This document shows, piece after piece, positions 1 to 64,000 of a stretch of DNA of 64,000 bases. The stretch is from NCBI GenBank assembly GCA_001931905.2, contig MSJI02000681.1, forward strand, positions 19,028-83,027, in the 5' to 3' direction. How positions within the stretch are numbered: position 1 is the stretch's first letter; the number at the start of each line of letters is the position of its first letter. The notes beneath the pieces are model-generated. The model was not told the origin of the DNA. It did no database searches and saw only the letters and a list, made by a program, of their open reading frames with translations. Origin of the DNA: Cladosporium sp. IMV 00045. Its lineage: Eukaryota; Ascomycota; Dothideomycetes; Cladosporiales; Cladosporiaceae. The translations under genes and the position numbers were made by a program.

Positions 1-1230
1 GGGGGTCCGAGGCGTAGGAGGGGTCTATCCCTTAAGATAGGCTATATTCTAGTTAATTTAAAGCCCGATACGATAGTACCGACCCGGAAGGTCCTTCCCC
101 TAGCGATAGAGTAGCACGTAGCCTACTCGGAGCGGTGTAATCGCGTAGTCGACGCCTAAAATAACGAATCCATCTGAATTCCGAGGTTCCTCTTTAGGGG
201 CCTAAAACACGTAACGTCGAGAGGTTATAATAGATAGGATTAATATCGTGCCGAAGGCAATAAGATAGGAATCGGGCTGTAATATGACTCCCGTAGCCGT
301 TAAATAGTAGGAGACGTCGTTTATCGTTATTTCGTCTCGTTTCGGGCTCGAATAAGGTCGATAACTATTTAAAAGCAATCTGATTACTAGTCCATCCCGA
401 AGTTGACGTCGTATATCGCTAGTTTAATCGCTCCTCGGGGGGTATCCACGACGAATTCATATTCTAACTCTTATAGATAATTAAAGGTAGTAGGGCCCTT
501 CCCGAGGCCCCTACGCACTCTATCGCGGTTATCCATTCCTGCCGACTAGGTATCTTCTTGAAATTTATCTTATCTTCTTTCGTAACGAGGACTTTCGTAG
601 ACTACGACGTGCCTAGTACGTAGCCTATCTCGTTAAAGTTCCAGATCGATCTAGAGTTATATAAACGGCTCCCGTAGAGCGTAGTAAGTTCAGTTTGTAA
701 TCGCTTTATGAATCGCTTTAAAGGAGTCGGAATTAAAGAGTGATCGATCACTCGAGTGATCGCATCTCGAACGTGACGAGGCTCTGTACCCCGGGGAGGC
801 CGGGAGTCGAGGACACGATGGACTGAAATTGATCAATTGAAGAAGACGATCTCGGGGGTCGTAGGGCCCCTACGGGCACGCCGGACTTACGCAATGCATC
901 TTGATCACTGTCTTGACTCTAGCCTAATCGAAAGCTTGAAGAATGACATTGTGAACGTGTTAGAGCAGTGCAAATTTGTTCATATTTCGGGTATAGATAA
1001 GGCCTGCTGCCTGTCTCGTGAGCCATATTACGTCGTTGCGTTCGTGAGAGTCGATCTTAAAGCGTAGACCTCGGAATCTACGTCGCGTCTGAACATGCTC
1101 GAATCGAAGGATATTCGTCGTTACGATAGGCTCGTATAGCCTCCTCGAGAGCCTCGTTCGTATAGGAAGTCATAAGAAAGATAGGATTAAAAAGGACACG
1201 TGAAAATTTAGATTATGCACGAAGATAACG
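1..1230 (-). mobile_element. RIP-degraded Fot1/pogo-type DNA transposon (transposase remnant, left end outside window)
   Basis: Translating the minus strand gives clear Tc1/mariner DDE_1 transposase segments in drifting frames with stops: around 600-690 an IWNFNEIG block, around 490-540 an ITAIEC block, around 360-410 a SGWTSNQIAF block, around 270-310 an RLLLFNGYGSHITARF block, and around 200-235 a PLDVTCFRPLK block. Intact family members have NFDE and LDGHGSH at the first two catalytic acids; here both Asp are Asn and the His is Tyr, as expected from G-to-A change. CpA and TpG are scarce and TpA is very common, the RIP signature, while CpG remains frequent. The element runs off the left edge. 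A stretch near 885-1040 keeps normal CA/TG content and may be a separate insertion. No functional product is possible. Confidence 0.85.
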
Positions 1231-2598
1231 CGCGTCAAATTCTGGCTTGGCCGACTTCACCGTCTGGCCGACTTCCCGGTCAATGACGTTACTGTTGCTC
1301 ATAAACATGAAAAGTAGATGAATATCTGACAAAGTTGATGGCTGGACATTGTGAACATGAAGATTTGCTCTATAGTCTTGTGATCCATTCAACTTTGATC
1401 TTATCTCTGATCAAGACTAGATAGACTAACATAACTTGATTTAGTCAGTACAGCTTAATCTCGTCTGGAGTCTTCTCGAGACATCTGAAGAAATTCAAAG
1501 CTTAGTCTCGACATTTATGTCAGGAAGCCATGATTAGTTATAGACACAATGATAAGTTACAATGCAGTGCGATATCCTGATCGATTGTTTGGCCTTTCAC
1601 TACATGATTGTTCCAATCAGGCATTGCAACATAACCCAACAACAGAACTCATAACATCTGACTTACTTATACTTCATCAGAAGTTGGATTCTAGGTGCAG
1701 TGTGATTTTCAAGCAGATCATGTTGTGCACAGAATTTTGGCATGTAAATGTTGAGTTGTCCCACATTGCAACAGTGCGATCAAAGACCTGGTCATAACTA
1801 TCAAAATCGATGACGTTGAATTGTATTTAACACTATGAGACTCAACGAGTTCAGGGCAAGTGACTCTGATCAACAATTGCATGCAAATGAACGAATCAAT
1901 GAGTCAGACCAATTAAACCTGATCAACAATTGCACCCAACCAGATCATTATGATGACTGAGCCACTCAGCGTCACACTGCCATTCTTATCGAACAAGCCA
2001 GGCAGTCAACACAAAACTGAGACAAATGTTGACCAAAGACACAAATGTCAATCCGCTCGCAGAATGACCAGGTCCAGAACATGTGGACAGCGATGTAATT
2101 CTTTTCCTTTCTCTCAATAAAGCGTGCGGGCAGAACGGCCCGCAATCCTTTGAAAATCTGTATCCATCTTTCAAAACCCCTAACACTTTCCCCATTCGTA
2201 GCATTGAAAGACAGTAGCTTAGACACGTTACGGATCCCTCAGTCGCACTTGTCAGAGCAACAACACCAGATCGGCGTCCCCCCACTTTCAGTCGTATGGC
2301 ACGGACTTTGCACGCCACTTTTGCAGCCTAGATTGTCCAACCTTTGCGTGGCGGACTCGAATAGCATCGATTGATCGATTGGATAACGTTAGGCTGATGG
2401 CACAGCGCAAATGCCACACTCAATGTGAATACTCTGTCATCTCAGAAGGTGGCGGTTGGTGGACGGGTTTCCAGTTGCGCATGCTCGCTATATAGCAAGC
2501 GAAATCACGTATGCAGTGGGAGCCTCATTCCTATCATTGCAACACGCATCTTTCAATCACTCCACCAAGATCCAAACATAAACAACCAACAAATCACA
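1231..2598. other. Gene-free flank between transposon and hxnT
   Basis: No coding region is recognisable. An 11-base repeat (tggccgacttc) occurs at 1248-1258 and 1265-1275, right where the RIP signature stops, and may mark the end of the repeat element. A 16-base direct repeat (ctgatcaacaattgca) lies at 1866-1881 and 1919-1934. The final 200 bases should hold the promoter of the ene-reductase gene. Confidence 0.5.
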
Positions 2599-3943
2599 AT
2601 GCCTTCGAGACTATCCCCATCAGGCTTTAAAGCCCTAGAGGATACCTCCATGTTTCGACCCACCACCATTGGTCGTTTGCAACTCGAGCACAAGGTCGTA
2701 CTTGCTCCTTTGACTCGTATGCGCGCACCTAAAGAGTCGGAAGGCGTTTTCGTTCCTGGAGACCTAAACGTAGAGTACTACTCACAAAGGGCTAGCAAGG
2801 GTGGCTTCATGCTTACTGAGGCTTGCCCCATTAGCAGATTGGTTAGTTTCTTCGAAGTAGCTGATTTGAGCGGGCAAAGACTTACCGATTTTACAGGCTG
2901 CTGGTTATCCCGGTGTTCCTGGCATCTTCACGCAGTCCCAGATCGATGGTTGGAAACGCGTCACGGATGCCGTACATGCTAAAGGCGGTTTTATCTACTG
3001 TCAGCTCTGGCACGTTGGACGTGCTACAACTCCCTCCTTCCTCGGCGGCGAAAACCCCGTCAGTGCCAGTGATATTCCAATCAGCGGCAATGGTCTTGAT
3101 GGCTCTCCCTACGCCCAAACTCCGCCAAAGCCATTGACTGTTGAGCAAATCAAGGAGATGACCGAGGAATATGCCGCTGCATCCAAGCGTGCGCTCCAGG
3201 CTGGCTTCGATGGTGTCGAGATTCACGGGTATGCCTCGCCAGTCCTCCAATGTTCCATTCCATCGCTGACTGATATCGCCAGTGCAAATGGATATCTGCT
3301 TGACCAATTCTTGCACGACAACGTCAACACTCGCACGGACGCATATGGCGGCACCATCGAAGGTCGTGTCCGCTTTCCGCTCGAAGTGGTCAAGTCTGTG
3401 ACCGATGCGATTGGTGCCGACCGTGTTGGCATTCGCCTTTCTCCATACAATTACTTCCAAGACACCCGCGATTCCAAGCCCAACGAGCACTGGGAGTATC
3501 TTTGCGAGCAGATTGTGAGCTTGCCTGAGTCTCAACGCCTGTCATACGTCCACATGATCGAGCCCCGGTTCGACGAGGTGCTCGATGAGCAGCAGAAGCT
3601 GGAGTCGTTGACTGGCAACCCCGATGGTGGCAAATTTGGTGGCAGGCCAAACTCGCTGATTCCGTTCCGTCAAATCCTCTCCAAGGGCAATGTGAAGTTC
3701 CTCAGTGCTGGTGCTTTCGATCGAGACAACGCAGGACCTAAGCTTGAGTCGGGGGATACCGATGCTGTCGTCTTTGGCCGCTGGTTCATCTCCAACCCCG
3801 ATCTGCCCAAACGTCTTGCAGAAGGCCTTCCACTCAACGCTTACGACCGCACCACATTCTACGGTGCTGAGCCTCCTCAGAAAGGCTATACTGACTACCC
3901 CGCCTTTGAGGCTGGCTCTAAGGGCGTTGCTGCATCGGCGTGA
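2599..3943 (+). CDS. hxnT: Old yellow enzyme family NAD(P)H:flavin ene-reductase, HxnT-like
   Basis: Flavin-dependent oxidoreductase of the old yellow enzyme family, expected to bind FMN and reduce C=C bonds. Exons are 2599-2841, 2897-3228 and 3283-3943 (411 aa). Visible signatures are QLWHVGRA (His120 region), HGANGYLLDQF with His191, Asn194 and Tyr196 (the OYE substrate-anchoring and proton-donor positions), NTRTDAYGG, RLSPYN and FGRWFISNPDLP. The start is the ATG in an AATCACAATG context just before MPSRLSP; the reading frame is open further upstream but poorly conserved in character. The second intron is 54 nt without an in-frame stop, so gene callers may leave it in. The gene is first in a catabolic cluster and directly upstream of the C2H2 activator, matching hxnT next to hxnR in Aspergillus nidulans. 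Family call is firm; the nicotinate role rests on context. Confidence 0.85.
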
Positions 3944-4519
3944 AGATTAGCGCGGATATGATGATAGCGTATGTGGAGATATCTGGGGCTCTTGATGATT
4001 AGATAGGAGGTACGCTTTTGAGATGAGACTTCTCCCTATCTTTACGTAATCGGGAAATTGAAATACTTGACATAGCATAAGAATGAGTCTTGCAAAACTA
4101 CGTTGGTCTGATCATGAGCTTCTGATTTGCTATCTGTGCCATACATAACTCGCCCGAGTTGTTTTTGCTGGCGGAAAGATGAGATGCTAGTTGTTGAACA
4201 GCCTCGATGCTCAGCCCCACCATGCCCACTCTTGGCATTTTCGTTCAAGATATGCGCCCTTATCCCTCCTCCTCTTCACCTCCGCCTATCTCGCTGCACA
4301 TGACTGCAGCGGGCAAGTCCAGTCGGCCATGGTCGACATGATACTCGAGCCGGCTGGTGATGCCGTGCTCGAATGGCACCATTACTAAACAAGGTCGGAT
4401 ACTGCAGTGCAAAGAGCAGATCTTATCTCAAGTCATCCCATTTTCCTCTGACTGAAGGCCTGCTCGTGTCATCCCTAATTGATCTGCCCATCTTTGACTT
4501 TCACAATTCTACAGGAAAA
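3944..4519. other. hxnT-hxnR intergenic region
   Basis: 576 bases with no recognisable gene. It should contain the hxnT terminator region and the promoter of the downstream transcription factor. Confidence 0.4.
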
Positions 4520-7411
4520 ATGGCTGGCGGTGCAAGGAAGAAACATTATTGTGAATATCCAAATTGCGGCAAATCGTTTAATCGCTCAGACCACCTTCAA
4601 CGCCATACATTGAATCACGAAGCTGGGGATAGCACCTGCCCACGATGTAGCGCCCACTTCAAACGACAAGATCTTCTAGGTTGGTCTTTCATGTTTTTCC
4701 GCCAAGAGATCCGATGCTGACAATATCTCGAGAGCGACATATGTTGCGCCATCGCCAAAAAGATGAAGAAGCTGGAGGCGAGGGTCTTGGGGTTGTCTGC
4801 ACCCGCAAGCGATTGTGGCGCGATGCTGATGGAAACATCGTCACAAAACGGCCAAGACCTGTCAATCACTCAGATGATTCAACCACGACCCTTGAAGACT
4901 TGCTGTCAGAAGAGAGCGTGGGTGGGCCTGAAGACAGGCGTATGCACCATGCCAGAGATCAACACCAAGTAGTTGAATCGCCACTGTCCCCACCTCCATC
5001 TCTCGCCAGTGCCGAGGCGCGCGTTCAAGATGATTTCTTCGTAGCACCAAATGAATTGCAGGCGGGCTTTGACATGCCTCCACTCATGGATACAGGCGCC
5101 GAAGCCATCGACTTCTTCGTTGACTCGCAATGGCCATCTCAATTCATGGAGCCAATGCCAGCGGATCCTAACACGGCGGCTTTTGACGACGTATTCAATC
5201 CCGATACAGGTATGTGAAAATAATGCGATTCAACCTTTGAGAAAAACTGACCAGAATTCAGCAAGCTCATTCAACATGCCCTTCACGACTATGAGCAATT
5301 ACAATTGGCTATTCGATTTGGATGATGCACAGGTTTCTAATACAAACTTAGACCTGGCGGTACAGCATACACATGGTCCCATGCATGCGATAACAAGACC
5401 GTTTGCACAAGACCAAGCGGGTGGTTTTGCCACTGGAACACTCCTGACGGACAATCCAATTTCTCGCCGAACACCGAATTCATTCGGTATTGCCAGTCCC
5501 CAAAGTCAGCCTGATTTGCTATCAGCACAATCTGCACGTGGTCCACGATACCCCACCCTTGATATGCCTCCCCAAACTAAAGCTTCACCGACCCTTCCGA
5601 GGGAAAGTCAGCAGCCATGTAACCCTCATGTGCTGCCCTCGTCAAGTTCAGACGAGTGGAACTCATTCATGGGCAAATCATCTCAACGTCCGTTGATGCT
5701 TGATGACACGTCTCGCAATCGGGTCCTCGACCTGGTCGTTGACGCTAGGCCACAGACCCCGGAAGGCTTGCCAGTCACTCGCGATCACTCGTTGTTGACA
5801 CTGCAGTCCATGCAGGACTACTGCGACCTCTTCTTCTCTCGGTTCAACAAGAGCTATCCCCTTATACATCGAGCAACATTTGAGCCCCTCCAAGTCGAAC
5901 CATTATTACTATTGTCCATTCTACTTCTTGGAGCTACCTACGGAGACAAAGATGATCACCGCCTTGCTGTCTGCATACATGATATCATGCGAACGCAGGT
6001 TATCCAACACGAATCCTTTACAGCAACGCCGGAGATCTGGATGCTTCAGGTCATCTTGCTTATAGAATGCTTCGGAAAGTCGAGGGCTGGACAGAAGCAG
6101 CATGACATGTCCCATCTATTTCATGGGATGCTCATAAAGTAGGTCCATATATATCATGGTTGTGCTTACATACTGACGAGAACAAGTTTGATTCGACGAA
6201 GCGACTGTCAAACCGCTAAGCTCCCAGAGTACTTCAACGAGTCTGTAGACCTCGATACTCGATGGCGCTTAGCCATGGACGTTGAACAGAAGAAGCGCCT
6301 CGCACTATTGTGTTTTCTGTGGGACACGCAGCATGCTGTCTTGTTCTCCCAGTCGCTCTGCATGTCGGCTTTTGAACTTCGGACCAATCTGCCTTGCAAT
6401 TCAGACGCTTGGGATTCAAAGTCTGCCGCAGAATGGGCTGAATGTACTAGTAGGAGCTCGGAGACTAGCTTTCTCTCCGTCCTCAAGCTTTACATGAATC
6501 CAAACCAAGCGGGGATACCGCCAAAACTGAATGCACTATCGCGACTTTTGATCCTACACGGGCTGATGTCCGTGTTCTGGGATATGAAAAGAAGAGACCA
6601 GACCTCACTTGGTGAGTATGACAGCGAAGCGTGCTCATATCTGACGGGCCTGCTGACTGTTAGTGCCACAGGCTCGGTAGGTCCAAACACAGAGTGGAAA
6701 CCCCGGCTCGGGCAAGCTTATGATGCCTGGAAAACGGATTTCGACGCATATTGCATGAACATGACAATGCATTTGAAAGAAACGCCGATCAAGGGTGAAT
6801 TTACACGATTCAGCACCAGCACCCTTGCTATCTACCACGCCGCTCACATCGTCCTCAATGTCGAGGTGCTCGACTTACAAATTTACGCGGGCGCCCGCCA
6901 CATTATTGGTAGACCAGTCAGCCCGCATGACTACGATCGATCCAGGTTCATCGTAAAGCAGTGGGTGGGGGATGACTCTAAAGCAGCAGAAACCGCTGCT
7001 TGGCATGCCGCTCAACTCCTTCGAGACGGAGTCATGAACCTCGAAGGCTGGGATGTAGATCAGCAGTTTCACTACCCTTGGTGCCTATACATTGCAACGC
7101 TGACATGCTGGGCTTTTCACCATGCAAAGAACGACCAGACAACAACAGGTATCCCAAGCCGGATCGCGGTCGAAAGCCGAGAGGAGAATTTCAACGAACA
7201 AGCGAGCATGAATGCTCTCATCAGCAGCATGACCACCGTCGGCCCGGAAGGCTTAGGTCGCATTGCAGGGAAACAGTCAACTCGCGGCCTGGTCAACGTT
7301 GTGGCTAAGCACCTTGGCAATATACGGTGGGCGGTGGTTTATGAAGGCATGAAAGTTCTGAAAGGTTTGGAGCCAGAAAAAGCTGGCGCTAGATACGATT
7401 ACATGAGATAG
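4520..7411 (+). CDS. hxnR: C2H2 zinc-finger plus fungal-specific transcription factor, HxnR-like pathway activator
   Basis: Predicted DNA-binding activator of the cluster. Exons: 4520-4679, 4733-5209, 5262-6138, 6187-6611 and 6672-7411, total 892 aa. Two C2H2 fingers open the protein: Cys11-Cys16-His29-His33 and Cys40-Cys43-His56-His60; intron 1 falls inside the second finger. After a low-complexity linker, the fungal-specific transcription factor domain (PF04082 type) starts near residue 392 with LQSMQDYCDLFF and LIHRATFEP. The last intron (6612-6671, 60 nt, gtgagt...ctgac...cacag) has no in-frame stop and is easily missed. The combination of two N-terminal C2H2 fingers with this domain is the architecture described for HxnR, the nicotinate-pathway activator of A. 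nidulans, and the gene sits between the hxnT and hxnX homologues. It converges on the next gene, 190 bases away. Confidence 0.85.
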
Positions 7412-7602
7412 TCCGAGAAATAACATGATTCACGACCTTCTAATAATGATACTTCTGGAGCAAGCTGCCTGTAAAGCTGTACCGCTTACTTTTTAACGTG
7501 ATCGGCCGATGGCCTCACTCGAGACGAGAGTGGTGGATGACCCATCAACGATCAGGGCCGTGCTTGATTCATCTATGTATGTTCAGAGGCCTAACCTGTT
7601 AC

Positions 7603-9240
7603 TCAAAGCTTGCCTTGGATTTGCGAGGGGCTGTCCACTCTGTTTTCAATATCGATCTCTTCCCCATCCCATTGCCAGCACCGATCAACGTCTTCCTCAA
7701 CTTTGTAACCCAGCAGCTGCGGAGAGAGCCCAGAGTCTCGCCAGGCAAGGGCCTCACCAGGCTCCATTGCCTTCATCGCTCTGTCTCGTTCTTCTTGCTC
7801 TGGCCCATCGTGCAGATGATATAGCCATTGCTGCAGATTACCACGCTCCACCACCATCTCTGTCCGCGGCTTCCGACATTTCCCGTAGATCGCGAGCAGG
7901 CGACGTTTCTCGCTAGGCTCGCGAGGGTTCTCACTGCGACCAAACAACTCTCCCAAAACCGCGGCATCTTCGAGAGCCATGCCGGCACTAGGTCAACCTT
8001 AGCAGAATGTTCAAGTAACTATAAGATGTACATCTCCCTTACCCTGATGCAAGATATGGTAGTGTTGCATGCACAGCGTCACCAAGCAATGTGAAAGCAC
8101 CAGATGGATGACTCCATTGGTCCAGGCTTGAGCGAATGCAAAGACGCCATTTGTGGACAGACTCACACAACGCAAGGAGCTTAGGAATGCGAGGGTCTTC
8201 TACACAGTTAGTGACGATTCGGGCAGAAGTATTCTGTAGACTTACCCCAGTCTCTGTAGAGAGCACGCATTTCATCAACGTTCCCTGCAAGCGTATTCGT
8301 GCCTTCGGGCATGTCATCTGGGACGAGCAGGACCATGTTGAAAAGCTCACCACCTCTCAGAACATAGTTGACTGAATTGAAATTGTCAGTCTTGCTAGTG
8401 CAATGGCAAAAGCTCTTTGCTTACCGGCATGTGCATCGGGTCCAAGCCAGTAGTTGACCTGAGGATTCGTAACGAACTCTGCCAGCTCAGGATCTTTAAG
8501 CATCTCTTTGGTTGACAAGAGGAGTCGGTACGCAAGATCTCCAGTAAGGATAGGAGGGTCGACATGGCCGACCATGATCTCTCGAAGACGGCTGTTGATA
8601 CCGTCGGCGCCAACAAGAAGGCCGGTCACGTATTGCTCTCCATTCTCCAGAGTCACAGTGGTGAATTCGTCATTAGGAGAGACCTCAACATGCGTGACCC
8701 TAGCGTTGGTCTTGATCGAAGCCCCAAGTTCCACGGCACGATCTAAAAGGCACCGGTGAAGATTGGCTCTGTGGAAGTCCCAATAGAAGGTATCCGGATA
8801 CTGCGCGGCCGATTCCTGAAAGTCCATATGGGAAATGACCTCGCCCTTCCAGTGTAACATGTTTACACGGGAGGGCTTTGTTGAGTACTTATCCAGAGCT
8901 TTCTTCATGCCCCAGGACTGGAGGACTCGACTGCTGTTAGGGAGGATCTGGATGCCAGCACCGATTTCGCCAATTGCAGATGCCGACTCGAAGATTTGTA
9001 CATCGTGTCCGGCGAGAGTCAATGAAATAGCAGCACCAATGCCACCAAGACCAGCCCCTACGACGATGATCTGTAGAAGTCAGTACTATTGCTCTTCGCG
9101 GGGATATCCTTGTGATGATCAAGCAATCCCTTGGACTTCCACTGCATTGCAAAGGTAGCTGGAGAGTAAATGGCAAAACATACGCTGAGCTTTGTGTCAT
9201 CGCTGCGCTGCTGTTTGCTCTTGATAGGAATGGAGGACAT
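7603..9240 (-). CDS. hxnX: FAD-dependent aromatic monooxygenase (salicylate/6-hydroxynicotinate hydroxylase type), HxnX-like
   Basis: Single-component flavoprotein hydroxylase, expected to hydroxylate an aromatic ring with NAD(P)H and O2. Exons (minus strand): 9240-9184, 9070-8425, 8371-8246, 8199-8043, 7987-7603; 456 aa, which is normal for the family. The FAD-binding GAGLGG motif is at residues 24-29, followed by the DG motif in GADGINSRLRE and the GD motif GDAVHATLPYLASG ahead of GMALEDAAVLGELF. The first exon codes for only 19 residues, and its 113-nt intron is the longest in the gene. In A. nidulans the homologous cluster member HxnX acts on hydroxylated nicotinate; in this window the gene lies between the activator and the cyclic-imide hydrolase on the same strand as hxnM and hxnN. 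A salicylate hydroxylase role cannot be excluded from sequence alone. Confidence 0.85.
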
Positions 9241-9951
9241 TGCTGCATCGATGAGCCCAATCAAGATTGTTCAATGGTCAATCGGCTAAGAATCGTCCTG
9301 CCGAGTTACAGAACGATAGAATTATCAAGAGAAGACGTTTAATGGCGGCCTTCAAGTTCAAGCCTCATCATCGTGTGGTGCATATACATAACTGTTTGGT
9401 AGCTACAGCCTGTCATTCTGATGGCTGTTCCAGCAAAGCAGTGGGGGTCGCCCATCCCTGCGGTCGAGACTGTGTCCACTACGTCTTCATTCTCGTTCCA
9501 AGGTAGATACCGGAAGTCATGCGGGCAGAAACAATCTAGCTTTGCCCGTGGTCACTAGAATGCAGATACCCTGCGTTATCAGGAAACGATAAAAGGAATG
9601 CATTAGTGCATCCTTCTCCGGATAGTTGCGCAAATCTGCAGAGTGCGGAACTTTCAAAGTGGACAAGAGTGGGGGAATGTCAGCTGAACATGATTACCTC
9701 CTATAGACCTGCTAGCCAAAGGGAAAAGGGTCCAACTGCTAGAGAACGAGTGGAGACACGAAGGCATCATGGAGCTTGTCACGGAGGTTCAAAGCATCAA
9801 TAGATGATTGTGATGCTTCTACGCAAGGGCTTCATCTTTATGTGTCTCATTTCAGGTAGACATATTGATCAAAAACGCGTGGAATCTGGCGTGCGAGTGC
9901 GAGTGCGAGTGCGAGTATTTGTTTGTTCATTCATGGAATAAGTAACCCTAT
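9241..9951. other. hxnX upstream / hxnM downstream spacer
   Basis: No gene is visible. It contains the hxnX promoter side and, near the hxnM end, a short hexanucleotide microsatellite. Confidence 0.4.
9891..9916. repeat. (GTGCGA)n microsatellite
   Basis: About 4.3 tandem copies of the hexamer gtgcga, ending 35 bases from the stop codon of the deacetylase-type gene, in its 3' flank. Confidence 0.9.
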
Positions 9952-10988
9952 CTACTTCTTCATTGCGGGCATCATTGCACCGGGAGGCGGGGCGTTCTTC
10001 GACTTGAACTCGTCTGCCATCTGCTCCATAGTCATCCATTCAACACCCTCGTGCTTATTAATATACTCGATGAGTCTGTCTTTCATCAGCATTCACGTAC
10101 GGATCAAATGTCTGCCTCCCACCTTACCTTTCGTGCATCATGAGAACGTGAGGTCTTCCGGAGACATCTGGATGACAAGTGATCGGAAAGATGCAGATCT
10201 TGCTTGGGTCAGGGTCATCTGCCAGTTCGCGGTAATAGTAGTCAAAGTGATCTCTCCAGATGTCTTCAACATCTCGAGGATTGACCCAGCCGTGGCTATT
10301 GGCGTTGCCCTTAATGAACATCATAGGAGGAAGATCGTCGATGTACCAACTGCCGGGGATTTCGACCATGCCGGTCTCTTTACCTCTGACTAGAGGCTTC
10401 ATCCACTCCTCGGCTTTCTTGGAGTAATCGATTTTCGTCCATTGATCCCCGGTACGCAGCCAGTACATGTTCGCGTCATGATGAGACATGGAGTGGTCGT
10501 ACTCGATACCGTAGGTCAGCATCAACTCAACACCTTCCTGACTTGTTTCCCACCACGGAGCAACACTACCTCGAGGAGGCTTTCCGCAGAAGTCAGTAAG
10601 CAGCTTGTGGGTTTTGTCAAGAACGTCGCGCTGTTGCTCTAGAGTCATGTCCGAAGGGTTTTCGTGAGAGTATCCTATCAGACAAATTCAGCAAGGTAGT
10701 GGCAAGATATGCAAGCTCGTGTTACTCACCATGAAGTCCAATCTCATGACCGGCATCTCGAACCATGGCGCACTCCACAGGAAAAGTCTCAAGCGTGTGA
10801 CCGGGAATAAACCATGTTGCCTTGATATTGTATTTCTCGAACAACTTCAACATGCGTCTAGTACCGGTCTCTCCCGCCCATAAACCGCGAGAGATATCGT
10901 TTGCAGAGTCCTCGCCACCATAAGAGCCAAGCCATCCCGACACGGCGTCGATGTCAACGCCGTAGGAACAGATGATTCGCTTCGGCAT
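9952..10988 (-). CDS. hxnM: Polysaccharide-deacetylase-fold cyclic imide hydrolase, HxnM-like
   Basis: Carbohydrate-esterase-4/NodB-fold metal hydrolase of the PuuE/HpPgdA subgroup; the A. nidulans cluster homologue HxnM is a cyclic imidase that opens the oxidised pyridine-derived ring. Exons (minus strand): 10988-10730, 10674-10128, 10075-9952; 309 aa. The N-terminal [10 protein letters not shown] segment carries the metal-binding Asp region, and HEIGLHGYSHENP carries the His-x3-His zinc motif, which is split by intron 1. Further conserved parts are [17 protein letters not shown] and [12 protein letters not shown]. Secretion or chitin binding is not indicated, since there is no signal peptide, so an intracellular small-molecule substrate fits better than chitin. 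It lies between hxnX and the amidase, as expected if ring opening and deamidation are successive steps. Confidence 0.85.
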
Positions 10989-11527
10989 ACTGTCGGCTTA
11001 GGTTGTAGCTGAAAGATCGTGGACAAAGCGTTTTCGTTTGGATCCGAGACGGTTGGTTAGCTTTCAATTTTGTTGATCGGTTGTGGCTCACTGTGAAGCA
11101 CCTTTGTACTGTGGTGCAGGTGGATCATAAGGGACCATTTCTGGAGTGGGGTGCGTACGGCAACATCGACGTAGACTCTCAAGAGGTAAGCGACATCAGC
11201 AGCAGTGGGCTCTCGGCGAAATGTTGTTCGATACGAACGCACTTGTTATCGGTCATTCCCAATACGCTTAGTCCCATTCAATGCTATCGAATCGATATTC
11301 TAGGAGGATCGAATGACAGAAAGCCGAGAAACAGTCTGATTAATATCCAGTGTTTCCCATGAAGGGCCCAAACGGCTTACATTAAACGACAGAAGTCGAC
11401 CAAGGAGACATTTGCGCTTCAAATAGGCGTGGGCTGTACTAATGGTGCTTTTCCAATACATCTGATATTCATCAGCTCAAGCCTAGCGCAATTGAAGCCA
11501 GAAGGAAAGGTTCATGAGCTTTATAGT
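10989..11527. other. hxnM upstream region
   Basis: 539 bases without a recognisable gene. It separates the hxnM start from the hxnN stop codon and should hold the hxnM promoter. Confidence 0.4.
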
Positions 11528-13389
11528 CTAAGTCAATAACTGCTCAACTTGCTGTGCAGCTCCAAGGACCTTCTCTTCTTCAAAGCGTCGTCCAACGATT
11601 TGTAGACCAACGTGGTGGCCATCCATCGTTTCGGGGTCGTATCTCTCCCAATTCCAAGCATCAATAGAGTTCCGAGGAACGTATTCGCGTGAGATATCGC
11701 CGTCCAGATCCTTCGTCACTTTGCCTGCTGGGAACACCAATGAAGGGTAGTCGAGAATGTTGAAGACTTTGGTATACCCGACCCAACGGCAGCCCCGATG
11801 AGGCAGTGCAGTGTGAGGCATCGTCGGCACCAGAAGGACATCGACTGCTTTCCCGGTTGCCGACTTGATGCTGTTCCACAGGGTAGCATACGCCTTTTGT
11901 GCGGCTATCTTTCGTTTGCTGAGTTGCCAGTACTCGTATACCGAAATTGGAGGACCACGATCGATGAGGCCTTGCACGTGTGGGAGGAAGGGCTCGCCGC
12001 CTGCGCTCACAGCTCGACGGATATCTTCGCCGCCATCGGCGGTGTAATATTCATCCTAGTTCCGTCAGTGATGTGTTCCTTCAAGGACTCCGTGGAATGA
12101 CTAACCATGATAGCTATGCAGTTGGCGTTGAGGGACGAGTCCCACCCCACTATCTCGTGCCCAGCGCTCCGCAATTTTTCTACGGTCTCTCGAAACACTC
12201 GCTCTATAGGTGGATGCACCTTCACTACGCCGTCATCGATCATAGTGCCAATCACTAGAGGTTTATTAGAAAACTGCTCGAAAACATCATGCCTCCATGG
12301 TAGTGGTGGTAGCTGGGGGTCTAAGACCCAAGACTCCGCCTCAATTATGGCTTTGGTCACCAGTGAGAGCGAGCTCAGCGACCGTGCCATGGGGCCGGCA
12401 GCAGACGGGACGTGTTGTTGACCATCCGTAGATACCTCTACGCCTTGATATGACATCCGGCCACTCTGCTCTCAATCATTAGCACAACTCTACCCAGAGA
12501 CCGATACTCGATTGCCGCTTACGGTAGGTTTGAGCCCCCAAAGTCCGTTCATATGACTCGGAATCCTGATAGACCCTCCAATATCGGTACCCAGGCCAAT
12601 CATGGAGCCTTGGAGAGACAGAAGCGCCCCTTCTCCTCCAGTAGAGCCGCCTGGAGTGAAACTTGCATTCATTGGATGTGTCGTCAATCCCCATAGAGGA
12701 TTCTCGGTCTCGCACCACTACTGCCAATCAGCATTCGACTTCTTGACATCAGCATGGCGCAGGAGAGATACCATGATACTTTGAGGCAAATTGGTTTTTG
12801 CAATAACGACAGCTCCGAGTTGTTTGAGTATGTCGACGAGAAGTGCATCAGATGCTGCAGGGGAAAAGGCGCAGGCGACGTAGCCAAGGGTTGAGTCGCG
12901 CCCTTTTATGTTGAACTGATCTTTCAAAGATACAGGCACACCGTGGAGTGGACCGACTAGACGGCCATTTTGTCGCTGGAAAGTGTCGAGTCCTTTGGCT
13001 GTTTCGAGGGCCTCATCAAAACAGATTTCGGTCAAACAATTCGTCTGTCCATTTCAGCTATAATTCCAGGCGCAATACAGTACAGGCATCTCGTACCTTC
13101 TCGTGTGCTTGGCATGCTCTAATGTTTATTTAGCTGTGATCATTGAGTTTCGTTGAGATCGTCCTTACTTGTAAATGTAGGCGGACACAACCTCGACTGC
13201 AGAAACACCACCACTTTCGAGGAGTTTGGTGAGTGCCGCAATGTCGCCTGATTCGGTGATCCGAGTAATTCGCTCGAGCTCAGGAGACGCAGTCTTGTGC
13301 TTGAGAATCTCGCCATCTCGAATTGCACGCTTCGCGGCGGCGACTTCCGCCCATGGTCTGCAGCTCGCTGGGCTCTCGTCTGCGGTCAT
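11528..13389 (-). CDS. hxnN: Amidase-signature hydrolase, HxnN-like
   Basis: Amidase of the fungal acetamidase/fatty-acid-amide-hydrolase type, expected to release ammonia from a linear amide. Exons (minus strand): 13389-13169, 13118-13097, 13044-12772, 12717-12523, 12465-12106, 12055-11528; 532 aa. The Ser-cisSer-Lys triad is visible: Lys122 in HGVPVSLKDQF, Ser197 in GGSTGGEG and Ser221 in DIGGSIR. The exon 4/5 junction uses donor gtaagc at 12522, giving GLKPTSGRMSYQGV; the alternative donor nearer the acceptor would leave an impossible 30-nt intron. Exon 2 is a 22-nt micro-exon (KACQAHEK region). The gene follows hxnM in the same orientation, consistent with cyclic-imide opening followed by amide hydrolysis in nicotinate catabolism. 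Confidence 0.85.
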
Positions 13390-14130
13390 CCTATCCGATA
13401 ATCCCTGGGTTAGCTTCCAAACTCGCCAGTACTTCTAACGACAATTCGATCGGAGCAAAATTGCACTGTATCGTCAGCATTAAGTGGCGAACCACTGAGC
13501 TTGTCGTCGCGCCCTGTAGCTTGCCTCGGCCATCCAAAGGTGGGGATGACTATCTCGTTCGCAGACTATCAGAGCTATCAGCGCCACTTTCTGATACCCT
13601 TACAAATGGATTGCATTCACTATCGTAACAGCAAGTTTGGCGCTGCCGCAGGAACTGAACGCCGTCTTGATCTACATTCCGACTTCGGTCGCCGAACGCC
13701 GTCTGCTTCTCGCGTGGCATTTCTCTCCGCAAAGTATCACTTTCAAGTGTCTTCGGAATGGTAACTCGTAGGATTCTGCCTTTGTTTCTCCTCGGAGCCC
13801 TCAAAGTCTATGCAGCCGTAGACTGATGCATCGTGGCAACCAGAGTGGTAACGAACATCATGATCAAAGATTGAATTCAGAAATGCGATCTGCGTTTGAA
13901 GAAGAGACAGGCTGGGGCGAAGGGAGTATTCAGCGAAGGAGCGAATTTTAGCGGGTCCCAGCGGCGGCTGAACGCGCACACAAGCGTCCTTTGATACGAG
14001 CAATCGAAAAAGGCTTGCGAATCCATCAAACATCTGATTTCATTCAAATTGCCTCGCAGATTGGAATTGTCTCTCATCTCTTTTCGTATCCTCTACAGCT
14101 ATATGCTTGTCCCTCAAAAAGAAGTCACTC
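13390..14130. other. hxnN upstream / transporter downstream spacer
   Basis: 741 bases, no gene recognised; promoter side of the amidase gene. Confidence 0.4.
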
Positions 14131-15770
14131 TTAGATGGCAGAATGCCCGGCCGTCTCAAAGGGCAACCCAAAAGCCGTGAGCCCGACCATGATCCACATG
14201 GCAGCACTGACATAGATAGGAACAACCGAGAAGCCAGTGTATGTGCCGATTAAAGAAGCTACAAGCGAGCCCACGCGAAGATTGGTTGCAGCCTGACCAG
14301 TACCCAAGCCACGGTGCGGTCCTGGGAATGACTCGGGGGTGATGGCAAACATGATGGCGTACATGAAGTTTGCCAGCAGCATACTAATGCAATTGAATGC
14401 CAGGTCCATGGATTGGGATGCCGCTGCAGTGTAGCCGTAGAGGAAGGCGCCGGTGATGATCGCTGAGCCCCCCATGCACCAGCGACGACCCAGCTTGGTT
14501 CTGACTAACATTGAAGCTGATATCGGGCCAATGACGCCAACAGCAGATACAATGCAGTAGTTACGGTAGGTTATGTCGAAAGAGTTGGACGGGAACCTCT
14601 GTGCCAGATAAGTAGGTAAGAAGTTGAAGAATAGTGGGTAGGCGATACCGATTGCCAACCAGATGAACCACAAGATCGCAGTCTGTTGTCCGAGTTTCCT
14701 CGTCTGGAAAAGAGATGCGTAGTTCATCGGCTTGAAGTCTCGGAAGTTGTCCTTGAGAATCTGAGTCTTAGACAGCTTGATTGTCTGACCTTCTTCGATG
14801 GAGACAACGACACCCAACTGAGCATCCACCTCCTGCAACATAGTAAGACTCAATGGTTCAGGCATCCGATTTGCACGAGCGACGAAATTGACGGCATCCA
14901 CGGCTTCTGCGTCCCGTCCCTTTGCCAGTAAGAAACGGGGAGACTCTGGCATTTTGAAGATGAAGATCCGGATAGCTGAAAATATGAGGGCGATAACTCC
15001 GAGGGTGATCATAGTATACCGCCAGCCCATATTATCGGCCTTACGGCAAACTCCGGCCTCCTCATTGCAGCTGAATTTAGCCAGAAACACCCAGGCGACG
15101 AGCGAAACGATAAGCTGTCCGAGATTCCACCAAGCCGACAAAGCTGTGACCAGATACTGATGAGAGCCCGGCACGAACTCCAGGAATATCATGGAGTCGA
15201 CAGGAACGTTACCGCCGGCGGCAGTACCGATGATCGACCACATGAAACAGAATCCGCCAAAGTCATCGAAGCCCGCCACTGCTGTAGCAAAAACAGCGCC
15301 GATGGTGATTGTTGCATAGAACGCCAGTTTCCGACCAGTGAAGTCGCAGGACATTCCCCAGAACGAGGCACCGAAGATCATTCCAGCATAGTATGCGATG
15401 GAGCTGACAGTAACTCGATCAACATCGGTGAACTCTAGGGCGACGGCCGGCTGAATAGAGCCAATGGCTTGAGACCAACTGCGTAAAGTCGTTAATTCTG
15501 CGTTTCTCTTGAAGCCTCTTATGGTACTCACAAGTTGTCTGCGACCCAGCCGAAGCCTGTGATGAGGAAAAGTACCCATTGGTATCGACCCATACCAATT
15601 TCATTCATGCACCCTGCCACAATCTCTGACTTCATACGGTACGACCGCGAAATAGAATCGCCGTAAAAATCGATGTTTTGTTGGTTTTCAACCGGATCGA
15701 CAATTCCGACTCCATGATCAGAGTTTGCCTCAACACCGAGGTCGTGCTTCTCTGCATGAGAATCCATCAT
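14131..15770 (-). CDS. hxnZ: MFS transporter, sugar-porter/SV2-like type, HxnZ-like candidate
   Basis: Twelve-span major facilitator, 528 aa, from exons 15770-15532 and 15478-14131. The start is the first of two adjacent ATG codons (MMDSHAEK). Recognisable features are GFGWVADNFW in the first span, DFTGRKLAF in the loop 2-3 position (G-x-x-x-D/G-R type), PESPRFLL after span 6, and a long central loop. The PESPRFLL plus SV2-like pattern resembles NiaP-type organic-acid carriers, so nicotinate or a hydroxylated nicotinate is a plausible substrate. The A. nidulans hxn clusters contain two MFS genes, hxnZ and hxnP; assignment of this one to hxnZ rather than hxnP is my inference from subfamily and is less certain than the family call. 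Confidence 0.72.
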
Positions 15771-16555
15771 TGTAAATATATTGGCAACGTTTATTATCAA
15801 GCCCTTGGAAAGAGTGCCGGAAACGCTGTCTTCTTATATCACGAACGCACTCTCGAGTGATGTCTGTTGTTTCAATCAAATGGGCCAATCTTGCTGTCGA
15901 CAAGATCAAGAATGAAGAGTGGGGGTTGGCCTAATAGCGTATCGCAGCAATTGCGCCACAAGCTATCTGGACCGATTGCTATCCCAGAGACTGATTAGGA
16001 TTACCGTTGATTGTGGCTGAAAGGTAAGCATTATCCCCCAGAAGATACCCCAACTTATGCGGTCCACTGATGCAGGTTGGAGTAAGATAGCGGCCGGGAA
16101 CTTGGCCCTTTCCTCCGATAGCGTGGGCATGTCTTTAAGATCCACATCAAGGCCCCATCGCTATTCCTATCTGACAACAAACAATCAGAGAAGATTCATG
16201 GATCGCAACAGCTCACAAGTTCCAGATAGCATACAAACCAGGACTGAAAACGAATTCAAAAATGTCTTCTTCAAGAAAAACCAAAGCGCTCAGATACTAC
16301 TAAATGAAAGCGACACGGCGTCTGTCTCTTCTATTCCGGAAAGCTCCACCGAAGAGTTTCATGACAGAGTGGTCCGATGAGCTAGAGCCGCGAGATCTTT
16401 ACCTTGCGACCAGACATCTGCAGAACCTAATTCACCTTTAAATGCTGTAATAACATGCGCCGCTTGAAGTCTGAAAATATGCATTGCTTATCGCAGTCAG
16501 AACAGAAAGTCGTAACTTGAGATATCAGGGCATCTACGGACACCTAGATATCTGC
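15771..16555. other. Spacer between hxnV and the SV2-like transporter
   Basis: 785 bases. A 107-codon open stretch on the plus strand (16057-16380) has no family resemblance I can recognise and no clear codon bias; I do not call it. The region should hold the transporter promoter. Confidence 0.4.
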
Positions 16556-18652
16556 TCACGCCTGAAGAAAACCACTAAAGTACTGGTCGAGCCATTGTGC
16601 TGCATCTTGCCCTGCATTCATATCCCAGCGAGTCAGCCCTCCAACGTAACCATCTGGCCTCACGATTACTATGGCCAACTCAGAGTCGTCAAGTCCACCC
16701 AGCCAGTCCTTTGTGCAAGTCTGTGAGCCACCGGGTCCGTCTGTGGGCAAGTCGTCTAGGTAAAACGTCCAGCGGCTTTGCTGTAGTAGAGGAGGTAAAT
16801 CCGCAATCTCGACGGATGACTTTGGCGCAGTAGTCACGACAGCAGATGTGTAGAGCTTGGAGACTGCAGTGTATCGTTGCGGCTGCATGTATTTTTCAGA
16901 CTGCGGTGTGACCGTATTGTGCGTTCTGTAGCTCTTCTCCGCGAGTCTTGAAGCGCGGAACAAGATAGACTGTTCGCTACTGATGCAAGCGCAGACAGTT
17001 TCGAGGAATGAAGAAGTAGCGTGAACGTTGGGCACGAAGAAAAAGATACGGAATTGGCCAAGCATCGGGATATCCAGCTGAAGGTCCAGTGGGTTGGCAT
17101 CGATGTATCTCGTCACGCGCGCCGGCGGGAGCAGCGATCCTGCTCTCAATCTTTCCCTTCGAGATTGTCGGAGCGTGATTGAGGACATTTGCATTGTACT
17201 TCACTCCAGCCCCTGAGATAAAAGCGATGTTCTGAGCGAAGTTTTCCGCTAAAGCTTTGTCGTCACCTTTAGAAAATGCATTGGCATGCTCATAGTCGAA
17301 TGTGATCAGATCTTGAGCGATCTTTCGTCTTTCGTCCTCGTAGGTTTCGATAAGAGATGGCTTGGCCAGGCCACGAAGTGTCAGATTCAGTTTCCAGGAA
17401 AGATTCCATGCATCGTGCATGCTGGTGTTCATCCCCTGAGCCGCTTTGGGTGAATGTGTATGGCAAGCCTACGCTGTGTCAATACACCAACAAACAGAAT
17501 GTGAAGGACATCAGGGGACTTACGTCTCCTGCCAGGAAGACACGATTGGTTTCGTCTGAGAATCGACTGGCCACTCTCTGTCCAACCTTGTAAACAGAGA
17601 ACCATTCTTGCGAAAGTATCGTCAGTCAGATGTAGAATGGTGAGAAAATACAAGACTTACCAATGCTCTCCCATTCAAGTGTGTAAGGAGCAATGATCTC
17701 CTGAGCACGTTTGATGACGAAGTCTTGCTTAGCTTTCTCAGAATCGAACGCTTCGTCAAACCCGGAGTTCAGCTCAATGTACAGGCGAGTCATGTTGCGT
17801 TCTCGAGGAATGCAGAGAATTGTGCCTTTAGTCTCCGAGTGGATCACGACTTTGGACCAGAGGTCTGGAAAATCAGTCTTGATGACTCCGTCCAGAACTC
17901 CCCAAGGGGCTTTGCTGGACTCGCCTTCCATGGCGAGAGAAGGAATGCATTTGCGGACTCTCGAATGAGCGCCATCACAACCCACCAAATATCTGGATTT
18001 GATGTTTGTAGGCTGCTCAGTTTTGGGACTTATGTGGGTGATCTCGAGTGGGCCCATTGACTGCTCACTGCTCTCGTAGCTGACGAAGGCAGAGTTACGT
18101 GAGACACCCACTTGCCGTTCGGCCATGTCGTCCAAAAGAACATCCTCCACCATACCTTGGTGGACAAGCAAGATGTATGGGTCTTTTACATTGACATGTT
18201 CAGGGTAATGGACTTCCCGACCTTTCCGGTGAAGTGGAATCTCTCTCGTAGAGTTCTCCGAAATGTCAGTTTGGGACAAGATGCTCAGTGCACTGATTCA
18301 CGAACCCAAAAACAAATGTCATAGACCTTCACTCCGTCTCGTAAGAGGTTGTCTCCAAGCCTCAATTGGCGAAGCGTTTCAATCGTCTTTGGTTGTAAAC
18401 CGTCTGCTCTTCCTGTAGAAGTTCTATCGGCACGATCGTCCAGTACTGCGGCTGAAATGCCATATCGTGCTAAGTTGGATCTGATGATAGTAAGTCTACT
18501 ACTCAAAATGTAGATCGGAAGAGCATATATACATACGCAAGCATTAAGCCTGCCGGTCCGGCACCGGCAATAACGATGTCTTGGATCCCATCTCCAAACT
18601 GGCTACTATCACGTTCGCCAACGAAGCTTGAATCAATTGCCATGGGCGCCAT
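16556..18652 (-). CDS. hxnV: Phenol 2-monooxygenase-type FAD hydroxylase, HxnV-like, with a reading-frame problem near 17150-17200
   Basis: Flavoprotein hydroxylase with the phenol-hydroxylase C-terminal thioredoxin-like dimerisation domain. Exons (minus strand): 18652-18537, 18480-18306, 18255-17661, 17606-17524 and 17468-16556. Motifs are [10 protein letters not shown] (FAD), [12 protein letters not shown], the DG motif in [12 protein letters not shown], the GD motif in [14 protein letters not shown], and the C-terminal [14 protein letters not shown] and RPDGYVGGL segments. The frame carrying [10 protein letters not shown] does not continue into the frame carrying [10 protein letters not shown]: one extra base must be skipped between about 17140 and 17200. 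A weak 49-nt intron (17151-17199, gtacaa...aaag) would restore it at 610 aa; a one-base insertion would give about 626 aa and keeps residues that look conserved. The gene is either disrupted, mis-sequenced or oddly spliced. Context matches hxnV. Confidence 0.78.
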
Positions 18653-19302
18653 GATGAATGATCAATTCTCAAAGAGTCGCAAATCCAAATGCGAATGTAG
18701 TCTCAATTCGAAATGGCGCAGAAGCAAGCCTTTGAGTATCCAATACAAAAACAATCCAGGCGACGCGACACACATGTCCATCTTGCCACCGATGCGTCTC
18801 TCTGATGTTCAACATTCGGTCCACTACTCAGCCTCCTCACTAGTCCCCCACTTTCGATTGCTGCCAGGCCGCGGCGTGAAATGGCCGTAACAATCCTAGA
18901 CCTTGCAGATTAGAAAGTGATGGCACAGAGCCCTTATCATGCTGCAACCAGATGCCCCCCATCGCCAAGGCCCCTATCAAATGCGGAGTGAACAGTGCAT
19001 GCCCTAACCCCATCAACGCTGCGGGGGAAAGTATCACGGGTGGAGTATGTTTACAGGTTATTGTTTCCCGTGAAGGATTGTGATTCAGCAGTATGACACA
19101 TCCACAGGACACGACAGAGAAACTAAGGATTGGTAGCTTCAAATTTTCGTTCCGCAAAAGAGAACCGTGGATGTAGAGACTCATGGCAGTGGAAGACTTA
19201 GTAAGATAGTAATTTGGGTTCATGATATTGTCTACATCGGCTATATTCTTGAATCGTTCGTGCAGCGAAAGTGAAAGAGCTAATCAAACCGACGAAATAT
19301 CA
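18653..19302. other. Spacer between Rieske gene and hxnV
   Basis: 650 bases without a supported gene. It holds the hxnV promoter. An open minus-strand stretch at 18840-19223 has no recognisable domain. Confidence 0.4.
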
Positions 19303-20626
19303 TTACCAAGCAAGCTCGGGTCGAACACTCGTGCAATTCTCGACCTGAGAACAAAAATCCTCATCTCTATCTCCGTCTGATGGCGCTGCTGGCCTAGCGG
19401 GCCAGATCTGCATCTTCGCTTGCTGCTCCTTCTGCCAGTGTTCCGACAATGCCTCTCGCACTCGTTGTTGGAAAAAGATAGGTCCCTCAAGAAATGTCAG
19501 CATGGTCTATGGGATCAACAATGCAAGATGTCCGTACCCTCTCCTTATTTGGATGAAGTTGACCGGAACTGAAGACACCAGTACTCATGTTACGCTGCGA
19601 GCCTTCGCACAAGTCCTTGTCCTCATCCAGGACCTGCTTGTAAAATTTGCAGATGTTGGAGAACTCCTCGTCGGGGGCGTCTTTGTGTCGGTAAACTTCG
19701 TTCTCAATTTTGCTTGCTGTTGGTCCCGTGGGAACCATGCGTTGAATATAAAAGAAATTGTCCCTGTTTGACAGAGTCAGTGGTGCGCCGATGTAAGCAG
19801 CAATGAAAGTGCCAACTTACGTGCACGTCACAGACGTGGTTGGGTAACAGAATGTAATCGCTCGCCTGAACTGCCCATCACTAGATGCCTTGTTAAATAT
19901 ATAGTGTCGCATTTGGGAACCGGAAGGCTCAACATTGTACTTTTCGAGATCAGAGACGCCAGCAATGAGTGGGTGGGAGGTAGCACAATGGTAGCATTCA
20001 TTGTAATTGTCAATCAATGCTTTCCAGTTGGCTTTGCAATCCATTTCCCAGTAGTGGTCGAACTTGAACTCTTCCTCGAACTTGAACTGAGTCATCATAT
20101 CCTCGTTAACACCCTCACTGTTCTTCTCGAAGCTGACATCGGGCTTTCCAGCTGTCAAATTCGCCCAAATGAAGCCGATCTTGTCCACATGGACGTTGAT
20201 CGGGAGCAAGCCTTGTGTAGATTTGTCAAAACCCTCTACCGTGTCAAACCGAGGAGCTTTGGCAAGCGTTCCGTTTAGACCATAGCTCCAGCCATGATAT
20301 TTGCAGCTCAGAATATTGGCAGTGCCAGATTGTTCTTGCACCACGGGAAATGCTCTGTGGCGGCAGACATTATGGAAACCATTGATGTTGCCTGCACGGT
20401 CTTTGACCAAAAAGAAAGAGTAGCCGGCTATGTTGAATTGTTGGTAGTCTCCAGTCTTTGAGATGCGAAGAGTGTGTGTGAGAAGCATCCAGTCACGGGA
20501 GAAGATTGCCCGGCGTTCAAGCTCATAGATGCCTTCAGAGCCGTACCACGAGGCAGGCAAGTTTTTCGGGATGCTCTTCTTGGCCGAGGCGTCCGTGTCT
20601 TGACGGAAAAGAATGTTCCACAGCAT
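19303..20626 (-). CDS. Rieske [2Fe-2S] non-heme iron oxygenase, alpha-subunit/choline-monooxygenase type
   Basis: Terminal oxygenase of the aromatic-ring-hydroxylating/choline monooxygenase class, 404 aa from exons 20626-19821, 19763-19538 and 19485-19303. The Rieske cluster ligands are Cys88-x-His90 and Cys108-x2-His111 (CRHRAFP and CKYHGWSYG). The catalytic domain shows [12 protein letters not shown] with His213 and His218 as mononuclear iron ligands and Glu210 where ring dioxygenases usually have the bridging Asp; a Glu there is known from carnitine-monooxygenase-type enzymes. No ferredoxin or reductase gene lies nearby, so it would borrow electrons. It sits inside the hxn-like cluster in the same orientation as its neighbours, between hxnV and hxnW. 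I do not know a Rieske member of the A. nidulans hxn regulon. Substrate is unknown; hydroxylation or N-demethylation of a pyridine compound is speculative. Confidence 0.85.
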
Positions 20627-21205
20627 TTTCCGTTTTGTGTGACTTTGATGTGAATGGAATTAGGTCTGAATCTGATTGTTCCCAAGCGAAGGCTGTGTTT
20701 GTAGCATTAAGCATGTATTCTTACTCTTGCTCTCGGCCTTGACCTTGAGATACTAATACCGTCAAGAGTGGGGGACCTCTAGTGAGTTACCGTCACAGCC
20801 GGATAGGCCCAACGATAGCACATGGCTCCAGCCCCAGACTACTTGACCCCACCTACTGCTTATAGGTACATCAGTCAGGTGCAGGCATCATGAGCGCCTC
20901 TTATGTCCATGTCATGCGTGGGACTTGGTGCAATCACATCAGGGTTGAGTAATGCAAAAGGCGCGGTTCGACTGGGATTTCGAAGGCCCGTGCTCAATAG
21001 TGATTCCAGAGCGACCGTGGGGTCTGCTTCACGATTGTGGCGTTTTCATGTTATTGTCTGTCATGAGTATTCTTATATGGCGTGCTATTTGCAAAGCTGT
21101 CGCAAGTCACGTGAATTGATACTCCCCTGTCTACAACCCGAACATTGCCCGCTCCGCCCAACCAAATTACTACAGCCAAGTCGGTCTTATCAACAACCCT
21201 TCTTA
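20627..21205. other. Spacer between hxnW and Rieske gene
   Basis: 579 bases, no gene recognised; promoter side of the Rieske oxygenase gene. Confidence 0.4.
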
Positions 21206-22141
21206 TCACCACTTCGTAACACCCTATCGGCCATACGCGTTAGCAGGGAACTGGCATCAACTGATCTATGGCGAAACTTACTCCATCAACAAGCACATCT
21301 TCGCCAGTCATGTACCTGCTCGCTTCCGAGGCGAGGAAAATGCAGGCACCTCGAATGTCGTCCGGCTCAGCCACGCGATTAAGCATGATTTGGCCCTTCC
21401 AACTGTCAAGGAGATGAGGGAAAGGCGCTGTGAAACATCAGTACAACTGCTAAAATCCACGCATCTACTGTATCTGCATACCGGTCATTTCGGTGCGCAC
21501 GTATCCTGGAGACACGCTGTTCACTCTGATGTTGTACTGCGCAAGCTCGACCGCTATGGGGGGCACCATGGACTTGACCGCGCCTTTGGTACCGCAGTAA
21601 GCACTGGACATCTGGCCTTGTACGGCCCTAAAAGCCGCGATCGAAGCGACCATAATAATTGATCCGCACGTCGTCTTGTTCGCAATCATGGCTTTAGCCG
21701 CAAGCTGAGCAGTGAAAAAGACGCCTTTCACATTCACCTGATTGAGCTTGTCAAAAGCCGCCTCATCAGTCTCGATGAAAGCCACGTTTCGATTTGTTCC
21801 AGCGCATGCAACGCAAATGTCCAGAGAACCATTGGTTTCCTTGAGAAAGGCTGTGAAAGCTGCTTCCAGGCTTGCCGGTGAGCTCACATCCGCTTTGAAG
21901 AACCAGATCTTCACTTTGTATTCGGAGCTGATGCTGTGAATTCTGGAGAAGGTTCGATGATGTCCAAGACGACAACATCTGCACCTCCTTCCGCCAGGCC
22001 TTGCGCGAAAGAGAGACCACAGCCTCGCGCACCACCTGTCACGACGGCAGTGCGACCTCGTAGCGAAAACTGCAGCTTAGGTCAGCCTAAGCATTCAGCG
22101 AGTCTCAGGAATCAATGCGTGAATCAAACCCTTTCCGACAT
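21206..22141 (-). CDS. hxnW: Short-chain dehydrogenase/reductase, HxnW-like, carrying a one-base frameshift
   Basis: NAD(P)-dependent SDR. Exons (minus strand): 22141-22130 (12 nt, MSER), 22069-21482, 21427-21282 and 21223-21206 (18 nt, GVTKW). The cofactor motif is VVTGGARGCG, the second beta strand VVVLDI, the NAG-type motif VACAGTNR, the catalytic Tyr-Lys in SSAYCGTKGAVKS, and the C-terminal SPGYVRTEMT. All four exons together are 764 nt, one short of a multiple of three. The frame breaks at about 21937, between gaattc and acagc: adding one base there would join IEPSPEF to SSEYKVKIWFF and give 254 aa, the usual SDR length. As written the gene cannot make a full product, so it is a recent pseudogene or a sequencing error. 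Context matches hxnW. Confidence 0.78.
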
Positions 22142-22614
22142 TATGATGCTATGCGCTTAGCCAGTTGCGATGAGCTTGAGCGGTCTCTGGGCGGTCTTTC
22201 TGGATTACATAAAGCGATCCGTGACCAAAGGGATGCGCCATAATTGTACACCCTTTTCTCTAAAGGAAGTACCCCACTCTCCTAGAGTGGACGCATCGCA
22301 CGGGGCCCTTACGAGCCCATGTTCTGACCCGTGCCAGGTCTAGTGGCACAATATCAAGACCATTCAGTGGACAGTGGCGTTCGCAGCAGATCCGTTTCCC
22401 GCCGAGATCATAAGGCCAACTTTGATGGTAATGAACTGTCACTGACCAGGTGATTTATACGTGATTTCGGACAAGTCTGCAAACACTATACCATCCTTGA
22501 CCATCATGACATTGGCCCGCGGCTTACTCTCGGCGCCACGTCTTGTCTACGTCTTGATCCTCTAATCTACTTCACTTAGTCGACTCGCTTCCGTTCCAAT
22601 GAGTGGCAGCCATC
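22142..22614. other. Spacer between the TNA1-type transporter and hxnW
   Basis: 473 bases, no gene recognised; hxnW promoter side. Confidence 0.4.
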
Positions 22615-24241
22615 TCAAACGAAATATCGCCAATCAGGAGAGTTCTCACCGTCCTGTAGCAGACTTGTATCGACCTCGCTGGCTTTGAGCACCCTGCCCT
22701 GATCTTGGTTTCTTCGGCTGTTTTCCCGTCGCATCCAAAGGCTCATCCCAAGAACGCCAATGATGGAAACGCCGTTGCACAGTGCCGTTGCGGCGAGTGT
22801 AGGCCAATATGAAGGCGCGTACTCAACCCGGAATGTTGCACCGGAGATAATGCCTGCAAGGTTGCCCAAGCCCACCAAGAAGCCAGTCCTAGCTGCACGA
22901 CTGGACTCATCTAAGTCGTTATTATTGTGCCTTATCTTGTCAGTATGGACAACGTCGTTCAGCTTCGACAAAACTCACCAAGAGTGGACAAGCACTGAAG
23001 GGACGTAAGCTCCTGATGCCATAAGGAAGCAGGCGAAATAAGCCACGCCTTTGTTTTCCAGTGCATCTATGCTTGCAAGCACCACCATACCAATCAATGA
23101 GACTGTCAGTGCGCCAATAATGTGGAAGCCTCGCTCTCGAAAGTAGTCGGAAGACTTCGCGAAGCAGAGTAGCACAACGAAGCCCACACAATTTGGCGCG
23201 ACAGTCCACAGATTGGTTTTGACCACAGAGTAACCCAGGCGCTGAACGATTTGCGGCAGAAAGTTGGACTAGAAGGTGGTCAGCAGAATAAAATAGCCGC
23301 ACAAAACGAAGCGAACATACAGTCGTAGCAAATGCGACTGGGTAAGTGAAGCAAATGATAGCCCAGTGCAGGAAATGCCAACTCTTCCAACTGTCAAAGG
23401 CATCTCTCATGGTCAGCTTCTTGTCGATGGTGTTAGATCCGTCCCGAAGCGTGCGTGCTCGTGCGGCAGCCTTCTCTCTGTCGTTTAGAAACCATGCGGT
23501 GTCGGGCTGCGCAGGTAACCAGAAATAGGCCACCGCTCCTGTGACTACGGTCGCTGCTCCTTCGATGAGAAATAGCCATTGCCATCCATAAATATCTGGA
23601 TGGTCGATCTGGAAAACTCCGAAACTGATGAGACCACTAAAAGCGGCGGCAAGAAGGGCACTGCCGAAGAAGATTGCAAGCCTAAAGCTAAGCTCACCGC
23701 GCGTGTAGAACAAGGTAAGATAGAAGACGACACCGCAGTAGAAGCCAGCCTCGAACGCTGCAAGGAGGAGTCGTAGCGGTAACATGCCTGCAAAGCTTGT
23801 GGCTGCAGCCTGAATGGTAGCCATCGATCCCCAGCCGACGATTAGCACAGGGAGCATGATCTTTGCTGAAAAACGCTTCGTCAAAAGCGTCAACGGCAAG
23901 TCCATCACGCCGAACGGCACGTAGAAAAGAAGAATGATTAGCGAGTATTGATTACCAGTAAAGTTCATATCCTCGTCCATGCCGTCAGTCTTCGCATTTC
24001 CAATGTTAGACTATACTCTGGTCAGCAAATTGCCATCGAATCACAGATGACGGGAGTGGTGTCGTACACGGTCCACAGCGCTGAAGAAGTAACACAGCGA
24101 GAGAAATGGCAACAAACAGAAATCGAGCTTCTTGACATAAGAGCGCTCCGCCTCCTTGTCGATGGCCAGCAACACGCTGCCCTCGCCAAGCTCTGCTGTC
24201 CCAGCGACCACTTTGTCCTGCGTGCTGTCTTTTCGATCCAT
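22615..24241 (-). CDS. hxnP: MFS anion:cation symporter (TNA1/DAL5-like), HxnP-like candidate
   Basis: Major facilitator of the ACS family that includes the yeast nicotinate permease TNA1 and allantoate permease DAL5. Exons (minus strand): 24241-24068, 24010-23321, 23268-22979 and 22930-22615; 489 aa. The signature stretch is KKLDFCLLPFLSLCYFF followed by AVDRSNIGNAK, typical for this family, then GNQYSL and a WQWLFLIEG segment after span 6. The gene starts 635 bases from, and divergent to, the 2-oxoglutarate dioxygenase gene, so the two may share one control region. Import of nicotinate or a ring-hydroxylated derivative is the likely role given the cluster. No frame problem is seen. Confidence 0.78.
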
Positions 24242-24875
24242 GGCAATGACTATGGGGTTTAAACCGCATCGATTTGGTTCAATAGTTCCTCAATAGACAA
24301 AACGAACAGCACGAAGCAATATGGAACGGGAGGAACTACTGTTTGAGGGGTCGGCAGAGATGGTTTTATCTATCTTTCTCTATCACACTCTTGGAACAAT
24401 GGAAGAACTGCTCAAATCAATGCTTGCGTGGCGAAGGTCATTGTTTTTGGCCCTGCAATACATTGATTACGAGTAGTGGGGGTTGATAACATTCGATATT
24501 GTATGTTGTGAGCTGCTCTCACGGGTCTCATGCGAGTAAGAAACCATGGTGGGCGTATGTAATACCTTGTGCCACCTGCATGGAGCATGATAACGATAGC
24601 CCGATAGCAGTGACAGGGTTTGGCCGTACATCCGCCTCGATGCATGAATATTCGGGCTCACGGGCGCCGAATGCGTCCGATGCAATGCTGCCCCACTCCT
24701 CCACTCTTGTGTCTGGGGGGTTGAGGAGCCATACTACATATTGTCGCGGACTTCTATGTCCAAGGCGATGAAGAAGCAAAGAATTAAACATCTTGACATT
24801 ACGATCAAGTAGCTTCTAAATAACAGCAAGAGACGTACTATCTTCCTTCAACCCATATCAAACTCACATCTCACC
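24242..24875. promoter_or_regulatory. Divergent promoter region hxnP/hxnY
   Basis: 635 bases between two divergently transcribed cluster genes. HGATAR motifs, the consensus of AreA-type GATA nitrogen regulators, are clustered: TGATAA at 24588-24593, CGATAG at 24594-24599, CGATAG at 24602-24607, and on the opposite strand overlapping AGATAA and AGATAG at 24366-24375. Nitrogen-source control by AreA is known for nicotinate use in A. nidulans. The binding site of HxnR itself is not known to me, so I do not mark one. Confidence 0.45.
24588..24607. promoter_or_regulatory. Triple GATA (HGATAR) cluster
   Basis: Three HGATAR hexamers in 20 bases, in the divergent hxnP/hxnY promoter, about 270-290 bases upstream of the hxnY ATG and 350 from the hxnP ATG. 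Single GATA sites are common by chance; this density is not. Confidence 0.45.
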
Positions 24876-26193
24876 ATGGCACCCAAAGCTCAAGCACCAC
24901 CAATCCTCGACTTTTCAGGTAGGCTCAGCAAACATCATCATGGACAAATTCGTGCTAACAACCTTTAAAAGTATTTTATGGCGGCGATCAGGCCGCGAAG
25001 GCCAAGCTTGTCGATGATGTCAGAAAATGCTGTCTACACAACGGTCAGCAGTACCACGCAATAAACTCCAACTTCTCGCTAACCGGTCATGCGTAGGATT
25101 TTTTCAGATCGTTGGCCACAACGTATCCAGAGATCTCCAAGAAGACGTTCTTGATTGCCTGAAGTCATTCTTTGCCCTGCCTCAAGCCGAAAAGGAAAGG
25201 GTTCACAAGGGCAAGTCTGACATTGAGGCTGTGACAACGTGCGATAAACACTAACCTGTGTCTAGACAACACGACATGGAACCGTGGATATGAGAATCTT
25301 GGAAGCCAGATCTTGGAAGCCGGCACAAATCCCGATCAGAAGGAAGGCTTCTACGTTGGCGAGGAGATCACCAAGGACCACCCCTACTTCGTGGGCAAAA
25401 AGTTGAACTCCGGGCCAAACCAGTGGCCACAAGACTTTCCACATGCTGAGAAATTCCGTACTGCCTCCATGAGCTACTACCACGAGATGCATAAGCTCGC
25501 GAGAGACGTCTTGTCTGTGATTGCAGAGACCTTGGACCTTGGAGCCGACTACTTCAATACTTTCACAGATGGTGCGGTCGCTACGCTCCGCTACCTTCAC
25601 TACCCACCTCAGTCCCCCGATTCTGATGAGAAACTCTCGCGCGGAATCGGAAGCCACCGAGACTTCGGATCTGTGACACTGCTCATGCAGGATGAGGTCG
25701 ATGGTTTGCAGGTGTGGGAGCGGTCCACTGAAGAGTGGCTCGATGTAAGTTCCGACTCTCACGCAACCACCTACAAACACACACTAACAGTAGCTAGGTC
25801 GTTCCGGTCAAAGGAGCTTATGTTGTCAACCTCGGCAATATGTTCATGAGGTGGTATGTAAAGCTCCTAGCATCATGTCAACAACCTTCTAACGTGATCA
25901 GGTCCAACGACAAGTACATCAGCAACACCCACAGGGTCATCAATAAGAGCGGCAAGGAGCGCTACTCTGTACCGTTCTTCTACAGTGGAAACCCTGACTA
26001 CGAGATCCATTGCCTTCCGAACTGCCGCGAGGAGGGTACTGCTCCCAAGTACCCTCCCATTACCGTCATGGACTGTGTTGGTGGCGCATACCGGGAGTCG
26101 TACGGCAAAGCAACGGCGTTCAACAAGGCGACCGGCGGAGCGAAGCCCGCTATTGCCCAGCCTGCGGTCCAACAGCAGCCTATTGCAGCTTGA
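24876..26193 (+). CDS. hxnY: 2-oxoglutarate/Fe(II)-dependent dioxygenase, HxnY-like
   Basis: Non-heme iron oxygenase of the isopenicillin-N-synthase/thymine-dioxygenase-like group. Exons: 24876-24918, 24972-25043, 25097-25210, 25266-25744, 25798-25853 and 25902-26193; 351 aa. The iron triad is His207-x-Asp209 (GSHRDFGS) with distal His265 (SNTHRV), and Arg275-x-Ser277 binds 2-oxoglutarate. The N-terminal DIOX_N-type region contains GFFQIVGH. The third intron (25211-25265) begins gcaagt and ends tag: it is a GC-AG intron, the only solution that joins VHK to DNTTWNRGY. The gene is divergent from the hxnP-like transporter. In A. nidulans the cluster member HxnY is this type of enzyme; its exact step in this organism is inferred. 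Confidence 0.88.
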
Positions 26194-26586
26194 TTGCAGG
26201 CCAGTGAAGGGTTGTATTAGTCTCGAAGCCTTTGTTTGGGCACGCAATTCGATTGAATCCTCATATATCACGGAGAAACGAAATGTCTGCATTGGTCTGA
26301 ACCAATCTAAATCAATCTCTTGGAAGCCCTTCATCGCTTTACAGTCGACCGGAACCGTGTGCAGCACTACACTATGCAACCATTCTCGAGAACAAAAGAA
26401 TTCGAACACATTCACCAAGCACACTCTGACTATCTACACATCATGCCTCTTCCAGCGAGGTTTTCCGGATGCCAACAAGCGCTTAATCACGATGCTAGCC
26501 AGATTCCAAATTGTCAAGGCCAACAAGACCTGCATGTATTTGCTTCAAGAATGTACACGGCGACTGTATGTCCTGGATCATTTGAG
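26194..26586. other. Convergent spacer hxnY / FMN oxidase
   Basis: 393 bases between two convergent stop codons; shared 3' region, no gene seen. Confidence 0.4.
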
Positions 26587-27866
26587 TTACAAGCGAGCAA
26601 TTCCGAAACCATTCTTCTTCTGCAACCCAAGGAACCTCCTGTCGATGCTATCAATGTCCGGCGTACCAGCCAATGCCATGGTCCTTGACAACTCCCGCTC
26701 CAGAATGTAAGCCACAAGCTCAACGCCCTTTTGACCATCGTAACTCATTCCCAAGAGAACAGGTCGCCCGACCATAACGAGACCTGCCCCGAGAGCGAGT
26801 GCCTTGAATACATCACTGCCTTGCCTTACGCCTCCATCGAAAAGGATCGGGATCTTTCCTTTCACAGAATTGGCAATCGACGGAAGAGCTTCAAGCGTCG
26901 ACGGCGATGAGTCCAATTGCCTTCCTCCATGATTAGATACAACGATGGCATCAGCACCATGTTTTACAGCAAGCTGGGCATCCTCTTCCGTCATCACGCC
27001 CTTGAGGATGGTTTTCATGGAAGTCACGCTTCGCAACCAACTGATCGTGTGTGCCCAAGTCAACGATGAGCTGTGGATGGCACCGTTCGCTTCACGCACG
27101 ACATTAGCAGCCTCGGTGGCCGTCTGAGCACCAAGCAGCTGTCGCTTCTGGCTTGGCTTGTAAGAGTCGATACTCGTCTTCTTCGAACCTTTATAATTCG
27201 CTAAATGAAGATGCGAAGGGAGCACAAGTGGTGTCTTCCTCTCATTGATACGATTGCCAAGGATCGGTGTGTCGACGGTTACCACGATAGCCGTATACCC
27301 GGCGTCTGATCGTATGTCAGAACGATCTCATCCAGACACATTGTCAAAAAGCTTACTCGCCGCCCTCTCAATGAGTGGTACACTCAAAGCCGGATTTTCC
27401 GTCATGTACAGCTGGAACCACCTTTCCGGCCCATTCGGGGTTATTGGCATTAGGTCAGCAATATCTTCGAGTGATGTCGTCGCTTGTGAAGACAATGTCA
27501 TATTGATGCCTATCTCGTGGGCGGCCAACGCAACACTCTCCTCTCCTCGAGGATGAGCGAGCTTCTGCATGGCGCTTGGGTCGAAAGCAATCGGGAAAAG
27601 ATATTTGACTCCAAACAGGCGCGTGCTAGTATCAATGTGAGATACATCAACCATCATCCGTGGTCTGATGAGTAGCCTCGCGTCATCGTAAGCAATTAGA
27701 TTCATAGCCTTTGCAGTTAAACTTACCGATCATAGACGCTTCGATTGCGTCGCAGGCATGTTTCATCGTCCGAACCGCAAGCATAGTAGTCGTACACATT
27801 CTCCGGTAGCTTCTTTTGGGCGATTGCTTGTAACTCATCGACTGTGATCGGATTTGACGACTTCAT
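26587..27866 (-). CDS. FMN-dependent alpha-hydroxyacid oxidase/dehydrogenase (lactate/glycolate oxidase family)
   Basis: TIM-barrel flavoenzyme oxidising alpha-hydroxyacids to 2-oxoacids. Exons (minus strand): 27866-27727, 27676-27357 and 27305-26587; 392 aa. Conserved parts are YYACGSDDETCLRRN near the N-terminus, LLIRPRMMVDVS, WFQLYM with the active-site Tyr, AGYTAIVVTVDTPILGNR, the catalytic His and Arg in VSNHGGRQLD, and DGGVRQGSDVFKALALGA for FMN phosphate binding. There is no cytochrome b2 domain and no clear targeting peptide. It ends convergent with hxnY. I do not know it as a member of the A. nidulans hxn regulon. Because the pathway is thought to end in a hydroxylated dicarboxylate, this enzyme could oxidise that product to 2-oxoglutarate; this is inference. 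Confidence 0.85.
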
Positions 27867-28399
27867 ATTCGTGACAGGCGGCTAGGTGAGGTGATTGCTA
27901 TTGGTAGATCGGTATCAATGCTTTGAATGCAGCAATTATTCAGGACGGTATCATACATTCGGTGCTGCTACCCATCTCGTCCACTGTTTGACCCAATTCT
28001 CCAGCATGGTACTTGACATTGATCGATAAGCGAATACCTATCCCCACTTCTGATGTTTATCTCCCCACTCTCCACCCGGCACTCTTGATATGTCCAACAA
28101 GTATTGCGAGACCATTTTACATGCTCGGTCAAGAACATTGGGGACTGAATCGACGTAGAAAAGATAACACATTGCCTTTCAGCGGAAGAACCGTAGATAG
28201 GTTCAATATATCGTCCTGTCAAATCAAGACAATTCAAGCAGTCCGCAACCACCCGACTTACCCAACGCAATTGAAACACCGATCAGCTCAAGCCGTCGCT
28301 ATATAGCCACTCTGCTTCGGACAAAAAGTTCAACAGTGAGCGGTCCCGCCAAAAGGCCATGTCGTTCTAAATGATCTCAAGGGCTAATGCAACTAGAAA
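27867..28399. other. Divergent spacer FMN oxidase / SnoaL-like gene
   Basis: 533 bases. It is the shared promoter region of two divergently oriented genes. No additional gene is visible. Confidence 0.4.
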
Positions 28400-28792
28400 G
28401 TGGCCGACCAAGCCCAAATCACCGAGCTCCTCCACAACTATGGCAAAGCGCTCGCATCTCGATCTCTTCCCGATGTCTTGAACATCTATACGCAAGACGG
28501 TGTTATCATGGCACCCGGATACCTTCCATCTGTCGGCGAAGAATCACTTAAGGCATCATACGAACGAATCTTCGCTACCATCAAGTTGGAGATAGACTTC
28601 ACCATCGACGAAATTGTTGTCATGGACGATCAATGGGCATTCGCCAGGACCACTGCAGAGGGCAGAAAGTACTGGTTGCAGAAGGGAACGGTTGAGAGAC
28701 ATCACAATCAGGAAATTTTCATCTGCCAGAAGGTCAAGGGGGAGTGGAAGATTGCAAGATACATCTTCTCGAGTATGAAGCCAATAGTCTGA
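28400..28792 (+). CDS. SnoaL/NTF2-like fold protein (ketosteroid-isomerase homologue), start codon unclear
   Basis: About 130 residues with the SnoaL/YybH-type pattern: ITELLHNYGKAL, then ALASRSLPDVLNIYT, DGVIMAPGYLPSVG, and a C-terminal WKIARYIFSS. Such proteins are small isomerases, cyclases or unknown accessory proteins. The homologous-looking N-terminus begins at a GTG (GTG GCC GAC CAA) and no in-frame upstream ATG exists before a stop; no convincing upstream exon was found. Either the ATG has mutated to GTG, or an upstream exon is hidden, or translation begins at the internal Met at 28508. It borders the catabolic cluster, divergent from the FMN oxidase. Confidence 0.6.
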   Translation: MADQAQITELLHNYGKALASRSLPDVLNIYTQDGVIMAPGYLPSVGEESLKASYERIFATIKLEIDFTIDEIVVMDDQWAFARTTAEGRKYWLQKGTVERHHNQEIFICQKVKGEWKIARYIFSSMKPIV

Positions 28793-28832
28793 TAGAAAGG
28801 AACGATGTGCACAAGAACTACTAAGTGCAGCA

Positions 28833-28851
28833 TTTTTTTTTTTTTTTTTTT
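28833..28851. repeat. Poly-T tract (19 T)
   Basis: Uninterrupted run of T in the 3' flank of the SnoaL-like gene; length may vary between reads or strains. Confidence 0.9.
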
Positions 28852-29017
28852 CGATTCCCTGCTTCCACTTCTAATAGGAACTCGCTCTTGAGAAAACACT
28901 AAGATGCCGCACTGAATATCAGTCTGGGCTGTATGATACAATATTATATTACATGTCCATTACTCGTAGCATTGGTATACAATACAAACAAAGTAGAAAG
29001 GTGTGACCGGCACGACC

Positions 29018-29926
29018 TTACGACTTGCGCTCGTTCTCAGCAGCCTGGCTTTGTGCCTGGCTGGCAAGGCCACCCTGGTGGGTAGCTCCGAAAGCTCTTT
29101 GCTCACGGGAATGAGCAACATCACCATCCTCCTTAGTGATGGTCTCAGGTGCCTTGGCCATCTTGTCAGTGATGTTGTCAGCGACCTGGTCGAAGTTTCC
29201 GACGCGGTCGGCAGCGCTTTGCGTCGCAGCCGGGTTCTTCATGTTATCATTGGCAAGACTCTGGGCCTGCGAAGCAACGCCACCCTTCGTGGTCTCGCCG
29301 AAAGCGCGTTGCTCGCGAGAGTGTGCAAGGTCCGCATCTTCCTTGGTGACGGCCTGGGGATTGGTGGCCATCTTCGTAACAATGTTCTCAGCTTCCTTCT
29401 CGAAGTTTGCGGCGCGGTCGGCGGCGCTCTGGCTAACCGGGTTGGAGGATCCAGTAGACGGAGCGGACTTGGTAGCACCCTCATTGCGAGAAGCAAGACG
29501 CTCGGCGTCAGATGCAATGGAGTCAGATGGTGGTTGTCCTTGGCCAATTACACGGGCTTCGCGAGACTTGAGGTAGGCAGCGTCCTGTGATTGATGTTAG
29601 TGAGAATTATTTGCGACAGAAACTTGAGACTCAGTGCATACCTCGCTGGTCACCGTTTCAGGTGCGCCTTGCATCTTCTGGCCAACCTCCTGTGCAGCCT
29701 GCTCGAAGTTCCTGGTCTTTCCCACCTCGCTCTGCATCTGGGCAGAGGTGGATCCCTGAGTTGGGCCTCCCTCTTGCTTTGCGGTCTCAGAAATGACCTT
29801 GCTGGCGTCTGACATTTTGACCTTGGTGGTTGAAAAAGGATTTGATTTGATTAAAGGTTGAGTTGTTGCTCTGCTGGTGATGGAAAGGGTTGAGATGCGT
29901 GCGAACGGAACGCGGAAAAGAGACAT
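29018..29926 (-). CDS. SMP/LEA-like stress protein with tandem repeats
   Basis: Hydrophilic protein of 283 aa from exons 29926-29642 and 29584-29018. It contains about three copies of a roughly 65-residue seed-maturation-protein (SMP, PF04927-type) unit. The two C-terminal units are nearly identical in plan: SAADR, NF, a KMA block, TKEDADLAHSREQRAFG or TKEDGDVAHSREQRAFG, then GG-ASQAQS. The N-terminal copy is more diverged (ETVTSEDAAYLKSREARV). The chosen start MSLFRVPFARIST opens a basic, Ser/Arg-rich leader without acids until MSDASKV, which looks like a mitochondrial presequence; MSDASKV could be a second start. Proteins of this type are linked to desiccation and stress tolerance. It is not evidently related to the catabolic cluster. 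Confidence 0.82.
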
Positions 29927-32466
29927 CTTAGCGAATGGGTTGAAGTACTTGCTAAACAGGCGTTCTTCCAAGGACGACTCCGATTTTATTGTTTTTCTCG
30001 CCTCCTTGAGACTCTGCTTTCTGTGCTCATGGTGAAGTCATAGTAGCAAATTGTTTGGGTTTGACGATCGCGATCGAGCAACCGATGACCCTTACAAAGG
30101 CAAAATCTAGGGTCTAGAAGACACTTCTCGCCTTAAAGCGAGTGTTATACTGGAGACAATTCGCAGCATTGATGACCTTGCGGTTTTATGTGAGATATGA
30201 TGATCATGGTTGTGCAAGACTGATGCGTGTAGCGATAATCCAGCAAACCTGAGCTGGGGGAGGTCCAAGCTCAAGTCTTGCATTCTCGACATATCATCAT
30301 CGATTCCGTCGCTTACATCCTGATTTACCATCAACAACCCATACCACCGTAGCCATCTAAGTTTTTGTCTTCTGTCTGACAGCCCATGTAGATTGGGATT
30401 CCAGGGTCCTGAGAGCCATTCTCTTCAGATCATGCATACACGATATCAATGAGCTTGTCCGCTCGACTTCTCCACCACCAACAAATAGCTCTCGCATAAG
30501 AGGAAAAGACCTGGCGACCTCGAGACTGCTTCATATTAGTGAGAAGAACTAGATCTTATCGGATCAGAAAGTCATCTTGCTGGTATGAGCCCGTGTGCCA
30601 GTGGCTATGAAATATTGATTCTAGCCGTCTTCACCTTTGGCGTCGTTCCCTCGTGCACCATTTACTCCTATATTCCAACAGCCTTGGGATCACCTAAACA
30701 TGGCGAAGTGTAGGCACTATTGTTGAGTCCTCCTACCTCGCAATTTACGCTCTCTTATCTCGCGACCCTCGTTGCATCCCGGATCGTAGATCAAACAGGG
30801 AGGACATGCTGCATTTACTCTTCCAGTACTGGATGCGTCATTTCAACTTTTCATTCCTGGATGTGTCGCCGACTGTCACCTCGGCTTTTGGTGACGAGTC
30901 TGGTAGCCCGCTATTTCTAAGGAGATCATGATTGCTGGTTTTGAGACACTTCCTATCAAACTCAGTCTAAATAGCGAAGAGCATTTATCGCCTGCTTATA
31001 CACACGGCTGCATTGTCTTTTGTGTCCAAAGATCGTAGTTAAGATTTGCGGATTTGGAGTACTCTGAGAGCATGAATTCAACGAGCACCGGGAGCCGGAC
31101 TTGAGACCCGTAGCTTCTCGATGAATAGTGAACTCGTGTCGATGAGATATTTCTAATTTAGTAGCAGGGTCCATAGGAACGATTACTTGTTTCTTGTTAA
31201 TGTGAATCAAGGCACTGAGTATTGTCCGTGAAAAAGACGATGATTTCACAGACGGCATTGATTGGCCGGGAATCAAATACGGGTGAGGACGACCAATAGC
31301 AAAGACGAATCGCAATGCAGAAACGGTTTCGGACTGTGGTCCGGAGCTCTTAGTGGCCACTATCACAAACATGTGATTTACTCGCCCTATAGTCCAGCGT
31401 CCGTTATAAACCTCGCGTGTCAACCTTCACCACGTTCTTGGGAAACCAATACCAACCACGTGGTCCTGCTATATCCTTTGTCTTTCACTTCAAACTTCTA
31501 CAGGGATCATGCCCTTGGCTTCCTACAACGATACTGCATTGCATGCAGGTATGTCGTGAGCGTCGTACTCGGAATGTCCGCTCCGAATCCTTCAAATTAC
31601 TTCTCTCCTGGCCAACACCTCATATCTCAGACAACATCAGTTTGTCAATTCTCTTATCACAGAGGCAGCGGATACCTCGCCTCTACCATCTGGCTATACA
31701 CGACAGCAATAATGATCCGGCTTGTACACCGCAGCTGTCTTACTTGACGCCTATGGGAAGCGAGAGATGTTCTGTTTGTATGAGCTGAGCGTAGACGTGT
31801 CACAGTGATGCTGCTCGAGGCATGTCAGTCCGATTTCTCGAAACGGAATATGGACACCGCATGCCTCAAATCCAGTATGGTCATGCTCCGGTCCAGCCTG
31901 TTGCGGGCCAGGTTACGTCCAATGTGAATGGGATCCGACAGTCAGCAATGTAACATGAAATCCTTGAGTGAAAGACGAAACTTTGCAACAAGCTGTTACT
32001 GAAAGCGACTTGTAGGCAGCTTCAATGCTGACATTGCAATGCAATCAGTCTTGCTGAAGCGGAGGAGCATTCCATAGCATGTAGCTTGATAGTTAACCGA
32101 AGTATCATCGCCCTGACCCTTCGTCTTGATTTGGCCAATATAGAGGTCCCGCCCGCAGAGATGTCTCGGTCATGACTCCTTAAGAGGTAGGCGCAGCATC
32201 GACTGCCCAGATGGGAGCAAGGAATCTCAGCCCAACGAGAAGGACTCCATGCCGGCCGCCTGGGAGACGCTGCCCAACGGTCAACCTGCATGAATGCAAC
32301 CCGGAGCATGTGCCGACGCTCGATTGTTGTCCCAATGGGAACTGGCTGGAGTCGTCAAGAAAGAAATGGATCACACTTATACATGAGCGTTCGCCCATCC
32401 GCGGGCGAAGGCTAGAGATACCTTACAGACCTACGAGCTTCACCCGGTTCCATCGATCTGACTACC
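29927..32466. other. 2.5-kb region without a supported gene
   Basis: Open stretches exist on both strands (for example 31262-31747 plus, 30962-31423 minus) but none shows a recognisable domain, consistent composition or splice-supported extension. The part next to 29926 should hold the promoter of the SMP-like gene. Confidence 0.4.
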
Positions 32467-33052
32467 ATGGAAATCTTTTGCAGTCGGCTTTTCTGGTTCA
32501 TTCTTCGGCTCATCCAATGTCTCTTCGCATTGGTTATTCTCTGCCTGTCGGCGTTTGGTAAGCACTTTGTCAACACATACAGAGCTGATGCAACGACTGA
32601 CCCCATTAATATAGTCATCAATTGGTGGAACGAGAATTGGAGTAGCGCTGCCCCCATCTCAATCAGCTCTCTGCTATTCTGCTCACTCATCACGCCCTTC
32701 GCATTGACGTACCTGCTCATCGCGCCGGTATGGTTCGCCGACTCGAAACTCAACCACACGGCGGTGATCACAGGGATTGAGGGAACGATGTCGCTTGTCT
32801 GGGCTTTGAGTTCGATATCAACAGCCGTCATGACGGGCGAAAGGGTTTGCTTCGGCACGGTGTGCGTGATAGCGAAAGTTGCAATCGCACTGGGAATATT
32901 GGAATGGTGAGTTTGATATGCACTCGTTCTGGACGAATGGCTTGCTGACTTTTGACAGGCTCACTTTCACGGCGTCGTTCCTCCTTGCGCTTATATTCAG
33001 TATACGATCCTACCGAAACAGCTATCCTGTTATCGCAACGTACAAAGTGTGA
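32467..33052 (+). CDS. Four-span membrane protein, MARVEL-like
   Basis: Small integral membrane protein, 158 aa, from exons 32467-32557, 32615-32906 and 32959-33052. Four hydrophobic segments are visible: one from the N-terminus (FILRLIQCLFALVILCLSAF), then SLLFCSLITPFALTYLLIA, a third around TAVITGIEGTMSLVWAL, and a C-terminal FTASFLLALIFS followed by a short basic tail. This spacing matches fungal MARVEL-domain proteins, which act at membrane contact or eisosome-like sites, but the domain call is by pattern only. Intron 1 (32558-32614, gtaagc...ctgac...tag) is 57 nt with no stop, so it reads through in frame; splicing gives the better first membrane span. Confidence 0.65.
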
Positions 33053-34169
33053 AAGCTTGGGACTTCGAAGGAGATCTGGAAGATTCGGAACAGCATTTGA
33101 TGTCGAGGCATACGACACTGAAAGTTGCACCGGCAGGTGACAAGATTATGTCCTATAGAAAAGCAGAGTTTCCTCGAGGGAGGATTTTGACTTGTGTAAT
33201 GGGCTGGCAGATGAGTTTCATGGGCTCCACCTACGCTGCTGATGGATTAGAAGATGGAGTAATAATAGCAGGAGCGCTTTGGTATCAAAGGCTCGGAAGT
33301 TGGCGTCGTCATAATAATATCGTTGCCTTGCGCTTTTCGATAATTACATTGCTTAATGATAAAGTGATAGAGACGATAAGATGAAACCTTTTCAACATGA
33401 ATTTTCTTCCACGTAAAGCTGATCGGTAAAATGTGAGAACTTGATGTAGTTCGCTCTCGTGGTACCCACCAATACAACGCTGGCTGCTGCATCAATTGTT
33501 GCGCGGTTTGGTCGATTTTCACTGGTGTCAAACCCGCCGAATCACATGTGGACGTCAATGGTAGGGTGTTGTTTAGTCGCACGTGGGGATTAGCGTATTC
33601 ACCGTCGTCGGGAACCACCGATGTGCTGATCGTAGTACGTCGCAGAATCTTGGTACCATCATCACAGCCATTGCGCTGGGTCGCTGGCGGTCCCCTGGTT
33701 GAGTGATATCGCATGGCGAAGTTTGAGCGAAGATCGCTGGGGAGCATGGTCGATGAAGGTCTCAGTAAAAGACTGTTCACCGCCTCTACATCCTCTTCTC
33801 ATGATAGGCGAGGAGACCAGCGGAGATGTTCGGGATGTTTCATTGAGGATGCGATCAACGGTGATTCCATGACATGTCCCGGACAGGGGAGCCAATGAAA
33901 CGCCTACGTTGCGTGCAGCCTCGTGGGAGAGTCAATAGGAGACAAGATGCATGAATCGTGGCGAAGGCGGTACTGCCGTGACCCAAGATTGATGCGGTGC
34001 CAAGACGCTAAGTTCCTCAGTTGCAGCGAACAAGCGGTTGCCATCCTATTCATTCATCTAAAGCATCCCATGTCTCGTTCAGCGAGTTCTACACCAAGAG
34101 CTGTCGTGTCGTGGTCTTCCCGAGCGCTTAATCAAAGGTACAGTGGCCATCAGGTGAAGGACTCGACAC
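33053..34169. other. Region without a supported gene
   Basis: 1.1 kb. The minus strand is open at 33247-33780, but the translation has no recognised domain and a composition typical of chance frames; I do not call it. Confidence 0.35.
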
Positions 34170-34781
34170 TCAAGTCAGTGTTGCCATGAGCTGCTGCAGA
34201 CGTGAGATTGCTGTGTCAGATGCGTGTTGCACAGATTGAATAACCTCCGAGCGCCCACATGGCTGCGGTCGCGGAATCGCATCGTCATCCAGACTGCTCA
34301 CAGAAATGGCCGTCGTACCACAGATAGGAATAGTCCTCCCGGCATTGCTGATACGAATCTTTCGTATCGCGCTATTTGTGACTTCTTGCTTCGTTCCAAA
34401 TCCAAAGATTCCTCGCCTCTTGCTCTTTGCACTCCCTTCGCTGCTACCGGAGCTGGCTTCGGGCACACTCGTGAGCGGTCTGCGCATATTCGGCCTGCCG
34501 TACATCTGCCGCACATGATTTGGCTCTGTCGAAGCGACGGTGATCTCGCCTACCGGGGGTAAGTGCGATCCATATTCTTCAGCTAGACTCATGTGGTTCT
34601 TTGCACATATATCGGCAATGCCGTCGATGGCAGACTGGAACTCAGCGCTATCTGCTGCACGGAGAATGTCTGCGAAGGCGAAGGCAGAGATGGGTGGAAG
34701 AACATGACTGCGACCGCTTGGGGAGCCCGAAGGTGTTGGTTTTGGAGATGTGTATGAGCGGACGAGTACCGGGTGCGCCAT
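34170..34781 (-). CDS. Hypothetical Ser/Pro-rich protein
   Basis: Uninterrupted 203-codon frame. The N-terminus MAHPVLVRSYTSPKP is followed by a Ser/Pro/Gly-rich stretch, then a compact, probably helical segment ISAFAFADILRAADSAEF with QSAIDGIADICAKNHMSLAEEYGSHLPP, and a basic region KSKRRGIFGFG. The helical segment and composition look like selected protein, not a chance frame; no named domain is recognised. Its promoter would lie in 34782-35082. Confidence 0.6.
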   Translation of the reverse strand: MAHPVLVRSYTSPKPTPSGSPSGRSHVLPPISAFAFADILRAADSAEFQSAIDGIADICAKNHMSLAEEYGSHLPPVGEITVASTEPNHVRQMYGRPNMRRPLTSVPEASSGSSEGSAKSKRRGIFGFGTKQEVTNSAIRKIRISNAGRTIPICGTTAISVSSLDDDAIPRPQPCGRSEVIQSVQHASDTAISRLQQLMATLT

Positions 34782-35082
34782 GGCTACTGGATGACATGAG
34801 GTCGCATGGGCGCATTCGGTTCTGGTTAGACCATAGCCACTGAGAGAGATGTTCCGTCGCCGTGAAGAATGAGCAGCTCCAGGCTGTCGTTGTACGTTCT
34901 GTTGTATGATGGAAAGATGTCAGAGTGAAGTATGCTGTAGCTCATCCCCACCTTGAGCCGGTAGCACAGACGGGTAAGAATCTTGGCGGCGGCGATCTCG
35001 ACATCATCTCCAGCCTTAAGAGTTTTTGCGCGTAGAGGCCTCTGACATTTCTTTCAGTATCCCACATTTTATTCATCTCAAC

Positions 35083-35372
35083 ATGGCAGAGAACTCGAAA
35101 TCAAAATCACCCTCGCCAGCGCCAGAAGTCTCGCAAGATGTGCAGCCGCAGACAGACCAGCAAGAAGCTGGCTCTGGAGAGGTATGTCCGACACTACAGG
35201 CGGTGTAGTGGGAGGGAAAAAGAAGAAACCCACCGTCAACGACTCTTAGAACGATGTAATCTTGAAGATATCACATCCACATGGATATCTCGAGATCTAA
35301 ACACTGTGAGTTGAGTAGTAATTCTTTCGATCATGCTGACGTGCTTGAGTAGGCACTGAACGATGATCAGGT
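35083..35372 (+). CDS. Possible small split gene, incomplete model
   Basis: An ATG in good context (catctcaacATGG) opens an acidic, Ser/Pro/Gln-rich 33-residue exon (MAENSKSKSPSP...GSGE) ending in gag|gtatgt. After an acceptor (cttag at 35250) the phase-0 reading gives NDV and soon a stop, but a one-base shift gives the protein-like LEDITSTWISRDLNT, followed by a good intron (gtgagt...gagtag) and ALNDDQV. So the region looks coding but needs one extra base at about 35257, or another splice solution. I do not recognise the protein. Confidence 0.3.
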
Positions 35373-35683
35373 GGTAAGTACCCATGCAATCTCAGTGGCA
35401 AATATGGAATCTCTCTCCAACTCTGAAGGGGATGGAACATGCGTTCCAATAAGCTCAATTGGAGGAGATGTCTTCCTTTCACATGCAAACGTCTTGATCA
35501 CATGCGAACATTTGGATATGCATCACGTGACTCCCCGCCTCCCCTCCCCAGCAGCGAGTGCATTTGTGCTGCTGCCTTTTCTTTTCTTCTTAAGCCAGCG
35601 ATTCGACTGAGAGAAATTTTTTCGTTGTCGCACTGCCACTGCCGTTTTTGTTGATATCTCACGACTCCGACAAAACCGCTAAC

Positions 35684-36520
35684 ATGGACAACAGAGACAG
35701 CACCCCACTCCCACGCCTCGAGGACGGCGAGGTCCGCGAGGTAACGCAGAAACCCCAGCGTAAAGTTCCTTCGTACATGCGAGATTGCGACTGACACAAT
35801 TCACAGACTGGTGAGTGGTGCAAGATCTTCTGCCGCAAGAACGAGGCAGGACAAGAGTACTACTTCAGTAATGTGAATACTGGAGAGTCGCGTTGGGAGG
35901 AGCCCAACGCAGATTACTGGCTGTGGGACTTCAAGACCGGCGCCTACCACGTCTCTGGCCTGCAGAAGCCGACCCCGAAGGTGACCCGTACGTTGAAACT
36001 GCTCTATTCAGCCCCTACATGCAACAGAACTAACTTCTTTCCAGTCGACAAAGAGCAAGCCATCCGCGACGAGGAGAAGGACCCGATGAACTACGACGAG
36101 AAAGACCCCGCCAACGGGTGGCAAGGCTTCAACTCTCGCGTTCACGGCGCTTGGGACAAGGACGCCCCATACGTAGCCTATCACAACTGGCTTGCCTACG
36201 CCGAAGCCCTAGAGGCGAATCCATCGGGCAGCGCTGCTCAGCCAGCCTACCAGACCTACGACTCCACTGCCCAGTTCAACGCACACACTGGCCGCTACCA
36301 GACCGCCGACCAATCCACCGACCGGTACGACTCCTCAAATAGGGCCGGCCGCCAGATGAACCACTTCTTCGACGTCGACTCCGCAGCAAACGCTCACGAT
36401 GGACGCAGCCTGAAGGAGGAGCGTCGCAACAACAAGCCTTCTAAGAAGGAGGTTGCGGAGATGAACCAGAGGCGCAAGGACAAGAAGCATGCGAAGAGGA
36501 TGGCATTCCTCAAGTCATGA
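35684..36520 (+). CDS. WW-domain protein
   Basis: 237 aa from exons 35684-35740, 35807-35987 and 36045-36520. A single WW domain occupies about residues 20-50: GEWCKIFCRKNEAG, the YYFSN strand and the second-Trp/Pro end SRWEEP. It would bind proline-rich ligands. The C-terminal third is Gln/Tyr/Ser-rich and ends in a strongly basic tail (KKEVAEMNQRRKDKKHAKR), suggesting a nuclear or RNA-associated protein. The second intron (35988-36044, gtacgt...aactaac...ccag) is 57 nt without stops, so unspliced reading is open and would insert 19 residues. The first exon, MDNRDSTPLPRLEDGEVRE, is short; an upstream exon cannot be excluded. Confidence 0.78.
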
Positions 36521-37090
36521 TCATGAGCTACTAAGTACAGCTTTGCTGCTTCAATACCCCGGCACCCAAGAGGTTCCTCGGGCAGCATCATACTTTCAAG
36601 GGCGATTTGGGAAAACAAGCATGGGCAAATCAATGGGTTTCTGTTGGAGATGGGATTACGCCTGGCCTGGCCTGGCGAAAATGACAAGCACAGTGGGATT
36701 TTCAAGGTTCTCAAGGAGACTACAGATTCTGGGAAGGCTTTACGTCGAGGTATATCGAGCAGAATCGGCGTATCAGTCCGGTGTATTCATGACCCCTTCT
36801 ACATTGCCCCTTTCTCCTCTCCCTTGCTATTATAAACCAAACGGCTTGTACACACCAAGGCAATTCACATCCCTCAAGGCATACGACTGCCTTCGTCAAA
36901 AATCAGGCATCACTCACAACGCTTCACTTTCAGGCCTACTACGTCACCCACCGCCTACAATCAAACATTCACATGCCCCCTAGCAGTGAATCAGCAAAAG
37001 CACGTGGAACCTTCTTGAGCAGAAAAACACACCACCTCCTACCCATGTCACAGTGCAGCACACCACCCGCCACCGTACCACCATGCACCG
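36521..37090. other. Spacer between WW-domain gene and next gene
   Basis: 570 bases; no gene seen. It includes the WW gene 3' region and the promoter of the next plus-strand gene. Confidence 0.35.
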
Positions 37091-37270
37091 ATGCCTTCGA
37101 CGCAGGCACCCGCTTACGACCCATCACATGCAGCCCAAATGCCGTGTAACAACAAACACAAGCGCCCCAAACGACCCAAAAAACGCCTTGAGCTGCCGTC
37201 GCCTTTGACTCTCTGGGAAGCGCATGTTCTCAGTCTATCAAAGCGGAGCAACAAACGTATAATCTTCGAT

Positions 37271-37893
37271 ATGGAAATGGACAGTAACGACGACAACAAG
37301 ACCTCCAAAAAGTCAAACAACACAGACAAGAACGACGAAGCGGCAGATTTCGACGCCGCCACCCAGCAGATGATGTCTGAGAACCAAGTCCCAAAAGCAA
37401 CAACCACACCAAACGCCCCCGAAGAACAACCCACAGCAACCGCCACAGAACTCGCCCCTACCACGCAAACCACAGCAGAACTCCCACCCGCCCTCCTAGC
37501 CAGCCTCGAATCCGCCCGCTCGCTCTCCCAGAACAACCCCAACACTAACACAACAAACCAAACAGCAACCCCCCCACCACCCCCACACCCACCTCCAACC
37601 CCTCCACCACCAGCACGCACAAATACTTCGGCCCCCACCAAACAGCGGCTCTCACACCCACCACCCTCCACGACGACGCTCTGAGGCAAGAAGCTCTGAT
37701 CCGCACGCGCTCGGCGGGGGAGTTGACTCTGAAGCGCCGCTTGGCGGCCGAGGAGGAGATGGCGGCCGCGTACCGCGAGGAGGATCTGATGATGAGTGGG
37801 GCGCTGGAGGAGGGGGATGCGAGGTGTGAGGTTTGCCAGAGGAGGGAGACGGCGGGAGAGGGTGGGGTGGAGAGTGGGGTTTTGGCGTTGTGA
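37271..37893 (+). CDS. Hypothetical acidic/proline-rich protein, frame broken at a C homopolymer
   Basis: The first part (from MEMDSNDDNK; an upstream in-frame ATG lies at 37091) reads through an Asn/Thr/Pro-rich linker containing LPPALLASLESARSLS and then a run of Pro codons. At 37569-37575 a C7 tract is followed by a frame with only simple Pro/Thr codons. If the tract had one more C, translation would continue in the next frame with STHKYFGPHQTAALTP, DDALRQEALIRTRSAGEL, TLKRRLAAEEEMAAAYREED and DARCEVCQRRE to the stop at 37891-37893. That second half has clear protein character with coiled-coil-like helices. No family is recognised. The break is a homopolymer sequencing error or a real frameshift. 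Confidence 0.55.
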
Positions 37894-38343
37894 GGTATTG
37901 GGGAGGGGGTTGGAGTTTGCTTTGATTGAATGGTGGGGAGCGGGCTGGGAAGGGGAATGATGATGACATTCGGACTTGGGGAAGGGTTTGTTGGAGGGGG
38001 GCTCACTGCGATGTACTGGGTACGGCATTCAGGCCAGGGAGTTGGGAGAAGCGTGTTTTGGTGTTTGATGAAAAGGGTGGAAACTCAAGCATGTTCAGGT
38101 TCAGCGATTTCTCGACTTTGCCGCACCAAAAGCACCACGGAAACTGCGTCCGGAGATTATAGATAGAGTCTTCTGCTGTTGGAAGAATAATGTTTGATTC
38201 GAGACCAAGCCTTGCAGCACTGGCTGTCCTTTCCTTTAAAATGTTTTAAAGACGTGTATCATCATGCCAACAAAAAACGCTCTCGTTCCCTTCGCAAATA
38301 TGCATTGTATGCTCTTCAAGATATGCACCTCAATTTTGCCAAT
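37894..38343. other. Spacer, convergent 3' ends
   Basis: 450 bases between a plus-strand gene end and the end of the minus-strand farnesyl-diphosphate synthase; no gene seen. Confidence 0.4.
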
Positions 38344-39582
38344 TTATTTGCTCCTCTTGTAGATCTTCCTCAAGAACTCAGCGAAGACCGCCTGCTTCAT
38401 GCCCGTCGACTCGTCGACGTCGGCGATCTTCTGCCTGATCTCCGCAACGCGCGCCTCCTCGTACTCCTGGTAGGTCTTCTCCAGCTCGAGCTCATTGTAC
38501 AGCTGCTTGACCTTGGCCTCGGCGTCCTTGTTCTTCTGGCCGTAGTTTTGCTCGAGGACCTTGCGCTGCTCGGGAGTGACCTTCTTGAGCGCTTGGTTGA
38601 CGAGCCACGAGCACTTGTTGTCCTGGATGTCGGTGCCGATCTTGCCGAGGGTTTCGGGGTCGGCGAAGTTGTCAAGGTAGTCGTCCTGCACCTGGAAGTA
38701 CTCGCCCATGGGGATGAGGATGTCCTCGGCCTGCTTGAGGGTCGCGGGCGACGCCTTTCCGGTGTAGTGCATGGCGAGCGCGACGGGCAGGTAGAAGCTG
38801 TAGTAGGCGGTCTTGTAAATGACGATGAAAGAGTACTTGTCGAGGCTGAAGTTGTCCAGGTCGACGTGGTCCTCGGGTGCGGTGAGCAGATCGCAGGTCT
38901 GGCCCAGCTCGGTCTGGAAGGCGACTTCTTGGAAGAGCTCGACGAGATCGATGTAAGATGAGTGGGAGCGGAAGTACTTCTTGAGCAGGATGAAGATGGA
39001 CGATTCGAGCATGAAGGCGTCGTTAATGGCGATCATGCCAACGCCGGGCTTGAGGTACCAGCAGGGCTGGCCACGACGAGTCTTGGACGAGTCCATGATG
39101 TCGTCGGAGACGAGGAAAAAGGCCTGGAGCAGCTCGATCATCCAGCCGAGAGTGGCAGCGTGGAAGAACTCATCCTCGGTGAGGTCGCGACCAAGGAGGA
39201 GCTGGGTGGTGTCGATAACGGAGAGGCCGCGGTTGCACTTGCCGCCGACGGCGTTGTAGTACAGAGACTCCTCAAACCACTTCAGGGCCTGAGTGGGCAG
39301 GTTGTACTGTTCGGCATGCTGTTTGAGGTCGGCGACGAGTTTGGGGAAGACCGCCTCGAAGTCCTTGAGGGTTGCGGGCATGTTGACGCGGGGTAAATCG
39401 GAGTGGGCGATGCGAATTCTTTGGCTGTAAGGGGCGAAATGGTGTGGTTTGCGGATGAACGAGGGGCGGAAGAGCCTGCTGGATAGCCTGCTGAGGCTGG
39501 CGGGTCTCAAGAAGAGTGCAATGACGGGCGAGTGCAGTGTTGATGCTATCGTACGACTCAACTTGATCACAGGGAGAAACAT
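38344..39582 (-). CDS. ERG20: Farnesyl diphosphate synthase (ERG20), with N-terminal extension
   Basis: Condenses dimethylallyl/geranyl diphosphate with isopentenyl diphosphate to farnesyl diphosphate for sterol, dolichol, haem A and ubiquinone synthesis. The frame is intronless. The first Asp-rich motif is DDIMD, followed by [10 protein letters not shown], and the second is DDYLDNF, with the aromatic residues upstream of the first motif typical of C15 synthases; the C-terminus ends KIYKRSK. The usual cytosolic start is MPATLKDFE at 39381, giving 345 aa. The frame is open for 67 codons upstream to an ATG at 39582; this extension is rich in Arg, Ser and Leu, almost lacks acidic residues and resembles a mitochondrial presequence. 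Both starts could be used. Confidence 0.93.
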
Positions 39583-39839
39583 TCGCCTAGTCCCTCGATG
39601 GGGTCAGGGTGGAGGGTCCGAGAGCGGCGGTTGCGGGACGGCTCGTTCAGGGCGATCAGATAAGGCGGAAGGTTAAATTATGATTGATGGGAATACGGAG
39701 GTGTGTGGGTGGACTACTTGACCTACCCATTACAACAAAGTCGAATAGTATAATTGGCACATACAATACAGATCACCGCATTTACCGTAAGCATTTCACT
39801 CTTGATATTCGTCTATGCTGAGCTATTCAAATCAATCGC

Positions 39840-41711
39840 TTATTTGTTCTTGCCAGTAGGGATCTGGAATGCAACAACATTCTGTCCGTGCTGGAAAGGC
39901 TTGTCAATGCGGAAGAAGCCCTTGCGGTCAAACTGCACAATGTCGTTCTCCTTCAATCCAGCAACGTTGCAGTCGGCTAAAGCTTCGGTCTTGACCTCAG
40001 TCACCGGGTTCAGGCAAGACTCAAGCGAGTCCTCCTCCTCCATCTTGTCCTTGGTGATCAGGTAGTCGAACTCGTACATGGTCAGGGGGATCAGCTCCTG
40101 GTCCTCAGACAGCCAGGTGACCTTCTTAGAGGTCTTCTTGACATCGCCCTGCAAGTGCAGCTCAAGCTCGAGACCGGTGATGGTCTTCTGGTCCTTCAGC
40201 AGCTCGAGGGGATTCAGCGAGTATGACTTCTTGCGAACGATGGCGTTACCCCAGTTCATGAGCGTGATCTCCTCGTTGTCCTCAAAAGACTGCGCATCCT
40301 CCTGGTCGAGAATGATGCGCTTGCTGAAGATGACCTTCTTCTTGCCGAGCTCGGCATTCTTGGCGTGAACGTCCTTCTCCTCGGTGCGTGGGGCCTCGGG
40401 TGCTCCAGCGACGTTGCAGACAACCTTGCTGGTGCTGTTAACAGCAGTGTAGCGAGCGGCAGTCGGGTCGATGTACTTCTTGTTGGTGGCCCAGAAAGAG
40501 TTCCAGTCCTGGAGAGTGATGTTCTTGGAAGGACCCTGCTTGATGATGTACTCCTGCAGAGCCGGCACGGTCATACCGCGTCTGCGCACACCACGAACGG
40601 TGGGCATGCGAGGGTCATCCCAACCCCAGACCTTACCGGTGTCGACAACCTTCGTCAGCTTGCGCTTGGAAAGGAAGGTCTTAATGAAGTCCATGCGAGC
40701 AAAGTTCCAGTTGTGCACCTTCCTCAGGTTGAGCGCCTTCAAGATCCACTGGTACTGCTCGTTGGCGTCGTTGTACTCGGTGGTGCGAAGAGCGTGGGTG
40801 ATGCCCTCCTCGGCGTCCACGATCGGGCATGCAAAGTCGTAAGTCGGGTACATCTTCCAGGTGTTGCCGGTGCGGTGGTGCGCCTCAGGGTTGCAGCGGT
40901 AGATGACAGGATCACGCATGCGACCGTTGACGCTCTTCATGTCGATCTTGGCCCTGATGTACCACTTGGTGCCCTCCTCGGAGCCAAGCTCCATCTCCTT
41001 GAAGTGTGCCAAGCTGTCCTCAACAGAGTCATTACGGTGAGCGCTCTCAATCCTCTCCATGCGCTCAGCGCGCAGCTGCTCTTGGGGAGTGTTGTCCGCG
41101 TACGCAAGACCAGCCTGGATCATCTCCTTGCACTTGTCGTGCAGCAGCTGGAAGTAGTCACTGGTGTATGTGACAGCATCCGGCTTGATTGCCATGAGCT
41201 CCAGGTCCTTAATGATAGAGTCCTCGTACTCCTGCTTTTCCTTGGTAGGGTTGGTGTCGTCGAAACGGAGGAACATCTTGCCGTCGTACTTCTTGTGCGC
41301 AAAGTAGTCGTTGAGCAGAGCAGCCTTCATGTGGCCGACGTGCAGGTATCCAGAGGGCTCGGGAGGGAAACGGGTGACAACACCCTTCTCAGTGTCGGGC
41401 AGGCCGATGTCGAAGTTGGAGCCATCGTCGCGTGCGCCGTCCTTAGAGCGGATGGGAACGTCGATGGTCGGGTTCGCGGTCTCCTCGATGAACTTGAACC
41501 ATCTTGCCAAGTTGGGGACGACCTTGTTGCCCTGCTTGACCATTCCAATCGCAACCTTGTGCTGCCTGACGGCCTTCCATAGCTCGATGTCGTCGTCGGT
41601 CTGGCTGTATCCGTTGACGTATGTGCGGAGAGTGAGGTATTTGTCAAGCTCGTAAAGAGGCTTGGGGTCGGGCTTGGGCGCCTTGAGCGCCTCGATGAAT
41701 GCGGCGGCCAT
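39840..41711 (-). CDS. GUS1: Cytosolic glutamyl-tRNA synthetase (GUS1)
   Basis: Class Ic aminoacyl-tRNA synthetase charging tRNA-Glu in the cytosol. Single exon, 623 aa. The eukaryotic/archaeal GlxRS type is shown by PPEPSGYLHVGHMKAALLN (HIGH-type motif near residue 120), FLRFDDTNPTKEK, the CNPEAHHRTGNTWKMYPTYD segment and the FLSKRKLT (KMSKS-type) loop, with WGWDDPRMPTVRG just after it and the beta-barrel anticodon-binding domain at the C-terminus. The N-terminal extension is shorter than in yeast, where it binds Arc1. A long antisense open frame covers this gene and is a shadow of its codon usage. Confidence 0.96.
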   Translation of the reverse strand: MAAAFIEALKAPKPDPKPLYELDKYLTLRTYVNGYSQTDDDIELWKAVRQHKVAIGMVKQGNKVVPNLARWFKFIEETANPTIDVPIRSKDGARDDGSNFDIGLPDTEKGVVTRFPPEPSGYLHVGHMKAALLNDYFAHKKYDGKMFLRFDDTNPTKEKQEYEDSIIKDLELMAIKPDAVTYTSDYFQLLHDKCKEMIQAGLAYADNTPQEQLRAERMERIESAHRNDSVEDSLAHFKEMELGSEEGTKWYIRAKIDMKSVNGRMRDPVIYRCNPEAHHRTGNTWKMYPTYDFACPIVDAEEGITHALRTTEYNDANEQYQWILKALNLRKVHNWNFARMDFIKTFLSKRKLTKVVDTGKVWGWDDPRMPTVRGVRRRGMTVPALQEYIIKQGPSKNITLQDWNSFWATNKKYIDPTAARYTAVNSTSKVVCNVAGAPEAPRTEEKDVHAKNAELGKKKVIFSKRIILDQEDAQSFEDNEEITLMNWGNAIVRKKSYSLNPLELLKDQKTITGLELELHLQGDVKKTSKKVTWLSEDQELIPLTMYEFDYLITKDKMEEEDSLESCLNPVTEVKTEALADCNVAGLKENDIVQFDRKGFFRIDKPFQHGQNVVAFQIPTGKNK

Positions 41712-42319
41712 TGTGTGTATGTGTGTTTAGAGTAATGAGTGTTTCTTCAAACCACTGCCAAAGGGCTACGTCAAACCAGTGACTCCAAAGTCAACTTTTC
41801 CACCCCGCCGCCCCGCCTTCAGTGGTCGCACGGCAGACCTTCCTGGTTTGGACTGTCCGCGCTCTCAAGGCTCCCATCTTGCGTCGGCTACATGTAGGTA
41901 TCCTCTCGATAACATGTGAACGCATGTCCTGGTTACCTAGGTACCTCCACACCTTCGTCTTTCTCTAATCGGATTTCGCCCCAGGCAGTTTACGATTCGC
42001 GGTAACAGCGCAGTCTACTTCGCGATTGCCAATCGTGCGCTTAACAATGTTGCCTGAGAATCCTCGCCCGAGTCGCCGCATCAATCACGTGTGAGGCTGA
42101 GTTGCATGCAGCAATAGAAGCGGTGTTGGAATACTGGGATTTGGCTGCGCTTTCCGATGGTCACTTTGCAAGTACCTGTAGGCAACGATGGCGCTCACTG
42201 ATAGCACAGCCTTGCCTTTGTCTTCGCACGCCACTTTCTCCCAAACCTATAAAATCAGCATCAGTGTCCACGTTTGTTCAAACAATAGCTATTGACAGCC
42301 CATCAAAGCTATATCGAGG
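41712..42319. other. Divergent spacer GUS1 / HET gene
   Basis: 608 bases holding the GUS1 promoter and the 5' flank of the HET gene. A short open stretch at 42102-42353 is not supported. Confidence 0.4.
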
Positions 42320-44155
42320 ATGCGTTTGCTCAAGACAGGCCCGTACAAGCTAGGTTGCGAAAGCCTGGAAATGATTGAAGAATTCGGTCGAGACATACCC
42401 AACTATGCGATTTTATCTCACACCTGGGGCAGAGACGAGGTCACTTACGAACATGTGCGAAACAGTACCGCACACAAACACGATGGGTACGAGAAGATCG
42501 TCAGAGCAATACGACAGGCGGCAGCCGGCGGCTTTGGCTACATCTGGATAGACACTTGCTGTATCGACAAGTCAAGCAGCGCTGAGCTCTCAGAAGCATT
42601 AAACTCCATGTACACATGGTATCAGAAAGCGGACATATGCTACGCACTTCTTGAAGATGTTACCAGATTTACACTTCGAATTTCGCCATTGAATTCAAGT
42701 CCAGCCGTTGGTTTACCAGAGGCTGGACGTTGCAAGAGCTTTTGGCCCCAACTCGTGTCCAATTCTTTGGGAAAGCGGCTTCAGGTGCTTGGATACCTCT
42801 CGGCGACCGTGTATCGCTTCAGCCATGATTTCCGAGATCACCTCCGTAGGGGTCAATACCTCACCGGTCTACAAGACGCTCGCCGAGCAAGCGTCGCCAG
42901 GCGAATGTCATGGGCCGCTGGCAGGCAAACCAAACGCGAAGAAGACATCGCATACTGTTTGCTAGGCCTTTTCTCAATCAACATGCCTCTGCTTTACGGA
43001 GAAGGATCGCGAGCGTTCTTGAGACTCCAGGAAGAGATCTTAAAGCGCTCGAACGATCAATCCATCTTTGCGTGGGCAGATTCAGTTTCTGGTGCAGAAG
43101 CTGAGCCGCTCAATGCCGATTCGCGTTTTGTAAAGCTTGACTGGTTCATCCGAAAGTCGATAGGTGGTCAACAGTCGACGCACACTCTGCGCACTTTAGA
43201 TCAGCACGGGTTGCTGGCTGATAGCCCGGCGGCCTTCGCATGCTCTGGTGCAATTAAGCCTTGTCTCATACCAGGAAGTGAAGGAGCGCCTTATCAGATG
43301 AGTAACCAAGGTATTTCTATCACCTTGCCGGTCATGAGTTTCTCTGCAAACTTTTCTATTGCTCTACTGGAATGCAGCCGCGGCTTTACTAGCAACCACA
43401 ACGCTTTTCTGGGTATCTTTCTAGTAAAGGTACCAGGTCCTCATCAATATGCACGCGTACATTGCAGAATGCTAGTCGACGGCCTATCACCTAAATCAGA
43501 TTGGCCAAAACATATCTTTGTTCGCCAAGAGGTGGTTGACGAAGCGTCCAGTCGAGCTGCCCGTCTTGAACTTTGCCTTCTCAGTTGTTCGACAGAGGAC
43601 TACAAAGCAACAGACATCACGTACTCTTCTGATCTCTACGATTCACAACACATTTTGGGCACCCAGGACTCGCGCAAAAATCCAGCATGTTCTGAATGGG
43701 CGCCAGCAGGCTTCTCAGGAATAATCAGGATACCTGATTCAACAGTCACTTTCTTCGCGGCAATCGAGCTCAAACGCAAGTCTAACGATGAGCGTCTGGT
43801 CATTCTGTTAGGCACCGGCGACGACATTGGCACGAACAATCTGTGGTTCGCCGTCACTGATTCGTCCAACCTCTACCACCATAGAGCATTGCAGGAAGTG
43901 TTCCGTCGTCAAGCTCATCCCTCATCACAATCCATGTCCGCCAATGGACACCGAGTCACCCTCTCGGTAAATGATGCTCGCGTCGACTCAGGGTACGTCA
44001 CGCTTCCCGTCAGCTTTGAAATTGAAGTTTTGGGCAAGAAAGAACCCAAATCCAAAACCGTTGGTGAATCCTCAGATAGCAATTTCTCGAGTCATCCAGT
44101 GCACTGGCGGCGCAAAAAGTTTTCCGAGCTGTTAGCGAAAGGAGCAGGCAATTAG
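42320..44155 (+). CDS. HET-domain protein with internally shifted reading frames
   Basis: Heterokaryon-incompatibility (HET) family gene, 611 codons, single exon. The HET domain begins with YAILSHTWGRDEVTYEHV and GYIWIDTCCIDKSSSAEL, which read in the main frame. The expected next HET block is present but in a second frame (SRWFTRGWTLQELLAP, from about 42703) and the following block in a third frame (MISEITSVGVNTSPVYKTL, from about 42827); from ASVARRMSWAAGRQTKREED (about 42880) the main frame resumes with AYCLLGLF and MPLLYGEG. Each switch is one base short, so three losses within about 230 bases cancel and the frame stays open to the stop, but with a scrambled segment of about 75 residues. 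The long C-terminal half has no named domain. Confidence 0.75.
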   Translation: MRLLKTGPYKLGCESLEMIEEFGRDIPNYAILSHTWGRDEVTYEHVRNSTAHKHDGYEKIVRAIRQAAAGGFGYIWIDTCCIDKSSSAELSEALNSMYTWYQKADICYALLEDVTRFTLRISPLNSSPAVGLPEAGRCKSFWPQLVSNSLGKRLQVLGYLSATVYRFSHDFRDHLRRGQYLTGLQDARRASVARRMSWAAGRQTKREEDIAYCLLGLFSINMPLLYGEGSRAFLRLQEEILKRSNDQSIFAWADSVSGAEAEPLNADSRFVKLDWFIRKSIGGQQSTHTLRTLDQHGLLADSPAAFACSGAIKPCLIPGSEGAPYQMSNQGISITLPVMSFSANFSIALLECSRGFTSNHNAFLGIFLVKVPGPHQYARVHCRMLVDGLSPKSDWPKHIFVRQEVVDEASSRAARLELCLLSCSTEDYKATDITYSSDLYDSQHILGTQDSRKNPACSEWAPAGFSGIIRIPDSTVTFFAAIELKRKSNDERLVILLGTGDDIGTNNLWFAVTDSSNLYHHRALQEVFRRQAHPSSQSMSANGHRVTLSVNDARVDSGYVTLPVSFEIEVLGKKEPKSKTVGESSDSNFSSHPVHWRRKKFSELLAKGAGN

Positions 44156-46026
44156 GTCTTTGTCTTTGCATCTTGTTTCGACCTCGCGTGACTTTGGATA
44201 CATGTAGCTCTTTCTGTGACGTGCCGGCAGATGAAAAACAGTGTTCGAAAATACATCTTTGAATTAATAATAATTCCTGGCTTGGAAGGCTCCTACCATA
44301 CACAGAACAAGGATGATGGGATAACTCTACAGGCTCTGCTGGGACCATCGCCCAGCCCCACCAATGTAGATGGATGCTCAGCAGAGTCTATTGAATTTGG
44401 ATAGTCGGCAGAACGCGACATGAAGGAGTCGTTAAATTTGCATAGATTGAGAATTCTTGTCCATGGAGACTCAAGGCATGTCCTCTGATAACAAGCTGGA
44501 TGTCATGGTTGGCCATCCGCCCCTCCAATCCAGCAACGAGGGAATGCGAGTATTCTCGGATGAAGATCATCGGAATTAACCCAGTCTTTCTGCCGAACAA
44601 CAGTTCGTAGAGAACGATGGTTTATCACTTGTTCCTCTGGAGGCCGATCATCCACAGACACGTGTGAGTGCGGCTCATCCAAAGTCAACGTGCAACGCCA
44701 GATTCCTGGATTTTTCATATACATCTGACATGCCCACAAATCGAGTCAAATGTCCGGACAGGGGACCGAAACCCCGGCTGAACGATGGATAATCTCACGG
44801 GGAACTTTCGCTCCATGCTCCCCCCACGCGCTACAAAAGCTTTCATAGGTAGTAAGATAGTTGTTGCAGCATGCCGCAGGACGGAGACTTCTCGAAGGTC
44901 GTGATCGCATGAACCTCATTGGCAGCAATGGCTGCTCACGGACAGCAAGGCATCCAATACCGATCTTGTCCCGTCGGCTGAATAGACATGCCGAGACGTG
45001 TATTGGTCGGTTGTCGTGCAAGAGACAGCCACACAGAAGTTAAATGGACGGCTCTTCGACCTCACTGCAACTGCACAGCACAGCACAGACGTGCTAGCAC
45101 AGCTCAGAGCAGCTGGCCGCTTGCTGGCGGCCGCGACTTGGCAGCGGGAGGAGGTGGTGGATAGCAGCACAGTAGCAGTCCAGCACTACTGCTGCCACTG
45201 ACATGCAGTACATGTAAGTGCATGCATGTCTCAACAAGACACTCGAGTGTACCGCGAGACGGATGGGTGGCGGGACACCAGGTCACACCAATCATGCGCC
45301 TGGTCTACTGCCTCTCGGTGCATTAGCGCGCAGTGCCGACGTGGCCGTACATGCAAGCGGCTCCAAATGTTCACGCGTGCAGCAAATCAGGCCGGCGACA
45401 CTGCCAGACTGCCACCCCTCCGACATCCATAGCACCCACACTCACTACCACTGGCGATGCACTCTCACTTGCGCTCGTGATCTTCTCTCGCCGCGACTGT
45501 GCCATCCAATAACTACGCCATTTCTATCCTGACCTCTGCCACTCCCCGCGACAAACGAGCAGGAGATCCGCTGTGCCGTTCGTCGTCTCATCATACTGCT
45601 ACCGCCACCACCACTCAATTGCCTACCTACCTACCTATACCCATCACCTCACCCGATCTTGTCTACCTACTCTCTTTCCCCTCCCTTCCCGTCTCATCTG
45701 ATCCTTCGCAAGCCAACTAGCAAGCCTCCCGCTCGTTGGTCCAAGCCCTCGCCGTCCATCTCGCCTCTCACATCCTTATCCCTCTGCAATCATAATAACA
45801 ATCAAAAGTCGATCGTCGCTTTCGTCCTCCCTCGGCTGAAGGAATGCCGCGCCCGGCTCCTTGCTGTGCGCCAATAACCTTCCCACTGCCAGCGCCGACC
45901 TGGACAGCAGCAACAGCTCTCGCCGACGCCAGCAACACCATGTAAGACGTGCCAATTGTCGAGTCATCTCATCTCCACCCACGCCTTCCGCCCCCGCGTC
46001 CGCATCGCATCGTCCCACCACGAGCG
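44156..46026. other. 1.9-kb spacer with CAGCA-rich tract, 5' flank of large gene
   Basis: No gene is supported. Around 45065-45115 there is a low-complexity cagca/cacag-rich stretch. From about 45400 on the plus strand is rich in C and T (pyrimidine-rich, with repeated ctac near 45620), typical of a fungal promoter and long 5' leader feeding the large gene that follows. Confidence 0.4.
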
Positions 46027-49000
46027 ATGCTTGAGCCTTGCGCGCGTCTGGACGACAGCCGCCGCCTAGATCACCCTCAGAAAAAGGCAACCGCTGCAGC
46101 TCGTACGTGTCGTCTCCCTCTCAGTCTTGTCTTTTTTTTTACCTTTGTATTTGTCTCGCAGTCGCAGCACCAATCCAGCTCCTCGCGCCGCGCTCGTTTG
46201 GCTGGGCCCGCTGCGATCCAATCACGCCCGCGTCGCCCCGAAGCCTACATGCTGTACTGATGAGCTGGCATCACGGCTGCCATCTGTCAAGCATACCCGC
46301 TAACTTTACTCCCCGTCCTCAGCCGTGTCACCTCCGATGAGCTCTCATCAACATGCCTTCTCTCGGACTTCATCAATGCCTGGCCTCACTCCACACTCGC
46401 CACATGGACCTCCAGGACTATCTTTCCCTTTCACTTCCTCCTCGCCAAGCCCTCTGATCACTCCCTCTCCTCCTCCTCCCTCTCTCCTCCCTCGCTCTTC
46501 CTCTGCCCCTCCTTTGGACATGGCTATCCGCCCGGCGACTCCCAATCACCCAACCAGGTCCAAGGATGGCATTGAATCTAAGCTTACCAATGGTTCTGTC
46601 CAAGCCGAGGAAACAATGTCGACCCCAGGTGGCATGGTCCAGCCACCGGTGATAAAGGAACCAAGCCCTCCTCCTCTACCGGTCCCCGATTTGGTCCATG
46701 TGTCGCACCTGCTTCGTCAAGCGGGATATCAAAAGCAACGACGCCTGCAGACTCAACGTCTCTTTCGTCGTCTGCAAACAGCCACGTCCAGGACCCAACG
46801 ACTGGCCATTGCCTCACGACACATCCGCCGGACCCTTGCGGATTGTCTTCGATCGGAGGACAAGCACAGCTTTGCGCATCTCTTTAACACGTTCCAGACA
46901 GCATGTGATCAGTCTGCACTCCTCTCGGCAACCGGTATCCCGGACTCGGATCATGCCGCCGATGGCACAGACAGCCATACAGATGGCTTTCTGGATGAAC
47001 TCTCAGCTCCTTCCCGGGGTACCATCGTTCAACTGTTCACCCACTTGCGATACGATCAAAGGTTTGTAGCTGACCGCATGCTCTCACTCAGCCAGAAGGA
47101 ACTTATAGCACTTCTTTCCGATGGAAGCTTCCCACGGCGTCCCGAATCGGTTCTCGGTGGGTCCCAAAGGTCGAGCACAAGAAGTGTAAAACCAATGGGA
47201 TTTGTCGTTGATCGTGTAGTTGATGACATTGCCGCTGGCAGTTTCAGGACACCTTTGGAAACTCTCGTTCGTCTGCATAGTTCGTCCGGCCAAAGCAGCG
47301 CAGCTCATGCTCGGTCAACGGATCTTTGGGCCAATGTAGCTGCTCGTCTCATCGCCGGAAAGAAACAAGGTGGTGACCGGATGACTACCGCTCTCCTTGA
47401 TATCTGGTCCTTCCAGATGGATTGGCCCGGAAAGGACAGGATCCGCACGTGGATGTTGCATACCTTGCGACGCGGCCAATTTCTCACGGAGCAACCTAGT
47501 AGGCAATCTTTCAGGATGCGTGTCAAGGGCCAGACGGATCTATCCACGGAAGAAACTGCACGCACGGAGGCTTTCTACCAGGAGACAGTCAACCAATTGC
47601 TGGAGCTTTTGGCCGACCCTAACGGCGCGAGTGTTGTCCCGAATGGAGCTCTGGAGTTGTCGGCTGCCATATACAACCATCTAGGCGATGCACCGGATCA
47701 TCAACGGGCGCTTCCGAGCTTCCTGGTCACAAGATGGCTCTTCGGCTCATTCCTGATGGATCTTCTTGTCCTCCCGGAAAGCCATGGACTTTTGACCGGC
47801 CACTACATCTCTGATCTTGCTCGCCAAAAGATCTTGCGTGAAGTGTCCGCGCGAGCTCAGAAAATCGTCTTCGACGTGATCTACGCCTGGTATCAGTCCA
47901 CATGTGCAGAATTTTGGGGTCGCACTAACTTTACTACTAGGAAAAATGGCGGTAACTTGTCTACTGATGCCGTCCATCGTGTACAGAAAATCATGACTCG
48001 TTTCGAGTTTTCTAGTCAATCGCAATCATGGCGTTCTGTGGATGATCAATCAGCATACACAACCGCCACGAGAAAGCACTTCCTGGCCTTGTCTGCTTTG
48101 GATGTCCTGACGGTGATGAATGGCCTTTTCCCCGCGAGGAGACCAGTCTCGGTATCGTCAGACCATGACACAATTCGTTCTGGTCTGCAGTCTTCAGCGT
48201 CTTCGGTCTCTGGATTTTCATTGTTTCGTACGAGCGAGGCGTCAGCACCGACATGGAACCCTACGTCGTCTTTTTCTTCAGCGGCAACATCCCCTGGACA
48301 GTTGTTTGCTCCATTTGACCCCCGGCCTGCAGGACTGCCACAAACGGAAGAGGATCCCAATTTCGATCCGGAAATTATGGATGCGCGATCTGAGCTCGAG
48401 GAATACGTTGCCGCTCACCGAACTAATGATGGCGCCCATTGGGCGCTTCTGGTTGCTGATGACAGTATTCAGCAGATCCAGAGCTATAACGAAGCCTTGC
48501 AGCGGGAAGGGGGCTTCGCAGCCACTCCTTCCCACAACTCCACCAGACACTTGGGAGCCAGGATGGCTTTTTCTGATAGACTCGCCATCGAGACAGTCCT
48601 TTGTGACATGCGCGAAGTTCCTGACTGGGAACATCCTTCTGCCGACGACCTCCTTGACGGCCCTTTAACATGGACGAAGCGGGTGTTGGAACTCTTCGAC
48701 CTGCGTATTGCCGAATGTGAGGCGAGATCTGACTTTGTCGCAGCTCACACCTGGATGTGCCACATGGACGCCGTCGAGCATTTTGTGGAACTTCATGGCC
48801 CTGAGTCTCTGGTATACGTCCTGCTGGACATTGAGGATGCTGCCCAGTCCTCGCTTGATACTTCTTCGGCCATCATTAGTCTTTGTGATACATGGTTGAG
48901 CTTATCCCAGCCTATATTACAGCTCGCGTCGTTGCAAGTCGAACAAGCGCTGCAGACCAACAAAGCACTCAGAACTAAGATGTGGTACAGCGCTGACGTT

Positions 49001-50812
49001 CGTACCTCTTCTGCTTACGACAACGTCCGAGCGGTCACATCAGCTTTGCGAGTGATGGGCAAGTCCAAGCGTCAAAATGGTCCAAAGCAAGCACCTCCCC
49101 TGCGACACTGGAGCGGAGCCAGAATCTCGAGCCAAAACATACATCTCAAGTCCGAAGCACAGATCTTGGACCTTCTCGGGAGCAAGACTGAGCATGGTGG
49201 CCCTAACAAGCTTAGTGACGAGCAATCCAAGCTGACACTCGCCTGGATGAGACGCAATGACATCCAGATGATTTGCGCCGGCGAAGAGAGGCTCCATAAG
49301 CTTTGCATGGAGTTTCGGAAATGTGTTGAGCAGCTCATCAACTCTTCTGGACAAGACAACCCCCTCTTGTGGTCAAACGCTCTTTTTGCGCATGATCCCA
49401 AAGAAACATCTCGCCACAACATGAATGGCATGCGTGCTCATGCAGCTGACGCAACCGCCCCTCGACGCTTTGACTTGTCATCACTGCAGGTCAACCCATT
49501 TAATTCTATTGACAATGCATCAAGCATATCGCGTACTCTTTCGAACGCTAGCTCACGCGATTTGTTTGACAGAAGCCCGACACTCGCCACAGCTTCTTCC
49601 ATCACATTCTGGTCTCCCGCCACCACCGAAATACGTTCGCCTTCGAGTACCACGAGCATGGCTTCGCAAGTTGCCCAAGGCCTGGAGTCCTCTCCTAGAA
49701 AGCCTACTCGTCCTTCCACAGCGCAGCAATATTCGGCGACCGATGCATTGCGTGAACAAATCACTGGCCTTCTCCTGAGTGATGTAGGCGCAAGCCTTTT
49801 CGTCGATGGAAGTGAGACTGATCTCGCTTTCCTTTCAGGACTCGGAGGTGAGCTCACCAGACAACATCTAGAATCTAAGATGGTGTTTGCCAGCAGGGAG
49901 CAGTCAAAGGAAACGCTTCGTATCGATGGCGTCCAGCGCGGTTCAAGGCATCGGTCACGATATGACTTCGAGCGCAGCTTCAAGACCATGTTCGAGATGT
50001 TTACGCTCGAGTGCGATCCGTGCAAGAAGCTGCAGCATCTCAACGACATACAAAAACTCCTCAGACCATACCTCGCAAGCCGCAAACATATGAGATCGCC
50101 CCTGCTGTCGGGAGATGTCACTCCGCCGAGAACATCACGATCGACATCCGGAAGACGTGCAGACGTCTCCGAACCACTCGCCGATGGGTTTTTCACGCTC
50201 TTCTGCCAACGAGACCTGCGCCCGCCCGCACTGTTCCGCGATCTGCAGTACATTGCATCGCTGGTGCCCAACACCGTACTGGACACCCAGTCGCAAGGCC
50301 AAGCATTCTGGAGCGCGGCAACCGCAGCACTGCGCCTGAAGTCAGAAGCGCGCAAGAAGCTCGTCGAGACAGCCGACAACATCATCGACTATCAGACCAA
50401 CAACCGCGGCCACGCAGCCTCGACCGCGCAACAACAGCGCGACTCCGCAACCTTCACCGCACCATCACGCACTCCCTCAGCAGAGCTAATAGCACACTAC
50501 AGCATGGCCGACGCCGCGCACCTCCTGCAAATCACCGCGCGCGAAGGCGACGCAGCCGCCCAGCGCGAGTTGGCCACTCTGTACCTGACGCACCCGGACC
50601 TCGTGGAGCACATCATCGCGCCCTTCGCGCTGCCGAGCGAGGTTTTCAGGGATGAAATCGAGGGCCGATGGAAGCGCGATCGCGACCCGGAGCGCTGCGA
50701 TCCGAAAACCATGTGTGTCGCACATCATTGGATGGTGCTTGGCGCGAAGGGCGGTGATGCTCTCGCGAGGGAGTTTTTGCGGCAGAGGGAGGAGATGGAG
50801 AGGTTGCCTTGA
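46027..50812 (+). CDS. Very large conserved fungal protein with Sel1-like C-terminus
   Basis: Model: exon 1 46027-46102, a 220-nt intron (gtacgt...gctaac...cctcag) and exon 2 46323-50812, 1,521 aa. The acceptor and branch point are convincing; if exon 1 is wrong, the first ATG in exon 2 is at 46337. The first 120 residues are Ser/Pro-rich and disordered. A helical domain follows (LLRQAGYQKQRR, AIASRHIRRTLADCL), then a central region with FLVTRWLFGSFLMDLL and SDLARQKILREVSARAQ, Ser-rich linkers near residues 650-700 and 1100-1150, and a C-terminal Sel1-like part (AAHLLQITAREGDAAAQREL, MVLGAKGGDALA). I recognise the overall look of a conserved filamentous-ascomycete protein but cannot assign a function; a signalling scaffold is only a guess. 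Confidence 0.78.
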
Positions 50813-51884
50813 TCTCTTGGGGCTCGGTGGTGTTGTATCGATGGGATTTGGGAGACGTTGTTTGTGCGTTCGCATGCACACATTTGCGTTCAAGGTCAGC
50901 ACTTTCTTGGTCTCTTCTATTTCGATCTGACCTGATTTTTCTTTCTCTCTCTTTCTTTTGCTCTTGCTCTTGCTCTTATTCTATTGCAAAGCGTCGGCGT
51001 TGGTGGAAGCAACGAAGAAACGACATGCTTCTTTCTTCCTGGATTCCTTATTGTGGTTCACTTCTAATGCCTCCCATTCTGATTGTTTCTCGCAGAAGAT
51101 GGGATCTTGCAAGACATTTATCCTGTTGTGCTTATTACTTCACATGGCTTTCTTCCTATATCCTCTTCTCCTCTTCTTCTTTACTTTGTTTATTTCGTTC
51201 TTTTCTCTTCTCCTTGATCCCTGAAGCAATGAGAGATCCTCTTTTTTTCTAAGAGCACGAGGATAACGAACCATTGTACCGTACCATTGTACCGTACCAC
51301 TGAGCCGAGGTGCCTGCTGCGAGACTGAGAGGTATATATACACGAATCGACCATATGGACATCTCTTGAACATGCATTGGGGGGTTTGCGAGCAACATGA
51401 AATACTTGATCGATTCATGTTTCCTCGCCCTCGATTTTCACGGAAGCGACAAACTTCAAGCTTCGGTATGCAAGCCCTAGAATGCTTGACCGAGGCTTGT
51501 TGTGGGTTTCGCCCCACTTTTGGTCCAAGTCTCTGCCTTTTCGATGCTCCGCCCGCGCATGTCTGGAGAAGAAAAAGACTCTCGCCAGCGATAAAAAGAT
51601 AAGAGGGCGCCGGGGATGACTGCGTTCTAGGTTTTGGTGACTGCCGCTCCTGCCGGCCTGCTCTGCTGTCGCTTATGTACGCATGTTTCTACTTCCTGGT
51701 AGAGTGGGTAGGTGTCGTGTGCCTTCTTCCTTCCTCCCTCTTTCGTTTCTTATCCGAAGTGACTATACCCTGCACATCTGCCCACTATTTCCACGCGGTG
51801 CATGCCACGCCTCTGCTCGGATCCAGGCCATCGAGGAAACAAACGCTTAGAAGGACAGAGCGACAACACATCGTATCTCCGACA
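50813..51884. other. Spacer with long pyrimidine tract
   Basis: 1.07 kb, no supported gene. It contains CT-rich stretches near 50940-50980 and 51160-51250 and a duplicated accattgtaccgt near 51270-51297. Holds the permease promoter. Confidence 0.4.
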
Positions 51885-53768
51885 ATGGCCTCTCACGGCG
51901 ACCCAGAAATTCTCACCGCACCACCCACGCAAAAACCCCAACGCCCTCTAAGCGCCGAAGAAAAACTCGCCCGCACGACAATCGACATCGAATCCTCGCC
52001 GCAATCCTCCGAATGGGACAACACGAGCCGCACCGGCGAAAAACAACCCTCCCCCAATCAACAAGAACAACAAATCTACAACTCCACCCCAATCTCGCAA
52101 GATGGCGGCATCCTGTCGCGCATGCGCCGCTGGGAGACCGCCATGGACCGCAAGCTGGGCATTGAGAGCCAGGCGATCGATAGGAAGGGGCCCGAGGAGA
52201 GGATCAAGAAGATGGGCTGGAGGGAGAGTTTGACCATGGCGGCGCTCTGGGCCAGCGGCACGATGAATTTGAGCTGTTTCGCCACGGGGTTTTTGGGGTG
52301 GAAGTTTGGGTTGGATTTGATGTGAGTTTTTGGCTTTCTTCTTTATTATTATTGGGGTTCCTGTCTTGGTGTGGCTTGGATTTTCTTGTTCGGGTTTGGA
52401 GTTTTATTGTGATTGGTTTTGGGATGGGAATATTTTCTGCTTTTGAATGGCGAGACGAGCGAGGATTGTTTCGCAGGCGGCAGTCTTCTTCCTGGTGCAG
52501 ACCAGCTGACAATCTTCCACCACAGGCAGAGTATCCTGATTGTCGTCTTCGGATCGCTCCTCGGTGGCGCCGTCTCCGGCTTCTGTGCGACTCTGGGTGC
52601 TCCGACTGGTCTTCGTCAAATCTCCATCAGCAGGTATAGTTTCGGATGGTTTCCGAACAAAGTCGTCGCCCTTCTCAACACCATCCAACAGATCGGCTGG
52701 AGTTCCGCAGGCTGCATTACGGGAGGCATCGCTTTGAACGCGGTCGCAGACGGTAAAGTCAGCACTGCTCTCGGTATCGTCATCATCGCCGTTTGCAGTC
52801 TGATCATTTCCTTCATCGGAATCAAAGCCATCTTGCCGTTCGAGCGGTACGCCTGGATCGTATATCTCATCGTCTTTCTCATCATTCTCGGTCAGACCGG
52901 GTCTTCAGCAGATGCCTCACGCGGCACCGAACTGAAAGGCGCAGAGTTGAGCGGAACAGTCCTCTCCCTCCTGGCCATCGTCTACGGCAGCTCAGCATCA
53001 TGGGCCACAGCCGCATCAGACTACTACGTCCTTTATCCGCCCAACACCAGCCGCACGAAAGTCTTCCTCCTCACCACAATCGGCGTGGCCCTCCCAACCT
53101 CCTTCGCCATGACAGCCGGCTGCGTCGTCTCGTCCGCCCTGAATACCCGCCCAACGTGGAACGCAGCCTACACCGAAAACGGCGGCAGCGGACTCGGCTT
53201 CCTGCTCCAAACGGCCCTCCACCCCGTCGGCTTCGCCAAATTCCTCCTCGTCCTCCTCGTCCTCAGCGGCATCAACTGCAACATCATCAACACGTACTCG
53301 GCGGCGCTGTCGTGCCAGCAATTCGCGCGCCCCTTCGCCCGCCTCCCCCGCGTGCTCTGGACCCTGCTCTGCTTCGCCGTCATCCTCGCCCTCGCCCTCG
53401 CCGGCCGCGACCACATCCTCGACTACCTCGAGAACTTCCTCTCCCTGCTCGGCTACTGGTGCACGTCGTACTTCGTTATCGTCGCCACGGAGCACTTCCT
53501 CTTCCGCCGCGCGGACGTGGCGCACAAGTACGATTTGGAGGGCTGGAATGAGCCCGCGCGCTTGCCCATCGGTTTGGCTGCGAGTGCGAGTTTCTTGCTC
53601 GGCGTGGTGATGTGGTGTATGGGCATGGTGGAAACTTGGTTCGTCGGGCCGGTCGGCGGCTTGATCGGGGCGAGTGGTGGGGATGTGGCGAATGAGATGA
53701 CTTTCGCGGCGACGCTGGTGGCGTATGTCCCGTTGCGGTGGGCGGAGTTGAGGTATTTTGGGAGATGA
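51885..53768 (+). CDS. Purine-cytosine permease, NCS1 family (Fcy2/FcyB-like)
   Basis: Nucleobase:cation symporter-1, 559 aa, from exons 51885-52321 and 52526-53768. The cytosolic N-terminus (MASHGDPEILTAPP) is followed by GWRESLTMAALWASGTMNLSCFATGF in span 1 and, after the intron, VFGSLLGGAVSGFCATLGAPTGLRQISISRYSFG, the NCS1 signature with the Tyr-Ser-Phe-Gly end, then GYWCTSYFVIVATEH near the C-terminal third. These features place it with the fungal Fcy-type cytosine/adenine/guanine/hypoxanthine transporters of the plasma membrane. The intron is 204 nt, about four times the local norm; a short internal exon inside it cannot be excluded but is not needed. Not evidently linked to the nicotinate cluster 23 kb away, although purine and nicotinate use share regulation in Aspergillus. 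Confidence 0.86.
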
Positions 53769-54395
53769 TGGTGGAAGGAGGTGGGAATTTGCCATTTTCT
53801 GTGATCAAGTGTATGGGGGGGGGCGAGTCACTGGTGTTTCCCCCCTTTCTCGATTCTGTCTCTCATGACGATGCGATGGCTTTGCGTTTGAAGCGGTTTG
53901 TTAATGCTTTTTATGATACACATGTTCTGGTTTCTTGATTTATCATAGGGGGAGCACTCAGAAAGCATATCTATCGTTATTCCCAAAGAAACAACTGCAT
54001 CTTGTCAAAGAAGGGTGACATGAGTCGTGTCACCAATCTCAAGTTGAGAAGACCATAGGCATCCAATACATTCTGGGATCTGTAGACTACAGCTTGGCGG
54101 ACGAGACGGCTACAGAAGGCTGATACGTCGGGAAACATATTCACGGATCCTGTTGGCAAGACCGGGTCGATACTCTCTGTCATGGATCGCTCATGCCTAC
54201 TATACTGTTGACTCAATTGGAGCAGATGCCCGGCCTCAGCCGCTTTGCTCGAACGTATTTCTTTGAACTATACTGTATACGATATGGTTCGTTATATCGG
54301 TTCCCACTGGCATTGAACCGGGCAACAAGGCCGAATCAGGCTTGGAAGCAACTCTCTCAAACTCACAAATAAAGAGACCCTGCTGTGCGTCCATT
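53769..54395. other. Convergent spacer permease / P450
   Basis: 627 bases, no gene. A run of nine G lies at 53815-53823. Confidence 0.4.
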
Positions 54396-56072
54396 CTACA
54401 CAACGGCAGAAGGCGTCGACGGCTTGTTCTTGAGCTGCAGTTCCAGCTTCTTGTCTTTCGGGGTAATCACTGCAAGATCGTCAGTCAGCATCGAGCCATC
54501 ACCAAAAACGCACACACCGAAAGGACGGTCTCTAACTTACCGAAATAATTCACCAACTCCGACGGTCCCAAAGGCTTCATCCCCTCCGCCAACTCGGCCC
54601 CCTGACACTGGCGCAGAAACATCGCCACACCGTACCGCAGCTCCATCCAAGCCAAGTGCATGCCGAGACAGGTGTAGGCGCCCGCGCCGAAAGCGCTGTT
54701 GGTCGCTTTGGCGCCCTTGGGGTTCAGCGCGCTGCCGGTCGGGTCCTCGATGTAGCGGCCAGGGTTGAAGGTCAGCGGGTCCGGGTACATCGAGGCGTCG
54801 CGGTGGTAGGTCCAGGCTTGCGTTGAGACGGTGGTTCCAGGTGCCAGGTAGTGGCCGCACATGGTCGCTCCTTGGGCGGGCACGACGCGCGGGAGAGAGC
54901 CCGGGACGGCGGCGTAGAGGCGCAGGGTTTCGTTGATGGTGGCGTTGAGGAGGGGGAGGGTTTCGAGGTCGGCGTCTTTGAAGCCCGGGTCGAGGCCGGA
55001 GACTTCGGCTTCGAGCTTGCTGCGCAGCTCGAGGCGCGTGGCGATGTTCCAGAGCGTGAAGGCGAGCGTGTTGGCCGTCGTGCCGGAGCCGGCGAAGATC
55101 AGGCTGGTCGCTTCCACTTGCACGTCGATGTCCTGCAGGGCCGCTTTGCCGCCGCCTTCTTTCTCGGCTTCGTCCAGCACGGTGCTCATCAGGTTGGCGC
55201 TGCGGCCTTCCTGCTTGGATTTCTTCGCGTTCTCTACCGCTTTCATGCCGTGGCCCAGGATGTAGTTGGTGCTGTTGAACATTTGGTTGAGCTTCTTGAC
55301 GGGCAGGCGGGAGAGGACGGCGCGCATCCAAGGGTGCTCAGCGCCGATGCCGTTGCCGACGAGGGCCAGTTCGAGGATTTTGATGTACTCCGTGCGCTGC
55401 GGTTGGTTAGGACGATGGTGTCTTGCAAGTTTGGGGGTTGTTGTCACTTACGTCTCCCAGCTCGAGCAAGCCGAAGCTTTCGCCGAAACCCAGACAGCCG
55501 ACGATATCAGCGCCCATTAGAGACCACCACTTGAAGACGTCGACTTTGCCACCGTGGCTGGCACCATCTTCGACGATCTTGTCGACAGCGAGTTGGACCC
55601 TCTCCCGAACGACGTCCTCGAAGTGCTCCCTGACATGAGTCTTGGAGAAACCTTTCGCGAACAAGCGACGACGGACGCCGTGCGACTTGGCATCCCTGAG
55701 AGTGAAGACTGAGTGGACGGGGAAGTTGGTGAGCTTGGTGTAGAAGTCTCCCTTGGTGTAGCCACCGGATACGGCGTGGATTTGGCGGAAGGCCTCGATG
55801 TCCGCCACGGCGACTTCGTCGGGCGAGATGCGAACGATAGGACCGTACTTCTTGTGGAGCTCGTCGATGTAGAAGATCCTCTTGCCTCCCGTCACGGCTG
55901 ATTTGAGTTGACGATTGGTGAAGAGGGAAGCCCATGGGCCCGGGATGGATTTCAGCGGAGACGTTAGAGCGGTGTAAAGGCAGGTCAGGATGTAGGTGCC
56001 GATTGCGAACGTGACCGCTGAAAGTGCCAGTTGCCAGCGGCTCATGTCGTTAAATGTAGCTGCGAGGCTCAT
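54396..56072 (-). CDS. Cytochrome P450 monooxygenase
   Basis: Microsomal P450, 516 aa, exons (minus strand) 56072-55452, 55396-54541 and 54469-54396. The N-terminus MSLAATFNDMSRWQLAL plus the next 20 hydrophobic residues form a membrane anchor, followed by the proline-rich SIPGPWASLF. The I-helix is AGSGTTANTLAF, the K-helix ETLR, the PERF-type segment FNPGRYIED, and the haem loop FGAGAYTCLGMHLA with the Cys ligand near residue 447. The I-helix and GPWAS hinge resemble benzoate 4-monooxygenase- or pisatin-demethylase-like clans, but I cannot name a CYP family. No backbone biosynthetic gene is close by, so a detoxification or catabolic role is as likely as a secondary-metabolite role. Confidence 0.88.
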
Positions 56073-57525
56073 GTTGGCAGTTGGACGGTGTATCTTCAGG
56101 TCGAATTGCAGATTAAGTGCAACATGCGTGAGGAAGCACGCGAAAGGCAAACGACTGAAATGCGGCGAGACTTCTTCGCTGTCGACCTCCCCTACCTTAA
56201 ATGCCAAACACTACGACATGTCGGTCAAGGCGGCAGGCATGCCATTGCCTGAACCCAGCGACCTGTCATCGCAACAATGAGGAGCCGGATTTGCATGGCG
56301 GGTAGCGGGGGAAACATTTAAGCTCGCAGCATGAAGTGATATAGTTTCTGCTGCTCCCAGATAAAATTGGCCAGTCACAAACGAGATGTTTGGCCGGGGT
56401 CAGCCATGCGGATCAATGTCAAGACTCGACAAGCATATGGGCCTGTCGATCCCGGTGTTTGTGATTACTCCATTGGGTGTCTGGGCAGGAAAATCCTCCG
56501 GCGGTCAAGCGTTCTTACAGGCGGGGTTCTGTAGGCAGGTCTTGGTCTGCTATGGAACAGGTGTCGATAATGTTTGGGCCGGACTGTTGTCTTATGTGTG
56601 GGCTAGTTTCGGAGTGAAAAGTGTGGTGACCTGGCGGCGCTCATGCTGCTTCAACATCATGCATTCGATTAGTGAGTGCATATGTTGAGGATTTTGTTCA
56701 TGCACATGCTCGTGGAAAGCTATCCGCGACCAACGATCTTCGCAGTGCAGACTGGCCTGCCTGATCAAGAGCATGGGAGAGCGGGCCAGAGAGCATACCT
56801 GCAGTCCGATCGTGCTCGTCCGAGCCGTATCTGCATCTTCGCTGCAGAGAGTCGGAAGCTGGGCGAAGGGGGCATGTGCTGTCCGCGTGCGTGCATGTGT
56901 GTGTGATGTGATGGCTCCCAGCCGCTTTGTTTCTTTTCTGTGGTTGCCGTGACGTTGTGTCGCAGGCCCCATCGTCTCTCTTTTCCCCGGACATTCCCCC
57001 ACGAGCAAGTCCGCGCAGAAACGCGCTTTGCGGCTCTCGGAACATTATTCGTGACGGAGAACGAGCCGTTGGGATGGCCGATCACTGTGTTGTTGACTTT
57101 TGCTACGAGCAAGAGCTGCTGGGATGTATGCTCTTCAACAATGTCGTTCATCCTGGTGAGGATCTATCCTGCACGCCATCCTTTCTTCTGCCCGTACGAA
57201 GCATTCGAGGCACCCCTCGGTGGCTCTCATGACATTTAGGTCTCCAAGTTTGCTGCGTAGATCAGTTTATCGTTGTGATAGCTGTCCTCCAGCCCATCGA
57301 ACTGGCAAAACGGCTACAGACAGGACTCGGTCTATGTGCCGCGATTAGCTCTCTTCAGCCCAATGGGTGCTAGAGAAGCGTCATCTATTACTCCAAAAAG
57401 AGATAAAGCAAGAAGTTAAAGAATAGGAATTGTTCATCTCAAAGTATGAAAAGCCATTGAGATTTGTAGTCTTGACATGCATCACAAAGTAAACACGACC
57501 TTCCTCCAGCAACCTCCACCCAAAC
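56073..57525. other. 1.45-kb spacer P450 promoter side
   Basis: Several overlapping open stretches on both strands between 56390 and 57240, none with a recognisable domain or splice support. I see no gene. Confidence 0.4.
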
Positions 57526-58008
57526 CTAAGCATTCAACGAAGCCCACAGACCGCTGAACCCACCAACAAAAAACATGGCAGCCCTGATATAGTTCTGCGT
57601 GACCCACTGCTTGAGCAAGACAATATGTTCACCGGAAGCAGTGCTCTTCGCCTGCAAACCCGCGTCGACGCTGATGTCCATCAACCTCACAATGCCAGGG
57701 TACATCCACAGCCTAGTCCACGGCAGAGTGATGAGGGTGCTGACGGCAGCGAGACTCCAAAGACGACGCTGCGAGGGAATGCGGTAGGCCAGGTAGCTGC
57801 TGGCGAGCACCGAGGTCACCGCGCAGGGCACCACGAAGGCGCCGCCTGTGGTGAAGACGTGTGAGAAAATGGGCGTCGAGACCCCGACGGGTTCCGGGTA
57901 GAGGCGTGGGATGATGTTGTGCGAGGCGCAGATGCCGTAGCCCGTCGCGATGAAGGCGAGGGGCACCGAGATCAGTTTGGCGGAGAGGAGGGCCGTGGGC
58001 GAGTCCAT
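57526..58008 (-). CDS. DUF1772 / anthrone-oxygenase-like membrane protein
   Basis: Single-exon, 160 aa, four hydrophobic segments. The order matches the DUF1772 family: an N-terminal span with LISVPLAFIATGYG, a second with TGGAFVVPCAVTSVLASS, a third with LWSLAAVSTLITLPWTRLWM, then a polar loop including LLKQWVTQNYIRAAMFFVGG. Some DUF1772 proteins are anthrone oxygenases in polyketide clusters; others are of unknown role. There is no polyketide synthase in the window. It lies 1.45 kb from the P450 on the same strand. Confidence 0.8.
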   Translation of the reverse strand: MDSPTALLSAKLISVPLAFIATGYGICASHNIIPRLYPEPVGVSTPIFSHVFTTGGAFVVPCAVTSVLASSYLAYRIPSQRRLWSLAAVSTLITLPWTRLWMYPGIVRLMDISVDAGLQAKSTASGEHIVLLKQWVTQNYIRAAMFFVGGFSGLWASLNA

Positions 58009-58741
58009 CCTGCTTGATAGGGTTGGGATTGGTTTTGTTGTCTTGTTGTGTTGCTTTGCAGTGGTGAGCTGGATGGCGTTCGCTGCTGGGGTTGTTTGAT
58101 GGAGTTTATCTCGGTATGGGACAGCTCTGGCTTAATTCAACAATGGATAGTAATATTTATCATTTGGCTCTTCATGTGAGCGGGGTTTCAATGTTTCCGG
58201 ACCCGAGCGAAGGATCAGAGTTACGGTCGCAAAGTGGCTGCAGCTGATTCTCAGCACCAAAAGGGCGTGACGAATGGCAACGCAAAAGATGGCTCGTTGA
58301 CGGTACAGCTCTGCCTACGATGAAAAAAGGAACGCATCGTGACTGAAGTGGCTGCTTTCTATGGAGAGCTCACAAACGTTTGTGCGATACACATACGGCC
58401 GTTGGCGTAAGCGACTTTGCACATAAGTCACGGCCGATTCTGAGGAACATTCACAGGAGAGCTGTAGAGCTTCTCGAGCTTCGAAGGTGGAAGTGATTCG
58501 ACCGAAAGAAGTATGTTGATGAATCATACCCAATAGGGGTTGACACGCTGCAGAGTTTGCGACATATTTGTCGAGATCTTGTTTGGCGGCACGGGATCAG
58601 CCGCCACATATGACTCGCCAAAATTATAGCAGAGTGGTAAGGACATGTGAGTCGAAGTGAGGGTCTCTTTGGCGTGTGTATGCAGCTCAAAAGTCCCATC
58701 TCGCTCCACTTCACCCTGCCTTATATTCTCGCCCAACATAC
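58009..58741. other. Divergent spacer DUF1772 / CARS
   Basis: 733 bases, no gene. Shared promoter region of two divergent genes. Confidence 0.4.
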
Positions 58742-61437
58742 ATGACCACACTCCTTCGAACGCGACTGCGTCATTTTCCTTCTCTTCCCCTTTTTATTCG
58801 AACAAGCCTTGCCTCAGCGTCGCCTTCTGGTGTGCGATTCCCTCTGGCGAACCATTGCGCGCGACCATATACTTCTACAAATCCCCTTTCGGCACGCAAA
58901 ATGGCGGGTGTCCAACAGGCAGAATGGACTGCTCCGCCTCAGCTCCCCGAGTCGGTCAAGAAAGATTTCCCCAAGCTGAGCATGTACAATACTTTGACCC
59001 GGAACAAGAATGAGTTCATTCCTCTGGATCGCGAGGGAAAGAAGATTGGGTGGTACGCTTGCGGTCCGACCGTCTACGATGATGCTGTATGTCTCCTTGC
59101 AACATGAGATTCTCGTTTAAAGGAGTACGGGAGATCGAGAACAATGCCTTCAAGGGCACATGATCATGCGGATCATCATTGTCAAGACAATTACTGATTC
59201 GCTGATCCCAGCACTTAGGTCACGCTCGCAACTACGTCTCGACCGACATCATTCGCCGCATTCTGCAAGACTACTTCAAGTTCGATGTCAACTTTGTCAT
59301 GAACATCACCGACGTCGACGACAAAATCATCCTTGCCGCAAGACAACAGCACCTGCTTGAAGAATGGCTTGCGAAACACACCGAAGTGGACGAGGACGTG
59401 CGGGAAACAACGAAGAAGGCACTTGAGGCATACCTGGTCAAGAATTTGCCTCTGATTCCCTCCGAGACGACACCTGAGGCATTTGCAAAAGAAGCCGACA
59501 CTGCATATGGACACGTCCTCAAGGGCAAGTCTGTCGCGAACGATGGAACACCACCCGGCGACAAGGAGGCCAAGGTCAAGATGCACTTGAACACCACACG
59601 TTCTGCTGCCGAGGCTCTGCAGCTGGAGCAGAAAGATTTGGCCGCCTTTGCGCTCAAGGCATCGGGAGTTCTGCTGCCATACATCGATTCTTTGCACGGC
59701 ACATCAGTCCAAGGCAAGGACCACGAAATTTTCACGAAACTTACGAAGAAATATGAACAACGATTTTTCGACGACATGAAGGCGCTCAATGTGCGATACC
59801 CTTCCAAGCTCACTCGTGTGACCGAGTACGGTCCGCAGATCGTAGACTTTGTCAAGCAAATCGAGGAGAACGGATACGCTTACGAGCACGAGGGGTCCGT
59901 CTACTACGACACAAGCAATTGGGAGAAGAATGGCGGTGTCTACGCTCGTTTGGAGCCGTGGAACAGGAATGACAAGGAGCTCCAAGCTGATGGCGAGGGC
60001 TCACTCTCCACGAAGAAGACTGGGTTCAAACGCTCTGGAGCCGATTTTGCGCTTTGGAAGGGATCAAAGCCCGGCGAGCCGTCTTGGTCGTCACCGTGGG
60101 GCGAAGGCAGACCTGGTTGGCACATTGAATGCTCGGCCATGGCTTCAGATGTGCTCGGCAAGACATTCGACATTCACTCTGGTGGTATCGATCTTTCCTT
60201 CCCTCATCACGACAACGAACTGGCACAGTCCGAGGCGTACTGGTGCGGCAAAGACAAGATCGACCCGCACTCGCAATGGGTCAACTATTTCTTACACATG
60301 GGTCATTTGAGCATCCAAGGTAGCAAGATGAGCAAGAGCTTGAAGAACTTCACGACAATCCGCGAAGCCATCTCGCAGGGTGACTGGACGCCTAGAGGTC
60401 TGCGCATCGTTTTCTTGCTTGGCAACTGGAGGGATGGTCTTGAGATTACTGGTGAGGTCGTCAAGGCGGGCGTTGCGTGGGAGGAGAGAGTGAACAGCTT
60501 TTTCATCCGCGTTCGCGACATCCAACAGCGCTCCACCGAGGCTCAAATGAGCGGTCTATCCCTGGCGAATGGCAGCGAAGGTGCAGGCTCAGATCTGCTT
60601 CAGACCCTCAGCACCGCCAGTCAGAAATTCCACGATGCTCTCTGCGACTCCTTCGATACCCCTGCCGCCATGCGCGTCATTTCCGACTTGATCACAGCCT
60701 ACAACTCCGCGTCCTCTGTGCCCGAGACTACCTCAATCGCCATCGCCCAGTGGCTTACCGAGCAGGTCCACATGTTCGGTCTTGACAGCGAGCCCTTGCA
60801 GGCCGCCCAGATCGGCTGGTCTGGCATCGACATCCCCGAGGAGGCCAAAGCCCACATCTACCCTCTTGCCTCCCTCCGCGACCGCGTACGCGAGCAAGCC
60901 ATCGCTGGTGCCGTCGACGTTGCATCTCTTGGCTCCCTCTCTGAAACCCCTGTGGAACCGACCAACCCCTACTCCACCGTGCACGCCAACTTCCAGCGCG
61001 ACATCCTCGGCCTCACCGCCGCCTCCGCCCCGCCCAAAGACTACCTCGCCGCCTGCGACCATCTCCGCGACACCGCGCTCTGGAACCTCTCCATCTACCT
61101 CGAAGACCGCGAATCGCAGCCCGCCCTCGTGCGGCCTCTCTCCGCTTCCCTGCGCCAAGAGCGCGCCGACCGCGAAAAGCTGGCCGCCAGCAAAGCCGCT
61201 GCGAAGGCCAAAGCCAAGAGCGACGCGGAGGCCGCGGAGAGAGATCGCCTGGAGAAGGGCAAGCTCAGCCATCTTGAGATGTTTAGGACGAGTGAGTTTT
61301 CTGCCTGGGACGCGGAGGGTCTGCCCACGCTTGATAAAGAGGGTAACGAGGTCGCGAAGAGTCGCTCGAAGAAGTTGAAGAAGGACTGGGAGAGGCAGAA
61401 GAAATTGCATGAGGGGTGGTTGGCGGCGCAGAAATAG
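58742..61437 (+). CDS. Cysteinyl-tRNA synthetase, probably dual-targeted (cytosol and mitochondria)
   Basis: Class Ia synthetase for tRNA-Cys. Exons 58742-59086 and 59212-61437, 856 aa. Catalytic signatures are [20 protein letters not shown] (HIGH-type, split by the 125-nt intron), the zinc-site segments [12 protein letters not shown] and [12 protein letters not shown], and [10 protein letters not shown] (KMSKS near residue 487). A eukaryotic insertion lies between residues 150 and 270, and the C-terminus is Lys/Ala-rich and charged. The first ATG opens a 53-residue leader rich in Arg, Ser and Leu with no acidic residue ([20 protein letters not shown]), a good mitochondrial presequence; the second ATG at 58901 (MAGVQQAEW) is the likely cytosolic start. 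No second cysteinyl synthetase is visible, fitting one gene serving both compartments. Confidence 0.94.
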
Positions 61438-61609
61438 TGGAGGGCAGTCTTGAGAACTTGCTGGTTTCATAGTAGTTTCGGTTTGCAGCGTTTGTGTGCA
61501 TTTGGCATTTCGCGTGAAAGAAAACTTCATCTCTCTTTTCCAAACAAAATGCCAAATCCAAATCGCCTTGTAGTCTGGACGATCGGGAGAGTCTGTTTTT
61601 GCTCGTGGT

Positions 61610-62205
61610 TCATTTCGCATCGCAGTTGGCATCGGCAGCAGCATCCAAAACCTTCCCGGCCTCAATATAAACCTCCTCCCACCCAAAAATCACCCGACTT
61701 TTAGTCGCGTCGATGAATTTCTCCTCGTCGGGCTTGACGACTTGTTCATAATACGGATCTGTATCATCTCACTACACCAGTCGACCAATATTCCTACCAC
61801 TCTCCGATCAACTGAAAGGCCAGACTCACCCTTCCTAGCCTCCTCGAAGCTCCTCTCGTCCCTCAATATCAACTCTACAGCCCCATCATACGACGTCTCA
61901 TATTTCTCCTTCGGCAAGACGCTGATGCTTTCTTGAGCTTGCCGCTGTGCTGTGGAGGGGATGTGGAACTGCGAAGCACTTGTTACCCACACAATCGCTT
62001 TGCAGGACACGTGAATGCTTTTCGGAGTGTGGCTTTGTGTTTGTCTTACCTGCGTGTATTTGATCACACCGTGCTTCTGCAGCCAGGGACTGACGATCTT
62101 CGCGTGTTGGTTCGTCCAGTGCGCGTAAAACGTTGATTCGGTAATGGTTGGGAGGCGGGTGAGGAGGATCGTTACTTTGAGGCGGTGGTGGGGGGTAGAG
62201 GACAT
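61610..62205 (-). CDS. EthD-domain protein
   Basis: 147 aa, exons (minus strand) 62205-62050, 61968-61830 and 61758-61610. It has the EthD/dimeric alpha-beta-barrel pattern: LKVTILLTRLPTITESTFYA followed by HW, HAKIVSPWL, IKYTQFHIP, YDGAVELIL, FEEARKDPYYEQVVKPDEEKF and a final VIFGWEEVYIEAG. Fungal EthD proteins are small dehydratases or decarboxylase-like helpers of aromatic polyketide pathways or have unknown roles. The genuine C-terminus needs the third exon; reading through intron 2 gives a wrong tail. It ends about 170 bases from, and convergent with, the cysteinyl-tRNA synthetase gene. Confidence 0.82.
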
Positions 62206-62949
62206 GTTTCTTCTTTCGGGGAGGGATTCGTTTGGAGATGAGGTTGGGTACTTCACGGGTAATAGTATCTAGCGGTGCGTGATGTGGAAGAGTCCATATT
62301 TTGGTTGGAGACTGATCTTCAGGTTAAAGAGATACTGTTTCTGCGGGCGACAGCAGGATCGACTTTATCACTCATTCGTTTCACCAATGCATCTCACGTA
62401 CACAATTTCGTGTACGGAGATAGCGATAAGTCCTTTGATCCTTCTGCTGTCATCAGCTAGATATTGCAGCTCGATACGATTGATCGTTACAGGAGTTAGG
62501 AGCTTTGATACGCTATTCCCGAGTCATTGATGTTTTCTGTGATCTTTTTGTCTCATCATGCCAATCGCGTCTCGATTTATGTCTTGTCATATGCATTCAT
62601 AACTCGTAAGCTCGAGCCGTTGATTCGGCGTCGACGGCCTGGTGTTGATGATTGATGTTCATGTACTTGCCGCAACTCGACAACGTCGCGGTCACATGAA
62701 ATCACGGTGACTGCACCATTCGTTCGAAATGAGCTTCAAATGGTGCATCCATACATGGTCACGAGGGTTACAGACCGCTTGTGGTAAATGATCGTCTATG
62801 TTACACTGTTTGTAACCTTCAAGGGTCCGACCTTGGCGAAACTACATATTACTCTTCATTCATATATTCGACGAAGCCCATTTCGATCGCACCGGCAAAT
62901 ACATCTTTTTCCTTCCTCTTCTCCACGGAGAATCCAGCTTCGACCAAAT
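62206..62949. other. Divergent spacer EthD / MFS
   Basis: 744 bases, no gene; promoter region for two divergent genes. Confidence 0.4.
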
Positions 62950-64000
62950 ATGGATCGGCAGATGGAACTGTTGGAAACGCCAACAGATGGCGAGAATCAA
63001 GTAATATCATCATCGCCATCAGAACATCGACGATGGCAGACCATCCTACTATCGCTTGGTTGTGGCATACTGCAACTGCCAATCTGGGGCACGTGATGGC
63101 GCAAAAATCGGCCCAAATCAAGACTCTAACCCACTCGCAGGCATGGCAATGAACTTCGGTGTCTTCCAGGACGCTTACGCCCAGCAGGAACTGATCAAAG
63201 GACCCCGAAGCGCCACCGGTGTTATTGGAACGACCATGAACGGAGTCATGTACTTGTCGATGCCCTTCATCTCAACCCTTCTAGAACGCAGTCGCTGGAG
63301 TGCATGGCGACGTGAGGTCGCAGTCGCCGGCACGTTGATCTCAGCAGCATCATTTCTCCTCTCCTCCTGGAGCACGGAGGTGTGGCATCTCATCATTCTG
63401 CAAGGCCTACTCGCAGCTTTCGGTAACGCACTGCTCTACGTGCCGACAGTGCTGTGGCTGGACGAGTGGTTCCGCGATGGCAACCGAGCCACGGCATACG
63501 GCGTGCAGTTCTCGATCAAAAACATCATCGGCACCGCTGGTCCTTTCCTCATGCAGTCCATGCTACACAGCCTCGGCTTCCGCAATACCCTGCGCGTCTG
63601 GGCTGGAATCGTACTCGGGGTTGGTCTGGGAGGCCTCCTCATCACACCTCGCCCGCCGCCCTCAGCACAGAGGCGCTTGCAGATGATGCCCTGGAGCTTT
63701 CTCAAGCACCGCACATTCTACATCTACGCGCTCGCTAACGCAGCGTTCAGCAGCGGCTACGGCTTGCCGCAGACTTACTTGCCGGCGTATGCGTCGCAGT
63801 TGCTCAGACTTCCGGCCACGGAGAGCACGGCGATGATCGCCATGTTCAACGCCCCGGGCATTCTCTCAAGTACTGGCTTCGGTCTTCTGAGCGACAAGGC
63901 ACAACTCTCCGGCACGACTAACACGCTGATTTCAGCGCTTGGTTCCGCTCTCTGCGTTTTCCTGCTTTGGGCTATCAAGTCTAATACATTACCTGGATTG
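62950..64000 (+). CDS. MFS monocarboxylate-type (MCT/MCH-like) transporter, 3' end outside window
   Basis: Partial: 333 codons, still open at the right edge. Exons 62950-63088 and 63141 onward. After a polar N-terminus (MDRQMELLETPTDG) the first span reads across the splice site as GILQLPIWGMAMNFGVFQDAY, the typical MCT start. Later segments include GTTMNGVMYLSMP, WLDEWFRDGNRATAYG (loop and span 5 motif) and SSTGFGLLSDK after span 7-8. The join requires a GC donor (gcacgt at 63089) with branch ctctaac and acceptor cag at 63140: no GT donor keeps frame. Likely a plasma-membrane carrier of small carboxylates; substrate unknown. Confidence 0.8.

Follow-up and report, generated by a model that had tools for sequence, protein, structure and literature searches.

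An hxn-type nicotinate catabolism block in Cladosporium sp. IMV 00045 with a Rieske oxygenase gene resembling an unrecognised recurrent member

The window studied here, a stretch of 64,000 nucleotides from contig MSJI02000681.1 of Cladosporium sp. IMV 00045, carries a block of genes that is, judging from its sequence, almost certainly a nicotinate catabolism cluster of the hxn type. It looks like a variant of the known hxn clusters in which a Rieske oxygenase gene resembles a recurrent member that has gone unrecognised. Our analysis is based on gene content, gene order, conserved residues, and the recurrent linkage of the Rieske gene. The probable reading, in our view, is of a single-block cluster for nicotinate (pyridine) catabolism under the control of HxnR, in which no hxnS is detectable; to it we join proposals for a Rieske entry step and for an oxidase at the cluster edge.

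Gene content and order

Between 2650 and 26193 (23.5 kb) lie 10 of the 11 hxn gene types known from Aspergillus nidulans. Gene models were spliced by hand from three-frame translations, and in these models the order is T+ R+ X- M- N- Z- V- Rieske- W- P- Y+, followed by an FMN oxidase gene (-). The features are as follows.

2650..3943, plus strand: hxnT-type old yellow enzyme (ene-reductase); 394 aa, 3 exons; PF00724, E 3.4e-80
4520..7411, plus strand: hxnR-type activator; 892 aa, 5 exons; C2H2 fingers and Fungal_trans
7603..9240, minus strand: hxnX-type 6-hydroxynicotinate monooxygenase; 456 aa, 5 exons; PF01494
9952..10988, minus strand: hxnM-type cyclic imide hydrolase, NodB fold; 309 aa, 3 exons; PF01522
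11528..13389, minus strand: hxnN-type amidase; 532 aa, 6 exons; PF01425, E 1.3e-98
14131..15770, minus strand: hxnZ-type MFS transporter; 528 aa, 2 exons; PF07690 and PF00083
16556..18652, minus strand: hxnV-type phenol-hydroxylase-like monooxygenase; PF01494 in the first part, PF07976 in the second
19303..20626, minus strand: Rieske non-haem iron oxygenase; 404 aa, 3 exons, intact; PF00355 and PF00848; between hxnV and hxnW
21206..22141, minus strand: hxnW-type short-chain dehydrogenase; PF00106 in piece 1 (just under cut-off), PF13561/PF00106 in piece 2
22615..24241, minus strand: hxnP-type MFS transporter; 489 aa, 4 exons; PF07690, E 7e-30
24242..24875, no strand: divergent promoter shared by hxnP and hxnY; 634 bp, 8 AreA-type HGATAR sites
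24876..26193, plus strand: hxnY-type 2-oxoglutarate dioxygenase; 351 aa, 6 exons; PF14226 and PF03171
26587..27866, minus strand: FMN-dependent (S)-2-hydroxyacid oxidase-type gene; 392 aa, 3 exons, intact; PF01070, E 5.6e-121

Introns in the spliced models measure 46-113 nt and are bounded by GT-AG, with a GC donor in hxnY as the single exception. The Pfam matches of the block proteins accord with the published table of hxn domains (PMC8478523), and the catabolic and transport types X, V, T, W, M, N, P, Z, and Y are all present, V and W in interrupted form. The tRNA and Rfam scans gave no match. A sequence-only reading of this DNA had described ten adjacent hxn types; all ten are indeed there, but the eleventh gene, the Rieske oxygenase gene between hxnV and hxnW, was overlooked, and nothing was said of the absence of hxnS or of the interruption of V and W.

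Several genes bear out that reading's assignment of the block to the hxn type. The activator, with a C2H2 finger at residues 9-33 (PF00096), a second finger below cut-off at 39-60 (PF13894), and Fungal_trans at 401-667 (PF04082), matches at 53%, over 59% of the query, a protein named by its depositors "Nicotinate catabolism cluster-specific transcription factor" (P0264). Over its N-terminal 429 aa, HxnV shares 68% identity with a protein of Cyphellophora europaea (P0123), and HxnM matches HpPgdA (3qbu) with 416.6 bits over residues 1-296 of 309, which is the family published for A. nidulans HxnM (PMC8478523). In HxnX, His233 and Tyr237 correspond to His211 and Tyr215 of NicC in an alignment read by hand, for which a tag offset of 23 residues was inferred and with which the four-residue spacing agrees; these NicC residues bind 6-hydroxynicotinate (PMC9304392). 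The C-terminus of HxnX is GKL (7603-7620), no canonical PTS1; the PTS1 of HxnX is described as conserved across Pezizomycotina (PMC9304392). The hxnT product shares 63% identity with the HxnT portion of a gene model from Aureobasidium melanogenum in which T and R are fused (P0359). Queries of the large protein collection were confined to R and the first part of V among the ten hxn genes, and the best 120 matches of each search have in common 28 contigs of >5 kb of identical size.

Flavin hydroxylases, OYE, and amidases form large families, and the block might on that account serve another aromatic compound and share no more than a likeness with hxn; among solved structures, HxnX is closest to a 4-hydroxybenzoate decarboxylase (8gsm, 361 bits), and NicC scores lower (154 bits). 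We consider this extremely improbable, as HxnX retains the substrate residues of NicC and as HxnR, HxnM, HxnN, HxnT, HxnV, and HxnW together with the P/Y couple jointly match the published set (PMC8478523). Of the NodB-fold hydrolase, amidase, OYE, two flavin hydroxylases, and HxnR-type regulator, the sequence-only reading had remarked that their combination is hard to explain otherwise.

The eight HGATAR sites of the hxnP/hxnY promoter were equalled in none of 200 shuffles, and its three GHGGGG motifs were equalled in 9/200 and 6/200 shuffles in two runs. P-Y is the divergent couple that is kept; M-W and N-V are not adjacent, and no S-T couple was seen.

Absence of a detectable hxnS

In the host genome (fungal, 49.87 Mb in 954 contigs), searched apart from the 19 kb directly to the left of the window, hxnS was not found, and there is one XDH-type gene only (C841). 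With the numbering of the aligned rat chain taken as equal to the bovine one, this gene is HxA-like at two of the three sites diagnostic for HxnS and HxA (His954 and Ala1081-Ser1082) and has Met at the third (417), which fits neither enzyme well. Its sequence thus looks mostly HxA-like. No hxnS coding was seen in positions 1-2600 of the window, where one stop-to-stop frame of at least 110 aa is listed. Published hxnS genes mostly form a divergent couple with hxnT (PMC8478523), and the 19 kb to the left, outside the search, could hold the gene. Among 139 species screened, 40 have hxnR without hxnS (PMC5746545), and clusters without hxnS are still counted as hxn (PMC8478523, PMC5746545). The cluster in the window most likely works from 6-hydroxynicotinate downwards.

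Interruptions in hxnV and hxnW

Each of these two genes has one frame shift inside a conserved exon, near 17150 in the last exon of hxnV and near 21940 in exon 2 of hxnW, where the relatives are uninterrupted. The HxnV pieces align to residues 1-428 and 426-621 of the C. europaea protein, and the HxnW pieces to residues 378-425 and 424-627 of an A. melanogenum protein (P0025), to the W part of which they are about 62% identical on either side of the break. An intron is an unlikely cause, because the pieces abut on the relatives with nothing missing between them. The shifts may be either assembly errors or decay through true loss.

Elsewhere in the host genome, the four contig pairs tested (L001/L002, L003/L004, L005/L006, and L012/L013) resemble each other at 83-94%, as would be the case for a hybrid or diploid. 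Probes from hxnT DNA, GlnRS DNA, a 4.3-kb gene, and the HxnR protein revealed no second copy of the region in this genome. Two further 146-base matches of the GlnRS probe, at 70%, and weak matches of the HxnR probe to other factors were not counted as copies.

If the breaks are genuine, the cluster could be a decaying relic that has lost hxnS and in which hxnV and hxnW are inactivated; the frame shifts in conserved exons and the negative hxnS search (again apart from the 19 kb on the left) would both fit. We find this unlikely, given that nine of the eleven genes, the regulator included, have clean spliced frames with introns in the range given above, and that two single breaks are compatible with errors in an assembly that such similar contig pairs make difficult.

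A Rieske oxygenase gene inside the block

The Rieske protein retains the CxH/CxxH ligands (C88, H90, C108, and H111) and the catalytic H213 and H218, each of which is present in 119 or 120 of 120 homologues. The bridging Glu and the Cys pair (E210, C211, and C214, equivalent to E205, C206, and C209 of CntA) occur in all 120, and at Y208, the aromatic position of clade Va (CntA Y203), 113 homologues have Y, 6 have F, and 1 has S. The predicted enzyme thus carries, in Y208, E210, C211, and C214, the residue signature of the quaternary-ammonium ("group V") oxygenases. With the characterised members of that group, the carnitine monooxygenase CntA, the stachydrine demethylase Stc2, and choline monooxygenase (PMC7948474, PMC10952381), it shares the Rieske ligands, the bridging Glu, the Cys-X-X-Cys, and the Tyr at 203. 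It differs from them in being eukaryotic and in lying inside a pyridine catabolic cluster; between a relative from Teratosphaeria and the solved chains of group V, identity is 22-26%. Bacterial Rieske relatives were set aside as too distant, the best 80 of 530 being 29-38% identical. The host has three further Rieske genes (C877:109151-110394, C941:86849-88164, and C443:16872-17997), 49-54% identical over the best segments. The gene model of a related Rieske protein from Neoarthrinium moseri (P0076) has a cupin-type protein fused upstream.

The gene recurs close to hxn genes in other fungi. One fused gene model of Oleoguttula sp. CCFEE 5521 (P0001) reads Rieske and then HxnV, in the order of the window, and the A. 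melanogenum model P0025 joins Rieske and then HxnW. Comparison of the best 120 Rieske matches with the best 120 HxnR matches gave 18 species common to both, and in six of them the two matches are on contigs of identical size: Teratosphaeria nubilosa (171 kb), Myriangium duriaei, Venturia effusa, Neoarthrinium moseri, and two Xylariales. We take this linkage to span Dothideomycetes and Xylariales. The two locus tags in N. moseri are 009988 and 009993; in V. effusa the tags are far apart (R 000609, V 000650, and Rieske 000705), and where contigs are of megabase size, a shared contig is weaker evidence than adjacency. On assumed genomes of 25-50 Mb and an assumed 12-20 species, the rough chance of six such coincidences is 1e-5 to 0.011. 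Contig sizes differ in the other 12 of the 18 species within the same best 120 of each search; Kalmusia, Pleomassaria, Neocucurbitaria VM-36, and Thozetella look unlinked, and the mismatches in Aureobasidium, Venturia, Truncatella, and Paecilomyces may reflect different assemblies.

A Rieske tree of 62 rows was drawn from the 120 listed homologues and the protein of the window. All nine linked rows fall in one 48-row group (100/100), and because five of the six rows labelled unlinked share this group, the tree does not separate linked from unlinked genes; nor is the linked label clustered on it (359 of 500 shuffles were as low).

We infer that the Rieske gene is likely to be a functional member of the cluster. 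What it acts on can be suggested only tentatively, and a trigonelline-type compound is our candidate. Trigonelline is common in plants. It is conceivable, though we would not press the point, that Pezizomycotina have in this gene an ancient twelfth hxn member, so far unrecognised, which would provide entry for N-methylated nicotinate (trigonelline) or stand in for HxnS where that enzyme was lost. No such fungal Rieske gene is named in the parts of the open-access literature that we covered, a scope outside which lie most subscription journals and the supplementary figures, including those of PMC8478523.

Two other roles have to be weighed against trigonelline oxidation. The enzyme could serve choline, carnitine, or betaine metabolism, the gene being a bystander or sharing with hxn only its nitrogen regulation. 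Relatives of known function described in the literature act on carnitine, choline, betaine, and stachydrine, glycine betaine monooxygenase comes out as the top NCBIfam model (138.6 of 670 bits, far below threshold), and among the best 120 matches of each search there are several species in which the gene is apparently not near hxnR. Linkage in several genera, presumably of Dothideomycetes and Xylariales, speaks against it, as do the two fused models, which are independent and join the gene to different hxn partners (HxnV and HxnW), and on balance we doubt this explanation without dismissing it. Less plausible still, and in our view distinctly unlikely, is a direct replacement of HxnS, with the Rieske enzyme hydroxylating the ring of nicotinate or N-methylnicotinate at C6 and so opening the pathway without hxnS. 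Rieske enzymes are able to hydroxylate rings, the gene recurs close to hxn genes, and hxnS was not found in the genome as searched, yet the signature belongs to enzymes that act on quaternary ammonium compounds, which nicotinate is not, and hxnS could sit in the 19 kb on the left.

Comparison with known clusters

The sequence-only reading had contrasted the togetherness of the genes here with separate loci in A. nidulans. The contrast with that species stands, but contiguity of hxn genes is not new, as single blocks have already been published (PMC8478523). The A. nidulans regulon has the same ten protein types and the divergent hxnP/hxnY couple, and unlike the window it has three separate clusters and an hxnS gene (PMC5746545, PMC8478523, PMC9304392). 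An 11-gene block in C. europaea led to the extended hxn set, Hymenoscyphus repandus has all 11 genes in another arrangement, and Monascus ruber has a 10-gene block without hxnS (PMC8478523); the cluster is drawn with eleven genes across Ascomycota (PMC7842363). The C. europaea block shares with ours a single-block arrangement of Z, Y, P, R, T, X, M, W, V, and N, its eleven genes including hxnS and its M-W and N-V being divergent couples (PMC8478523), whereas in the window hxnS was not found, neither couple is adjacent, and a Rieske gene is inserted.

The cluster of M. ruber and the pfdB-type clusters of Penicillium, Talaromyces, and Aspergillus section Flavi are likewise clustered without hxnS, and pfdB there, placed between Z and M, combines FMN_dh with a cytochrome b5 domain (PMC8478523). 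In contrast, the FMN_dh gene of the window lies beyond Y, and a Rieske gene is found between V and W. The identity of the FMN gene with pfdB was rejected, as it has no cytochrome b5 domain.

Pathway and the right edge of the block

In A. nidulans, HxnX converts 6-hydroxynicotinate to 2,5-dihydroxypyridine and HxnV then hydroxylates, ring saturation and oxidation are the work of HxnT (with an unidentified enzyme) and HxnW, HxnM opens the ring, HxnN frees ammonia to yield alpha-hydroxyglutarate, and HxnP and HxnZ transport substrates (PMC9304392). In the window, these steps would be taken by HxnX, HxnV, HxnT, HxnW, HxnM, and HxnN in the same manner. The Rieske oxygenase would oxidise an N-methylated pyridinium carboxylate (e.g., trigonelline) and thereby feed the pathway, and at its end the FMN-dependent hydroxyacid oxidase, of peroxisomal type, may convert alpha-hydroxyglutarate to 2-oxoglutarate.

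This last enzyme matches the peroxisomal (S)-2-hydroxy-acid oxidase 1gox over residues 8-379 in a single stretch (304 bits). Counted by single stretches, glycolate oxidase and the peroxisomal (S)-2-hydroxy-acid oxidase lead the PDB matches at about 304 bits; tandem chains of L-lactate oxidase take the top two rows, with scores added up over four stretches. Its C-terminus is ARL, which we take to be PTS1-like. With the peroxisomal (S)-2-hydroxy-acid oxidases (glycolate oxidase and hydroxyacid oxidase 1), it has in common an FMN_dh domain of nearly full length and this end, whereas alpha-hydroxyglutarate as substrate is proposed from the pathway alone. It is a fitting next enzyme because the A. 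nidulans pathway ends in alpha-hydroxyglutarate (PMC9304392). Since the FMN_dh family has 37 matches in the host genome and recurrence beside hxn genes is not in evidence, we treat the gene as a lead, a possible cluster edge.

On its own, the block extends a published pathway to one further species. Should the Rieske and edge oxidase proposals both be true, it would run from an N-methylpyridinium compound to 2-oxoglutarate. A Rieske entry step, if that is what the gene provides, would explain use of the pathway in fungi without HxnS and would supply a candidate gene for trigonelline breakdown.

To the right of the FMN oxidase gene, a SnoaL-like frame (PF12680/PF13577) occupies 28401-28792, and a two-exon gene at 29018-29926 has seed-maturation-protein (SMP) matches (PF04927), in a fungus.
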